From Pezicula radicicola (lineage: Eukaryota; Ascomycota; Leotiomycetes; Helotiales; Dermateaceae), in the NCBI GenBank assembly GCA_003008705.1, contig PDUO01000018.1, positions 336,630 to 400,629 of the forward strand: a DNA stretch of 64,000 bases, given 5' to 3'. Both the position numbers and the translations under genes were made by a program. Each line of letters begins with the position of its first letter. Position 1 is the stretch's first letter. Below, one piece after another: positions 1 through 64,000 of the stretch. The notes beneath the pieces are model-generated. The model was not told the origin of the DNA. It ran no database searches and worked only from the letters and a program-made list of their open reading frames with translations.

Positions 1-423
1 TATTAGGATATTATTATGCCCTGTGAACTTCTCTTCCTACCTGTAGCACTATTTTGCTAGGTAGAAATTAAGGCGGTCTGTAAAACAATGGGCCACCGAT
101 GGGTCTACTATAAGAGATATAATAGGAATAGCTTAAATTATTAAATTAAGGTTAAAGTGACCTACCCGCCTAGATTTTAAAGTTTTAATTGCTTTTATTT
201 TAACTTACTAAGGTAGGTACCTAGGTTTCCATTAAAATATATTATGAAGTAGCCTCAAAGTCTATAAATATTATTTAAATAGAAGGTATAGGTATGAGGA
301 AAATAAAAGTTAATCAACTATATATTCAATCTCCTAGACCCCTAACCTAGACCCCCAACCTCAACTACATTCCAATCCACCCTCTTTTTCATTCCCTCTC
401 CAGCCTATCACCTTCTTTACCAT
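1..423. repeat. AT-rich decayed DNA at window edge
   Basis: This stretch is very rich in A and T with many TA dinucleotides and short runs such as ttaaatta. I see no coding frame. The look is that of an old repeat mutated by RIP (repeat-induced point mutation), but no element could be identified. The last ~100 bases are C/T-rich and probably form the 3' end of the neighbouring CBM20 gene. Confidence 0.4.
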
Positions 424-1663
424 CTAAGTCTGCGGCGACCCGTCTGCATTGCTCGTACAAGCTGTTGTGGGATAATATCCATGGTTATACGCATAACTAC
501 ACAGTCCCGCAAATGAGTTATCTTCCGTGCTCAACGGGTAGCCTTCGATACCCGTTGTAGGCGGTGCCGGTATCTGAGCGCCATAGACCTGGCAGATACA
601 AGCCCCTGAAGTTCCAGCTGCCCCAGGGCAATAGCCATAGTTGCAGGCAAACGAGCAAAGACCCTCATAGTTGCCGGGGCCAGTGCCCAGGACGCATACT
701 TCACCCGCGACACTAGTAGCGGCGCCGAGGCTGGAGGTCGTGGAGCTAGTTTGAATAGAGGATGTTGTGGAGGGTGTGATGGAGGATGTCATGGAAGTTG
801 TGGGTTGGAAACTGCTTGAGGAGGTTGTAGAGCTAGTTTTAATAGAGAGTGTGGACGAGCTTGTGAAAGATGCAGTTGTAGAAGATATAGAGGTCGTTGA
901 TATAGTCAAAAGCGTTGTTGAGGATACTATTAGAGGTCAAAACCTACAGCTACAAAGGCAGGTTTAAGAGAGGCTACTCACCATCAGAGCTTGTCGTGCT
1001 CGGCGAAATCGATTGCCAAGGCACACTCACTGTTTCACTACAGACACCAAATGGTACAGTATAATTGTGATTTGGATCGGCTTCCCAGGTAATGGAGCCG
1101 TCGACGTGAACATTAATATACTTGTATTCGAATTCGACCCCCCGGTCCACAGACAATACCACAGTCCAAAGCGGGTAAGAAGTTGTGTAGGAAGAGGCCT
1201 TCGATAAGACAACACTATCTGAGGTGTCCCAGAATCCGAGAACGTCAATGGATCCAGCAATTTTCAACGTATCGGTGGTCACCGTCGTGTCTGTCGTAAC
1301 TTCAAAAGTTATTGCTACTGCAGTTGCAGTAATGCAGGGATTGGTTGTTTCTGTACTAGAAATGGCTGTTCACTACTGGTCAGGACTTTATTCCATATAA
1401 AGGCAGTGCCGGAGCTACATACAACTAGAGCTTATGCTTGTTGAAGTTGTCGACAGAGGAGTTGCCGAGGATAGCTCTGTAGTTGTGGTACTCGTCACAA
1501 CTGACACGGAACTTATTTTAAGTCGTTTTGCAAGAGCCCGTGATTTGATTGCGTCGTTCCTAGGAAGGCCTTCTAGAGGCGCTCTTGGTTGAACATCTGG
1601 AAAGTCCAAGGTGGCCAAGCATGGGAAGATATAAAGCAAGATGAACAATAAAAGAGTAGCCAT
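424..1663 (-). CDS. Secreted CBM20 starch-binding-domain protein with Cys-rich tail, no catalytic domain
   Basis: Exons 1663-1423, 1365-982 and 926-424 give about 375 aa. Residues 1-18 are a hydrophobic signal peptide (MATLLLFILLYIFPCLA). A Ser/Thr linker leads to a CBM20-like domain (about 90-190) with the typical GSIDVLGFWD start and the ITWEADPNHNYTVP end. A long Ser/Thr-rich stretch, probably O-glycosylated, follows. The tail has two copies of a Cys/Gly/Tyr module (VCVLGTGPGNYEGLCSFACN type) like those found at the ends of fungal alpha-1,3-glucanases (GH71). No glycosidase or LPMO domain is present, so it may be a carbohydrate-binding or wall protein. In the second module two Cys are Tyr (CSYAYNHGYYP). 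It is divergent from the GH55 gene. The ATG and introns are inferred from splice signals and frame. Confidence 0.7.
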
Positions 1664-2409
1664 TGACTTTACAGTGAAGTTCCGTAACTCTTTGCAAAAT
1701 AACAGAATAGAATAGCAGAATAAAAAAGGGGGCAGTCAGTTGACTATGCAATCTGCCTTCTTCAATGGACTTGGGTGGCATTATCACCGATAGAGACAGT
1801 AACGATTCCAGGGTCAAGTCTTTATTTCAATTATCAAGAGGTGGAAATTATCCTGAGTGATTAAAGAATGAGCTGCATCATGGCCTGTCTAATGCTGGTC
1901 CAGCATGCACAGACCATATCTTTACTTCAACTTTAGTTATCTTGGCATAAGTAAAACGTGCCATTTCATTAGCACAGGCCTCTCTTTTAGGCATAGCGCA
2001 GGCCTTATATGCAGGTCTAGCTGTGCCCTCTAAACTTCAGATGTTCCCGACTAGATGGTATCGAGTCGCTAGTTAAGATACTATACTTCAGTGGATACCA
2101 AGCATCTTTCAAAGACCTTTAACTGGTTTCTCGGGTGAACCGTTTTCGGGCCGCTAGCGGAACTCCAAACGTTCCTGGCGAGAACTGCATCTTATCCATG
2201 GGATCAAAGTATTGATTTGTTGGATTTAATAGAAATGACCCGAAGGTTTTTATCGTATGTGTATGCAAATTAATCCGCATGGGGTGGTACTGTGGCTACG
2301 TACTGGTCTACTCCCTCGGAGATAGAAACTGACATGAAATTGTTAATTGACACTGCATATGGCTCTGGGAAATGTAGAAATATAGAAGTATAAAAGATAA
2401 GCTCGAGAA
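1664..2409. promoter_or_regulatory. Divergent promoter between CBM20 and GH55-GDSL genes
   Basis: About 750 bases without a supported coding frame separate two secreted-protein genes that point away from each other, so shared control is plausible. I see no clear TATA box or operator. The short open frames here do not resemble proteins. Confidence 0.4.
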
Positions 2410-5400
2410 ATGTCCCTTACGGTTTCTTTCTCCAGTGCCAGTAGTTGGGATTTTTTGTTCATCATGTTATGGTCATGTATGACCGATTTTGTGCTTATAT
2501 TTTGCTTTCTAACGGCCAGTTTTTCGGGCGTTTCTAGTTCATCTTCCAACGTGACCCGCGATGCTCCTGCGTCCAGAAGAATACACCAGAACTTCACAGC
2601 AGAGGAGTTGTCTTCAGCTCGAGCAATTGTTATCAGGAACCAAGCGAATCGACCTATAGTTTCTGTTCCACAAGTCAAAAATACTAGTAGCACTGTCTTA
2701 ACATCCGTCGTAAAGCACAGCAATGTCACAAGTGCAACTCTCAATAATGCTCGAGCACTGGTAGCTGCTGCTCAACAGTCTGCGAGCGCCTACAACACGT
2801 ACCGTCTTCAAAACCCAAGACGCAATACACAAACTTCGAAAACTTCTGGCTCGACCAAATCAAAGCGAGATGTCGTATCTCCTCCAGTGTTCTCGGATGA
2901 TGTATTGAGCGCTGCTACTCTACTTGCTGAAGTCAATTCTGCTTCCCAGTATCTGAATGGAACCCTGTACAAAACTTACAGAAACGACACAATACCACTT
3001 ACCAAACGAGCTGCTTCCCAATTTTGGATGGAGGGCATGGATAATTCCGCGTATCCAGGTACCCAGCCATTTGGAGGAGATTCATCATACAGAGTAATAG
3101 GTCTGCTCCCTTGAACTAGAGATATATGCTCATTATTGCAGGTTTGGCGCAGTGTTACGGATCCGAAATATGGTGCAATGGGAGATGGAGTAACCGACGA
3201 CACGGCTGCAATCAACGCTGCAATAGCAGACGGAGATCGATGTGGCGCTGATTGCTTGTCCTCAAGTGTCAAAGGAGCCCTTATATATTTCCCTGCAGGC
3301 ATGTACCTGGATCCTGGGGCATTAACTCTGCTAACAATTTTTGCAGGGACATATCTTGTTAGCTCTCCTATCATCGCGTACTACAATACCCTACTTGTTG
3401 GAAATGTTAGTCATTCTACCTTCCAAATTTGTCCTTTTTTTTATTCTTTTTTTTTTGACTGGAATATATTGAACAGGCTATCAACCCACCTACTATCTTA
3501 GCTTCTCAACAATTCCTTGGCCTTGGTAAGCTCCTTCAACGATACTTGTAACCAAACCTGACCCAAACCATATAGGTGTGATCACGTCAGACGTTTACAT
3601 AGAAAACGGAAATGGCGGTGAATGGTATATTGAGCAGTCAAACTTCTATCGCCAAATTCGAAACTTCAATATCGACATTTCACAATGTACGACTGAATCC
3701 GTCGCTGGGTTGCATTGGCAAGTTGCACAGGCTACAAGTCTCCAGAATATTTATTTTATATCAGACGCGAGTTCTACTACAACTCAATATGGAATGTGTA
3801 AGTTTCAACTTCTCAGAACAGACAGACGTTGACACTGACTGCGAGAAGATACTGAAAATGGAAGCGGAGGCTTTATGAGTGATCTGACTTTCTACGGTGG
3901 CCTGTATGGAATTTGTAAGTGACAAATTCGCCTACTATATATTCCGTAATCCCACTCATGACATAGCAACACTGGCTGACAAATGTGAACAATAGACGGT
4001 AATAACACTCAGAGCCGACACTCCCTATGTTTGGCCTTAATAATCTAAGATTGAATAGGTGGCAACCAGCAATATACGGTCCGACATCTTGTCTTCACTA
4101 ATTGTGTTACAGCAGTCCGTCTGCTGTGGGATTGGGGCTGGGTCAGACCACTCGACCCTCCTGAAAATCCACCTCGCTAACAGTGACATTTATTAGACCT
4201 GGAAGTCTCTAACTGTCAATAACTGTCAGGTCGGTATCAGTCTTTACAGTGAAGACTCGACAACAGACGGTGGAACTGCAGGAACAACTGCTGGCTCGAT
4301 ATACGTGGTCGACTCCGTCTTTGAGAACACAGAAATAGCCATTTGGAGCCGACCGCCTGCTTCAACTGAAGAAGGCACATCTGTTATTACCTTGGATAAT
4401 ATTGGACTGTCCAATGTCGGAATTGTTCTCTGGTTTACAGATGGTAGCGCTCCGGACATTGACGGGAACTCACCACTCGAATTCTTCACGTTGGGAGACA
4501 TTGAGGATGATGGCTCCTATTATGGCTCGTTTCAGATCGATGTTCCTACAAGGCCTGCGGCCTTAACAGGAGCTACAACGGGAAGTGGTTGGGCACAAGC
4601 GACGTACTTTGAACGGAGGCAAGTGTATTATGATTTTTGATAGTGGCTAAACTAACCAAACTCCTACTCTCCAGCAAGCCACAGTATGAAGATTATTCGA
4701 GTGGCAACTTTGTCAACATGAAAGAATACGCGAAAGGTATGTATAATTCATTATGGAGACCACAACTCTTGTCAATTCTAACATGTGGCTTTAGGCGATG
4801 GCGTTACTGATGATACTGCTGCGATCAATCTCCTGCTGCAGACTACCTCGAGTTGGAATACTGAGAACGAAATTAATTTGATTCTGTACTTCCCCGCCGG
4901 GTCATACATCGTTACTGGTACAATTGTCGTATGTGCATCTCCCCATCAGACTCTTCCCACATTCGTTCTAATCTTGAAATCTCAAACAGGTTCCTATAAA
5001 CTCTTATATTGTTGGAGAAGCATGGTCACAAATAGTTGCATCCGGGGCTGCTTTTCAGGACGAGTCAAACCCAACTGTCATGATGCAGGTTGGCAATGAC
5101 GGCGAATTCGGCAGCATTGAGATATCCGACATGCTATTTACAACTACTGGACCTACGGCTGGCCTTGTTGCTATGGAATGGAACGTTCAATCCTATGAAC
5201 AAGGTGCAGCAGCCATGTGGGGTTTGTATATCCTCCTTTCGTCCATGCTTACTGCTGAGGCTAAATATTCTTCAGACAGTCACTTTCGTATTGGAGGTGC
5301 TCTTGGATCGGATTTGCAAGTGGGTGATTGTCCTATTCAAAGCGGCACCATGAATCCTAGCTGTAAAGCAGCATCGATCATGCTACATGTCACAGATGGC

Positions 5401-7329
5401 AGTTCTGGGTAAGACAAATAATTTCCACAACCTGGATGGTTTTCTGACCACCAACTAGTTACTTCGAGAATGTATGGGCTTGGGTTGCAGATCATGATCT
5501 TGATGACGCGGCGAATACTCAAATTGACATCTACGGCGCCAGAGGTAAAACTTCCAATGATGTACTTGATGTCTCTATTGAGCAGCTAATGATACTACAC
5601 TGTAGGTATACTCATCGAAAGCCAGGGACCGACGTTCTGGTACGGCACTGCCTCCGAGCATAGCGTCCTTTACCAGTACCAAGCCTACGGTGCAAATGAT
5701 TTCTACATGAGCATGATCCAAACCGAATCACCTTACTTCCAGGGAATCAGCGAAAACCAGGCGCCGGCACCTTTCGCCGATGCTATCGGCCAGTTCAATG
5801 GCGATCCAACCTTCGACCAGTGCGATCCATCTACAACGAGTTGTAATAACGCATGGGCTCTCATTATTGATACCTCTACCAATGCCTTCATTGCTGGGGC
5901 CGCATTATACAGCTGGTTCCAGAATTATGACGAGACCTGCGTCAATACTCAGGATTGCCAACAAAAAGTCTTCAGTACGAGTGGCACCGTAGACAGTATA
6001 TATCTCTACAACTTGATTACTATTGGGGCTATCGAAATGGTGTCTCCTGGGGGAGACTCTCCTGTCCCGTCCTCGATCATTTACGCCGCGAACAACACTG
6101 ACTCGATCGTCTATCCTTGGTGGAGTGTCCTGGCCGGCTACCTGGATCTCAGCTCGGGGCCCGAAGCTGCAAACTATTTGGTATATGCTGTCTTCGGCGA
6201 CTCATACGCCTCAGGCTTGACATTCGGGTATGGAAACAATTACGACAAGAACGAAGATGAGCGCTTCAGGTGTAAACGTTGGACGGATGCCTATGCAGTG
6301 CAGTTGAAGAACGATCCGGACCAAAGCTGGACGAACGGAAAGGTGCCGTACCTCGAGTTCATGGCGTGCTCGGGCTCCGTCATCAAAACTATCGGCGACC
6401 AGATACGTCGTCTTGAGGAAACGAACAAAATCCCCGGGCTTGCAACGCTTCAAGTCGGGGGCAACGATGCTCACTTCTTTGACGTTGTGAGCAAGTGCAT
6501 CCTTCAACAAGATTGGGTCAAAGACAAGTCGCGCGACTATGGACCAGCCTACCCAGACCCCAGCGGTGAATGCTATATAGCCATCACTGACGCTCAGCTG
6601 GCCATCGACAATAACGACATGTTATCGGGTCTCACAAATATCTACACTAGCATCATCAACATGCCGAGTGTTGCCGACGACGCAAATTTCAAGCTCTTCG
6701 TCGTTTCATATGCGGCCTTCTTTAACAACGATGACACGGCCTGCGATTCTTACTATTTCTGTGTATTTTCTTCATTCCGGTCAAATTGCCCTCCGATAAA
6801 CATTGCACTGCGTACCGCCATAGATGCTCTGGTCGTCAATCTTAACAAGGTGATAGAAAATGCCGTAGCAGCGGTGGGCGACAAAGTCATTTTTGTATCC
6901 ACCGACGATTCGTTCAACGCACGAAGATTCTGCGAACCCGCATCCTCCTTTAAAGAGCAGAACAACAACGCTTGGTTTTACAACTTCCCCGTCTCCAACT
7001 ACGTTACCGATGGTCTCGCGACTGTGGATTCTGTTCCGTACGCCATCACGGCCGACATCCCTCCTGACAGCACCATTGAAGTCCCCCTCAACACCTCCAT
7101 CTGTTCTACAATTGGGGATATGGACTATGCTCAGGACTGGAATGACCAATGGTTCTGCAGCATGTGGGATCTCGGACAACCTACTATTTCACCCGATGAT
7201 CCGAGCGTGTCTGGCAGTGATGGACAGCAGAGTGGCTATTTCTTGAGATTATTTCATCCGAAGAAACAAGGCCATGAGATCGTCAAGGACAATATCAAGG
7301 CAGCTATTCTGAGTAACTTTAAGGGCTAA
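2410..7329 (+). CDS. GH55 exo-beta-1,3-glucanase fused to SGNH/GDSL esterase domain
   Basis: Fifteen exons: 2410-3093, 3142-3298, 3347-3405, 3477-3525, 3576-3797, 3849-3914, 3996-3998, 4059-4141, 4197-4618, 4675-4736, 4795-4928, 4990-5221, 5276-5408, 5459-5544, 5606-7329; about 1371 aa. The N-terminus is hydrophobic (secretion signal; an in-frame ATG at 2464 is an alternative start). Then come two pectate-lyase-like beta-helix halves, each opening with YGA(M/K)GDGVTDDTAAI, the GH55 pattern (laminarin hydrolysis). From about residue 985 a second enzyme domain begins: FGDSYASG (nucleophile Ser block), a MACSGS block, QVGGNDAHF (Asn block) and a late HPKKQGHEIV (His). GH55 proteins are usually 750-1000 aa and lack this esterase. 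Two introns use GC donors and one exon is 3 nt. The product is probably secreted and may de-esterify and cut glucan. Confidence 0.82.
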
Positions 7330-7723
7330 CAATATTCTAAATACTTTCTATCCTGCCTTTTCTTTCCTTTGTCGTTTCGTGTTTAGAATCTCTGGCATGT
7401 AGATTCATTAATCAGTACGACGTGTCTGTCTGTCGACACTACTTCTTTTCTTGTATACTAAATCATGTAAATTATAACTGAGTTCCACGTAAATGCACTG
7501 TCTTTTTCTATCTTCCTCACGTTAAATCATAGCTCGGGAAATAATCGCAATTAAAACTGTTGCGTGAAGTAGACGGTATGGAGCAAAAGCACACCCCAGA
7601 TTAACAACTTCCACCAAAATATTCAAATATGGCGATAGCGCAACCTTGCCATCGTCCGAGCCTAATCTAATTATACACAGCACAGCTCCAAAACCTCCAA
7701 TGACGATGTTCATGTTCCGTTAT
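7330..7723. other. Convergent 3' flanks, no gene seen
   Basis: This gap lies between two converging genes. It holds T-rich 3' untranslated-type sequence (7340-7520) and no supported frame. Confidence 0.4.
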
Positions 7724-8953
7724 TCACTCGTGAGCCAAAACGTTCTCCTGAACCCTCCACGCAAACTCCGCTGCACCTTGGGCTACCACGAACAGCGGTT
7801 CATGAGAACTTATGTGAGGCAGTTCACCCAAACGATCACGAAGTGCTGTCTTTACAGCTCGCAAAAAATTCGGATTTCTTGCACTGTCTCCAATCAGGAT
7901 GACTAGCGACAGAGGTGGTCGCGCTATGGAGTAATTTGGCAACGGGTAAATGAGTTCACGAACTCTCTCCCAGTAAGTAGCAGGATCCTCAAACTCTGAT
8001 AATGAAGACAGGCCGGCATGCCAATCGATCATATTGCCAAAGTCGAGCTCTTCTAGCTTAGGATTGTTGGCTGAGCTCAGCGATTCATAGGAAGCGGAAA
8101 AGGCCGCTTTTGAGAATGAGATTACAAGAGTGTATTCAACGATACCGCGGAGCTCTTCCCTACAGACGGTGTAATTGAGATAGTGCGGGCAGAGACCAAA
8201 CCCAATTCCCGCATATGCTCCTTCGAGCTCGTGAGGTTGATGATGCAGTGTATCTCCATCATAATTGAAGTCTTCGAGGACTTGAAGACCGGAATAATCG
8301 AGGCCATCGTAAATCTCTTCGCTGTAGAGGGCAACTAGGGTTGGATATGCCACTACCACGGATTGAATACTTTTCGCGAGATAGTGTTCCGTCTCGACCT
8401 TGAGTTGAGCCGTGAGCTTACTTACAATGCCAGCATCATGCGACGCTGGCCACCCGAAATACCTTCGTAAGTTTCGTCGGCCCTGTCGAGGAGCATCGGC
8501 CCATGATTGCCCAAACTGACGGTAGGGAGGCGCGAGGTGTTTTGACGATGGTAGCGATAGCCGTTGCATCATCTTTAGATACTCTGCAGATGCGTCGACC
8601 TTCGCCACATTCACGATGGTCCCGTTCCTGTACCGGACAACTACAGTTCCATAACTGGGCGTCAGATCGAAGCCAACACTGAAGTCCGGGTCGAAGTCTG
8701 AGCTCACGGGAGCCTTCCTCCGGGGAGGGTCCCCTGTTGAGAAGCTCAAAATAATACAATAGTACAGCGTGAGCAGAAAGACTAGCAGAACAAGAAAGGC
8801 TATCGTTTTGCCTGCCCAGTGCTGTAGCCAGGGCAGCCATGAGTCCTTTCTGGCTGGAGGCTTTGACAGGGTACGTTGTAATAAAGCGGTGCTTTCTGTA
8901 GGGTCCAGTCGCGCAGATGATACGGAAGAGCATCGCTCTAAGGAGTTCGCCAT
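7724..8953 (-). CDS. Membrane-anchored Hsp70/actin-like ATPase-fold protein (degenerate)
   Basis: One exon, 409 aa. Residues ~1-45 are polar, and ~50-72 form a single transmembrane helix (TIAFLVLLVFLLTLYYCIILSF). The rest resembles fungal Hsp70-like proteins. A phosphate-1-like strand reads VGFDLTPSYGTVVV with RNGTIVNVA after it, where true Hsp70s have DLGTT and NG..EIIAN. Near the end LVILIGDSARNPNFLRAV and FVVAQGAAEFAWRVQ match the fungal GDAA..P.FL.AV and AARGAA..A pattern. The protein is shorter than Hsp70 (~640 aa), lacks the substrate-binding half, and its phosphate-1 loop has lost the Gly-Thr-Thr, so ATP hydrolysis is doubtful. The topology suggests a lumenal or extracellular domain. 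Family assignment is by remembered motifs. Confidence 0.55.
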   Translation of the reverse strand: MANSLERCSSVSSARLDPTESTALLQRTLSKPPARKDSWLPWLQHWAGKTIAFLVLLVFLLTLYYCIILSFSTGDPPRRKAPVSSDFDPDFSVGFDLTPSYGTVVVRYRNGTIVNVAKVDASAEYLKMMQRLSLPSSKHLAPPYRQFGQSWADAPRQGRRNLRRYFGWPASHDAGIVSKLTAQLKVETEHYLAKSIQSVVVAYPTLVALYSEEIYDGLDYSGLQVLEDFNYDGDTLHHQPHELEGAYAGIGFGLCPHYLNYTVCREELRGIVEYTLVISFSKAAFSASYESLSSANNPKLEELDFGNMIDWHAGLSSLSEFEDPATYWERVRELIYPLPNYSIARPPLSLVILIGDSARNPNFLRAVKTALRDRLGELPHISSHEPLFVVAQGAAEFAWRVQENVLAHE

Positions 8954-9843
8954 TCAGCAAGACGGGAGTGACAGACTCGCTGTCGCACGAAATAAGAGTC
9001 CAGGAAAGAAGTACGGAGGTGCTTTCGAGGGTGGAATGTCTGCACTGCACTTGAGCTTAGGCTTAAGCTTGAGGCCGGGTGAGGCCGAGGCAATATCTAA
9101 TGGGTACCGTCTGCCATGATGCATATAATATAGGCAGAGCCCTAAAGGTAATGATCATTCGATGCCTTGTCGAGCTTGTCCAACAAGTTACAACCAATTC
9201 ACAGACACATACGACAGGGGCGAATCTATCACTGCTCTAGCGACGCACTCTGCTGGCTGGCCTACTATCTATCTCCGCCAACGTTGGAGTCCGTCGCTAC
9301 TGTATGCGCTGCTAGAAGAAGAGGTCAATCTCCGGATCGTGCCCTGCCTGCATATATATATATATATACCTAAGCGCTTTTATTAATTTGGTGATCTCTT
9401 GCAGCAAGGCGCCTGGGTTCTGCTAGAATTATTATTTTACTACATATATATTGAACTACTTTCTAGCAAGAAAAAGATAAATTAGCTAATCGTTTTTACT
9501 TATAAGAGTATTAGACCCTATTAGTCCTCAAGTATAAGCTACTACTTAGATATAGAAGAAGAAAAATACTTCGTATATTTTCTAATATTACCTAATGATA
9601 TACTTTCTGAGGTTTTCGGTCACGTGCACATGGAGATACGAATCGCGAAACGAACCGCGAACCTGGCGGCGCGTGGAAAGTGCACATCGCGACACCATCT
9701 ATCTGGTTGCTTCTTTCCCTCACTAAAGAGCTATCGCAACTGCCCAATTCGTTAGTTACCAAACCATACCTCCGTTGTAAGTATCTTGCAAAAATTAACA
9801 CCGTTCATTCATTCCAATTGTGATACGTATAATAGCTAACATT
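8954..9843. other. Intergenic, with AT-rich decayed tract 9420-9600
   Basis: No supported gene. An AT microsatellite lies at 9352-9367. From about 9420 to 9600 the sequence is dominated by TA, AT and TT steps, as in RIP-mutated repeats. The region from 9640 is probably the promoter and 5' leader of the next gene. Confidence 0.4.
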
Positions 9844-12030
9844 ATGTCGGAAGAAATCAGTCTCAGAGCCTCACCGGAGTCGCAAGAGTCGCAGGAGTCC
9901 AGCAGTAGTGACGATAGTGATAGCCGTGACTGCGACTATATAGATTATCATTGTCCTGCGAAGAGACGAGGGCCAAGACGGACTGCGAAAGGTGAGATAT
10001 TTGGATCTGAAGCTGGACATCAATCACTAATTTTGATTCAGCTTTAGCACCTCGCAAACGACCAAGGCCTCAGAGAGCATCGCGTACCCAGGTACAATAT
10101 CGGGATTCCTCTAAGGGTGAAGCTCGAAGATCACGTCCTCCAACACATCCTCGACCGTCTCCAGGACCAACCCCTGTTCCTCCTCGAAGATCTCCTCCAA
10201 CACCTCCATTACCTCCTCCTCCCCTACCTTCACCCTCAAGCACCAAATTACTATCAGTCACTCAGTCGGTTGATTCACTACATAACAGTCAACACGAGGA
10301 TAATACAGAAACAGAGGAGGCGAACGACACCAGTATTGAGGTTATGGCACCCGGGGTATGTCGGCCTTGAGACCAATTGGTTTGAGTTGGTGAGACTAAC
10401 AATTGATGCTCTTATAGTATCGTGCCAACGTTCAATCTAGGCGGAATAATCGCTCTAATGTAGATCACCATGATGTGCTAGAAGGTATTCCTGTTAGACA
10501 GTGGCGCCGTGAAGATGTGACTGTTGCTCCACAAGCTACCCAGACCAACACCACCCCGCAAAATGATATCTGGGCCGTTGAGCTACCTCATGGGATGCCA
10601 AAAGATTCTCATCTTTTGCCTCAACATAGTCAAGATCTATTGCGCGCATTTAGATCCGGTGCAATCTATAAACGCCCTGCCCCAGTTGAGGAAGAAGAGG
10701 TAGATGCAGAAGTTGGTGAAAAGAGCGATAAGAAAGAGGATGATCCAACCGAAAAAGGATTCACGGCCAAAGCTTGGAAGCAAATTCCTCGAAATCAAGA
10801 AGGGCAGCCTATTGAATACCTTGCGAAGCGAAGAAAAGGCTTGGTCACTGCAGGTGCAAAGCCTCTTCCGACTGGAGATATGCCCACAGTAACAAAAGCA
10901 ACGGTTCGTCGAGTTGATGCATCTGGAAACACTTATGAACAGGAGTTGGTCATTGCAAATGGTGAAAAGGTCGAAGGAGAAGTGATCTCGCAAACTCTAA
11001 TACCTAACCCAAATGCTATTGCTTCGGGTACAGAACTGCAGCCATCGCCGATGAAACGCAAACCTATCATCAAGAAAAAACCTAAAGGGCCAGGCAGGGG
11101 GAGAAAGAAGAAGATAGTCCCTCCAACAAGCATTCCTCCTTCAATGCAAGGCGATGTGATACAGACTGTTGAAGGCGCAATTGGGGCTACTAGTCAGGGC
11201 GTAAGTCATTTACTATTCCTAATGAGAATCCATCGTTCCATGCTGACGTTATTTCCCAGGACATCAAGATGGAGACGGACAATGTTTCAATATCAGCTAT
11301 CAATGAAGATACTGAAATGGGAGATGGGTCTAATGCCGCTTCAGACGACGACGAAGGTGACGAAGGTGAAGAAGGAGACGACGACGAAGAGGGATCGCAA
11401 CAAAACATTTCTCCGACCCCAGACAAACTCCAAAATGTCCCGAATATTCCCACTCCTGATACTGATTCTGGGATAGACAACACCGGTCTTGACATACCTC
11501 GACCGGCAAGTCTTGAAAGGTTGAAAGTCGAAGATACCAAGTCGGGAAGCCCGCTGAAGAACGTTGTACTCACAACTTCCAATGTCAATTCCCCAATTAC
11601 CTCCCCAACAACTGCATCCGAGGCAGCAGGACCTTCGACAATTACTCAAGTGCCCACGATCTCGCCGGTATCAGAGGAGCCCCAATTAATGCCGGCGCTT
11701 GCAGAAGCTCTCTCGACACAATCCTTTGACCCGGTAGAGGTACACCATCAAACAGAGATAGTGCAGGTCTCTGAAGACAATGGGGATGATGAAATGCTGC
11801 TGGAGACTGCAGAAATTAACACCGTCACGGTGACTACATCAACAACAGATACAATCCCCACTGCTCCTGCTTCACAAGAACCCCAAGATGTCACTGTCGA
11901 GGAGAAAGCAGGCGACGAGTCAACCGCTACTGTAGATGAGATTAAAGCGCCAGTAGAGGAGGCAGGTGGGAGTAGGGACAAAGACGATTCCCCAGACCTT
12001 CTAGGGAATCTCGAGCGCCAATTAGAGTAG
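9844..12030 (+). CDS. Uncharacterised acidic/basic low-complexity protein, probably nuclear
   Basis: Exons 9844-9991, 10042-10355, 10418-11200 and 11260-12030; about 671 aa. The start was chosen as the ATG of MSEEISLRASPE. Most of it looks disordered: a Ser/Asp tract, a basic KRRGPRRTAK patch, then a Pro-rich stretch. A better ordered central block contains DIWAVELPHGMPKDSHLLPQ, SQDLLRAFRSG.IYKRPAPVEEEEVDAE, GFTAKAWKQIPR and EYLAKRRKG. A basic GPGRGRKKK segment resembles an AT-hook and could bind DNA. The last exon is very acidic (DDDEGDEGEEGDDDEE). I recall similar proteins widely in ascomycetes but cannot name the family. A chromatin-associated role is inferred from composition only. Confidence 0.6.
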
Positions 12031-12720
12031 TTGAGTTTGCAGAGGTGAGGATCGAATGCTTTTATGATTGATGAGGGGGCTCGCCTATGTATTATATTGT
12101 TTCTAAGTTACTAACGAGATACCTACATGGCAACTTGGATTAGAGTACCGAAATTTCAAGGTCTGAATTATCATGCCTTAATTGGCAGGTTGCCCAGCTT
12201 GCTTGAATAGCTCCGAAGTAATAATCTGGGTAAAATAGCATGTCTGAAGACAGAAGGTTTTATTTAGATGAATCGCTAGAATTTGTGATTCGGTTCCTTT
12301 CCTTTTCCTTTTTTTTTGAAACCTGGCTGAACCTCTAAGTATCTAATGCCTCTTCAATATGGAGGCTTGAAACTGATATATATATATATTCCTTATAGGG
12401 AATATGCTATAGGGTTAGAATACACTGTCTGGGCTGTTGTGTAACTTAATGGTCTGAAGGAAGCAAGGGGCACCCTCGCTTAGCAACCCGCTCCCCTTTT
12501 CTCAGTTCATCGCTTGTCTGTCTCAGTATCCATCTAACATTACAATACAGAAAGCCTTAGAATATAACGTGCTTTACCACTTCTTTCTTCTCTTTTATCG
12601 TTCTATGATACATAAAGGCTTGGCTAACTCCTCTTCCGCCTTTACACACAAAGTCTCGTCCCAAGTTCGACGATACTACTGCGAACAATTCATAAATCTC
12701 ATAACTTCATCAACCTAAAT
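12031..12720. other. Intergenic: 3' end and promoter
   Basis: There is no supported gene here. A short TA microsatellite occurs around 12377-12390, and C/T-rich leader-like sequence precedes the next ATG. Confidence 0.35.
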
Positions 12721-13229
12721 ATGTATTCCCGCGCAGGTGTAAAGGAGCAGGGAAACCCCTCCTCGACCTCGAATATCACAATGTCCTCTTGGCCTTCACT
12801 TAGTGGACAAATCTCCCGTCGTCTCTCTCCTACCTCTTCCAACGAATCGCAAACTTCGACTCCACGAACAACAGAAGCTCAAAGACGTTGGGACTATGAA
12901 CATAGACCTGAAGTTCTTAATCGCGGTACTTTTACTCCACCCTCCCTAACTTGGAGACGTCTGCTAAATTCAACACAACAGCATACGCGGAATTCAAAAC
13001 CGATTGGCCTGTAGCTGGCGCTATTCTAGCTGGTGGGTTTTCGTCTGTTGCGAATTGGAATTCTGGTGAGGCGGAACGGTATCGAGTTAGGGCTTATGAA
13101 ATTATTGAGACGGAGTTAAGAAGGGAGAAGGAGCTGGAGAAGATGAAGGTTAGGGAGTTGAGGAGGGATGCTGCTGTGGGTAAGGGGTGGGGTGGTTGGT
13201 GGAAGGGGTTAGTTTGGAGGAGGGTTTAG
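12721..13229 (+). CDS. Small uncharacterised protein
   Basis: Two frames must be joined. The likely model is exons 12721-12912 and 12957-13229 with a 44-nt intron (weak donor GTTCTT, branch-like CTAAC, acceptor TTGGAG), giving about 154 aa. The N-terminal third is Ser/Thr/Pro-rich. The C-terminal part has a small hydrophobic Gly/Ala stretch (WPVAGAILAGGFSSVANW), then a charged helix likely to form a coiled coil (ETELRREKELEKMKVREL) and a Gly/Trp-rich end. I do not recognise a family. The + strand turns from C/A/T-rich to G/T-rich near 13000, the same compositional switch seen in the hxn genes. The weak donor leaves the model uncertain. Confidence 0.45.
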
Positions 13230-13555
13230 CAGCGAGGAGTTGGAGGAGGGGAAAATTATGGGTGGCATTGTGTTGTGTTTCTTGTTTGGAATATAAGTAG
13301 CTCGGTTCTCTCTTATTACTCGCACTGTTAAAAGTGCTGATTTAGAGGCTCTAATAAGTTGGATTGTTAGTAGGTACAGTACTCTTTCATTTTAAATAAT
13401 TATCTACACCACTTGCTATTCTCTAGTAGCACCACAAATTATTCAGAAGATATTCAAGACATCAAGTCTCTATCGGAAACAAAGAGGCCCAAAAATCATA
13501 TAGAGAACCCAGATCTGGTCGGGAATCAAAGGAGTTAGAATCTCATGAGAAACAT

Positions 13556-13581
13556 CTACATATATATATATATATATGTAG
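13556..13581. repeat. 26-bp perfect AT palindrome
   Basis: An alternating TA tract flanked by CTACA on the left and TGTAG on the right makes a perfect inverted repeat that could extrude a cruciform. It lies in a 3' intergenic region. Confidence 0.6.
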
Positions 13582-13946
13582 GAAATGGATTTTACTTTTT
13601 CGACAGCCAGGATATTACTTGCCAAGTATGCAGTTGCTACTATGGGGCGAGTTGCTACCATTTTTCTAACCTACTTACAACTTAACGTAACATCACCATT
13701 GAGAAAACAGCATAATTCTACATCCAGAAACCAAAGCTCTGTTATTTATCGACCCATGACTTATACCAAAAGGCCAGAACCTAATATATGGCAATAAGAG
13801 AATAGCACTATCCCTGAATATTTCATCTATGACTACACACCTCAGGAACCTTACCTCATCACAGCCTTGATCCCAAGAAACCAGAGGCCCGCCTGGTTAT
13901 CATCACAAGTAACGCTAAGACATTAAAACGCCTCTAGTGGGATCTA

Positions 13947-16480
13947 TCCGGGAGAGGGTGGGCGACTGAGCTCTTCAATGCGATTGGATCGAGAGACTAG
14001 CCCATTGGCTAGAGCTTCACGGTCGATGGAGCAGAGTCTTTGAAGAAGTTGTTTTCGATAGCTTTCCGCTAGCTCAGTCCTGGTCCTTTCCCATTCGCTG
14101 CGAGGCCGGCTGTCGAATTCATCTCCTTGTCCTTTGTTACCCTGAAGCTTTTGAGCCTACCGAAATCAAAACCGGTACGATATTACTTCCTGGGGAAATG
14201 AGTCCATGTCCTTTGGGTTTCTGGCGAGCTTTCTTAGCGATATCCAAAGGCTGCTTGAGAAATCGTCAGGTGGGCTCGTCTCCGAATCATGCAAGAAAAG
14301 CACTGGTTTTCTATCTCTACAGCTTGTTGTTGCGGATTGTTAAGAAAAAGTGTATAGGATGACCTCCTAAGGGATTGATTTCTCCTGGGGTAGGAGACAC
14401 TGGCGTTCAAAGCGTTTCAAGTTGTACCGAAAATCGAGGATCAGCAGAGGACCACTTCAAACGATTTGGCCTGCTCTAAATTGTTAACTCTTTGACTGAA
14501 TCTTATTATTGGCCATCTATGTAAAGAAGAAAGAGGCTTGCGAGTGAGGAACTTCTGTCGGATGGCACTTGGAACTATACCAAGTAGCTTCAAGTCTCTG
14601 CAGGGGTCAACATCACAACACAACTACGACGAAGCTTTGTGGCCTTGAGGCTTTTGGCTGTTCCTCTCTCTGAAGGAATTTTTGCGACTTCTTCGTGATC
14701 GGACGAATAAGCACTGGGATGTTCTTGAAAATCCAAACGAAGCAACCAATAGCAAATAAACACATACGTCGCTAACTTTGGGTGTCGCTAACCAAGATCA
14801 TTGGTCTACTTGGGGACCCGACAACAAGTTCATAAGGTCATTGGAGAACCAATCCCGCGGGTTCGATTTGTCGATGTGCAACAAATTCTCGAAAATTATT
14901 GATCATGGGGTCACTTGATTACTGGAGGCGAGGGAAAGCTCGAAGTATAACCACATCTTTGGCCAATGAAGAGAGTCTACTCCTTTGCAGCTAACAGATT
15001 GGAAACAAAACTCCACATCATGCTATTTTGTAGTCAGGTACTGATGTTGAAGACATCATCTGAGGTGCCTCGACGCAAACACAGACGGCCAGATCTATGA
15101 GGAAAATGTTAACATGGCGTGTGCGATATTAAAAACAGTACCCTTGCACTCAATCAAATAATACTTAGTGCAGAAGAAAAAGGCGAGGCCTTGACATTTC
15201 TTTGTTGTTGATAGCCGCCTCTGTCAAAGCACTCGCGCTTCGCCGAGAGCTCATCGTGACAATCTCTTGGTGCCTTGAACTATCTCAAGAGATTATTTGA
15301 GTCCAAATTCAATGATTTAATTGTCCCTACCCTGGGAGGGTATCGCTGGCTAGAGATAGAGAGGTGTCTGAGAAAGCTGGAATCCAAACCTTATATGTTG
15401 TGTTCCTCGGCGATATAATACAAGTACAGGTGGGAAAGCCAGACGCGCGGTGACAAGGAATAAAGTTTGAATTCCCGTGCCCTTGAGTACAATATTGTCG
15501 CGTTGGCTAGAGGACGAGTGTATGTTCTCAAATGCCTGGGACGGTCTTTTGCCCTATTGAGGTCGGTGGTAAACACCAGATCCCTAGACCTGTATTCTCA
15601 ATCAAAACAAAATGCTGGTGGCGGTCAGCAGAGAGCTTAGCCTCGCAACCGACAAGAGGTCGACGCCACAGCTCCCTTGCTTGAACATTTCTTATGCTGT
15701 GTAAGCAAGCATAAACTCTGATCTTCCTCACTTCGCAAAGTAATTTATTTGAATTGTGCATTCCGGCATTCCGGCACTCTTTGGCAGAAGTTGGTCGTCT
15801 AACGCTTGCTGCGTCTACCTTATTATTTGGCCTCTCTGCAGTCACGCCTCTTCTAGACTTTATCTGAGGTAGTTCCAGTATACCCTCTGTTTCAGGTCGT
15901 GAGACATGGCTTAAAATCAGGGCTTGCACGAAGCAGGTACTTTACAATGTGGAAGTCATCATTGGTGTATGCAAGAGCACAAGAACACGATTAGGTTTGA
16001 ATATTGTCATACAAGGTCAGATGTTCTTGTAGTCTTTCAAGAAACCTCTGCTCTATCGTAGGGCATTGTGCTCTACAATGTGAAGCCAAATTTCTTGGTC
16101 GGCATTGTTGTGCCGGGAGATAGTCATCGCATCCGGCGCTCATCTAAGTCCACATGGCATCCCGCAATCCGCCCAAATTCGCCCGGTTTCCATTTCTGCA
16201 GGAGACCGAGAGATCCCTGTGAGGGATGCCCAACTTTGCATTCCTCTATTTTCTCCGGTGGTCCTTGTTTCAATCGCCTTGAAGGTATTCTTTACAACGA
16301 AAGCAAGGGAGAGTCTCGAATGTTTTCGGCCAACCGTCTAATTTTCACCAGGTCAACACAGGACTATGATCGACAGTTACTAACTTGCTCATTAGGTGTT
16401 TCCTCTCTCTCTAATGGGAATGAAGAAGTGGCTTCCAATCATTTCTGGTAGTAGACATCCCCTTTTAGATTGTGGTGCAA
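13947..16480 (-). pseudogene. Probable decayed gene, family not recognised
   Basis: No intact ORF exists, but the minus strand shows several protein-like open pieces in shifting frames. The last (about 14160-13947, ending TAG) is charged and helical: EWERTRTELAESYRKQLLQ, then SIDREALANGLVSRSNRIEEL. Before it lies a piece with DIAKKARQKPKGHGLISPG that is interrupted upstream by two TGA codons. Further upstream are a hydrophobic piece (FAIGCFVWIFKNIPVLIRP, near 14760-14700), RDLKLLGIVPSAIRQKFL (14600-14450), and EQRFLERLQEHLTLYDN plus NDDFHIVKYLLRASPDFK (16050-15930). Mixed frames and stops suggest inactivation by point changes and indels. Unrecognised introns or chance remain possible. It sits between the small unknown gene and the Ecl1 gene. 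Confidence 0.35.
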
Positions 16481-16713
16481 AATCAAGGCAATTGTCACGT
16501 CAGGACTCGCCCGTTCATACGAGCCTGCGTACAGGGTGAGTGTGCTCTCGGTCAAGTCCGCTGAGGTATAAGACATGGTTGAAGAAGTTCTATATGCTTC
16601 TCTGTTTGGTTTCGTTCAAGCACTCTCTTCCTAGGCTCCTTCCACCACACAATACTCCTTTGAATTACTCCACTCTTCTGCAAGCTATTTTACCTTCATT
16701 ATACAATATTACA

Positions 16714-17703
16714 ATGACGTGGTCGCCAGACTCCTGCCTCTCCTGCGACAAGATTTGTAATGGTTACGTCTTCTGCTCTGAAGCTTGTCGTGTCGCCGAT
16801 TTTGAGAAAGGATACGAGTATCCAAGTGCTACGACAACTGCTATGCTGTCTTTACTTCTCTCACGATCACCAAATTGCTGTCTTGATATACAATCGACAA
16901 CGTGCGCTTGTCACAATCATAACTCTCACCAACAACCCACGCCTGATTCTCAAATCCAACCCCAGATAAATACAAGCTTCGTGCCCTCATCACCCGAGCC
17001 TGTATTCAGACCTCAAAGTATCTACTCAGAAGACGGTTCAAGAGAAGCAAAACAGACGCTAAGGAGCCTTCTCGATGGCAAAGAGCCTAAGGCTCGGGAG
17101 ATCTCAAAACCATTGTCAAGCCAACTTCGAAACCCCATCAGCAACCCTTGGAGATCAAGTCAGGCCTCTTTAGATCCTAAAGAGATCCTCATGAAATACA
17201 ATAACACCAGCCTTATTGATACAATTTCGCCTATTGTCACTTCTCCTAAAAAGCCACATAATAGCCAGACCACTTCACTCACCGCTGACCAAGAGCAACA
17301 ACTAGTACGTAAAAAGCACTCCCTTCCATACTTAATTTTCGCGACTAACCCGTACTAGCATCAACCTCAAAATTCGCATAGAGCGAGCCCTCAGCCACGG
17401 AAACCACTTCTCACACAAGCCCTTCAACTTTCTTCAAACCATACCCAAGAACCAACACCCAAACTCCCAGCAACAACAGCAGCAATCTCATTTCCCTCTC
17501 TCCCCCACCACGATACCTCACTATTATCTTCACCAGAATCGTCAATGTATCCCTCGACAAGTATCAGGCCCACGGACTGGGAAGATGACTGGGAGGGTTC
17601 TCGAAATGATGCCAGGGGTAGTGAAATATTGCATTCGGAGTGCGGGTTGATCTGCCAGGTTGCTGATGGAAGTCTTTGTTTGGGGGGTGATTATTGGCGC
17701 TGA
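16714..17703 (+). CDS. Ecl1/2/3-type zinc-binding protein
   Basis: Exons 16714-17304 and 17359-17703; about 311 aa. The ATG at 16714 starts MTWSPDSC, placing the cysteine motif at the very N-terminus as in Ecl1 proteins; an upstream in-frame ATG (16540) would add an unlikely leader. Residues 7-30 read SCLSCDKICNGYVFCSEACR, a CxxC...CxxxC zinc-binding pattern. The rest is low-complexity, Ser/Pro/Gln-rich, with a weakly acidic DWEDDWEG segment near the end. In fission and budding yeast Ecl1 family proteins extend chronological lifespan and respond to nutrient (sulfur, zinc, amino acid) starvation. That role here is inferred from the motif only. The intron was placed by GTACGT donor and TAG acceptor, joining two frames exactly. 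Confidence 0.7.
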
Positions 17704-18055
17704 GCTAGAGGATGTTCTTTTCTGGATGGATGATCTGCGCATGAATTGGAGAGACTGAAGATACAGATTGAGTAAACTAAATTGAAACCTCGCTCTTGGC
17801 TTTAAAAGTTTGAAGCTTATGGTTTGTGCATGGTTTGATGCTTTTATGGGGAGCGTAATCTCATTTGCTTAGCTAGTTACGTTGAAATGCTTTCATTGAT
17901 ACGGAGGTATAGTCAGATAAGTCTATATCTATAGTGGTGACATGATCGCTTCGTAACCTTGTTACTTCGCTTAAATTTAACTTCACCCAAACCAAAGCAA
18001 AAAAATAATTCTCCGTGCACTAACAAACATAAAACCATTCCAACCCCTTACTTCG
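17704..18055. other. Convergent 3' flanks
   Basis: This gap lies between converging ends of the Ecl1-type gene and the MFS gene. No coding frame is supported. The right end is markedly A/C-rich, continuing into the MFS exon. Confidence 0.35.
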
Positions 18056-20338
18056 TTAAGTAAAGAACCTCCACTCAGGACTATCCTCCCCCTCGCTCAA
18101 CCTCTCCGTATCAACATAAACCCTCCCAGCACCACCACCAATACCCATCAGCCTATCCCTCCTCCGATTCTGCACCTTCATCCAACCCCCCAACCCCGCA
18201 ACAAGCACAATACAAGCAACATTACAAGCCGCAGTAACCACAAGCGTAGGCCTATACCCCGGAGCAAACTCAACCCTAAAAGTAGCCGCACTCAAAATAC
18301 CCGCCAAATTTCCCAAACCAACCAGAAAGCCCGTAGTAGCAGCCCTCGAATTCTCATCCAGATTATTATTATTATGCCAAGAATGTACTAGTACACTAGG
18401 GATATAAGAGCCTGCCGCCATCAGGAAACAAGCAAAGTATGCTATGTTTTTATGTGCGAGGACGTCGATTGAGGCTAGGATTATCATGCCTAGGAGAGAG
18501 AGTAGTAGGGAGAAGATTATGTGATAGGTTCGTTCTCGGAAATGGTCGGATGATTTGCAGATTGCTAGGAGGGTTATGAAACCTACTGCGTTGGGTGCTA
18601 CGGTCCAGAGGTTGGTTTTTATTGTTGAATAGCCGAGGCGGGCTACGATCTAGAAGTTTGTAAGTTAGAAACAGTTACGTCGCTTAAATATCTAGCCAAG
18701 AAAAGAAAGAAAGAAAATAAGAGAAGAGAAAACAGGAAGAACGGAAACGAGAGACGAAAGTGAGTCTTGCAAGAAGAATGATAAGGTAAGGTAACAAAAC
18801 ATACCTGCGGTAAAAAATTACTCGTCGTAGAAAAAGCAACCGGATAAGTAAAAGCAACAGCACACCAAACAAAAAACCGACCAGGTCTTTCCCTCCATCC
18901 CTTAAAAGCCATTCTCAAACTAAAACTAGACCCAACAACCCTACTACCATCTCTCAACATCCTCTTCTCCGCAACTCTCTTCTCTTCATCATTTAAAAAC
19001 CATGCTTCTGAAGGCGATGCAGGTAACCACCAAAATGCAATGATGCCTACTAGAACTGTCATACTTCCTTCTATTATGAACAGATATTTCCAGCCGGGGA
19101 TCGAGGAGGAGGTTATACGGAATACGCCGTAGGATATTAGACCGCTGAAGGCTGCTGCTAGGAGTGCGGATCCGAAGAATAGTGCTAGTCTGAAGCCGAG
19201 TTCCGGACGCGTGTAGAAGAGTGTTAGGTAGAATACTACGCCGGCGAAGAAACCGGCTTCGCAGGCTCTATGAGATTTGGGAGTTAAGATTTTTCTTGGA
19301 ATATTTTTTTTTTATAGATATTTTGGATATTTCTGTGTGTGTGTGTGATTGAGGATTGAAGGGGGACTGAGATGGGGACATAAATAAATACATACCCCAG
19401 AAAAAGACGAATAACCAACAAACCAGCGAAATTCTTAGCTGCACATTGAAGTAAAGCCAAGGACCCCCAAGTTACCATAACTATTAATTTCCCAAAACAT
19501 CAAGTCAGTAAAATCAAATCTTTCCAATTAGAAAAAATAAAGGTAGTATAGTACCCCTAAGAGTAATTTTTCTAAGATAAATGAAAGAAACCTAGATAGG
19601 AAAAAAGTAAAAGTTTTGTAAATATCGTGCATGTATGGGAAGTACTTGTACATACGTATAGGCAACATAACCCTCCCAGACCAAAGTTTAGTCAAGAGAT
19701 TAAGCGGTAAATCACACAGTCCAAAAGGTATATAAAAGAGTAGAATAAGTAAAGAATATTCATTTCCTTTGAAATGAAGATCCGTATCTATCCCATCTGT
19801 TTTGGCATTCCCGAGATTAGACTAAAAAATTTATTAAAACTTTTTGTCAGTTACGGGGATCTTCTAAAAAGGGCTTTTGGCTTCTGAGAGGAGAGGGGAA
19901 GAAAGATAGTGGGTAGAAGGAGATGTCATACTCGATCGACGGAGTTGAAGAAATACATCTACCCGAAAAGTAATTAGTGTAAGGCCCTTTTTTCTTTCTC
20001 CGGGTAGAGGTGTTGTGATGATTTGATTACTTACAAGTGACAAGAAAGGAAGAAGATAACAATCTAATTTCCAAACTATTAAATAAACATTTAAATCAGC
20101 TAAACCCCTTTACCCTCTCATCTCAAATCTCATCATCTAATAATAATAAAACAAACATACCATAAGAACGTTCAGAAACCCTATCAATCTGCAAAACTAC
20201 TACAGTTTGGCCCTCCTCCACTTTAGCGACATCAACATCAATCACATCACCAGTAGTAGCATCGTTAGCATCATTAGCTACAGAGATATCAGAATCTTTC
20301 TCTTTCTTTCCTTCCATTTCAATAGTATCAAGAATCAT
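18056..20338 (-). CDS. hxnP: MFS permease of the Dal5/Tna1 (anion:cation symporter) family, HxnP-like
   Basis: Seven exons: 20338-20161, 20075-20035, 19958-19932, 19821-19656, 19480-19396, 19267-18805, 18649-18056; about 517 aa. The two tiny exons (41 and 27 nt) restore the family hallmark: KLDCYLLPFLSLMYFFNSVDR, then SNLGNAKTDGIDTDL. Later blocks include the TM segments MVTWGSLALLQ, ARNFAG-like AAKNFAGLLVIRLFLG, EAGFFAGVVFYLT and WWLPASPSEAWFL, and the C-terminal half is complete. Dal5-family carriers import allantoate, nicotinate and similar anions; yeast Tna1 is the nicotinate permease. Position at the edge of the nicotinate cluster makes HxnP the natural match. The short leader before TM1 is acidic. 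Exons 6 and 7 each show a sharp A/C to G/T switch on the + strand. Confidence 0.75.
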
Positions 20339-20903
20339 GACTGCGACAGATTTAGAAAAGAAGAATGAATGAATGAACTTTTTGAGCTGATGTTGAGAAA
20401 TGGGTAATAGTGCCGGGATTCTTTTATCTTATATATATATTTAGACTCCGATGATGTTCATTATTGAATGTATGGAAGACGAACGTATGATGTATCGGGA
20501 CCGTTGCACAAACTTCCTGCAGCTTAATCAAGCTTACCTTATTTGATATCAGCATGTAGAAGCTTATCTTTAAATCAAGGTCTCGTACGACGATAGTATG
20601 CACCTGTATGGCAAAGAGGAATCGGAAGTGGGGGAGGAATTGTCGAGGAGGCAACTTTCGGCCAACCCCTTTCACATCCGCTTAAATTCCAGGTTCTGAA
20701 GAGAGCTGTGATCGGTGGGATGCATGCTTTGCACAATCTACTATTCTACTACCGTACCTGATGAGTAATACCATGTACCTTAATGATTTAGCACTGGCTA
20801 GTAGACATGCAACATCTTATTTATTTTTTTGGTGTATCCTAAGCGTGAATTGCTTATGCTATAACAAAGTATAGCATTTCTCGTATCTTCATAAATCCCA
20901 ACC
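20339..20903. promoter_or_regulatory. hxnP promoter and hxB 3' end
   Basis: No gene is seen. A GATAAG (GATA-factor) site lies at 20563-20568 on the minus strand-reading sense (CTTATC on +), about 225 bases upstream of the MFS start codon, with an ATATAT tract at 20432-20441. The right end is the 3' flank of hxB. Confidence 0.4.
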
Positions 20904-23399
20904 TCAATCAGAAGCTTCCACAACATCACCAACCCTAATATAAACCCTTTGCTTTGCACCCGACCCCGATGAAGATGGAACATGACACATGTGCTCACCA
21001 AAAAATACCTTATTGTCAAATCTCCGGGTCTTCGCCAAAGTTACAAAAGGCTCCTCATTACGCTGCGCAGTTTCCTGATCAACACAGACCATGGAACATC
21101 TCCGACAGCTACCGAGCATCTCAAATACCTGCCCAGTCTCGCCAACTCGAAGATAAGTCCATTTATCTTCGATATAGGGCACGGAGGTCGAGGGAGAGGA
21201 GGAAGCAATGACAATGTTGGACCGGAAGACTGAGGGATGAGCTGGCTTCCCATCTTTCTTTGAGATGAGTGAGTTAAGGAAGTCGAGGGAAGCGCGGGTT
21301 ATAATTAAGATTGGACTTTCATTTGAGAGCAGGATTGGCCGTGGTGAGCTACTTGGCGATGATGGGGGAGGTGAGGGGGGTGGAGTTGAAAATGAGCCCG
21401 GAACTGGGGTATAATCATCTTCTAAGCGACGTTTCCTGGGGAGTTGGTGTAATTGGAGGTGGGCTTTTGAATGCCTTGTACTTGGACCCGAGCCTCCTGC
21501 TGGAAAGCGTGCTAGATTGCAAGGAACACCAAGGGCAGAGGTGAAGAATTCGGTGATATGAGTAGAGTTGTAAGGATAAGCGTCTACGCTCTCGCTGCAG
21601 ACATTTGATGGCCGGGTTTTAATACTGTCAGGGCCTGAGAATAACGGTATGGATATTTGTTGCGATATTTCTCTGGGCTGCCCGTGTAATCGTACTCGTA
21701 GTAATCCTTCTTGGAGATCGATTTCTGGCCGGAGAAGAGTCATGCGGGGATATCGCTTCTGACTCAAAGCTTGGCCCGTTCCTGAATGAACAAGACACCA
21801 TTCCCTATCCCACGCCAATCCTTCTTCCTTAACCTCCCAGCGCATGTTTGAAGGTACTGACCAACCGCCACAACTTTTAATGGGATATACTGTGAGACTT
21901 TCAACATACAAACCCGGCCTATTCGTCAGTGGTGTATCTGTTTGCCTTAAGTCTTTCTCGGTTGATTGTTCGACATAGAACTCCCGCATAAAATTTATGA
22001 ACGTCATAACATCCGTCATGTTACTCATAGCTCCCAAACTGACACGAATAACTCCAGTTGGTTTACCTCCAACTCCTTCATTGTCGGTACCACATCGCTG
22101 ACCCGCAGAGAAATTCTTCTTCATTTCCCAAGGTTCAAGCTGTAAGTGATGTGCGATTCCACCGGGATTGCAGAGGCCTCCTGTTCGGAGATGTATGTTC
22201 TTGATAGACGCTACTTTTTCAACTTCGGAGTTTGGGACCCAAGTCCCATCGCTATTCTGTATGTTGAATGCAATGACGGGACCCTGAAGTCGTCTGTCAC
22301 TGTAAGGAAGTGTCAAGTTTGTATAAATCTTGCAAACCTGTCGACCATTACTATGCCGAAGCGAAGACAAGCCTCGATACAGCCTGTCAGCTAGAAAAGA
22401 AGTGTGTTTTGATATTTGCTCCATAGAACCATAAATTCTTTGATGGACATCGAAGGCATTATCAAGGGCTAAGATGTTATGTATAGGTAGTGTTCCATCT
22501 TCAAGTTGCTGATGGAGAGACTGCTCTCTTGGCAAATGCCATTGCTCCTGCAGGCAAGAAACCATCTCAACAGTTCCTCCCCCAAAGTATTGACGTTTGG
22601 TCAAAGCATGACCGGCAGACTTTCGCACTATTAGTGCACCTAAGTCTGGAAACCCAAATATTTTATAGAAGCTTAATGCAGTGAAGTCTGGAGCTTGTTC
22701 CGACCTACTTAGATCTAACGGTGATGTAGATACTAACGCAGCAGCATCAAGTAATGTGTATATATTTCTTTTCGTTTGTCGAACTTGATGTGCCCATGAC
22801 ATAGGTAACCGACGCCCATTCATATTTGACTGCGCCGGATAAGCAAAGAGACCAGGTCTTTCGGCTGTAGCCTCACTTTCCACCTCCCGAGCTGTGAGCC
22901 ATTGCTCAACCGCCTCATCTGATTCAAGACATTGACTTCGGGCAGCGCACTCTCTCACCCCAACTAAACTTGTATGGGAGTCTCGATGATAGCTGTAGGA
23001 AAAGCCCTTCTCGTGAGCCCTGAAGCCTTCCAGAACCAGCTTGATAGCAGCGGTGGCGTTTGCCACGAAAACCAAGTCAAATTCGTCTGGGTCAGCTTTG
23101 AAGAACTGTAATGCCCGAAGCCGTACATCGTCAGCCCGCTTAGTAGCTAAAATAGACGAAGCTGAGCCCGAATGGGGATTCCCATACAAGCCCGATATCA
23201 TAGAAGTAGCGAAGTTCTCAACCAGAGACATTGCATAGAGCGTGGTACCCGAGTGGTCGAGGTATGTTGCCCCTGTAGTCAATTCTCAGCACATGTTCTA
23301 TCATATCACTCTGGAAGAAGATATACCTTGGAGCATAGGATACTCGGCCTCCCGGATAGCATCGATATCGTCGTTGTAGACATGGTCAGCATCAGACAT
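20904..23399 (-). CDS. hxB: Molybdenum cofactor sulfurase (HxB-like)
   Basis: Exons 23399-23327 and 23272-20904; about 813 aa. The start chosen is MSDADHVYNDD; an in-frame ATG at 23480 is possible. The enzyme adds the terminal sulfur to the Mo cofactor of xanthine-dehydrogenase-type hydroxylases and aldehyde oxidases. The N-terminal NifS-like, PLP-dependent cysteine desulfurase begins with GATYLDHSGTTLYA, carries GNPHSGSASS, the PLP lysine in LSFYKIFGFPDLGALIV, and the sulfur-carrying Cys in RTGGLCNPGG. The C-terminal MOSC region starts at VESLTVYPIKSCGGW, with the substrate-facing WDREW and LARFPAGG segments, and ends GSCRRCSMVCVD. Its likely partner, HxnS, lies 10 kb away in the same cluster. 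Two GATAAG sites occur upstream (23851, 23943). It probably also serves HxA elsewhere in the genome. Confidence 0.88.
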
Positions 23400-24044
23400 C
23401 TCGGAGCACGTGATGCAATTGAAGGTGGCACTGTTGACGCCGTACACACTCTCTGGTGCTTGGTTGTCACTCAATATCATCAATGAGGGTTGGAAACACA
23501 GTGTCCATCACCTGATGAGATATTGGTAAGCTGTCCAACATGAAAATGTCAGATCTCAGTTGGCGTTGTTTGCTCTTTCTTTGTGGAGGAGGTGAAGTCA
23601 AAGCAAGTGGGGCAAAATGGTGAGAGTGACGGCCGGCTCCGATGGAATGCGATGGGCTGGGGATGGGGGATGGTCCCTTGCAGTCTTTCGCCTAACACAG
23701 TAAAGCCTGCCAAGAGTGGGCGATTGCAAATCAGAGTGGGGGAGGGGTAAAGAAGCGAGTGCCCGATAAAGCCCCCCTTTTCACTAATGTCGGCCCTGCA
23801 GTAGCTCAACTTCGGTATACCCTACAACACAATCAAATTATTCAGGAGTTGATAAGTGTGCCAGAATACGATAACCCTGTAAAATTGCTGCCCTGATGGT
23901 CTTTGGCCTTTCTCAGATATGATACTTTAGATTAGTAGCATTGATAAGACAAAGGAAGGAAAGGTCGGTTCAAAGAAAGATACCTGGAACTTGCAAAGAA
24001 GCGAGAAAACAGTTAGTTTATTTAGGGAAATATTACAGAACACT
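23400..24044. promoter_or_regulatory. hxB upstream region / hxnM 3' end
   Basis: No gene is supported. The frame 23549-23809 has no protein-like pattern. GATAAG sites lie at 23851-23856 and 23943-23948, which fits nitrogen control by a GATA factor, though such sites also arise by chance. Confidence 0.35.
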
Positions 24045-25355
24045 CTACTGTGTAGCCTCTGCCTGTTTCTTGAGGATCTCCCCCGCTGGAGCTGGCATCA
24101 TTGCACCTTCAGGCGGAGTATTCCTGCTCTTGAAATCATCACACATCTGCTCCATGGTCACCCATTCCACGCCTTCATGCTTGTTGATATGTTCGATGAT
24201 CCGCTCGTGCATCAGTAAGACATGTGGACGTCCAGAAACATCAGGGTGGATCGTCATTGGGAAGATGAACTCATCGTATTCACGATAAAAGTAATCGAAG
24301 TGATCCTGCAGCAATTGTTAGTCTCTAACTTCCAAATCTTGAACATTGAGATCCTGACCTTCCAGATATCCTCGATATCTCTTGGATTAACCCAGCCATG
24401 GCTATTTGCCGAATTCTTGATAAACATCATAGGAGGCTACTTCCAAGTCAGTATTCCAAAAGTATTCAACCACGTATAGAAATAGAATAACCCACCAAAT
24501 CATCAATATACCAACTCCCAGGAATCTCCACCAACCCCGTAATCTTCCCCTTAACAAGCGGCTTCATCCACTCCTCGGCCTTCTTCGAATAATCAATTTT
24601 CGTCCAAGTATCACCAGTCCTCAACCTAGAGGTTCTCAGAGTTAGCAATAATTCTTTCCAATGGATTTAAGATTGTCCAACATGATTCGAGAGCCTTGAT
24701 ACAAGTTTCCAACCTCACATCTAGAAACATGTCTCAAAGCTCAATAAATCCCCTAAACAAGAAAATATAGCTCAGAGAATGAAATATCCTCACCAATACA
24801 TCTGACAATCCTCATGACTCATACTATGATCATACTCAATCCCATAACTAAGCAACAACTCAGTCCCCTTCTCACTAGTCTCCCACCAAGGAGCAACACT
24901 ACCCCTCGGAGGTTTCCCACAAAACTCCGTCAACATCTTAAAAGTCTTATCCAAAACATCCTTCTGTTGTTCAAATGTCATATCTGAAGGATTCTCATGC
25001 GAATATCCATGTAACCCAATTTCATGTCCCGCATCTCTTACCATGGCGCATTCTTCCGGAAACGTTTCTAGGGAGTGTCCTGGGATGAACCAACTGGCTT
25101 TGATGTTGTATTTTTCGAAGAGTTTGAGGAGTCGTCGGGTTCCGATTGTTCCCGCCCAGAGTCCTGTTTGTGGGGGGAGTTAGGAATTGAGTGTTGGAGG
25201 TTTTTTCTCTTCTTTTCTTTTCTTTTTGTGTGTGTAGAAGGGTCAGTACCTCGTGAGATGTCACTTGTTGAATCTTCTCCTCCGTATGATCCCAGCCATC
25301 CAGCGACGGCATCGATATCAACACCATAAGTGCAGAGAACGCGTTTCTTGCCCAT
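24045..25355 (-). CDS. hxnM: Cyclic-imide hydrolase of the polysaccharide-deacetylase/PuuE-like fold, HxnM-like
   Basis: Exons 25355-25250, 25163-24794, 24625-24496, 24436-24359 and 24305-24045; about 314 aa. The sequence is a NodB-fold metal hydrolase: it opens [20 protein letters not shown] (Asp metal ligand region), then [30 protein letters not shown] (HxxxH-type metal ligands), [10 protein letters not shown] and [19 protein letters not shown] (late His). Such proteins are often labelled polysaccharide deacetylase, but there is no signal peptide or chitin-binding domain, which argues for a cytosolic small-molecule hydrolase. In A. nidulans HxnM is reported to open a cyclic imide made late in nicotinate breakdown, and the location beside hxnW and hxnN supports this. 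Exon 2 carries the A/C to G/T switch near 25030. Confidence 0.8.
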
Positions 25356-25556
25356 ATTGACGGATGACTGTGATGTAGATGACTAGAATTCGTGTGTGAG
25401 AGAGAGAGGGAGAGAGTTGAACGTGAAGAGAGTGATGTTTGGGGAGGGGAAGAGAGAAGTGTTCAGCAACAAGAAAAAACAAAGAAGACAAGGCTGAGTG
25501 ACAGCGAAGTGCATGAGCTTCAATCGGAATGACTTCGAATTTACCAATCATAGTAT

Positions 25557-25589
25557 GGTAATAGAGTGGTAATAGAGTGGTAATAGAGT
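25557..25589. repeat. Three tandem 11-bp repeats (GGTAATAGAGT) in the hxnM-hxnW promoter
   Basis: Units at 25557-25567, 25568-25578 and 25579-25589 are identical. The spacing is one helical turn, so a protein could bind all copies on the same DNA face. A regulator site, perhaps for HxnR, is only a guess; slippage is the simpler alternative. Confidence 0.6.
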
Positions 25590-25613
25590 GAGCAGGGATC
25601 TCCTAGGGAAGCT

Positions 25614-25628
25614 CTTATCACTCTTATC
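25614..25628 (-). promoter_or_regulatory. Paired GATAAG sites (AreA/GATA type)
   Basis: CTTATC occurs on the + strand at 25614-25619 and 25623-25628, nine bases apart and in the same orientation, between the divergent hxnM and hxnW genes. Paired HGATAR sites are typical targets of AreA-type nitrogen regulators. Confidence 0.45.
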
Positions 25629-25893
25629 AGCTTAGGTATGCAATGCCCCTCCTTTGAACCCCTCCTTGGGTGGAGGAAGCACAGAAATGGGATATTGCTA
25701 CCAGAAGTGGGGTTTGGTCTCTGAAAATATCCCTGAATCGGTTGTATGCAAGATACCACAAGGCTCCGTACCTGATTGACCTTCAGCCTTCTCTATTTCC
25801 CAAATTCCTTTTTTCTTTGAACTTACTACTTCCTGCAGGACTTTCTCACAACCACATATTTCCATCATATTTACTTTTTCACCAGCAGCCACC

Positions 25894-26780
25894 ATGAGCA
25901 GAGTAAGTTATAACCTCGCCTAAAACTCCTAAAAGCTACAGTACCAAGGCTATCCCACTAACACACCTCACAGTTCTCACTCAAAGGACGTACCGCCCTA
26001 GTAACAGGCGGAGCCCGAGGCTGCGGTCTCGCCTTCGCAGAAGGACTTGCAGAAGCCGGAGCAGACGTAGCAATATTCGACATAATCGCCCCCGTACCAG
26101 CCTTCTTCGAAATCTCCAAAACCTACAACGTCAAAACCTCACACTACATAGTAGATGTCTCCTCAATAACCTCTTTAGAAGAAGGCTTCGCATCCTTCAA
26201 AAAAGACTTTGATGGAAAATTAGACATTTGTGTACCATGTGCAGGAATCAATCGAAATGTTTCGTTTTTGGATACTAAGTTTGAGGAATTTGAGAAATTG
26301 TTGGGCGTTAATGTTATGGGGGTTTATTATACTGCTCAATTGGCTGCTAAGTTGATGATTGAGAATGGGACGAAGAAGGGTAGTATTGTTTTGGTTGCTA
26401 GTATTGCTAGTTATATGGCTATTAGGAGTCAGAGGAGTAGTGCGTATTGTGGGACTAAGGGGGCTGTTAGGGCTATGTGTCCTGCGATTGCTGCCGAGTT
26501 GAATCAATATGTAAGTTTTTTTTTGGTCTTGTGGATGTTTGTGGGGATACTTACAGAGATGCAGGGTATTCGTGTAAACAGTATCTCTCCTGGATATGTA
26601 AGGACGGAGATGACGGCCCCTTTTCCACACCTTTTGGAAAGCTGGAAGGACGAGATTATGAATGGAAGAGTTGCGGAGCCTGAGGATATTAGAGGTGGTT
26701 GTGTGTTCTTGGCAAGTGATGCTAGCTCGTACATGACTGGACAGGACTTGTGTGTCGATGGAGGAGTAACTAAATGGTAG
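25894..26780 (+). CDS. hxnW: Short-chain dehydrogenase/reductase, HxnW-like
   Basis: Exons 25894-25902, 25974-26510 and 26565-26780; 253 aa. The first exon is only three codons (Met-Ser-Arg). Classical SDR marks are all present: the NAD(P) loop TGGARGCG (residues ~14-21), CAGINRN, the catalytic Ser in LVASIASY, the YxxxK pair in SAYCGTKGA, and the C-terminal SPGYVRTEM and DLCVDGG. In A. nidulans HxnW acts as a ketoreductase on a partly saturated ring intermediate of nicotinate degradation. That substrate is inferred here from the cluster. The gene is divergent from hxnM and convergent with hxnN. Codon choice flips abruptly near 26245 from C/A-ending to T/G-ending codons while the protein stays normal. 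Confidence 0.82.
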
Positions 26781-27099
26781 TTTGAGTATTTATGGAAAGA
26801 AATCTAGTCTGGTCCTTATAAGTCTATGTGCGTCTCTCGATAACGATCTACGGCCGACACTAGTCGAAGGTATTGAATCTTAAACGCCAGCATCCAATCT
26901 AATCTAGAAACCAATAATCAAGGCCATGTTGCAGCAAAGTCAGTCCAATCAAGGATTCAAGGCCGTACCTCTTCAAATATCCCTCTCAACTAAGCCTACT
27001 TTAAGCGATTCAAAGCCAAGTCTTTTACACGTTTCAATTACGCCCTTAAATTATCAAGTTAGTTCAAGATGGGTATGTCACAAATAATAACTGCGACTC
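26781..27099. other. Convergent hxnW-hxnN 3' flanks
   Basis: About 320 bases between converging stop codons. I see no gene or clear signal beyond A/T-rich 3'-end sequence. Confidence 0.35.
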
Positions 27100-29148
27100 T
27101 TACCTTCCCATAACCTTCTCAAAGACCTTAGCAACACCAAGTACCTTCTCTTCCTCAAATCTTCTTCCTATAATCTGCAGTCCCACAGGATGTCCATTCA
27201 TAGCCACAGGATCATATAGTTTCCAGTTGAAAGCATCAAGTTCACTCCTCGGCTCATATGGAGTTTCTGGAATCGGATCCTTCTCTTTAGAGACTATACT
27301 TACAGGGAATGCAAGTGCCGTATAATCGAGCAGGTTCCATACTTTGGTATAGCCAACCCATCTGTATTACTTGTTAATAGCAAGGCTTTCCAAAAGTAAA
27401 ACGGGACTTACCGGGTAGTCCGATGTGGTACAGCTGAATGTGGCATAGTTGGAGTCAGGAGAACATCGACAACACGGCCAGACACAGGGCCTTTTGTTGC
27501 GTTCCATTTATCAAGATATGCCTTCTGTACAGCTATCTTCTGTTTGTTGAGCTGCCAGTATTCGTAGACGGAGATGGGCTTTCCGCGGTTGACGAGAGCT
27601 TCAACATGTGGAATATATGGCTCTCCGCCGGATTCTATAGCTCGTCGAATATCTTCGCCGCCGTCCGAAGTGTAGTATTTGTCCTGGGTAGATTAGTAAA
27701 TATTCCGCAGAACGAAACAATGAGATGTCGGGAATGGAGGTAGCCCTAACTTGCGACTCCCTCAGCTTGCCCAGACATGGGTAAAAATTACTTGTTGGGC
27801 ACTTGCCTCCCAATCGTTAAGTTGATCAGAGTAACTCAAGAAGAATGCGTTACTGTACCAATAGCGGCTCTTACCATAACAGCTACACATTCCTTATGTA
27901 GCGAGGGTTCCCAGTCAACCAACTCGTGACCTGCTTCCTTCAACTTCGCAACTAACTCCTTCAAAGCTCTTTCAATAGGTGGATGTGCTCTGACGACCCC
28001 ATCATCGAGCATAATACCAATTACAAGGGGTCTTGACTGTACCTCATCATACATTGCAGCTCTCCAAGGAATCGGAACGACTTTTGGATCGAGAAGCCAA
28101 GGCTCAGCATCTATTACAGCTTTGGTGATAGTAGTAATTGATGACAAGCTTCGTGTCATGGGCCCTATTGCTGAAGGCACATGCTCTTGGCCTTCTGTTG
28201 AAACAGGAACTCCTTGGTAGGGCATGCGAGCACTCTAGACACGCTATCAGTCAAGATATAAAGTCGAGGAATAAACACTGAGAAACTAACACTTGGCTTC
28301 AAACCATAGACCCCATTTATAGAGCTTGGAATTCTTATCGAACCTCCAATATCTGTACCCCAGCCCACAAGTGAACCATGCAATGCCAACAGAGCACCTT
28401 CACCTCCAGTTGATCCACCTGGAGTAAAAGCTGGGTTACGAGGGTTTATCGTGAGTCCCCAGAGTGGGTTTTCGGTCTCGCACCACTGCATAATTTTAGT
28501 GATGTACTCTGAGAAGCGGGAAAACTCCTACCATAATACTCTGAGGAAGATTTGACTTAGCAATAACCACAGCACCCAAGTCTTGCAGAATCTTCACCAC
28601 AATAGCATCATCTTCGGCTGGGTTGAACGCCATTCCAACATAGCCGAGAGTCGTGTCAAGTCCTTTGACATTGAACTGGTCTTTCAGGGTGATCGGAACT
28701 CCATGAAGGGGACCCAAAGGTTTGCCATTGACCTTGAAGTACTCATCGAGAGTCCGAGCTTGCTGCAGAGCACCTTCGAAACAAATTTCCGTAAAGCAGT
28801 TGGTCTGAGAGTAGTGAGCTATAGGTCAATATGTAATTTGCAAGTAACTTACTGCTTTATGAGCAGCTACAGCCCTGGATCGCCTAATTTAGCTTGGGTA
28901 AAATCTAGACAAGATTGCATCCTTGGGACTCACCTCTTGATATATGCTAGAATGACTTCCTCGGCCTTTAATTTGCCATCTTTCAAAAGCGTGATAAGTG
29001 ATTCAACATCATCAAGATCCGTGATTGAATCAGTAGCTGGGAGATCTGGCTCAAGATATGGTGCAATGGCAGCAGCCTGTAGAGCGCGCTTGCGTTCCAC
29101 AATGGTCTCCCAACGTGAGACTGGCATATTCTCCTTAGATTCACCCAT
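27100..29148 (-). CDS. hxnN: Amidase (amidase-signature family), HxnN-like
   Basis: Exons 29148-28934, 28883-28853, 28804-28532, 28485-28291, 28234-27875, 27683-27412 and 27361-27100; about 535 aa, normal for fungal acetamidase-type enzymes. The Ser-cisSer-Lys triad is visible: Lys in VPITLKDQFNVKG, cis-Ser in TPGGSTGGEGAL and nucleophile Ser in GTDIGGSIRIPS. The C-terminal VNRGKPISVYEYWQLNKQK and GLQIIGRRFEEEKVL segments are typical of the family. In the A. nidulans pathway HxnN deamidates the ring-opened product (a hydroxyglutaramate), releasing ammonia. Intron 27684-27874 (191 nt) is about three times longer than the others. The upstream gap to hxnV's stop is ~470 bases. Confidence 0.82.
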
Positions 29149-29619
29149 TTTGTCCCACGAGATGATACTGAAGAACTTCTAGGACCTCTGTTAACTTTTC
29201 TTCCTCGTTCCTTCCTTGGTTTTCTTGCTGTTGATGGGCTCGAGGCCAGGAGTTGAGTTACTGGAAGAAAGTGAATGATTCCATAAAGACGTCTGTAGAA
29301 TCTCAGAGTGTAAACACTTATGTATTGACGTGGGAAGTCCTCTCCTGGGCTTCTAAATGATAAAGAGTCACGAGGGTGGGGGTTATTTTCCGATGTGCTC
29401 CGGTAAATACGTGAGTCATTCATGTTAGCAGAAGTGTGTAGCAAGATCACTCTCAAAGCAAGCGTCAGTAGTCTCAGTTACTGACTTGGTTTGATTTACT
29501 GTACGACGGTGATTCAAACGCGCTCTTCAGCCCTCATCTTATGTTTTTCAGTAACTTTTTGTAGTTCGAGCATTTCAATTTCATACTCGTCAGTAGAGAT
29601 CTATACATTAAATCCACAA
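29149..29619. promoter_or_regulatory. hxnN promoter / hxnV 3' end
   Basis: No coding frame is supported. The part nearest 29149 is probably the hxnN leader; the part from about 29560 to 29620 is the 3' flank of hxnV and is A/C-rich on the + strand. Confidence 0.35.
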
Positions 29620-31828
29620 CTACCCTTTCAAGAAACCCCCATAATATGCATCCAAATACTCACAAGCCTGCGTTACCTCTTCATTCCTCCACCTCGCAAT
29701 CGACCCAACATACCCATCCGGCCTCACATTAACAATAACCACTTGTCCTTCCTCTACACCTCCAAGCCACTTTTCTGTACAAGTCTGCTTCTCACTCAGC
29801 ACATCGTCAAGATAAAATGTCCATCGGCTCTGCCTCAGCATGGCAGGCAAATCTGCGATTTCAATCTCCTCTTTCCTCATTGTCGTTACGAGCGCTGGCG
29901 TGAAGAGCTTGCTTACGGCTGTATATCGCTGTGGCTGAACAAACTCGTCCGACTCAAGTGCTGTAGTATTCATAATGGCGTAGGATTCGGCGGCTGCTAT
30001 TGATGCATTGCCAAGGATGGAGTTATTGGACATGAGATGCGAGGAGACAGCAGAGAGGAATGCACCAGACGAGTGAGGATTTGGTGTGAAAAAGAACATG
30101 CGGAACTGACCCAACATCGGAATATTCAGTTGGAGATCTACAGGATTCGCATCAATATACCTTGTTACTCTAGCAGGGAGTAGAAGTGCGCCTGATCGAA
30201 GACATCCTCCTGGATTTGACGATTCTATATTAAGGACGTTTGGGGCATACGTTGCACCGATGCCAGAGATAAAAGCAATATTAGCAGCAAAGTTGGCTGC
30301 AAGAGCTTTAGAATCGCCTTCTGCAAAGGCGTTGGCATGTTCGAAGTCGAAATTGATGAGATCTTGCGCAATCTTGCGTCGCTCCTGGCTATATGTCGAG
30401 AGAAGAGAGGGAAGTGCAAGACCTCGGATAGCCAGGTTCAACTTCCAAGATAAATTGAAGGTATCGTGCATGCTGACATTCATGCCCTGTGCTGCTTTGG
30501 GCGAGTGTGTATGTGCGGCCTTCAATGGAAGTTAGCAAAGAGGAAGGAGAGTACGGTATTAGAGGACGCACGTCTCCTGTGATGAACACTTTCTCAGCAT
30601 CATCTGTAAAGCGGTTTGCAACCCGCTGGCCGACTTTATAGACACTGAACCATTCTTGATAATGTCAGCTGAGTAAGGAGTAGGTTGAGAAGTTTGACCT
30701 ACCGACACTTTTCCAGGTCAAGGTAAAGGGAGCTACAATCTCTTGTGCTCTTTTCATAACAAAGTCCTGACTTGCTGACTCGGATGACAAGACTTCGTGC
30801 ATCCCAGGATTCAATTCGATATATAGCCGTGTCATATTTCTTTCTCTCGGGATACATAATATGGTTCCCTTTTCTTCGGAGTGGATGACCACTTTGCTCC
30901 AGAGATCTGGAAAGTCTGTCTCAATGACACCTACAACATCCTATCAGTAGTGCTCCTCAATATTTTCTGAGAATAAGTTCCAAGCATACCATCTAGAACA
31001 CCCCAAGGAGCTCTGCTACTGTCACCAATCATCTCAGCGCCTGGAATACTACTTCTAACCAGTGATCTTGCACCATCACACCCAATCAAGTATTTGGCCT
31101 TCAAGGACTTCTCAAAACCAGTGGTGGTGTCGTTACAAACAACCTCAATTGGCGCTTTTAAGTCTGAACCCATTGAATATCTTGCGAATGGACTACTCCT
31201 TGTCACTTCTACCCCCCGTTCTCTTAAATCGTCGATGAAAATATCTTCAATCATTCCCTGATGCACCAGTAAGACGAAGGGCTCTTTGACATCTACTTCT
31301 GGTGGATAGTGCACTTCTCGGCGTGTGCGGTGCAATGGTTCCGTAGCTGTGGAATTCTGAGGCAGATGGGTAAGCTACTAAGTGAGTAACGCTAACGGGG
31401 TGTTACCATACCCAAAAGCAGATATCAAATATTTTTACGCCCTTCTTCAAAAGCGAGCTCGCCAATCCCAATTGCTTAAACGTCTCAATTGTCTTTGGTT
31501 GCAAACCATCTGCCCGTCCAGTAGACGTTTTATCACTCCGGTCATCAACAATCGTAGGTTTAATACCATAGCGTGTCAAGTTCGACCTAGTACAGAAAAA
31601 GCATCAGAAAAGAAACATTCTAGAGTCCAATTGCAAAGGAGTTGCTCACACGGGACTCAGAACTTACGCCAACATTAACCCAGCAGGTCCAGCACCGACA
31701 ATAACCACATTTTCAACATTATTACCACCATTGACTCCATTGCCATTGGTGAAGCCCTCGTTATTCGCACCTGGAGACATCTTGGGAGAGGCTTGAGATC
31801 GGGTACGCTTCATCACCACGTTTCCCAT
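29620..31828 (-). CDS. hxnV: FAD-dependent aromatic monooxygenase (phenol-hydroxylase type), HxnV-like
   Basis: Exons 31828-31668, 31586-31412, 31374-30990, 30930-30703, 30654-30572 and 30519-29620; about 643 aa. In-frame ATGs at 31813 and 31780 are alternative starts. The FAD-binding Rossmann motif is [14 protein letters not shown], followed by the DG-type motif [13 protein letters not shown] and the FAD motif [20 protein letters not shown] with [10 protein letters not shown] after it. The C-terminal ~200 residues form the thioredoxin-like domain of phenol 2-monooxygenases (ending [15 protein letters not shown]). In A. nidulans HxnV hydroxylates a dihydroxypyridine-level intermediate; here the substrate is inferred from the cluster. 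It lies downstream of and codirectional with hxnS. Confidence 0.82.
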
Positions 31829-32976
31829 GAGAACGGAAATAAATATGATATCAGAAATTATTTAGATTACGCGACTCTGGCACCTTCCCGACTGACACTG
31901 ACGCGTTTATGTTTAGGTGCGTTAAGTGCTCCGGACTTTTGACAGGGAAAGTGCTCTCGGCTTCTGTTTTACGGAGTACAGGCTCGGGGTCAGAAGGTAC
32001 GAGTACAGATCAGGTGAGAACAGTAGCTCGGAGAATCATTCCGTGAGCTAGTCGTACCATGGCGTACATTGCATGGTACAGTAGTCCAAAATCCAAGCTT
32101 ACAAAGTGTCGAAGATGGAGGAGGGAGTAGTGAATGAATGGAGGGGTCTTGGAATTCTTGGCGGTTGGTTGATTTGTCAATTGACCCCTCCTCCACTCTT
32201 GATTGTGATGAAGCGATTCATGTGGGGGACCAGCTGATAAGCTGCATGCAGCTGTAGGTGGCGGAGTACCGGAGTCTGCACTTTACAATGGCATCGGAGA
32301 GGGGAAGGAGATAGTCGGTAAGATGTTGCTTTTGGGGAAGTATATGCTGATTACCTTCGTACTGAGTGGCTCAATGATAGTATGGTAAGACCAAAAGTGG
32401 ATTGCTGGCTTGTTGAGTTGTGGTCCGGCGGAGATGTTGGCGGTCCGTCGGATGGTCTCGCTTAATCGGAGTTTGGTTTTACTTCCTCTACCTAGGTAGG
32501 TAATAGTTGTGAGAGAGCTGGGCCGGTTTGGAGGCTAAGTACTATATGATTGCTTTTTAGGAGATTATTCTAATTGGGGATAGTATGAAATATAAGGGGT
32601 AGTTTACTTAATCCAAGTGAGTTAGTTAAGTTAAACAAGATACTCAAGTCCATCTCACTGGCCACAACTCAATAAGATAGTTATTCAAAACAATCACTTA
32701 CAAAACGATTGACACGGTAGCCCAAGAAATTGTCCTTCGATACATTGCAGTGTAGAGGATAGCAGCACTTAAGAATTCGTTCTCCCGCTTTTTCCCAGAG
32801 TAAGAGTAACTAAGGTCATCTCGTTGCCCCAACATACCTACTCAATCATTCCAAATTACAGCAGAAGACTTATCTCACTTTCAACAGTTAAAGACATTAA
32901 TAACACCATTCTAGTAAACACAAAAAAATATTCCTTTTCAAATCATTCAAACCCAATCCCAAAATATCCAATCCCT
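31829..32976. promoter_or_regulatory. hxnV promoter and hxnS 3' end
   Basis: About 1.15 kb with no supported gene. The left half should hold hxnV promoter elements. From about 32820 to 32976 the + strand is strongly A/C-rich, continuing into the last hxnS exon. A CCTAGGTAGGTAATAG stretch near 32492 is AT-island-like. No GATAAG pair stands out. Confidence 0.35.
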
Positions 32977-35900
32977 CTACGCAACAGCAACCAAAAAATT
33001 CCTCTCCCCCTCCCTCTGCACCACGGTTCCTAATTTCAAAATCCGATCTCCAACAGCCAACCTCAACCTCTCACTCGTAGCCGGACTATCCAAGACCAAG
33101 TCCTCCTCAACACCATTCATCCTCCTAGCAGCAACAAGCGCCTCCCTAAGCGCAAAAAAAACGGAAGCACCCAAAAACAACGGCGGTTCACCCGTCCCCT
33201 TCGAACTCTGAATACTCCTCAAATGTTTCCAACCCCCTTCCACATCCTGCAAAAACGAAACATTGAATTCTTGAGGTATATCAGAGAAACCGGGTATTTT
33301 ATAGGTTCCTGGTCCTCGAGTAAATAGTTCTCCTGATTGTGTCCAGAGTGTTTCTTCCATTGTGAAGAGTCCTTGTCCTTGTATGAATGCTCCTTCTATT
33401 TGTCCGTAGTCAATTGCTGGGTTTATGGATCTTCCTACGTCCATTTTTATATCTGTGCGTAGGACTGTGTGATCACCTGTCAAGAGATCGAGTTCTACTT
33501 CTGAACATCCGATTCCTTGTGTGAAGTAATAATACATTGGTTTTACTCTCTTGACATCGTAATTTCCCCATACGTATCCTATTTTAGGCATCTTCCAGAA
33601 TCCGTTTGCCGATAGGTTTACTCGGTCGATGTAGGCTGCATGTGCTATTGTTTTCATGCTTGCTGAGGGTCCGTATTTTGCCCAGTAGGGTGCTAATCGT
33701 GCGTTCAATTGGTCACAGGCGTCTTTCACGGCCATTCCGTTCAAGTCACTTCCTGAGGAGGCGGCTGTCGGGGAGGCGTTTGCTGTGTGGTAACTTGCCG
33801 TGTCCTGTGTGAAGATTGAGTCGATTGGGACGTTGAGTTCTTGGGCTGCTACTTGGCACATTTTTGTGTAGAGACCTAGATCATTTGTTAGTTTTCATCA
33901 TTTCTGTTTTGTATATTGAGGGTTTAGGAAATGAGGTATTGTATGTACCTTGACCCATTTCAGTACCACCATGATGAAGTAAAACACTTCCATCAGCAAA
34001 GATCTTAACACTAGCACCAGCCTGGTTAAGATGTAACGCCGTAGCAAAACTCAATCCAAACTTAACAGGCAACATGCTAATACCCCTCTTCTTCCACTTG
34101 TTTTTCCGATTAAAGTCCTCAATAGCATCTTTCCTCTCTTCATAATTACACTGTTCCTTCGTCTCTTTGAACAATTGAGGAATATGCCAATCAACATCGA
34201 TTTTTTGAAGAAATGGTGTATATTCTCCTTGTTTGTACAGATTTTTCATTCGGAGCTCGTCGATTGGGATGTTTAGTCCTTCGGATATTGCCGTCATGTA
34301 GCTTTCTGCTATGAACATTGCTTGGGGTCCTCCGAATCCTCGGAATGCTGTGTTACTGTGGATATTCGTTTTGCAAACGTGACCGCGGATGTGGACGTTT
34401 GGAATTTCGTAGCAGGAATCTACGTGTGTACAGCAACGATCCATAACTGCTCCGCTCATGCTATAGGTTTCTGGAGTCAGTAACTGAAAATAAATTCGTA
34501 AGACTAGCATATCCGCAGCTATAGACGGACTTTGTAGCGGGCAATAGAAGTGTACTTACTCGTAAGAATACCCAGCATTGTTATAAATATCAGTATCAAG
34601 AGCAACCAATTTCCCATCATTCATAACACCAACTCTCCATCTAGCCTGAATAGGATGTCTCTGTCCAGAAGTCATCATATCCTCATCCCTATTCAGCATA
34701 CAACGAACAGGTCTCTTCTCCTTCTTAGAAGCAATCGCACAAAGAGAAGCAATCGGAACACTTCTCGATTCTTTACCGCCGAAAGCTCCACCCATTCGCT
34801 TCACTCTTGCATTGATACGATTACTAGGAACTCCTGTGACTTGGCTGACGAATTCCTGCGTTTCCATGGTATTTTGCGTTGAGGACCAGACTTCCATTGA
34901 GCCGTCTTCGATATGTGGAACTACCAACGCCGCATTTGTTTCGAGATAGAAATGCTCCTGTCCTCCCATTCTTGTAGTTCCTTCAAATATCCTATCGCAT
35001 TTGCTGAATGCATCTTCAATGGATCCTTCAATTGCAACGCCCTTCTTCAACATACGTCCATGTGCATAGAAACTGTTGGCCTCTATCGCTTCATCAATGG
35101 TGAGAATAACTGGGAGGTCTTCATAAGTGATCTTGACAGCTCGTGCTGCGGCCTGTGCTCGCAAAGCTGTTTCGGCATAAACCATACCAATAGTCTGACC
35201 ATGTGAAAAAACCTCACCATCAGCGAAGAACTGTTCGTCTTTTCGAACCGAACCCCACAAGTTTTGCTCTGGATTAATACTGTGCTTATCGATATATCCA
35301 ACTGCAAGTCCAGGCCCAATCGCTGGCGTCCAGTCGATTTCGAATTTGGCATGGGCTTTTGTGGAGAGTACCAGAGCGCCGTAAAGTTCTCGATCCTGGT
35401 GAGGCATATCGTCCAAATATTCTGCTTCTCCAGTATTCTGTTTTAGAGCTGACATATGAGGTACTTGCTTGCCTACAACTCTTTGCTCGTAAGGATTAGT
35501 ATTATCCCTAGCTCCGAAGGAAATTCCGCGATGGATCTCATTGATCAAGTCTTCGTCAACTTCTCCCAATTCTAGCTCTTTCACAACTTCATGCCAGAAC
35601 CGGAAAAAGAATGATAAGGCTAGAGTCTTTCGGTATGTAGCCATTCCGCCAGGTACACCAAAATTAAGGTCGAAATCCTCACATAGTGCTTTCATTCCTT
35701 GATCTAGAGTTCTTGCATCATACCATCTCAGCCCTTGTAATGCTTTCTTTGCATTCTTGGCTTCCGTGGTATAAGGAGCCATACCGCCATAAGCAAGACA
35801 GAGGTCTTCAACTTCGCTATTCTTATTCAACCGAACTCGGAAAGCTGCAGTGACAATGGCAATATCATCATCCTTTCTCTTCGCTTGCTTGTAAGCTTTG

Positions 35901-37746
35901 ACAACCTCTTGCACATCAGCTGGGGGTATAGGAATTCGTATTTTAGTAATAACAGCATCGGCTGGAAGGCTTGTCTTTCTGTAAGAGACGAAAAAGGATC
36001 TTATCGGAAGAGGAAATTCTCCGCCAGATATACTTCGTGCCATGATTGTTGCTCCTGCAGCCAGCAATACTGGGTTCATATCTGATATTGGCGAGGCTGT
36101 TGCCAAGTTTCCTGCCAAAGATGCAGCATTACGGATTTGTCTACCTGCAAAATAGCGCAGCTGTTTTCTGCAAGCTTCGAGAACTAATCCCCTTCTACCA
36201 AGTTTGGCGTACATGGACTTGCAAGCATATTCCAGCTCTGTCAATGGAGTATTGGCTCCAACTACAAGCTCGGTCATTGATGCAATTTCATTTTCGGATT
36301 CGGGAATGAACATTTGCGCAAGCTCTGAGATCTCTGAAACGTATACAGAAACGGCAAAGTGGGAGTTCTTGAATCGAATCTCAACTTGAACTTCACTGGC
36401 ACCTGCCACCAGCTTAATTGTAGGGTCAAGGTTCTTGAGAGCAAGGAGTTGATCTAGGGTCGTAGGACTGATCCATATCTTCTTGGAGTTTCCGTAGCAT
36501 ATCGGAGTTTTTTCGAATTTCCACAATGACGGAGGAAATATGAGTTCTGTTGAAGGGATGTATGGGATAAATTTGTGCTTCAGTGCTCCTCCATCGTTGG
36601 CGGGTGGAGATGCATCCAAGACTGAACCTGTCTTGGTGCCCTCTCCTTCCTGGCCATTTGGGGGACTCTTCACTCTTGATTTAATTGGTTTCCCATATTC
36701 AGTCCCTGTAATCTCAGTCTCTCCTTCGTGACTTTGGCTACTGATCGACGAGTCCTCCTCTGACGCAGAGTCAGACGTTTCGTGGGATGTTTCTTCAGAT
36801 GAGTCTCCTGAGCAAGTTGCATTTGCATTGGGTTTGTCTCTACAACACCCACCGGGTCTGCCACAAGAGACTGCAGACTGCTTGAGGATATCTTTCGGTA
36901 TGACCTCGGACCGATATGGAACATCTTTCCCATCTTTATCAACTGTCATACCAATATTTTCGTCTGAAGGTGTTTCTACCAGCTTTCCCTTTAAGTCCTC
37001 TAGGATGAATGTCTTGGCAGCGGATAGAATGGGCTTGTAGCCTGTACACCTGCAAAGATTCCCGTCTAAGTGACCCTCGAGTTCGATGTCACTAGCTGAA
37101 AGTTTGAAGGCTTTTGACACTGGGTCGTAAGAATTTCTAATTAAGGCGTATAAACTCATTACTATTCCGGGAGTGCAGAAGCCACATCTGGACAAGATGC
37201 CAATCAGTAAATTTAGTTATCTCGTGAATTTTGATCTGTAGCATTCTTCGATTTCGGCTTATTAGGTGAAGAAAATCACTTACTGTGACCCGTGTAGCTT
37301 CGCAATCCTTTCTTGTAATGGGTGCGGGCTGTCTACATTTCCCAAACCCTCTATTGTAATCAAATGTTTTCCAACAACTGCATGACGTCAACACAGCCGC
37401 ATTTAGAGCCCTTGAGATATCTCTTACCACCTACTAAAGGGAATAAGCAGGCATTTACAGCCAAATGCTTCAACCTCCCTTTGTGCCTAGTATCAATTGC
37501 TTGTAGCACAACAGTACACGCTCCACATCCACCTTCACCACACCCAAGCTTTGTTCCTTTAGATCCATGTTGTGACCTGATGAAATCTAACAATGTCCAT
37601 TCCGGATTTGGATTTGGCAGTTCAACTTTGGTGCCGTTCATGTAAAAATGTAGCGTAGATTCTGTGAACTGGGACTCAATCAATGATTGCAGCTTCTCAA
37701 ACGCAGATGGGACTGCCGGTCGGCGAGTGGTGAAGGGCAATGCCAT
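32977..37746 (-). CDS. hxnS: Nicotinate hydroxylase (purine hydroxylase II), xanthine dehydrogenase family, HxnS-like
   Basis: Exons 37746-37428, 37377-37284, 37187-34560, 34460-33949 and 33875-32977; about 1483 aa. It is a molybdenum-FeS-FAD hydroxylase. The first [2Fe-2S] site is GTKLGCGEGGCGACTVV; the second, CGFCTPG ... NLCRCTGYKPI. The FAD region has LVAGASEVQVEI and SLAGNLATASPISDMNP. The Mo domain shows RVKRMGGAFGGKESRS, NTAFRGFGGPQ, HHGGTEMGQG and KGTGEPPLFLG, so the catalytic Glu and substrate-contact Arg/Glu of the family are kept. An acidic Ser/Glu-rich insert (~residues 265-340) separates FeS and FAD parts. It could be HxA (xanthine dehydrogenase), but the surrounding hxn genes favour HxnS, which makes 6-hydroxynicotinate. 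It needs HxB for maturation. Exons 3-5 show A/C to G/T switches. Confidence 0.83.
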
Positions 37747-38619
37747 ATTGAGACTTTGTCGAAGACTATGGGAATTTGTAAAGGATACTCAGGACGTTAG
37801 GTGAGGGGTTTGCTTAATTCGGTGTAAGCATGAACTGAGCTTCTGACAATGCAGCTGAGGTAATTTTTGCCTAGGCTCATGTGGCTGGTGTCACAAGAGG
37901 ATGCAGATATAAAGTTTGGTTCGAATGCCGCAGAAATGGCATGCGAAGTCAGAGCTGGGGAATGAGAATGGAATGTTTGCAGTCAATTGCTGATGATGTT
38001 CAAATTGCCACCACTCGTGATACAAAATTGCTGAGATGCACACACTTACGCCGTACAACCTATCAAAAGTAGAAAATAGCTCATCCGGCCAACTCGATCC
38101 GGTTAGGGACGACATCCAAACAGAGTGCTTATCGTGAGTTAGGGACAAGGATGCTACCCTATGCAGGACACCTTTCCTCCACTCTTGGCAAGACAGGGGT
38201 ATTGATGGGGTTGTTTGTCTCCCGCATTTCCATACCAGCATCATTTTCCCGACTTCACCCACCTTCGATTCGACCTCGAATTTGTGATCATGGCCGGCGC
38301 AATCGCATCCAAGACGCATCCGACTCATCGGCATTCTTTTAGAATTGTCATAGCATCATGCCTTCTCCCTGCTAGATCGCAACCACGTGCATCTGCCGGT
38401 GCTCGGTGGTGGGGTGGAGGGGTATCTCGTACCTGTTGACTATTCTCTTGGTTTTTTTCTTGCTCTCGTACCTGACTTCTTCTTTGACTTCTTCATACAC
38501 CTTTCCTTACTCCCTATACTCTGCTCGTCCATATTCTCCTTGTCATCTTTCCCTCTCAAGAAACCCGTCTCTTCATTCTCAAAACACCCACAAGACTTTC
38601 ACCGCTCCAACCCTTCATC
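37747..38619. promoter_or_regulatory. Divergent hxnS-hxnT promoter
   Basis: About 870 bases between divergent cluster genes. A GATA site (CTTATC on +) lies at 38128-38133. C/T-rich sequence from 38440 to 38619 is the likely hxnT leader. The small frames inside have no protein-like pattern. Confidence 0.45.
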
Positions 38620-39927
38620 ATGCCTTCCAGAATCTCACCGTCGGGCTTCAAGGAGCTATCTGACTCGACTCTCTTCAAGCCCCTCAAGTTTGGGGCTATC
38701 CAGCTCGAACATAGGGTCGTCTTGGCCCCATTGACTCGCATGAGAGCAGTAAAGGAGTCTGAAGGTGTCTTTGCGCCAGGAGATTTGAATGTCGAGTACT
38801 ACTCGCAAAGATCAACCAAAGGCGGGTTCTTGTTGACAGAAGCATGTCCAATCAGCCGTCTAGTAAGATTTTCAAACTCTCTCACCAATTGAGCACTCTA
38901 TGCTAATATTGGCCGTAGGCTTGCGGATATCCTGGAGTTCCTGGTATTTTCACACCTGGCCAGATTGCAGGCTGGAAGCGCGTCACTGATGCTATCCACG
39001 CCAAGGGGGGCTTCATCTACTGTCAACTATGGCACGTCGGACGCGCAACAGTTCCTTCGCTCCTCGACGGACATGACGCTATCAGTGCCAGCGCAATCCC
39101 CATGGAAGGGAATTGCTTGAACGGTGATTCATTTGCTGCCACTCCTCCAAAGGCCATGACAGTTGAGGATATCAACGATACCGTCAAGGAATTTGCCGCT
39201 GCCGCAAAGAGGGCGATGGCGGCTGGTTTCGATGGAGTTGAGATCCACGGGTGAGAGTGGTTTCCTAAATCGCACAACATAAGCTAATACTACTCACAGT
39301 GCAAATGGTTATCTTTTGGATCAATTCCTCCACGATAATGTCAACATCCGAACAGACGCATATGGAGGATCCATTGAGAATAGATGTCGCTTTCCATTGG
39401 AAGTCATTAAGGCTGTAACTGAAGCAGTTGGCGCGGACAGAGTCGGCATCCGGTTGTCTCCATACAACTACTTCCAAGATACTCGGGATTCAAACCCTAA
39501 TGCGAACTGGGCATATCTGTGCGAGCAGATTGCGTCTCTTCCCAAAGAAAACCGTCTGACATACGTACACATGGTTGAGCCAAGATTCGATGAGAATCTC
39601 GATGAGCAAGCCAAGCTCGAGTCCCTTACAACCAAAACCCAGAGTAAGGTCCAGTCCCTGGTCCCATTCCAACAAATCCTCAAGAAGGGCGATATCAAGT
39701 TCCTTGCTGCAGGAAACTTTGACCGCGAAAATGCTGCGCCTAAGGTTGATGTTGGTGATGCTGATGCTGTTGTCTTTGGTCGGTGGTTCATTGCGAACCC
39801 TGATCTACCAACCAGACTGGCTGAGGGTCTACCCCTAAATCCATACGACCGCGATAGCTTCTATGGTGCAGATCCTCCCAGCAAGGGTTATGTCGACTAC
39901 CCATTCTTTGCCGCTGTCAAGGCTTGA
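38620..39927 (+). CDS. hxnT: Old-yellow-enzyme family flavin reductase, HxnT-like
   Basis: Exons 38620-38862, 38919-39250 and 39300-39927; 400 aa. FMN-binding and catalytic marks are present: VVLAPLTRMRA at the N-terminus, CQLWHVGRA, the substrate-binding HGANGYLLDQFL (His-Asn pair), GGSIENRCRF, VGIRLSPYN and the late FGRWFIANPDLP. Ene-reductases of this family saturate activated C=C bonds with NAD(P)H. In A. nidulans HxnT is assigned to reduction of the hydroxylated pyridine ring. Start chosen at MPSRISPSGFK, the first ATG in this frame after the C/T-rich leader. It is divergent from hxnS and 460 bases upstream of hxnR. Confidence 0.83.
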
Positions 39928-40384
39928 TGATTTGGCTCTGGGACTTGACTTTTTTGGGCGCATGTTTTCGCATATACCTAGTATTCGTATTTGGGTTTCA
40001 AGAAGGCATCATTGTATATAGATAGCTGCGTTATGCATAGAATCTCAATATCTATGGAGTTTAGAATACTGTTGATTGTAGAAACTGAGTGATTAAGGTG
40101 TTTCGACGTGTTCTGATGTTCTGATGTTGGGTCACATGCACTGTACTGTAGTCGTACAGTACATACAGAGTATTGGCCCACTGATAAGATATCCATCCCC
40201 CACTTTTCACAGCTGAACCTCCCAGTGTCTTTTTGCCTTGGGAACTGGAAACCCGTCCAGAACTCTTGCTGCTCCCTACTTTCTATTATTCCTGGCTTCA
40301 AATGATCTGTTCCATTCAATCCGATATGAATCTCGTTTAATTTTACATATTCATCCACAGAAACATCCCATAGCCATTTTCAAT
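39928..40384. promoter_or_regulatory. hxnT-hxnR intergenic region
   Basis: It includes the 3' end of hxnT and the hxnR promoter. A perfect inverted repeat (40142-40163) and a GATAAG site (40183-40188) are the notable elements. Confidence 0.5.
40142..40163. promoter_or_regulatory. Perfect 9-bp inverted repeat upstream of hxnR
   Basis: TGTACTGTA at 40142-40150 and its reverse complement at 40155-40163 are separated by four bases (GTCG). It ends about 220 bases before the hxnR ATG and 20 bases before a GATAAG. The form suits a dimeric DNA-binding protein; autoregulation by HxnR is a guess. Confidence 0.5.
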
Positions 40385-43300
40385 ATGAACAGCCAAGGCC
40401 AAAGCGAAGGCTCCAACTTCCCCGCCTCCACTGCTGTGCAAAGCAATTCAAAAGGGCACCCCAAGAAATACATATGTACACACGAGAACTGCAACAAAGC
40501 ATTCACGCGATCAGATCATCTACAAAGGCATAGCCTCAACCATGGAATTGGCAAAAGCACTTGTCCCAGATGTTCAGTCCACTTCAACCGTCCAGATCTA
40601 TTGGACAGACATATGGCCCGTCACAAGCAGAAGGATGACGAGGCCGGAGGCTATGGATTAGGAGTTATGGAGACTCGAAAGAGGATGTGGCGTGATGCCG
40701 ATGGAAATATAGTTACTAAAAGGCCGACTCTTCCAAATAATAATCCTATCGCTACTTCTCAGCAGCAGCAAATTCCGTTGTCAGAGAACCAGCAGCATGG
40801 AAATGGCAACGCTGGCTTTGAGACGCAGCAGAATACAGAGCCATTGTCTCCGCCAAGGTCTATGAGGAGTTCGGATTCAAATGGGAGAGGACATCAACAG
40901 ATGTCTGGAATGGTTTCTATCCCAGAGGATCATTGGAACATCGACCCCCTTCCAGCTTTCAGAAATGATGCTCCCGAGATGTGCGAATTCTTGGCAAACT
41001 CCTCATGGGGTTCTCAAACTGCTCAATCTTCAATACCTGCAGGCAATGTCCCGTATGATGACATGTTTAATCCGGATACAGCAAGTTCATTTAATATGCC
41101 ATTCACAACGATGAACAACTACAACTGGCTATTCGATGTTAATGGACTAGGACAAGCTATGCGAATGCCGCTTAATGTTGAACCACCACAAGGTCGGCCA
41201 TATCACTCCATGCCAAGTCCAAGGTTATACACACCAAATATTCAGAGCAACTTTAATAGCAACCAATACAGACCGCCTTTGACCCAAGAAGTCTTATCAA
41301 GCAGCGGATTATCTATACCGCCATCAAATGGCACTTTCTCGGAGCCAAACCAAATGCAGATTGTGTCTGGTAAACAAGGACAGTACCCAAATGAAAACTC
41401 TAATGCGCCGACGCTACGTTCTTCTACATCGAGTAGCTCTCAAGCACTCTCTCCAGATAACTCAACGCCCGGAGATTTGTCTGGACAGTATTGTCACACA
41501 ACAACTTCTCAAACATCCGTATCCGACTACCAAGCGCCTACGAGGACGCCCAATGCGTTGAGCAGCCGGCCAGAGCCTATCTGGGCGAATGATCCTCTTC
41601 GAACTTTTCGTCCAACTTCGCGTGCAAGAAATCTGCCAACAGTAGATGAGATATGTCGGAATCAGCTACTGGATCTCATTGTCCAAGCAGGACCCAAAAC
41701 TCCAGAAGGGTCTCCAATTACTCCGGATCATCCTCTTCTCTCACTTTCTGCTCTCCAAAATTATTGTGATCTATTCTTCTGCCGATTTAATGTCACTTAT
41801 CCCCTCCTGCATCAAGCGACTTTTGAGCCGTCTCAGGTAGATACCCTACTGTTAATATCTGTTCTACTACTTGGTGCAACTTATGGCGACAAAGCAGGGC
41901 ATCGTTTAGCTGTCTGTATTCATGACGTTCTTAGAGCACAAATATTCCAGAACGCATCTTTCAAAGCACAGCCAGATTTATGGATGCTTCAAACGATATT
42001 GCTTGTTGAGTGTTTTGGAAAATCAAGGGCAGGGCAGACACAACACGACATGGCGCACTTGTTCCACGGCTTGCTCATTAAGTAAGTGATTGAATACGCC
42101 TCAATTAGAGTTCTAGTTGTGTATTGAGATTCTAACTTTATGCATCGCAGCTTAATACGAAGAAGTGATTGCCAGACAGTTCGGCAACCTAATTTTGAAG
42201 ATGGGACTGGGGACTTAGAATCAAACTGGCGACGATTTGTAGATGTTGAGCAGCGAAAAAGGTATGTTTGTACCGTTATTTTCCTGTGCAATTATGGGCC
42301 TACTATTTACACATAATAGGCTTGCTCTGCTTTGCTTTCTGTGGGATACACAGCATGCAGTCCTTTTCTCTCAATCACTGTGCATGTCTGCCTTCGAACT
42401 TCGCTTATCGCTACCATGCAATCCAACAACTTGGGAAGCAGAATCAGCCGAGGAGTGGCACAAAAACTTCAAAAAAGAGACAGAGACGTCTTTCTTGTCG
42501 GTGTTGAAAGTTTATGTTAACCCAGGCTCATCTTCCCCGCCGCCTAATCTAAACGCGCTATCCCGACTTCTTATTCTTCACGGGCTCATGTCCATATCAT
42601 GGGACATGAAACGAAGAGATCAAACCTCTCTCGGTGACCCTCCTATCCTCCCCTCCCTTTCTTAGAGGAAGACCGTACTAATAGACCCTCTTCAGGTTTT
42701 GTGGGACCCACAGCACAAGATCGACAGATTCGCCTCGCCCAATCTTACGATGCTTGGAAGGCTGACTTTGACACTTACTGTATGAGCATGACCATGTCCC
42801 TGAAAGAGAACGCAACTCTCAAGAAGGAGTTCACCCAGTTTAGTACAGCAAGTATAGCCATCTATCACGCTGCACATATAATCCTCAATGTGGAGATTCT
42901 CGACCTCCAAATCTACGCTGGAGCCCGCCACATCATAGGTCGTCCAGTGACGCGCGTGGATTACGACCGGTCTCGACGGATACTAAAGCAATGGGTGAAA
43001 CCTGGAGGTTCACCAGCCGCAGTCAAGGCATCCTGGCATGCAGCCCATCTACTGCGCGACGGCATCATGAATCTCGATAATTGGGACGTCAACGACGTCT
43101 TTCATTACCCATGGTGTTTATACCTTGCAACCCTTACTTGCTGGGGGTTCCATTTCGCCGGGAGCGATAAAGTTGATGGCGAGAATGGAAACTTTAGCGG
43201 GGAGAGCTTGCAACATGATGATATTGTATGGGATGCTCAAGCAGAGATGAACGCGCTTGTGAGTGGGATGACAAGTGTTACTCCCGAGGGCTTGTGGCGA

Positions 43301-43453
43301 ATGGTTGGTAAATACGCTACGAGTGGGTTGACAGCCGTCATGGCGAAGCATCTAAGCAGTGTGCGCTGGGCAGTGGTACATGAGGGTATGAAAGTTTTAA
43401 GGGGTTTGGTTGCAGAGAGGAGTATTAATGAGTATGAAAGCCTGCTTCGATAG
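40385..43453 (+). CDS. hxnR: C2H2 zinc-finger transcription factor with fungal regulatory domain, HxnR-like
   Basis: Exons 40385-42081, 42151-42261, 42320-42633 and 42696-43453; about 959 aa. Two C2H2 fingers lie near the N-terminus (about residues 27-75): YICTHENCNKAFTRSDHLQRH and TCPRCSVHFNRPDLLDRHMARH. A long Ser/Gln/Asn/Pro-rich linker follows. From about residue 425 comes the fungal-specific transcription factor domain (PF04082 type), with PLLHQATFEPSQVDTLLL, ATYGDKAGHRLA, LLVECFGKS and WRRFVDVEQRKRLALLCFLWDTQHA. This architecture (C2H2 plus the middle homology region) is that of HxnR, the pathway-specific nicotinate regulator. An upstream in-frame start at 40238 would extend it but lacks protein-like character. 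The central cluster location supports the role. Confidence 0.83.
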
Positions 43454-45090
43454 TAAGATCGTAGTATGGTTTGCCTTTAAGAAAGACTGAAAGCCTCGGG
43501 GTATGGCCACTGCTTGATGGGATATCTGCTGGCGTACAGAATAGCAGTCCCTTGAGACCTCTGTTAGGCTGACCAGCGAAGCCACGTAAGATATTGGCAG
43601 GCTTGAGAGTCAACTCCAGTCCGGACGCATGAGCGTTGATCTATATACAGTAGGTGGACATAAGTCTATCCGGTACCCGAATTTACACTAAAAGTCTATT
43701 AGGACAACTATTTATCTTATAAAAACTTAGGGTATAAGTATATCTTAAACTTTTACTACTAATTAATTATAGCATTTAAAATAGACTTCTCTATACTATA
43801 TTAAAATAATACTTTAAAACTAGCTAGGAAATTAAGAAGAGTATAGAGTAGTAAAATATTAATTAAAATTTAGTATAAAACTAGTAAAATATAGGCCTAT
43901 TTTACTTTAAAGCTATAGATACTAATAATAACATCTCTAAAATATAATATAATGTTATATAATTATAGATAACTATTAAAATAATATTTCTAGTATAAAG
44001 GTATATTTTTAACTATTTCCTCTTGTTACAAACTTTTAAGTGTTATGCATAACTTTTAGTGTAAATTCGGCTACCGGATAGACTTATGTCTACCTACTGT
44101 GTGGGACCCCGGTTAAAGTACCGAGACGCCGAACCCGAATCCGACAACCCGGACTTAAAAAACAAGTTAGAGACATAGGGCTCTAGCATTAGTAATTGAT
44201 GATGACATTTGACACAGCCAAGATTCATTGACAATTGAACATTAGGAATTATCGTCAATCTTATTATGTGTTGTTGAGCTGGTATGGCTGGAAAATCAAG
44301 AGAGATGTTGGATGAAGGGTGCAGGAAAAGGAGTATAGCAGTCATTCAAGCGAGAGGTGCAGGATATCAGATGGTGATACCACCCTTATTCATCTTCCGA
44401 TTCGTAGTGACTGGAGAGGCAGTAGTCAAGTGTAGTAGTGTATCTCGATACTTTTGGCTTACAAGGACATAGTACGTAGTTGAATGCGTAATGTTTGTAA
44501 TTGATAAGTTCTAGTATGCAAATCTGCTCCCAGCTCGCTGGTTCAGTGGATACAAATATTTCTTGGCATGCAACTATATATTTAGATCCTAGGAGATTTC
44601 GTAATTAAAGGATACTGATTGGCAAGCTCCATTTGAGGCTCCATTATAGAACTCGTCACCCTTTGATGAAGGCTATAGTACGGAGTTACGCGTATTTAGC
44701 GAGGACCCGTTAATATGCCTTGGTCCTTATTCTGCCCCATAGTCCTGCTTACGTGGATATAAATTTGAAGCTTCATTGGCCAATATTCACTGCATGGGAG
44801 TTTCTAATAGACCATTGTCGTTGCTTGCATCTGAGAAGGACATGATGGATAGGAAATTGTACAGTTGGGCTGTGCAAATGCCATTACATATTTTAAGACA
44901 CCCTCAACGCCAAGAGCAAGACTCCAAATACAACTAGTCATGTATATAAGTCAGAGTTGCCTCCCTTTCAAATGTCCATAACTAACATCACTTTCATTTC
45001 CTCACCAACGGTCTTTTCACTCACCTCCACCCAACCATTTCCACAATTCCGTCAGAACATCCCAAGGACCAGTTCCCCTAAAGCCTCAAA
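43454..45090. other. hxnR-dioxygenase gap with MITE-like insertion
   Basis: About 1.6 kb with no gene supported. It holds the inverted-repeat element at 43647-44100. The rest (44100-45090) is ordinary intergenic sequence with no clear frame; the last ~100 bases are the C/A-rich leader of the dioxygenase gene. Confidence 0.45.
43647..44100. mobile_element. MITE-like element with 49-bp terminal inverted repeats
   Basis: The 49 bases at 43647-43695 match the reverse complement of 44052-44100 at 47 positions (starting ACAGTAGGT and containing ACATAAGTCTATCCGGTA). The ~355 bases between are extremely A/T-rich with no coding frame, like a RIP-mutated or non-autonomous DNA transposon. If the element starts at CAG, the left flank is TA and the right flank TG, so a Tc1/mariner-type TA duplication is possible but not proven. 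It sits ~190 bases after the hxnR stop. Confidence 0.75.
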
Positions 45091-46348
45091 ATGGTCTACC
45101 TCAACTCCGTAAAGCTGGCCACCCTTTTGGCAGCGACATCGTCTCTCTACTCATCAGTCTCAGCACACCCGGGCGAAGTCCACGATGCCGTTCACGTGAA
45201 ACGCGAGATCGAAACTCGCAACTCCCTAGCTACACAGCACAAAAGATCTCTTGACCTCTGTGGCAATAGCGCCAAAGCTCGATCTCTAAATGAGAGATCA
45301 ATCGCAAGACGTGCAGCCAAAGCAACAAAATTGCGTGCCGCTCGCGGACTTCCTGATAGTAAGGATTAAAATCTCAATTCTTCTCAATTATACTTCCGTC
45401 CTCAAATTATAGAAACCTGTTGCTAATAGATTATTTTCTTATATAGAGCCATTCAAATCCCGTCGTGATTTGGCTGCGTTGGAGGTCTTTGATACTGTTA
45501 ATCACAACATGACCGGGTTGGTCACCGACTATTCGGTTGAATCTCTCTTTACCGCCAATACCAGTTGCATTCTTACACCCGAGACTACAATCGGTCCATA
45601 CTGGATCGAGGGAGAGTTGATCCGTTCCAACCTTACAGATGGGAAAGAAGGTGTACCCATTCACTTAGAACTTCAGGTAAGAATATCAGCACTCAAAGCC
45701 TTCAAAATATCAAAATATCAAAAATACCCAAATACTGATCTCACACTCCTAAAGTTCATCAATGTCGACACCTGCGAGCCAGTCCCAGATCTCATGATCG
45801 ATACCTGGGGCGCAAACGCAACCGGCGTCTATAGCGGCGTCTACTTCGCAGGCAACTCAGCCGTCTCCGCAAACCTAGGCAGCCTCTCGGAAAACTACAA
45901 TCGAGGAGTCCAACCAACAGATACAGAAGGAGTAGCAGCCTTCGATACCAATTTCCCAGGTCATTACGACGGACGAGCAATTCATCAACACACAATAGTA
46001 ACACACAACTATACACTTCTCTCCAATGGAACCTACAGTGACGGAATCGTAAACCACATTGGACAGATTTTCTTCGACGAAGGTCTTCGTTCAGCTGTTG
46101 AAGCTGTTTATCCTTACAATACTAATACCCAAGCTGTTACTAGTAATGATGATGATACTTGGGCTCCTACTCAGGCTGATAATGATTATGATCCTTATCC
46201 TGAATATGTGTATCTTGGAGATGATATTACCGACGGTCTTCTGATGTGGTTGCAGATTGGGATTAACGTTACGGCTGATGTTACTAGTGCGGAGAGTGCT
46301 GAGGGGAGGTTGACTGCTGATGGGACTGTGGCTTTGGGGACTTTGTAG
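45091..46348 (+). CDS. Secreted intradiol ring-cleavage dioxygenase-like protein
   Basis: Exons 45091-45358, 45447-45676 and 45755-46348; about 363 aa. A signal peptide (residues 1-25, ending SVSA) precedes a His/Arg-rich pro-like region with several dibasic sites. The catalytic beta-fold carries ETTIGPYWIEGE (Tyr ligand region), VDTCEPVPDLMIDTW, GVYSG and FPGHYDGRAIHQHTIV (the two His ligands). Fungal proteins of this kind are extracellular Fe(III) dioxygenases thought to cleave catechols. It is not one of the known hxn genes and its secretion does not fit a cytosolic pathway, so it may be a recent guest between AT-rich segments. Exon 3 has one of the clearest A/C to G/T switches (about 46085). 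Confidence 0.8.
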
Positions 46349-47192
46349 TTTTTGTAAGCTTTTGGAAGGCAGATTTGTGAATGTTTGGTTGTGAGGGTTG
46401 TATTTGGATAGAATGACTTTGGTTCTTGGTGTTTTTATCACATCCTCCGCTACTGGTGATAACACTCTTATACTTAACAACCTACGATAAGCCTTACCTC
46501 AAATAGCCTATTTGCAACTAAAACAATTCACCTTGATCTTAAGCTTCATTACACTTATAGTCATCTTTGCTAGTAGGGTTTATACCTTGGCTAGGCTGCT
46601 ATTAGGTTACCAGCACCTAAATTCTTGTTTATGCTCTAAAGGCAAGTCCTTTAATGTCTTTTAGCCTTCTAAGTTCTCTATATTAGATCGATAATTAATC
46701 TTAACAAAGTTTTTGTCGGTGGCACAGGGTAAGGAATATATTCTGTAATATCCATAGATTCTGTGGTTGTAAAAGTGGTTGTAATTCTAGATGTCTATAG
46801 CAGAGGATCGTAAGGATCGCTCTGCCTATATAGTCGTAATATAGTTATGTGACCTATATCCCGACAGTTTTATACTATTAACTTTCATAACCTTCTATTA
46901 TTTACTAAAATGGCTTTCTCGGCTCTACAGAGCGACGCTTTTTAATAGCTGCAAAAATCCCTATGGCTCAAGGCAATATCAATATAATTCTCAACCAGTC
47001 CTTCAAACTTTTACTTACAGTAGGTTCTCACAATTTGTGATTCTACTATTCATTCGTACTGTTTTCCTGAGGCAGTGACGTGGAAGTCTTTTTGTTTTGT
47101 TTCCTGGATCCCTGGCCGCATCCATTAACTGTGGTTTCATTCACAATTTTTTGAGAAGCAGCATAGATTTGAAATGCAATGTTTCATTATAA
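46349..47192. other. AT-rich decayed gap between dioxygenase and hxnX
   Basis: There is no supported gene. From about 46480 to 47100 the sequence is A/T- and CTA/TAG-rich with no long frame, suggesting an old repeat. Both flanking genes end here (convergent). Confidence 0.4.
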
Positions 47193-48691
47193 TCACAGTC
47201 TTGGCTGGATCTCTTCTTCAACTGGCCAAAATTTATCTACCTCATCCTCGCAACACCATCCTAATAAACTCGGAGCAAAGGAAGGATCCTTCCAAGCCAA
47301 CGCGTCCCCCGGCTCACCAGCCCTCATCACCCTATCTCTATCTTCTTGCTCCGGCCCATCATGAAGATGATACAGCCATTGCTGCCTATTGCCTCTCTCA
47401 ACAACCATCTCCGTTCGCGGCGCTCGAATCTTCTGGTATATGTCTAGAAGTTGCGATTTCTTCTTCGGTGATAAAGGACCTGTACAGCGCGAAAACAACT
47501 CGCCGAGAACTGCGCCATCTTCAAGTGACATACCAGCTCCCGAGGCAAGGTAGGGAAGTGTTGCATGCACTGCATCACCCAGCATGGTAAATGCGCCGGA
47601 GGGGTGAGACCACCGTTCCATTCCTGGTCTAATGCAAAGACGCCACTTGCAGACGGATTCGCAGAGGCTGAGTAGTTTTGGAATCCTTGGATCCCAGTCT
47701 TTATAAAGGGCCCGCATCTCCTCAACGTTCCCTTCGGTTATATTTTGACCTTTCGGTATGTCGTCGGGGACAAGGAGAACCATATTGAAAAGCTCTCCAC
47801 CGCGGAGAACATAATTTACTGTTTCTGTCAGATACTCTGTCTGCGTCGAGTAGAGGAAAGTAGGACATAACTCACCAGCATGAGCATCTGGTCCAAGCCA
47901 GTAGTTTACTTGTGGCTGTGTCACGAAGGGCGCCAGTTCTGGATCCTTGAGCATCTCCTTTGTAGACAAAAGAAGTCTATAAGCCAGATCACCGGTCAAA
48001 AGAGGCGGATCTTCCTTCCCCAGCATTATCTCTCTCAATCGACTATTAATTCCATCAGCACCCACCACCAAATCGGCAACATGTTCTTCTCCATGCTGTA
48101 GAACCACTGTCGCAGTTTCGCCATTGGGATGAACTCGTACATCCGATACTCTCGCATTAACCTTCATCTTAGCACCTAACTCAATCGCTCTGTCTATAAG
48201 ACACTTATGAAGATTCGCCCGATGGAAGTCCCAATAGAAAGTCCCTGGATATTGAGTAGCTGAGGCAGCGAAATCCATGGATGATATAACCTTTCCCTTC
48301 CAGCCTAGGAAGTTAACTCGTGAAGGTTTTGTCGCACAGTTTTCTAACATATCTTTCATTCCCCATGTTTGTAAGACTCGACTACTGTTAGGGAGAATCT
48401 GGATACCAGCGCCGACCTATATTCCAGATCAGTTACTGTTTGCATGGTCTAAACTTGGAGTTGTTATACCTCGGCAATTTCTGAGGCTGCCTCAAATACT
48501 TCTACATCATGTCCAGCGAGGAGGAGTGCAATTGCTGCACCCAGACCTCCAAGTCCTGCACCAACAACAATAATCTATCAACCATTCAAGATCAGCTATC
48601 TCTGCTCGACAAGCCCATATTTATATCTACCAACCTTCAATTTCGAAGCAGCATCTCGTTGTATCTTCCGTTTCGCAACAATGGGAGCCAT
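47193..48691 (-). CDS. hxnX: FAD-dependent monooxygenase (salicylate-hydroxylase type), HxnX-like
   Basis: Exons 48691-48635, 48574-48470 and 48416-47193; 461 aa. The first exon encodes a short basic leader (MAPIVAKRKIQRDAASKLK). The FAD-binding motif follows at once: IIVVGAGLGGLGAAIALLLAG. Later come YWDFHRANLHKCL, the DG motif LVVGADGINSRLR and the second FAD motif FTMLGDAVHATLPYLASGAGMSLEDGAVL. The protein has the length of salicylate or 6-hydroxynicotinate 3-monooxygenases. In A. nidulans HxnX performs decarboxylating hydroxylation of 6-hydroxynicotinate to 2,5-dihydroxypyridine. The C-terminal end QPRL is not a clear peroxisomal signal. It is divergent from hxnY. Confidence 0.83.
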
Positions 48692-49507
48692 GATGATATT
48701 TAGATATACACTACAATCTGGATGAAGGCGATAGTGCAAGAGCTTAACAGCACTGTAGCACTCAGGACCTCCTTGACCCTTACAGCCTTTTACATGAGGC
48801 TGCAGAAATCAGGCCGAATAGAGCGGCGAGCTGCTGCAGCAGGTTGATAAGCTTGCTTTACATAAGTGAAGTGTCGATATCTGATGGAGAGAAGATGAGG
48901 CTTTGCCTACAGAGATAGGGAATCACATGGTATAATTCCAATCTCCAATCTCGATAGGACCGGCTGCAACGGCTTGGTCTCGAGATCTCCTTCGAGCATG
49001 CGACTACTAATCACGGAGGACAGACGATAGGCAACTCGCCGTAAGTTGCATTGCAGTTGACTTGTAGCAGTGGGGTGAAGGTACGACGTGGGAGAAAATG
49101 AATGGAGAGAAAGCGGCATACGAGCCGTACGTAAAGCCACAAAAACGATAAGTAACTCTCTCTGTACTAAGAATGATAAGAAACTCTCCTCCAAAGTTCC
49201 TCCACTCTTGGCATCCCCACCCTAGAATCTCCGCTTCCTCTCCCCTGTTCAGTTCAAATCCCCGCAATTCGGTAGCGTACCGTAAGTCAGGCCATGCAGG
49301 GTTGGGGCCTTTAGGGGGCGGTTACACGGATCGGAGATTTTACTAACTCCTGGGTGCTCAAGGATATCTTATCGCTGAGCTTGAGCTTCATCCTGCTGTC
49401 AGTTTTTCCGTTGTATTGTCCAAAACTGTAGGAAATCATATTACGGTCTTTGTAGGGAAATTACTGTCTGAATAGTTTCAAGTTTTCTTAATTCTGCTGC
49501 TTCTACA
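48692..49507. promoter_or_regulatory. Divergent hxnX-hxnY promoter with four GATA sites
   Basis: GATAAG occurs at 48846-48851, 49147-49152 and 49175-49180, and as CTTATC at 49368-49373. Four sites in ~800 bases is more than expected by chance (roughly 0.4) and suits AreA-type nitrogen control of both genes. I see no coding frame. Confidence 0.5.
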
Positions 49508-50708
49508 ATGCCTGCGGACGCACCTCCCATTCTCGACTTTTCCGGTGAGTGTAAACAAAATTTACTATCCCAGGGAGAAGTTTACTGACAAGCATACAGC
49601 TTTTTACGGAGAAGACGAGAAAGCAAAAACACAGCTGGTCGAAGATGTAAAAAAGTGCTGCTTGCACAATGGATTCTTCCAGATTGTTGGCCACAAAGTG
49701 CCAGCCGAGTTGCAAGAGAGAACGATCAAATGCGTGAAGGAGTTCTTTGCTTTACCACAAGAAGATAAGAATAAGGTACATAAAGGTATGTTCTCCTGCA
49801 TTGCTTCATGTGCCAAGTGAGTACTACTTGCTGACAATTGGAAACAGATCAAAATACTTGGAATAGAGGCTACGAAACAATGGGTTCCCAGATACTCGAA
49901 GCCGGAACTTCACCCGACATGAAAGAAGGGTTTTATATCGGCGAAGAAATCGCTAAAGGCCACCCTTATTTTATCAACAAGAAGCTCAACAGCGGTCCAA
50001 ACCTCTGGCCTGTTGGCTTAAGCAATACCGACTCCTTCCGAGAAACATCGATGGAATATTACAAATCAATGCACTCTTTAGCTCGCGACGTCCTAGTAGT
50101 TCTCGCTGAGACTCTGGATCTTGATCCAGATTATTTTAAGGGATTCACGACCGATGCTGTGGCTACATTGAGGTATCTACATTATCCACCACAGCCTAAG
50201 GATTCCGACGAGAAGCTTTCAAGGGGAATTGGTGCTCATACGGATTTTGGCTCTGTTACATTACTGATGCAGGATGAGGTTGAGGGGCTGCAGGTTTGGG
50301 AAAAGAAGACTGGGGAGTGGTTGGATGTTGTACCAACAAAGGGGGCATATGTTGTTAATTTGGGGAACATGTTTATGCGATGGTGAGCCCACGAATCTTA
50401 CTACTACTGGAGATGATGGAAAGCTAACTTTTGGTTCCAGGTCAAATGATCGTTACATTTCGAATCTCCATCGCGTTATCAATAAGTCTGGTAAAGAGCG
50501 ATATTCGATTCCTTTTTTCTACAGCGGTAATCCGGATTATGTTATTGATTGTCTACCAAATTGTCGGGCAGATGGAGAACCAGCTAAATATCCACCTATT
50601 ACTGTGGAAGGGGCTGTTGGTGGGAGTTATAAGGCTAGCTATGGTGCAGCTGAAGCTTTTAAAAAGAAGCAAGCTTTACCTGTGGCTCCGCAGCCTGTTG
50701 CAGTATGA
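49508..50708 (+). CDS. hxnY: 2-oxoglutarate/Fe(II)-dependent oxygenase, HxnY-like
   Basis: Exons 49508-49544, 49600-49785, 49848-50382 and 50441-50708; 341 aa. The N-terminal DIOX_N part reads PPILDFSAFYG, then NGFFQIVGHKVP. The catalytic double-stranded beta-helix holds the iron triad: HTDFGSVTLL (His, Asp) and SNLHRVIN (His). The oxoglutarate-binding Arg is in ERYSIPFF. GDMF-type NLGNMFMRWSNDRY is typical of isopenicillin-N-synthase-like enzymes. HxnY in A. nidulans belongs to the nicotinate cluster; its exact substrate is less certain than those of the other steps. It is divergent from hxnX and codirectional with hxnZ. Confidence 0.83.
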
Positions 50709-51405
50709 GTTAGGTATGGATTGGATTGGAGCAGATTGGTTGTCTTTTCATGTATCAAAGTTGTTTTTGGATAGGATTAACATAATGGCAATATAAACAC
50801 AAGATATCTATATCACGTATTATATGGTAGATTCCAGGGTAAATAGCTAGGTTGTAGACGATTAATCTCTATTTCGGCGTGCATTTGAAATACTCGACTC
50901 TACCAAAAAAAAAAAGGATGCTCGCTTAAAGACAACTAACGATACAACACCCATACTCCGTAAAGCAAGCTACATCCCTTTATGAACCGCATCGGAAAAC
51001 CTTCTGTAAACTTCACAAAGTACATATAATTTGGATTCGGGAAACTAAAGGCCGACAAGCAAAGGCTCCTGTTACTGTGATGATATTTCTAATCTATGAT
51101 TTGCCAAGCGCGAGATACTGTCCGCCGAGAAGGCTTATCCCCCACTCTTCTCCAAGATCAGTGAAGAGAAGATTGGGCATGCCGCTACCCTATCTCGCGA
51201 ACACCTGTTCCCTGTAACGCCAATGCAATTCTCCCTGGGTGTCGGCACGGCTGCTGATAGCTATACTTGGTTCACTATCACAACAAAACGTTCAAATACT
51301 TACGAAAAGTCATAACTTAATTTGGCTTGAGAAAACAGACCTTTACCTTGCCAAAAACCGATTTTCTTCTTGTCAGCGGAAACAAGGGCCGGCTTATTAC
51401 TCATC
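50709..51405. promoter_or_regulatory. hxnY-hxnZ intergenic region
   Basis: No gene is supported. A CTTATC (GATA) site lies at 51134-51139, ~270 bases before the hxnZ ATG, and an A-run at about 50906-50916 follows hxnY. Confidence 0.4.
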
Positions 51406-53182
51406 ATGTCGGAGCAAGAAAAGAAAGTCGAGGAGATTAGTCCTGCAGTGCAGAGAACTGAGTCTTATGGTGAGGGTATAACTTTGAAGCTTGATAACAA
51501 GGACAATCGAGAGTTCTATGGGAGTTCCATTAGTGATTCATATCGTTTGAAGTCGGAGCTTGTAAGCAAATGTCTTCAGGAGATTGGGATGGGGAGGTAA
51601 GTTATCCATGAACTCCGGATTTGTATTCACTTATAATTGTCTTATTTGGTAACAATTCCAACAATAGATATCAATGGGAACTATTCGTTGTAACAGGATT
51701 TGGCTGGATTACGGACAACTTGTACGTAGTCTAATTCTTTTAGATCAAAAAGGTTACAGAGCTAACGAATAATAAAGCTGGTCTCAAGGAATCGGCACCA
51801 TCCAACCAAGTATTAAACTCGAATTCGCAGATGTAACAATGGTAGGCTTCAGTTCTATCGCCTACTACTGCGGCCTCATCGTCGGTGCATCCTTCTGGGG
51901 AATCTCAGCCGATTTTATCGGACGGAAACCAGCCTTCAACGCTACACTTCTCATCGGCGGAATCTTCGGAGCAGCAGTAGCTGGTCTGGATAACTTCGTG
52001 GGCTTTTGTGTCATGTGGGCTATTATTGGTACAGCAGCTGGTGGTAATGTACCAGTGGATAGCATGATTTTCTTGGAGTTTGTACCTGGTTCTCATCAGT
52101 ATCTACTTACTGCTTTATCTGCATGGTGGAACTTTGGACAAGTGATCGTTTCCTTAATTGGATGGGTCTTCTTGGCGAATTTCACTTGTCCAACAGATTC
52201 CACGCCTGCGACTTGTAAGCGAGCGGATAATATGGGGTGGAGATATACGATGATTACTCTCGGTGGACTTGCGCTCGCCTTCGCCCTGATTCGGATTTTC
52301 ATCTTCAAGATGCCGGAATCTCCTCGCTATCTCTTATCCAAAGGTCGTGATGCTGAAGCTGTGGAAGCTGTGAATTACGTTGCACGGAGAAACAGAAAGC
52401 CAGAACCCCTTCATGTCGGCATGCTACAGGATATCGACCGAGAGCTCGGAATTGCAGTCAATCTTGATGAAGGCCGAGCTGGTCTCTCGCACATGACCAT
52501 CATGAAGGAGAACCTAAAAGACTTCAAGTCGGCAAACTACAAAGATCTCTTCGCGACTCGGAAACTGGCACGACACACCGCTCTAATATGGCTCATATGG
52601 CTGACCATCGGTAAACTTTTTTTCCCTACCATAATTAAATCTACAAACTAACAAAATCCAGGAATCGCATATCCTCTCTACTTCAACTTCCTCCCAACCT
52701 ACCTCGCCCAAAAATTCACCAAGAAGTCATCCCTCTACCTAACCTACAGAAACTACTGCATCGAATCAGCCGTAGGAGTAGTTGGTCCTATCACAGCCGC
52801 ATTCGCAGTGAACACACGTCTAGGACGCCGCTGGATGATGGGCGGTTCAGCAATCGTAACTGGAATATTTCTCTTCGCCTATACAGGAGCGACAAATACA
52901 ACAGGAAACCTAGCATTTGCCTGCGTCACAGGATTACTAGGAAATTTCGAATACGCAGTGATGTACGCCTTTACACCTGAGTCGTTCCCGGGTCCTCATC
53001 GAGGTACAGGTTCTGGAACTGCAGCCACCCTTCTTCGTTTTGGAGGACTTTGTGCTTCGCTTATTGGGACTTATACGAATTTCTCGGTTGTGCCCATTTA
53101 TGTTAGTGCTGCTTTGTGGATTCTTGTTGGTATTGTTAGTTTTGGGTTACCGTTTGAGACTCATGGTCGTTCAGCTATTTAG
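51406..53182 (+). CDS. hxnZ: MFS transporter of the SV2/NiaP carboxylate type, HxnZ-like
   Basis: Exons 51406-51596, 51668-51721, 51778-52610 and 52662-53182; 532 aa, about 12 transmembrane segments. After a polar leader, GMGRYQWELFVVTGFGWITDN opens TM1. The loop after TM2 has the MFS signature WGISADFIGRKPAF. TM4 reads VGFCVMWAIIGTAAGGNVPVD and the central MPESPRYLLSKGRDAEAVEAV is typical of sugar-porter-like carriers. This is the family of bacterial NiaP, a nicotinate transporter, and of HxnZ. With the Dal5-type HxnP at the opposite end, the cluster carries two unrelated likely uptake systems. Exons 3 and 4 show A/C to G/T switches near 51985 and 53000. Confidence 0.82.
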
Positions 53183-54877
53183 ATTTAGGAAGTGTTGGGA
53201 TGTATAGAATTTGTAGAGTTTAAGAGCCTGTTGAGTAGGTGTTACAGGTTGTTGCAATCTAATAAATATATGAAACAAAAGCCACTTATTCACCCAATTC
53301 AAAAAGCTGAGTCGAACATTATATTTTCCCAAATCTAATCGTTCAATACTTTAACAACCAATTGCAGCGCGCATCATAAGCCGGATTAGTTGTAATTCTA
53401 CTCTAGAGTTACAGTGGGCAAACCAAGGAAAGAAGAAAAAACGCTAGTACAAAGCTTACAAGAAAGAAGGTGCAGTTATAAGAAGTGTTAGAAGGGAAAT
53501 TAGAAGCTTGCTCCATTTACAACCTCAACTTGGTCAATCTCTTCATCTCAATTCTCCACGGCACCACAGCTAGCAAAAGCTTATACAAGGCCAGATCAAG
53601 GATATAAGCAAGCATTAGCAGGAGGAGCTATCCAGGATGATAAGCATTTCTCTTATGTTATAAACTTTAAATCAAACTTTTGAAATCCTATGCCATCGCT
53701 GTTAACACTGCTTTGCTGTCATCTACGTAATACAAAAGATACTTTAGCAAAATCCTATCAACCCCAGAAACCTGATGGGCCATCAAAGAAGCCGTAGGCT
53801 TCATGCAAGAGAGTCTTCATTACTGGAAGCCAGCTATGAACTACACACTATATAACATGCGATATTCTGAATACTGTCCGTACTGAGTCTGGTTCATCCA
53901 TTTTCCTATCTAGGTAGTATTATTAGAGCAGTCGCCTTAGAAACAAAGCTTTAAGGTACTGTAGAGAAGTAGGTTGCTTAAGTTAAGCGAGTTAAATGAA
54001 TTACTCAAGTCACCGAAGAAAGCATTACTAGTGTCGAATCCTACATAAGATGTTCTAGTGTCTACAGAAACTTAGCAGCACTACTAGAGGCGTAATATTT
54101 CAGAAATCCCAGAAAGCTACAAAAGAAGTACATTTCAATCTGTTATCATTAAAGATACTACAGTACTTATTACAGCTTAAACAGTCCGCGTACCTCTTCA
54201 GGGCTGTGTAAAAACTAGAGCGCGTCTTCGAAGACCGATATAACTATTCCTGTACAACAAATAATTCAATGCAGAACTCTAGTTTTATAGATTGTAGAAA
54301 CGCAAAATACAGAATCCATTGCCGAAATGCTTTATTTCGGTGGTTCTCCCCAAATACAACTATTCGCAATACTTAGTTGAAATAATTAAGGGAAGCCCTC
54401 TAGATTCTCTAAATTGAAGACATCGAGAACTAGCAAAGTGGTAAGGGTTGGGGGTTTAAGCTAGGCAGTATTACGTTGCGTAAAGCTTTGCAGTGTCTAA
54501 ATTGGCTGCTTTTGATTACCTCTTGTCCTGCATATAAGATGGATATTAAAGCTTGAAGCTCCCTATCTAATACAACCAAAACTTTATCAAAGCCAGTCGA
54601 AAAAGCAAGAATGAGTAATTCAAAAACGTTAGCTTGTCTATGATACGGACTTGGTATCCTCATGAACTATGCTACAACCGCAAGAAAGAATTTGCAGGAG
54701 AGAGGTGAAAAGACTAAAGAGAAGAAGAAATAAGTGAAGGTATGCGCCAGTTGCTGTGCTCCGTTGAGGTACCGATTCCTCCCAAACCACCGACATGCCC
54801 AATCCTGTACACCATTACCATACAAAATGTTATTAACGCCCCGTGTGTGCTAAGGCAAGAGAGATTTTGCGCGATCC
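53183..54877. repeat. AT-rich decayed region after the cluster
   Basis: Nearly 1.7 kb without a supported gene. Stops are frequent in every frame, TA and CTA steps are common, and only short protein-like pieces appear (for example around 53760-53830). It resembles an old RIP-mutated transposon, but I could not find terminal repeats or identify the family. The last ~150 bases are the 3' flank of the RING gene. Confidence 0.4.
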
Positions 54878-57663
54878 TTATCGGTTGCGGTCTTCTTGTG
54901 GCGGACGTGGGCTTCGAGAAGATGATCCGATGCTGCTCGCTAAAATGCTCCTCCAACTTCCTGTTCTATTTGGTCGAGGGCGGGATGGTGTTGGCGAGGC
55001 AAGACCTTGTTCTAAATCGGCATCACTTTCGCTCTCAATGACACGCGGGATGGGTAGTGCTGAGCTAGAAGAAGCGTTTACTGTCTCCGCGGCTTGGACT
55101 TGGATGTCATCGTCGCTCTCATCATGGTAAGGTTCATAACGAGGGGTAGATGGAGACCCTCTTGCAAGCGAGCGAACAACGTCGCCTTTGCAGATTGGAC
55201 ATGTTCGACGCCGTGTGGTTAACCACGGTGTACTGTGATTCTGTAAGCATGCATTGGGGGAAGGAGATAAGGAAGTACTGACATGCAGTCCTCGTGGAAT
55301 TCGTGTCCACATGGAAGACTCATCACACGACTAACACCGTCGATATATTCTTCAAGACAAACGACACATTCTACTTGTTTGCCCATAAACTTCTTCCACT
55401 CGCTCGAAACACTAGCATTCTTCTCGTGTTCATGGCCCGAAGCACGCGGCGGAATTTGGGGGACCATTAGGGGTTGTGAATTGACTCTCATAAGATCACC
55501 CGGTTCTGGCACTCCTGTGGTAGTCCTAGATCTGGGCCGAGGTCGACTAGGAGCAGATTGAAGTAGAGGCGTATTTGCAGAAGAGCTCGTGGGTGATGGT
55601 AGTCTAGGAGATTGACTGCCAGAAGCAATCGTCTGGTACGTTCGTACCGGTAATCTTTCAACCACCGACTTTGGTGCTCTCCATCGGCGACGCCTGATCC
55701 TAGACCTTACAAGGAGCAGAGCGTATACAATAGTTAAAGTCACCAACGGACTCACAACCAAGACCAACAATGTATCAAGAAAAGGACTGGCCCCACTAGT
55801 TGGCGTCAAGGTCACCCATAGACCCTCGTATTCTTCATCGTCCCCATCTTCTTCTGATATATCTTCAGAACTGTCATCAACTACAGGTACTGGACTACCT
55901 GGCCTAGGAACAGTGTCCAAGCCAACGTCTTCTTCGTCATCACCAAATATTACCGACAAAATACCCTTAGATTTTCCACCTTCAGTAGCAGGGGCTTCCT
56001 GAGTATTTGCGGGTTTACCACCTTTTTTCGCCGAGTCATCATCTTTGGCAGCATATTCGCCACTGCCAGGAGTAATGCTTCCGCCTTTCAGAGAGGGATT
56101 GTACTGAGGGATATCCTGTAAAGCCCCGCCAGTGTGCTTATTCCCCGTTTTAGCTGCAGTGGCCGTATTTTTGGCATCTTTCGTTGCATCGGTCTTGTCA
56201 TTTCCCTTTTTAGAAGCTGATTTTGAATCAGCGTCTTTGGCCCCCGACGGACCTACCAAGTCAGGATCCCGCCAATCTTGCACCCCAATGACAAAGTCGT
56301 CCCCAGCAGATACCTTAGAGCTCGGCTTCGACTTCTGTGGTGCCTTCTTTTCGGCTCCAGTGTTCTTCACAGGCTGTTTTGTCGTTGGGAGCTTCTTCGG
56401 TCCCGAGTCATCATCTTTCCAATCATCAACAAGGACCCAATCGAGTTGGCCACTGCTCGGCGGGCGGCTACTGTCGACTTTGGAGCTTCCTTGATTGGAA
56501 TTAACAAACAGAGACCTGAACCATCCAGCTTTTTGCTCAGGAACAGTCGTAGTCCTCTCCTGGGATTTTGGTGATGCTTTCTTGTTAGGCTGTGCACGTG
56601 GAGTCATAGTCGGTCTGTTCACTAATGCTGTGGCAGTGAAGGTCGGGTTTGAGTTCTGCTTTTTGGCCGTTTTCTTTGGCCTGTCTGAGTGCTGAACTTT
56701 CAAAGTTGGCTTGCCGTTCTCATCTATCGTATCCTCAATGAAGCTTCCTGGCCCAATGAGGGACGACAGAAGGTGAGCGGTGGTCCGTGACGTAAATATA
56801 GCTGGTATAGTGACATTAGACGTGTCGCCCCGCGCATACATCTGTATTAACGCTCCCCCCTTGGTATCATCACCAACAATCAGCGCAATTCCTCCCCTCC
56901 GCTGCGTCCACTTGACCTTCTCTAAAAACCCACACCCGCCACGACTCAGAAGAACCACTTTCCCCGCAATCTCTGCACCCTCTTGTATTGACTGGATATC
57001 GGCATGGTTGCCTTTCGTATCGACCGCTTGCTTATCACTTGTCTTAGATACAGTCGAGCCTGGTAAAGGGTGATGAAGGTAGTCATCTGTGCCATCATCG
57101 ACAGCCGGCCCTGACCCATCGCCCTTTTTCTGCGGGCTTTTATCCGGCACAGCAGTCCGGTCAGCGATAGGCCCACTGTCTTCGCCGTCTCTTTTGTTAA
57201 CTTTCGATTTCCCTGCAGTCGTCGCAGACTTCGCATCACCTGGCTTCACTCCATCTGATGTCGCAGCGCCGGACTTTGCGAAACTATTAACCCACCCAGG
57301 TACGTCACTGCAACCCAACTCGCCCTCAGCACCGGCAGCGACCATGCCTTGCCGGATGCCTTCATCCCCAAATCCGCTCCCAATCCATACCTGTCCCTTC
57401 AGACCTTCTGCTGGTAATGATGGACCGAAGGCAGCAGGTCGTGCTAGAAAGGCGGTGGAATTTTCGTGTGTGAGGGTTATTATGGCATTTGGTGGGAATA
57501 GGGAAAAGGGTGCCTGGAATGACAGGAAGCCTCGTATGCCGGCTTTGGGCGATGTTGATGTCGTGATGGTCTGCTGTGTTTTGGAAGACCTTAAGGACAG
57601 GAGGGTCAAGAAGACCGACGTTACAAGGAAGGCCACGACGATGATGATTCTCGGAGGTCGCAT
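54878..57663 (-). CDS. PA-domain/RING-H2 membrane E3 ubiquitin ligase
   Basis: Exons 57663-55283 and 55232-54878; about 911 aa. Residues 8-26 form a signal anchor (IIIVVAFLVTSVFLTLLSL). A protease-associated (PA) domain spans ~residues 60-320, including VVLLSRGGCGFLEKVKWTQRRGGIALIVGDD and IPAIFTSRTTAHLL. It is interrupted and followed by long Lys/Ser/Asp-rich disordered segments. A transmembrane helix (~665-690, LVLVVSPLVTLTIVYALLLV) precedes the cytosolic RING-H2: CVVCLEEY, LPCGHEFHEDC, then across the intron ITPWLTTRRRTCPICKG. The intron acceptor was chosen because it restores the DCITPWL spacing. PA-TM-RING ligases (RNF13/GRAIL type) act on endosomal or vacuolar membranes; targets are unknown here. 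Confidence 0.82.
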
Positions 57664-59309
57664 GATGCCGCGGAAAAGACCTCTCAGCTCTACAGCTGTT
57701 TAAGGCACCGAAGGAGTCGCATTCGATATTCAAGAGACAATAAATAGAGACGAAAGGGATAATAGGAAGCGCGATAGTGAAGTGAGCTGAGGTTTGGGGC
57801 AGCAGCGAAAGGATGATGGTTCGTAGGAGGTTGTCGATACTGTACCAGCGAGAACGGGCTAGCTCGCGGGCGCAGTACAGTGGCAGGCAGATCGTCAATA
57901 CGGTCGACAAGGATCATTCATGGGTGGATCAGCGACGCAACCGTCACTGTGACATCTCTCTTCGCAGCCCAACCACGACTCTCACACTCTCTGTACTATA
58001 CAAAGATTGTGCCAGAAAAAGGATCACGACGACATGTACTGTATGCTGAATGTCTTGCAGGTTGAGATAGTAAATAGCCACATTCAATGTCTCCGTACCT
58101 AGGAACTGTCTCTCGTGTTCGTCCCAGGTATGGTCAGTAAGTCACGTCATCTGCCGACGATTCTCAAACGCAGAGGTCATGTGATAAGGCCCGCAAAAGC
58201 AATGGCACAGTTGTGAATGGCAAGTCTCGACTCTGACGATACAGTACCTACCAACAGGATCAGGAACAAACTTCAATTCATCTCGAGGCCTGCCTTATTA
58301 TAGAATGGGTGTACTCCTAATCTTCGCTATTACCGACAACTCGGTGAGTCGAGACCACCTGAAGAGCCGCATGCTGCACATCCCACACTGCACACCGCAC
58401 ACCGCATACCACATGCCACTTGCCTAGTCTGGAACTCAGCGTCAACGAATTACTACTCGCAATTGAGCAATAGCCGGCCTACACAGTATTGAGATACTTT
58501 GTATGTACTTTCCCCGACCGGCGAAGAGCCTCATCCAGAATGATATTCTGGTAGTAGAGGTAATATGTGCGTAGTTGCTGTTGACTCTCACAATTCAAAT
58601 ACCTCAACGGGCTGCATTAGTGTGTCAGCCACCGATTCCATCCCCAATCTCTTTTGCCTTTCCTGACTAGGAGACTTCACTATCTCCCCAAAGGGTCTTT
58701 CGACGACTGTACATGAGTACTGTTCTTACGCGCTGTTGTGGAGGCCGTTACAACCCATCTATAATCTTCTGATCGGCACAAGGAACTTGTTTTTTTCTCT
58801 CCAATGACTGTGTCGGAATGGATGAAGGAGGCGCTCCTTTATGAGAAACATGACGATGAGATGCATAAGTCTAAATCGCCCTCACTTCCTCTTGCTTGCC
58901 CAGAGTATCCTTAGATCAGCCTTTACAAGACATCACCGTATCATTTGCCTCTCTCTCCTACAATGTTATGTACAGGAAGCTAGCTGCACGCGGGCTACTG
59001 CAACTCTCTAGTCGCTCAGACTTACCCCCTCCAGCCATTTCTCCGAGAGACAGTAGAGACTATGAACCGTCATTCTTCTCTTAGCTTGATCAAGGGTCGT
59101 TCCTTTGGAGTTTTCCTGACCATGAAGCCCCGAAGAAGGCTGAATGTTGTCTAAGTATAATAGTCCTACTACTCTTTACAAGATGGGACGCTTTTACCAC
59201 GTTCTTCCTTACTGTAGTTTTTCATACAAGACTCGAGATTTCTTCTAACTTTCCATTACTGCGTCATTTTCTTTCTGGCCGAGCAGGGAACGAAGAACTT
59301 GAGAACAGG
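57664..59309. other. Long intergenic region, promoter of the RING gene
   Basis: About 1.65 kb between divergent genes. A short repeat of CACACCGCA-type units occurs near 58384-58410. I see no coding frame with protein-like character. Confidence 0.35.
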
Positions 59310-60797
59310 ATGAATATCAACGAGCCAAGAACTACTGGGGGGTTCACGTTACCCTTCGTAGACAATGCCAGAAACGACGTGTCGCTACAGGGTTGAGCTC
59401 GAAGAGCTTGTTGAAATCAAATCGGCTACCTTTCTTGGATTGGATTCCCGATTCGGTAAAGACCGTTCAATCCATCTTCCCTTTCTATGGGTTAATATTT
59501 TGCTATAGGCCCGAAACCACTTCGTTGCTACCACGGCAGAATATGCAGGAACTACACTATTTCTTTTCTTTGCCTTCTCAGGAACACAAGTGGCTCTACT
59601 CGCAGATGCAACGAAAAGCCCGAATGTTGCAGGGGCAGTCAGCAATCCTGCACAGTTACTATACATAGCTTTGTGCTTCGGCCTCTCTCTTGTAATCAAT
59701 GCCTGGGTGTTCTTCCGTATCAGCGGCGGAATTTTCAACCCCGTAGTAAGTCGCAATAATCTATATAATGGGATGGCAAGCTAACAACTGCAGATTCGAT
59801 GGGCATGTGCCTAGTAGGCGCGCTTCCATATCTACGCCGGGTCTTTCTGGTAATTTCACAAGTCCTAGGTGGGATTACTGCTGCAGCAGTTTGTCATGCA
59901 CTATTTCCAGGGCCCTTAACTGTCAGGACTAGCCTTGGGGGTGGAACTACCTTTACTCAAGGTCTCTTCATTGGGATGTTCTTGGCAGCAGAGGTAGTTT
60001 TTACGATCTTCATGCTAGCAGCGGAGTAGCATAGAGGAGCATTCATTGCGCCCATCGGAATTGGTCTGTCATTATTCATCGCAGAACTCACTGGTAACCA
60101 CCATTGTCCATGAAAATATTGCATCAGCTAATAGTAATACGTAGGAGTTTATTTCACCGGCGGCTCCGTAAACCCAGCGAGATCTTTCGGGCCATCAGTC
60201 GTAGCCCGTAAATTCCACACTTACCACTGGATCTACTAGGTCGGCCCAATACTCGGCTCCCTTCTTGCTTCCGGCTTCTATCTTTTCATAAAAATGCTCG
60301 AGTACGAGACCGCCAACCCAGGACAAGATCGTTCTAAGCCCGAAGGTGAACACTTCAACCCCGACTTGGTCGTCAGCGAAGGCAATCCACGTGTCTCATT
60401 CGCCCCTGGCGATTATGCCATGGAGGAAGGTAGAGCAGGAGTTCGTCAACTGGATGGCACTTATGGTGAACCTAGAGAATATGGAACTGCGAAGAGGCCG
60501 TTTAGTGAGAGTCCGGCTCCACCCCACCCTAATGACCAATTTGCAGGTCTTGCTGATGGTGAGATGCATGCGGAGGAGCTTATGAAACCGAAGATGATCG
60601 AGGCTACGAGTGACGGTTCTGATCGGACTGTGGTAGCCCCGTCTCGGTTTCCACGCCTGGGTCCGAAGTCTACTCTCAAACCTAGAAGTCGGAATGATAT
60701 GGGCAGTTCTGGTGGCCAGTCGACGAGCACAAATACTTATAATAACCGGAATATTGGTAGTGCTAATCGGGATGCAGACTTTTTTGACAAGGAGTAA
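59310..60797 (+). pseudogene. Aquaporin (MIP family) pseudogene
   Basis: Fragments of a fungal aquaporin are in order: RLPFLDWIPDS, then after a normal-looking intron (59455-59509) ARNHFVATTAEYAGTTLFLFFAFSGTQVALL, a helix ending GGIFNPV (first NPA-type box), MCLVGALPYLRRVFL, FIGMFLAAEVVFTIF, FIAPIGIGLSLFIAELTG, and [16 protein letters not shown] (second NPA box), GPILGSLLASGFYLF and a polar tail. Two in-frame TAG codons break it: 60027-60029, where the family has a Lys before HR, and 60237-60239, where WIYWVGP is expected. The frame across the intron at 59748-59793 also does not fit. The polar tail is still open (60294-60797). The N-terminal exon is unclear. Selenium or readthrough coding is unlikely in fungi. 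Confidence 0.75.
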
Positions 60798-61649
60798 CTG
60801 TGGTGTTTATAAGAGGCTGCTTTGACCCTGGCGAGGCGTTAATGTAGTATCATTTTGTATACAATTGGGTCATGGTCATGGATGCATAACTTGTTATAGA
60901 ATTGAGGGAAGCTTTTGGCATAGTTCCTCCCGCCAACCGAACTTCTGTGCACACAGCACAATTGTCACTCACAACAGCTGATGCAAATGCATAGAGACGT
61001 GCCTAGTAAACCGCATATGGTACAATGCGTTGATATAGAGCCCGATATAGTTCCCCGTTAAGTGATACGCTATTCCATTAGCTTCGTGGGGAATGCTTGT
61101 TCGCCGGGAGCAATTCAGCTAGGGCCTTAATCCGATAACTCGTCCACCGCAAAAGACCTAGATTCCCGAAGCTGAGAGAGAAATGTATCTCATGCTGCGT
61201 TTCTGATAGCAAGGCGTCCAATTGCGACATGACAGAAGACGCCGACTCTCTAGTCTGTATGTGTTCGTCTGGGATTGGTTTGGACACTTCTGAAGGGTGA
61301 TCAACCAGTCTCGCCAGTCCTGATCGAAGCCGAAGTTACGGCCCGGTGTAGTCAGTTTTTGTGATGGTTTGTGAAGCAATCGCTGACATGTCGTTGGATT
61401 CATAAATCGCTACCATGCCTGTTCAACGCTGATCAGCACTTAAATCTATGCCCATGTACCCCTGACGTTACTGTAGAGAGGAAAGTCCCCAAAGCGCTCG
61501 AGGTTAGTGCGTGCAAACAACCCTGCAAACTTATTACCCCACCACCAAAAAAATAAATGGAAGTCCTCTTCGAGTCTCTCTCCTCCTCCTCCGACGACAA
61601 CGACAAGCAACAATTATAGTCGAACCACACCTACCTAAGTATCCGAAAC
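60798..61649. other. Intergenic region before phosphoserine phosphatase
   Basis: About 850 bases with no supported gene. The last ~100 bases are C/T-rich and suit the 5' leader of the next gene. Confidence 0.35.
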
Positions 61650-63071
61650 ATGGCAGATACTACTCCAGCACGCGTGAATCGTCCCAGCTTCAGCACAAAT
61701 ATGCGCAGCAGTTCATATCTGCAAGAGCATGAGCAGTACCGACCTCCCCAGCAAGATGGCTATGCGCAAGGAATTGATAGTATTGTCGAAGGACTGCAAG
61801 CTTCCAGCTTTGCACCGTCTACGTCGCCTATCACAAAATTCAATGGCGTCCCTTCCACGAAGAGCCCCCCTCGTATTATTGATAGCGGGCTAAACCACAC
61901 CTTCTCTCACGCAAATTGCCAACCACCAAAGGGAACGGCTTCGGATCGAGTCATTGCAACTTTGATCTACAAGTCCCATAGCCCCCGGGTCTCAAATACC
62001 GACATACCACAGAGTGCACCCTCCCCAACGTCGCCAACCTCACGCTCCATTCCCCCAAATCTAGCGCCCGTTCGCGACCTCTCCTCATTCCCTCTCGAGC
62101 CTCCTCCACCCGACCCAGAACCCCTCGACCACTTGTACGGCAGTTATATCTCTCCTCTGTGCCTCACATCTTTCTTACATCTAATCGCATCCCTACCATC
62201 TCCCCGGGGTTCGGATACTCTCTCCTCATCCCATCGCTGTCTAGACGACCCCACTCACCCCTCAGTTGTCGAGCTTGCCTTTTCCCCACCACCGGATCCT
62301 ACGTATGTGTCCCTCTCTGAACTTCGCAAACATGAACTTCTCTACCGATTTGAGCGAGAATGGAACGTCGATGTGATTCTGCAACCAGATACTGTGCTTC
62401 GGCGCTATCCGCGCTTGGTGGTCTTCGATATGGACTCTACACTCATAGAAGAGGAAGTGATCGATCTTATTGCAGCATCCATTGGTGTTGAGGACCAAGT
62501 TTCCGCCATCACTGCGCGAGCCATGAATGGGGAATTAGATTTCTCTGCCTCTTTGCGCGAAAGGGCCAAATTGTTGAAAGGTGTAGATGCGGACGTGTTC
62601 ACCAAATTGAGATCCGTGATTACCCCTACACAGGGTGCAAAGGAACTGATTAGAGCCTTGAATCGACTCGGCGTGAAAAGTGCGGTGCTTTCAGGAGGCT
62701 TCATACCTCTTACCCAGTGGCTGGCAGATTCCTTGGGAATAAGTTATGCATTTGCAAATACTCTTGCTGTCGACAGTAGCAGCCAGACTCTCACAGGCGA
62801 AGTTTTGGGAGACATTGTTAACGCCGAGCGCAAAGCAGCTTTACTATTGGAGATAGCAAAGAAAGAAGGTGCTGATTTGAGCCAAGTTGTAGCTGTGGGT
62901 GATGGAGCAAATGATCTATTAATGATGAAAGAAGCCAGTCTGGGCGTCGCTTTCAGGGCTAAGCCTGTTGTTCAAATGGAGGCGGAGGCCCGCTTGAACA
63001 GCGGAAATCTTCTAGACTTGCTATACATCTTCGGTTTTACCGCAGAGGAGATACGGGCTTTAACGAAGTGA
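61650..63071 (+). CDS. ser2: Phosphoserine phosphatase (Ser2/SerB-like)
   Basis: One exon, 473 aa. The C-terminal ~215 residues are a HAD phosphatase of the SerB type: LVVFDMDSTLIEEEVIDLIA (motif I, nucleophile Asp and general acid Asp), the cap with MNGELDFSASLRERAKLL, SAVLSGGFIPL (motif II Ser), Lys in AERKAALLL and VAVGDGANDLLMMKEASLGVAF (motif IV). It makes L-serine from phosphoserine, the last step of the phosphorylated serine pathway, in the cytosol. Yeast Ser2 is about 309 aa; here the N-terminal ~180 residues are a Ser/Pro-rich, probably disordered extension followed by a region (LYGSYISPLCLTSFLHLIASL on) that may correspond to the ACT-like regulatory part seen in fungal homologues. 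Confidence 0.9.
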   Translation: MADTTPARVNRPSFSTNMRSSSYLQEHEQYRPPQQDGYAQGIDSIVEGLQASSFAPSTSPITKFNGVPSTKSPPRIIDSGLNHTFSHANCQPPKGTASDRVIATLIYKSHSPRVSNTDIPQSAPSPTSPTSRSIPPNLAPVRDLSSFPLEPPPPDPEPLDHLYGSYISPLCLTSFLHLIASLPSPRGSDTLSSSHRCLDDPTHPSVVELAFSPPPDPTYVSLSELRKHELLYRFEREWNVDVILQPDTVLRRYPRLVVFDMDSTLIEEEVIDLIAASIGVEDQVSAITARAMNGELDFSASLRERAKLLKGVDADVFTKLRSVITPTQGAKELIRALNRLGVKSAVLSGGFIPLTQWLADSLGISYAFANTLAVDSSSQTLTGEVLGDIVNAERKAALLLEIAKKEGADLSQVVAVGDGANDLLMMKEASLGVAFRAKPVVQMEAEARLNSGNLLDLLYIFGFTAEEIRALTK

Positions 63072-64000
63072 TGGTCTTCAGAACGCTTGCTAGATTTATT
63101 CCTAGCCGGTGCTGTTGCTAGCGATTGAAAGCAAAGGGTTGCAGAATACTAAGGGAGTTGGTGGGAATGAGTTAGATGCTCGGAGCGTCAGTGTTGTGGG
63201 AATATAGACCATTGCAAAAGGAGAATGTCTAAGGACTTCAATGAAATGCGGAACTCGGTTAAGTCCATTGTTTCTACAAGTCTTAGTAGAATTCGAGGGT
63301 GCATTTCCTCTTGCACGTGGGAGAAAAAGTAGTTCTCACACAATCATATTCCCCAACCGTCCATTAGTTTATCGCTAGGTCCATAGCTTGAAAGATGTAG
63401 TTCATGAACTGCTCAACGCATTATACTATCGACCAGAATGTCCTACAGAGACGAACGTTGTTCTAAGACCCGTAAGGATAGAACAGGAACACAGACACGC
63501 ACAGAACTAGGTTATGTCTTGTAACGATGGCTTGGACTAGTGCGATTGAGTTGTCTCCTTCTTTTCCAGCCACTATATGAGCAGAAGACTTTCTAGAGTG
63601 GGCTAGTTAACTCCTCGTGCAAAACCTGTAGATCTGAACTGAAATGGAGATGTATTGAATCTATAGTCGCATAGGCAGCGTCAATTATCCAGTCCTCATG
63701 TCTGCTCTAAGTGCCTAAATGCACCATCTTCTCCTTTCGTATCTTGCTTCACATGAACTGCTGCACATTAATGGGGCTGTGGCTATTCCCGGGAGACCCC
63801 CGACGCCCGACCATTCGGTATCCAATATGATGCTTCAAAAAAAGGTCATATCATGAGATTGTGCATTCATTTTTGTTGGAGCATATGGCAAAGTGTTGGA
63901 TTGTGGTCAGAAGAGGGGTAGGTCTCCAACTTCACCGAGAAATTGTAAATGCACCGGGCTCCTTCAATTTCCAATTTCTTTTAATCGATTACAATCGATC
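63072..64000. other. 3' flank to window end, no gene seen
   Basis: Ordinary-composition intergenic DNA. I see no protein-like frame on either strand and no RNA gene. Confidence 0.35.

Follow-up and report, generated by a model that had tools for sequence, protein, structure and literature searches.

Does a stretch of DNA from Pezicula radicicola hold, in one place, all the genes for nicotinate catabolism, and what place does a molybdenum cofactor (Moco) sulfurase gene have among them? In the window, by which we mean the whole 64,000-nucleotide stretch analysed, candidates for all 11 hxn functions were recovered as intact spliced models between positions 18,056 and 53,182 (Table 1). With two extra genes, encoding a sulfurase and an intradiol-dioxygenase-like protein (IDO), the locus comprises 13 intact models, arranged as P-[hxB]-M-W-N-V-S-T-R-[IDO]-X-Y-Z. 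The final models were placed manually from splice sites and reading frame, because automated predictions missed or misjoined exons of several genes.

Table 1 Features of the hxn locus (positions in the window)
Feature	Position	Strand	Description
hxnP	18056..20338	-	MFS carrier, 517 aa, 7 exons; MFS_1
hxB2	20904..23399	-	Moco sulfurase, 813 aa, 2 exons; Pfam, homologues, tree
hxB2 upstream region	23400..24044	-	3 GHGGGG (predicted HxnR sites), 1 CCACTCTT, 1 CGG-N6-CCG at 23630
hxnM	24045..25355	-	NodB-fold cyclic imide hydrolase, 314 aa, 5 exons; 3qbu, 441 bits
hxnW	25894..26780	+	Short-chain dehydrogenase, 253 aa, 3 exons; divergent from hxnM
hxnN	27100..29148	-	Amidase, 535 aa, 7 exons
hxnV	29620..31813	-	Phenol-hydroxylase-like FAD monooxygenase, 632 aa, 6 exons
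hxnS	32977..37746	-	Mo-hydroxylase (nicotinate hydroxylase), 1470 aa, 5 exons; signatures, tree
hxnT	38620..39927	+	Old yellow enzyme, 400 aa, 3 exons; divergent from hxnS
hxnR	40385..43453	+	C2H2 and Fungal_trans regulator, 959 aa, 4 exons; homologues, tree
IDO	45091..46348	+	Secreted-looking, intradiol-dioxygenase-like, 363 aa, 3 exons
hxnX	47193..48691	-	FAD monooxygenase, 442 aa, 4 exons; C-terminus PRL (PTS1-like)
hxnY	49508..50708	+	2-oxoglutarate dioxygenase, 341 aa, 4 exons; divergent from hxnX
hxnZ	51406..53182	+	MFS/Sugar_tr carrier, 532 aa, 4 exons

Identity of the hydroxylase and the cluster genes

An earlier sequence-only reading had proposed a complete hxn cluster in a single locus, and the eleven intact homologous models bear this out. 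Its orthology assignments gained tree support for HxnS and HxnR, while the other nine are backed by domains, lengths, position and, in five cases, solved structures. The HxnX model is a FAD monooxygenase with a His-x3-Tyr motif (HAVNY) and a C-terminal peroxisome-type signal, and its solved-structure matches include NicC (5eow).

Each domain of the locus is generic by itself, and the top solved structures for the hydroxylase are xanthine dehydrogenases, as would be expected if it were a xanthine dehydrogenase in a purine or other aromatic pathway and the hxn names were wrong. We consider this highly improbable, as homologues of all eleven hxn functions co-occur and both residues and phylogeny speak against it. 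The sites described as separating HxnS from HxA are an Ala insert (F-A-T-A-L), His for Phe1013, Ser-Gly for Val1081-Ser1082, Pro for His954 and an aliphatic residue for Phe417 (PMC5746545). The window hydroxylase carries the HxnS-type residue at all five, with Phe417 scored by alignment to the bovine sequence and the remaining sites by eye against the genome's own separate HxA, which lacks them. In the HxnS tree, it falls among HxnS homologues, with the own HxA (the single HxA row) as the outgroup; its closest homologue among the matches listed is from Tricladium (85% identity). The sequence-only reading had named placement with HxA as an outcome that would speak against it; residues and tree instead rejected an HxA identity. 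Judged by these signatures, the hydroxylase is HxnS, not HxA.

By analogy with Aspergillus nidulans, HxnP and HxnZ would transport nicotinate and its derivatives, and HxnS, sulfurated by HxB2 (the cluster sulfurase), would convert nicotinate to 6-hydroxynicotinate. HxnX, V, T, W, M and N would then yield alpha-hydroxyglutarate and ammonium, with HxnR as the putative activator of the cluster genes.

The embedded Moco sulfurase

The gene that we term hxB2, absent from the sequence-only reading, encodes a full-length Moco sulfurase, a single polypeptide that joins an aminotransferase V domain to MOSC_N and MOSC (Pfam). It lies between hxnP and hxnM and is thus internal to the cluster. HxnS activity is reported to require HxB (PMC5746545). 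Because the cluster includes HxB2, the sulfurase needed by HxnS, it appears nearly self-sufficient, and we consider it likely that the locus is a complete and intact hxn nicotinate-catabolic cluster of this kind.

Phylogenetic analysis placed HxB2 in a separate paralogue clade (SH-aLRT 100; 18 of 51 tree rows), outside all 33 canonical HxB rows. Members of this clade are 62–74% identical to the window protein, and the other homologues listed reach at most 60%. A recent Leotiomycete duplication, with HxB2 joined to the Leotiomycete canonical rows, was rejected (p-AU 0.003), as was a grouping of HxB2 with the canonical copy of its own genome, on contig C64 (p-AU 0.001).

This canonical HxB consists of the aminotransferase domain only; the MOSC half is lost, and the assembly shows no gap. 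A genome search with the canonical MOSC half returned HxB2 strongly and one other, weak match. As the canonical copy lacks this half, HxB2 is the sole full-length sulfurase found in the assembly, and for the same reason it probably acts on HxA, the enzyme of purine use, as well as on HxnS. The C64 protein retains its desulfurase motifs and might still function.

We also examined whether the association of HxB2 with hxn genes recurs, taking contigs of equal length as a shared contig. HxB2 and HxnR lie on identically long contigs in all three further Helotiales that appear in the protein lists for HxB and HxnR alike, whereas canonical HxB and HxnR do so in 0 of 19 species (Fisher p = 0.00065); the positive control, HxnS with HxnR, did so in 30 of 36. 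Among the 120 homologues listed, there was no HxnS for Phlyctema, Lachnellula or Xylogone, and the HxnR homologues listed did not include one from Xylogone. Because HxnS or HxnR is missing from the listed matches of some species with HxB2, HxB2 does not appear to be bound solely to HxnS.

Across ten cluster promoters, predicted HxnR sites (GHGGGG) numbered 21 against 7.4 expected, but matches to the relaxed motif GNGGDG only 50 against 40.5. Three GHGGGG sites fall in the hxB2 promoter (P = 0.03, a weak value from a single promoter). The octamer CCACTCTT, spotted before it was counted, has five of its six window copies in cluster promoters and the sixth at 16,670. The predicted HxnR sites suggest that hxB2 would be co-induced with the hxn genes.

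The sequence CGG-N6-CCG, which we take to be the UaY consensus, occurs once in the hxB2 promoter (against 0.02 expected, as estimated on 120 kb of the genome) and once upstream of the own hxA. It was found neither in the other nine cluster promoters nor at the C64 sulfurase, and the whole window holds 10 copies; the strict form TCGG-N6-CCGA was absent from every stretch tested. Control of hxB2 by UaY is therefore a weak lead from motif matches. In A. nidulans, hxB is described as controlled by HxnR and UaY (PMC8478523).

These data bear on a simpler account, in which an ordinary complete hxn cluster has a sulfurase gene as an incidental neighbour outside the regulon. The genes given for the three A. 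nidulans clusters do not include hxB (PMC8478523), and the HxB2 clade extends to Xylogone, with neither HxnS nor HxnR among the matches listed. We nevertheless judge this account unlikely: the gene sits inside the hxnP–hxnM interval rather than at an edge, it shares promoter sites with the cluster genes, and the equal-length contigs set HxB2 apart from canonical HxB.

The IDO gene, by comparison, is probably a bystander. Its Pfam match is below the cut-off, its solved-structure matches are 6bdj and 5vg2, and its upstream region contains neither GHGGGG (0 sites) nor CCACTCTT. With its secreted-looking start, these features led us to reject it as an alternative ring-opening step.

Affinities across fungal classes

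Class-conflict trees were computed for two of the eleven cluster genes. In both, the window protein groups with Chaetothyriales, an affinity that the sequence-only reading had not raised, and a single Leotiomycete clade was rejected (HxnR, p-AU 3.0e-34; HxnS, p-AU 5.8e-05); HxnR is 75% identical to its nearest relatives among the matches listed. This grouping suggests either that the cluster was horizontally transferred or that it stems from a second lineage of old date.

Nearly even chances can be given to two old hxn lineages in a common ancestor, kept differentially and with no horizontal transfer. Window-type HxnR occurs across Helotiales, Chaetothyriales and three Dothideomycetes, Exophiala xenobiotica holds HxnR proteins of both types, and the trees show no direction. 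Such a history requires many losses, however; among the rows chosen no Leotiomycete has both types, and a second full-length HxnR was not found in the own genome. A more elaborate history, which we advance only tentatively and think rather doubtful, is that the cluster moved between Helotiales and Chaetothyriales and gained HxB2 in Helotiales, leaving the housekeeping sulfurase dispensable and decaying and purine use dependent on HxB2.

Relation to known hxn clusters

The locus can serve to test ideas on why metabolic genes come to lie together. A cluster that brings along the enzyme maturing its first catalyst could function in any host that makes the basic molybdenum cofactor, as a transferable unit would have to. 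Loss of hxB2 should abolish nicotinate and purine use jointly. That HxnR and HxnS both side with Chaetothyriales may also explain why Helotiales and Chaetothyriales were the very groups in which complete single clusters were first described.

The novelty implied by the sequence-only reading does not hold, as Cyphellophora europaea and Hymenoscyphus repandus are already on record with 11-gene single clusters (PMC8478523, the source of all statements on these two species). H. repandus (Helotiales) resembles the window in having all eleven genes together and in the divergent couples hxnS–hxnT and hxnM–hxnW; the main text mentions neither hxB nor a dioxygenase, and either may be present. C. europaea (Chaetothyriales) likewise has all eleven in one cluster, with an M-W-N-V order, inferred from the text, that matches the window. 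Its V–N and P–Y pairs are divergent, whereas the window has a tandem N and V, with P located away from Y; hxB is unmentioned in the main text. The A. nidulans regulon shares the eleven functions and the HxnR- and AreA-type sites, but is split into three separate clusters with hxB in none, whereas the window has a single locus that includes an hxB paralogue from a different clade, and its HxnX ends in SRL rather than PRL. Relative to the Moco sulfurase family, HxB2 has the shared three-domain layout but belongs to a clade of its own. The complete single-locus hxn cluster is thus of a known kind, and what stands out here is the embedded sulfurase, together with a canonical copy elsewhere in the genome that lacks MOSC.

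Gene content of the locus and identity of the hydroxylase

Contig C62, which carries the window, belongs to a 61.0-Mb, 152-contig assembly. Spliced models were obtained for thirteen genes, in the order hxnP(-), hxB2(-), hxnM(-), hxnW(+), hxnN(-), hxnV(-), hxnS(-), hxnT(+), hxnR(+), IDO(+), hxnX(-), hxnY(+) and hxnZ(+); all introns are GT-AG, every length is divisible by three and internal stops are absent. Pfam backed the identities of hxnP, M, W, N, V, T, X, Y and Z and of hxB2, which encodes a Moco sulfurase. For the regulator HxnR, Fungal_trans exceeded the Pfam cut-off and two fingers fell under theirs; the Dioxygenase_C match of the intradiol-dioxygenase-like gene IDO was also under its cut-off. 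hxnS has a MoCoBD_2 match from a genome search, the Pfam scan having covered the other cluster genes. The sequence-only reading had placed candidates for all eleven hxn functions in one locus, and this holds, with intact spliced models, most of them supported by Pfam.

Features of the cluster, its surroundings and related loci in the same genome
Feature	Location	Strand	Description
hxn cluster	window 18056-53182		thirteen spliced models
hxB2	window 20904-23399	-	813 aa; aminotransferase V, MOSC_N, MOSC (Pfam)
IDO	window 45091-46348	+	secreted-looking, intradiol-dioxygenase-like; top solved-structure matches 6bdj, 5vg2
MITE	window 43646-44100		AT-rich, ~455 bases, between hxnR and IDO
MITE inverted ends	window 43647-43695 and 44052-44100		96% alike
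Draft model	window 2464-7329		1236 aa; may fuse two adjacent genes
HxnM paralogue	C71:709969-710859		outside cluster; 63-76% identity, in pieces, to window HxnM
Canonical Moco sulfurase	L009 3366-5134 (C64)		499-aa model, aminotransferase domain only

The MITE has at least 40 scored places in this genome, the window copy included.

Residues distinguishing HxnS, the nicotinate hydroxylase, from the purine enzyme HxA and other xanthine dehydrogenases have been described (PMC5746545, partial text). The window hydroxylase carries FATALH (an inserted Ala, and His in place of Phe1013), Ser-Gly within TAASSGSD, Pro within YTPF and, by alignment, Val at the bovine XDH Phe417 site. In this genome's other member of the family, on contig C47, the corresponding residues, compared by eye, are FTALF, Ala-Ser, His and Phe; the four MoCoBD_2 matches in the genome were confined to these two loci. 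Among the best 120 HxnS homologues, F[AS]TALH occurs in 89 and FTAL in 0; of the other 31, 28 have FATA followed by a different residue and 3 were not readable in this way. The closest HxnS among the matches listed is that of Tricladium varicosporioides (Helotiales; 85% identity). Grouping with HxA was checked in a tree of 44 rows, where the HxA of this genome, the sole HxA row, falls outside. Together with the residues at the diagnostic sites, this bears out the assignment of the hydroxylase to HxnS.

A Moco sulfurase inside the cluster and a canonical copy outside it

HxnS activity requires HxB (PMC5746545, partial text), and A. nidulans hxB is controlled by UaY and HxnR (PMC8478523, partial text). 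Among the literature matches listed, with three hxn papers represented by parts of their text, we found no report of hxB within an hxn cluster. Among the best 120 of 3485 homologues of HxB2, 17 share 62-74% identity with it and 103 share <=60%. By tree placement, HxB2 is a separate clade: in a 51-row tree (49 of the 120 listed, the window protein and the C64 copy), the window protein joins those 17 in a group of 18 (SH-aLRT 100), and the 33 canonical rows lie outside it. Joining HxB2 with 24 Leotiomycete canonical rows, in which unnamed metagenome rows were taken as Leotiomycete by tree place, was rejected (p-AU 0.003). This and the other trees here are quick searches. Xylogone carries both sulfurase types (P0001 and P0085 in the homologue list).

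The protein tables state the length of the longest contig, and equal lengths for two proteins served as a proxy for linkage. Presence in other species was judged from the 120 best matches per list, clustered at 90% identity. The HxB2 clade includes 7 named species, 3 of which recur in the HxnR list; all 3 have equal-length contigs for HxB2 and HxnR (Phlyctema vagabunda, 4,113,341, too long to say much alone; Lachnellula occidentalis, 40,071; L. arida, 94,000). The count omits Xylogone, Coleophoma crateriformis, L. hyalina and L. cervina, which the HxnR list does not name. Contigs of canonical HxB and HxnR agreed in length in 0 of the 19 species common to the two lists (Fisher p = 0.00065). The positive control, HxnS against HxnR, gave identical lengths in 30 of 36 species common to their lists. 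L. suecica has HxnR, and its sulfurase among the matches listed is canonical HxB only. No HxnS for Phlyctema, Lachnellula or Xylogone appears among the best 120 matches listed, which makes it less likely that HxB2 is tied exclusively to HxnS.

The canonical gene on contig C64 shares 57-58% identity with HxB2 across ~450 residues, and its model's first intron (269 bases) is long relative to this genome's models. The 8-kb locus contains no N, and five full-length HxB queries gave no match to the MOSC half there at E up to 0.01. Searched against the genome, a canonical MOSC half matched HxB2 (E 1.5e-114) and, weakly, one place on contig C14 (E 0.003). PF03473 has 7 genome matches including HxB2, so MOSC domains of other proteins exist. 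The C64 protein groups among Leotiomycete canonical copies, a place made less sure by its short row, with the longest end branch (0.69 versus a median of 0.17); that of Podospora is nearly as long (0.67). As judged from sequence, the canonical copy is a broken gene of which just the aminotransferase half is left. Because it retains the lysine and cysteine motifs that we take to belong to the desulfurase half, some activity is possible.

Phylogeny of HxnR and HxnS across fungal classes

The closest HxnR proteins among the matches listed are those of Halenospora varia and Coleophoma cylindrospora (Helotiales; 75% identity). In a 48-row HxnR tree (47 of 120 listed plus the window), Leotiomycetes split into a group of eight with Xylona (support 100) and a group of nine including the window (100), the latter joined by nine Chaetothyriales and three Dothideomycetes in a wider set (99). 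In the 44-row HxnS tree, one set (100) combines the window, Tricladium, Amylocarpus, Coleophoma and Bisporella with Pseudocercospora and nine Chaetothyriales, and ten other Leotiomycetes lie outside it. A single Leotiomycete clade was rejected for HxnR (p-AU 3.0e-34) and HxnS (p-AU 5.8e-05), values that are optimistic since the split was suspected from identity lists beforehand. In the tree of canonical HxB, taken as a control, Halenospora, L. suecica and the C64 copy of this genome group among other Leotiomycetes.

The grouping with Chaetothyriales is compatible with transfer as well as with an old second lineage; this event is not listed in the partial text of PMC8478523. Queried with a native-type HxnR, this genome showed no further full-length HxnR; the matches that came next reach 31-33% along the C-terminal part and 49-54% along the finger region on contig C73. 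Exophiala xenobiotica has two HxnR types (P0254 and P0301), of which one falls in the group of the window and the other among Eurotiomycetes; the two may or may not come from the same strains.

Comparison with published single-locus clusters

All eleven hxn genes form single clusters in Cyphellophora europaea and Hymenoscyphus repandus, and the latter retains the divergent couples hxnS-hxnT and hxnM-hxnW (PMC8478523, partial text). The window has these two couples and not P-Y or V-N. Given the published clusters and the common divergent couples, a complete single hxn locus is of a type already described, and the source of the window may be closely related to H. repandus.
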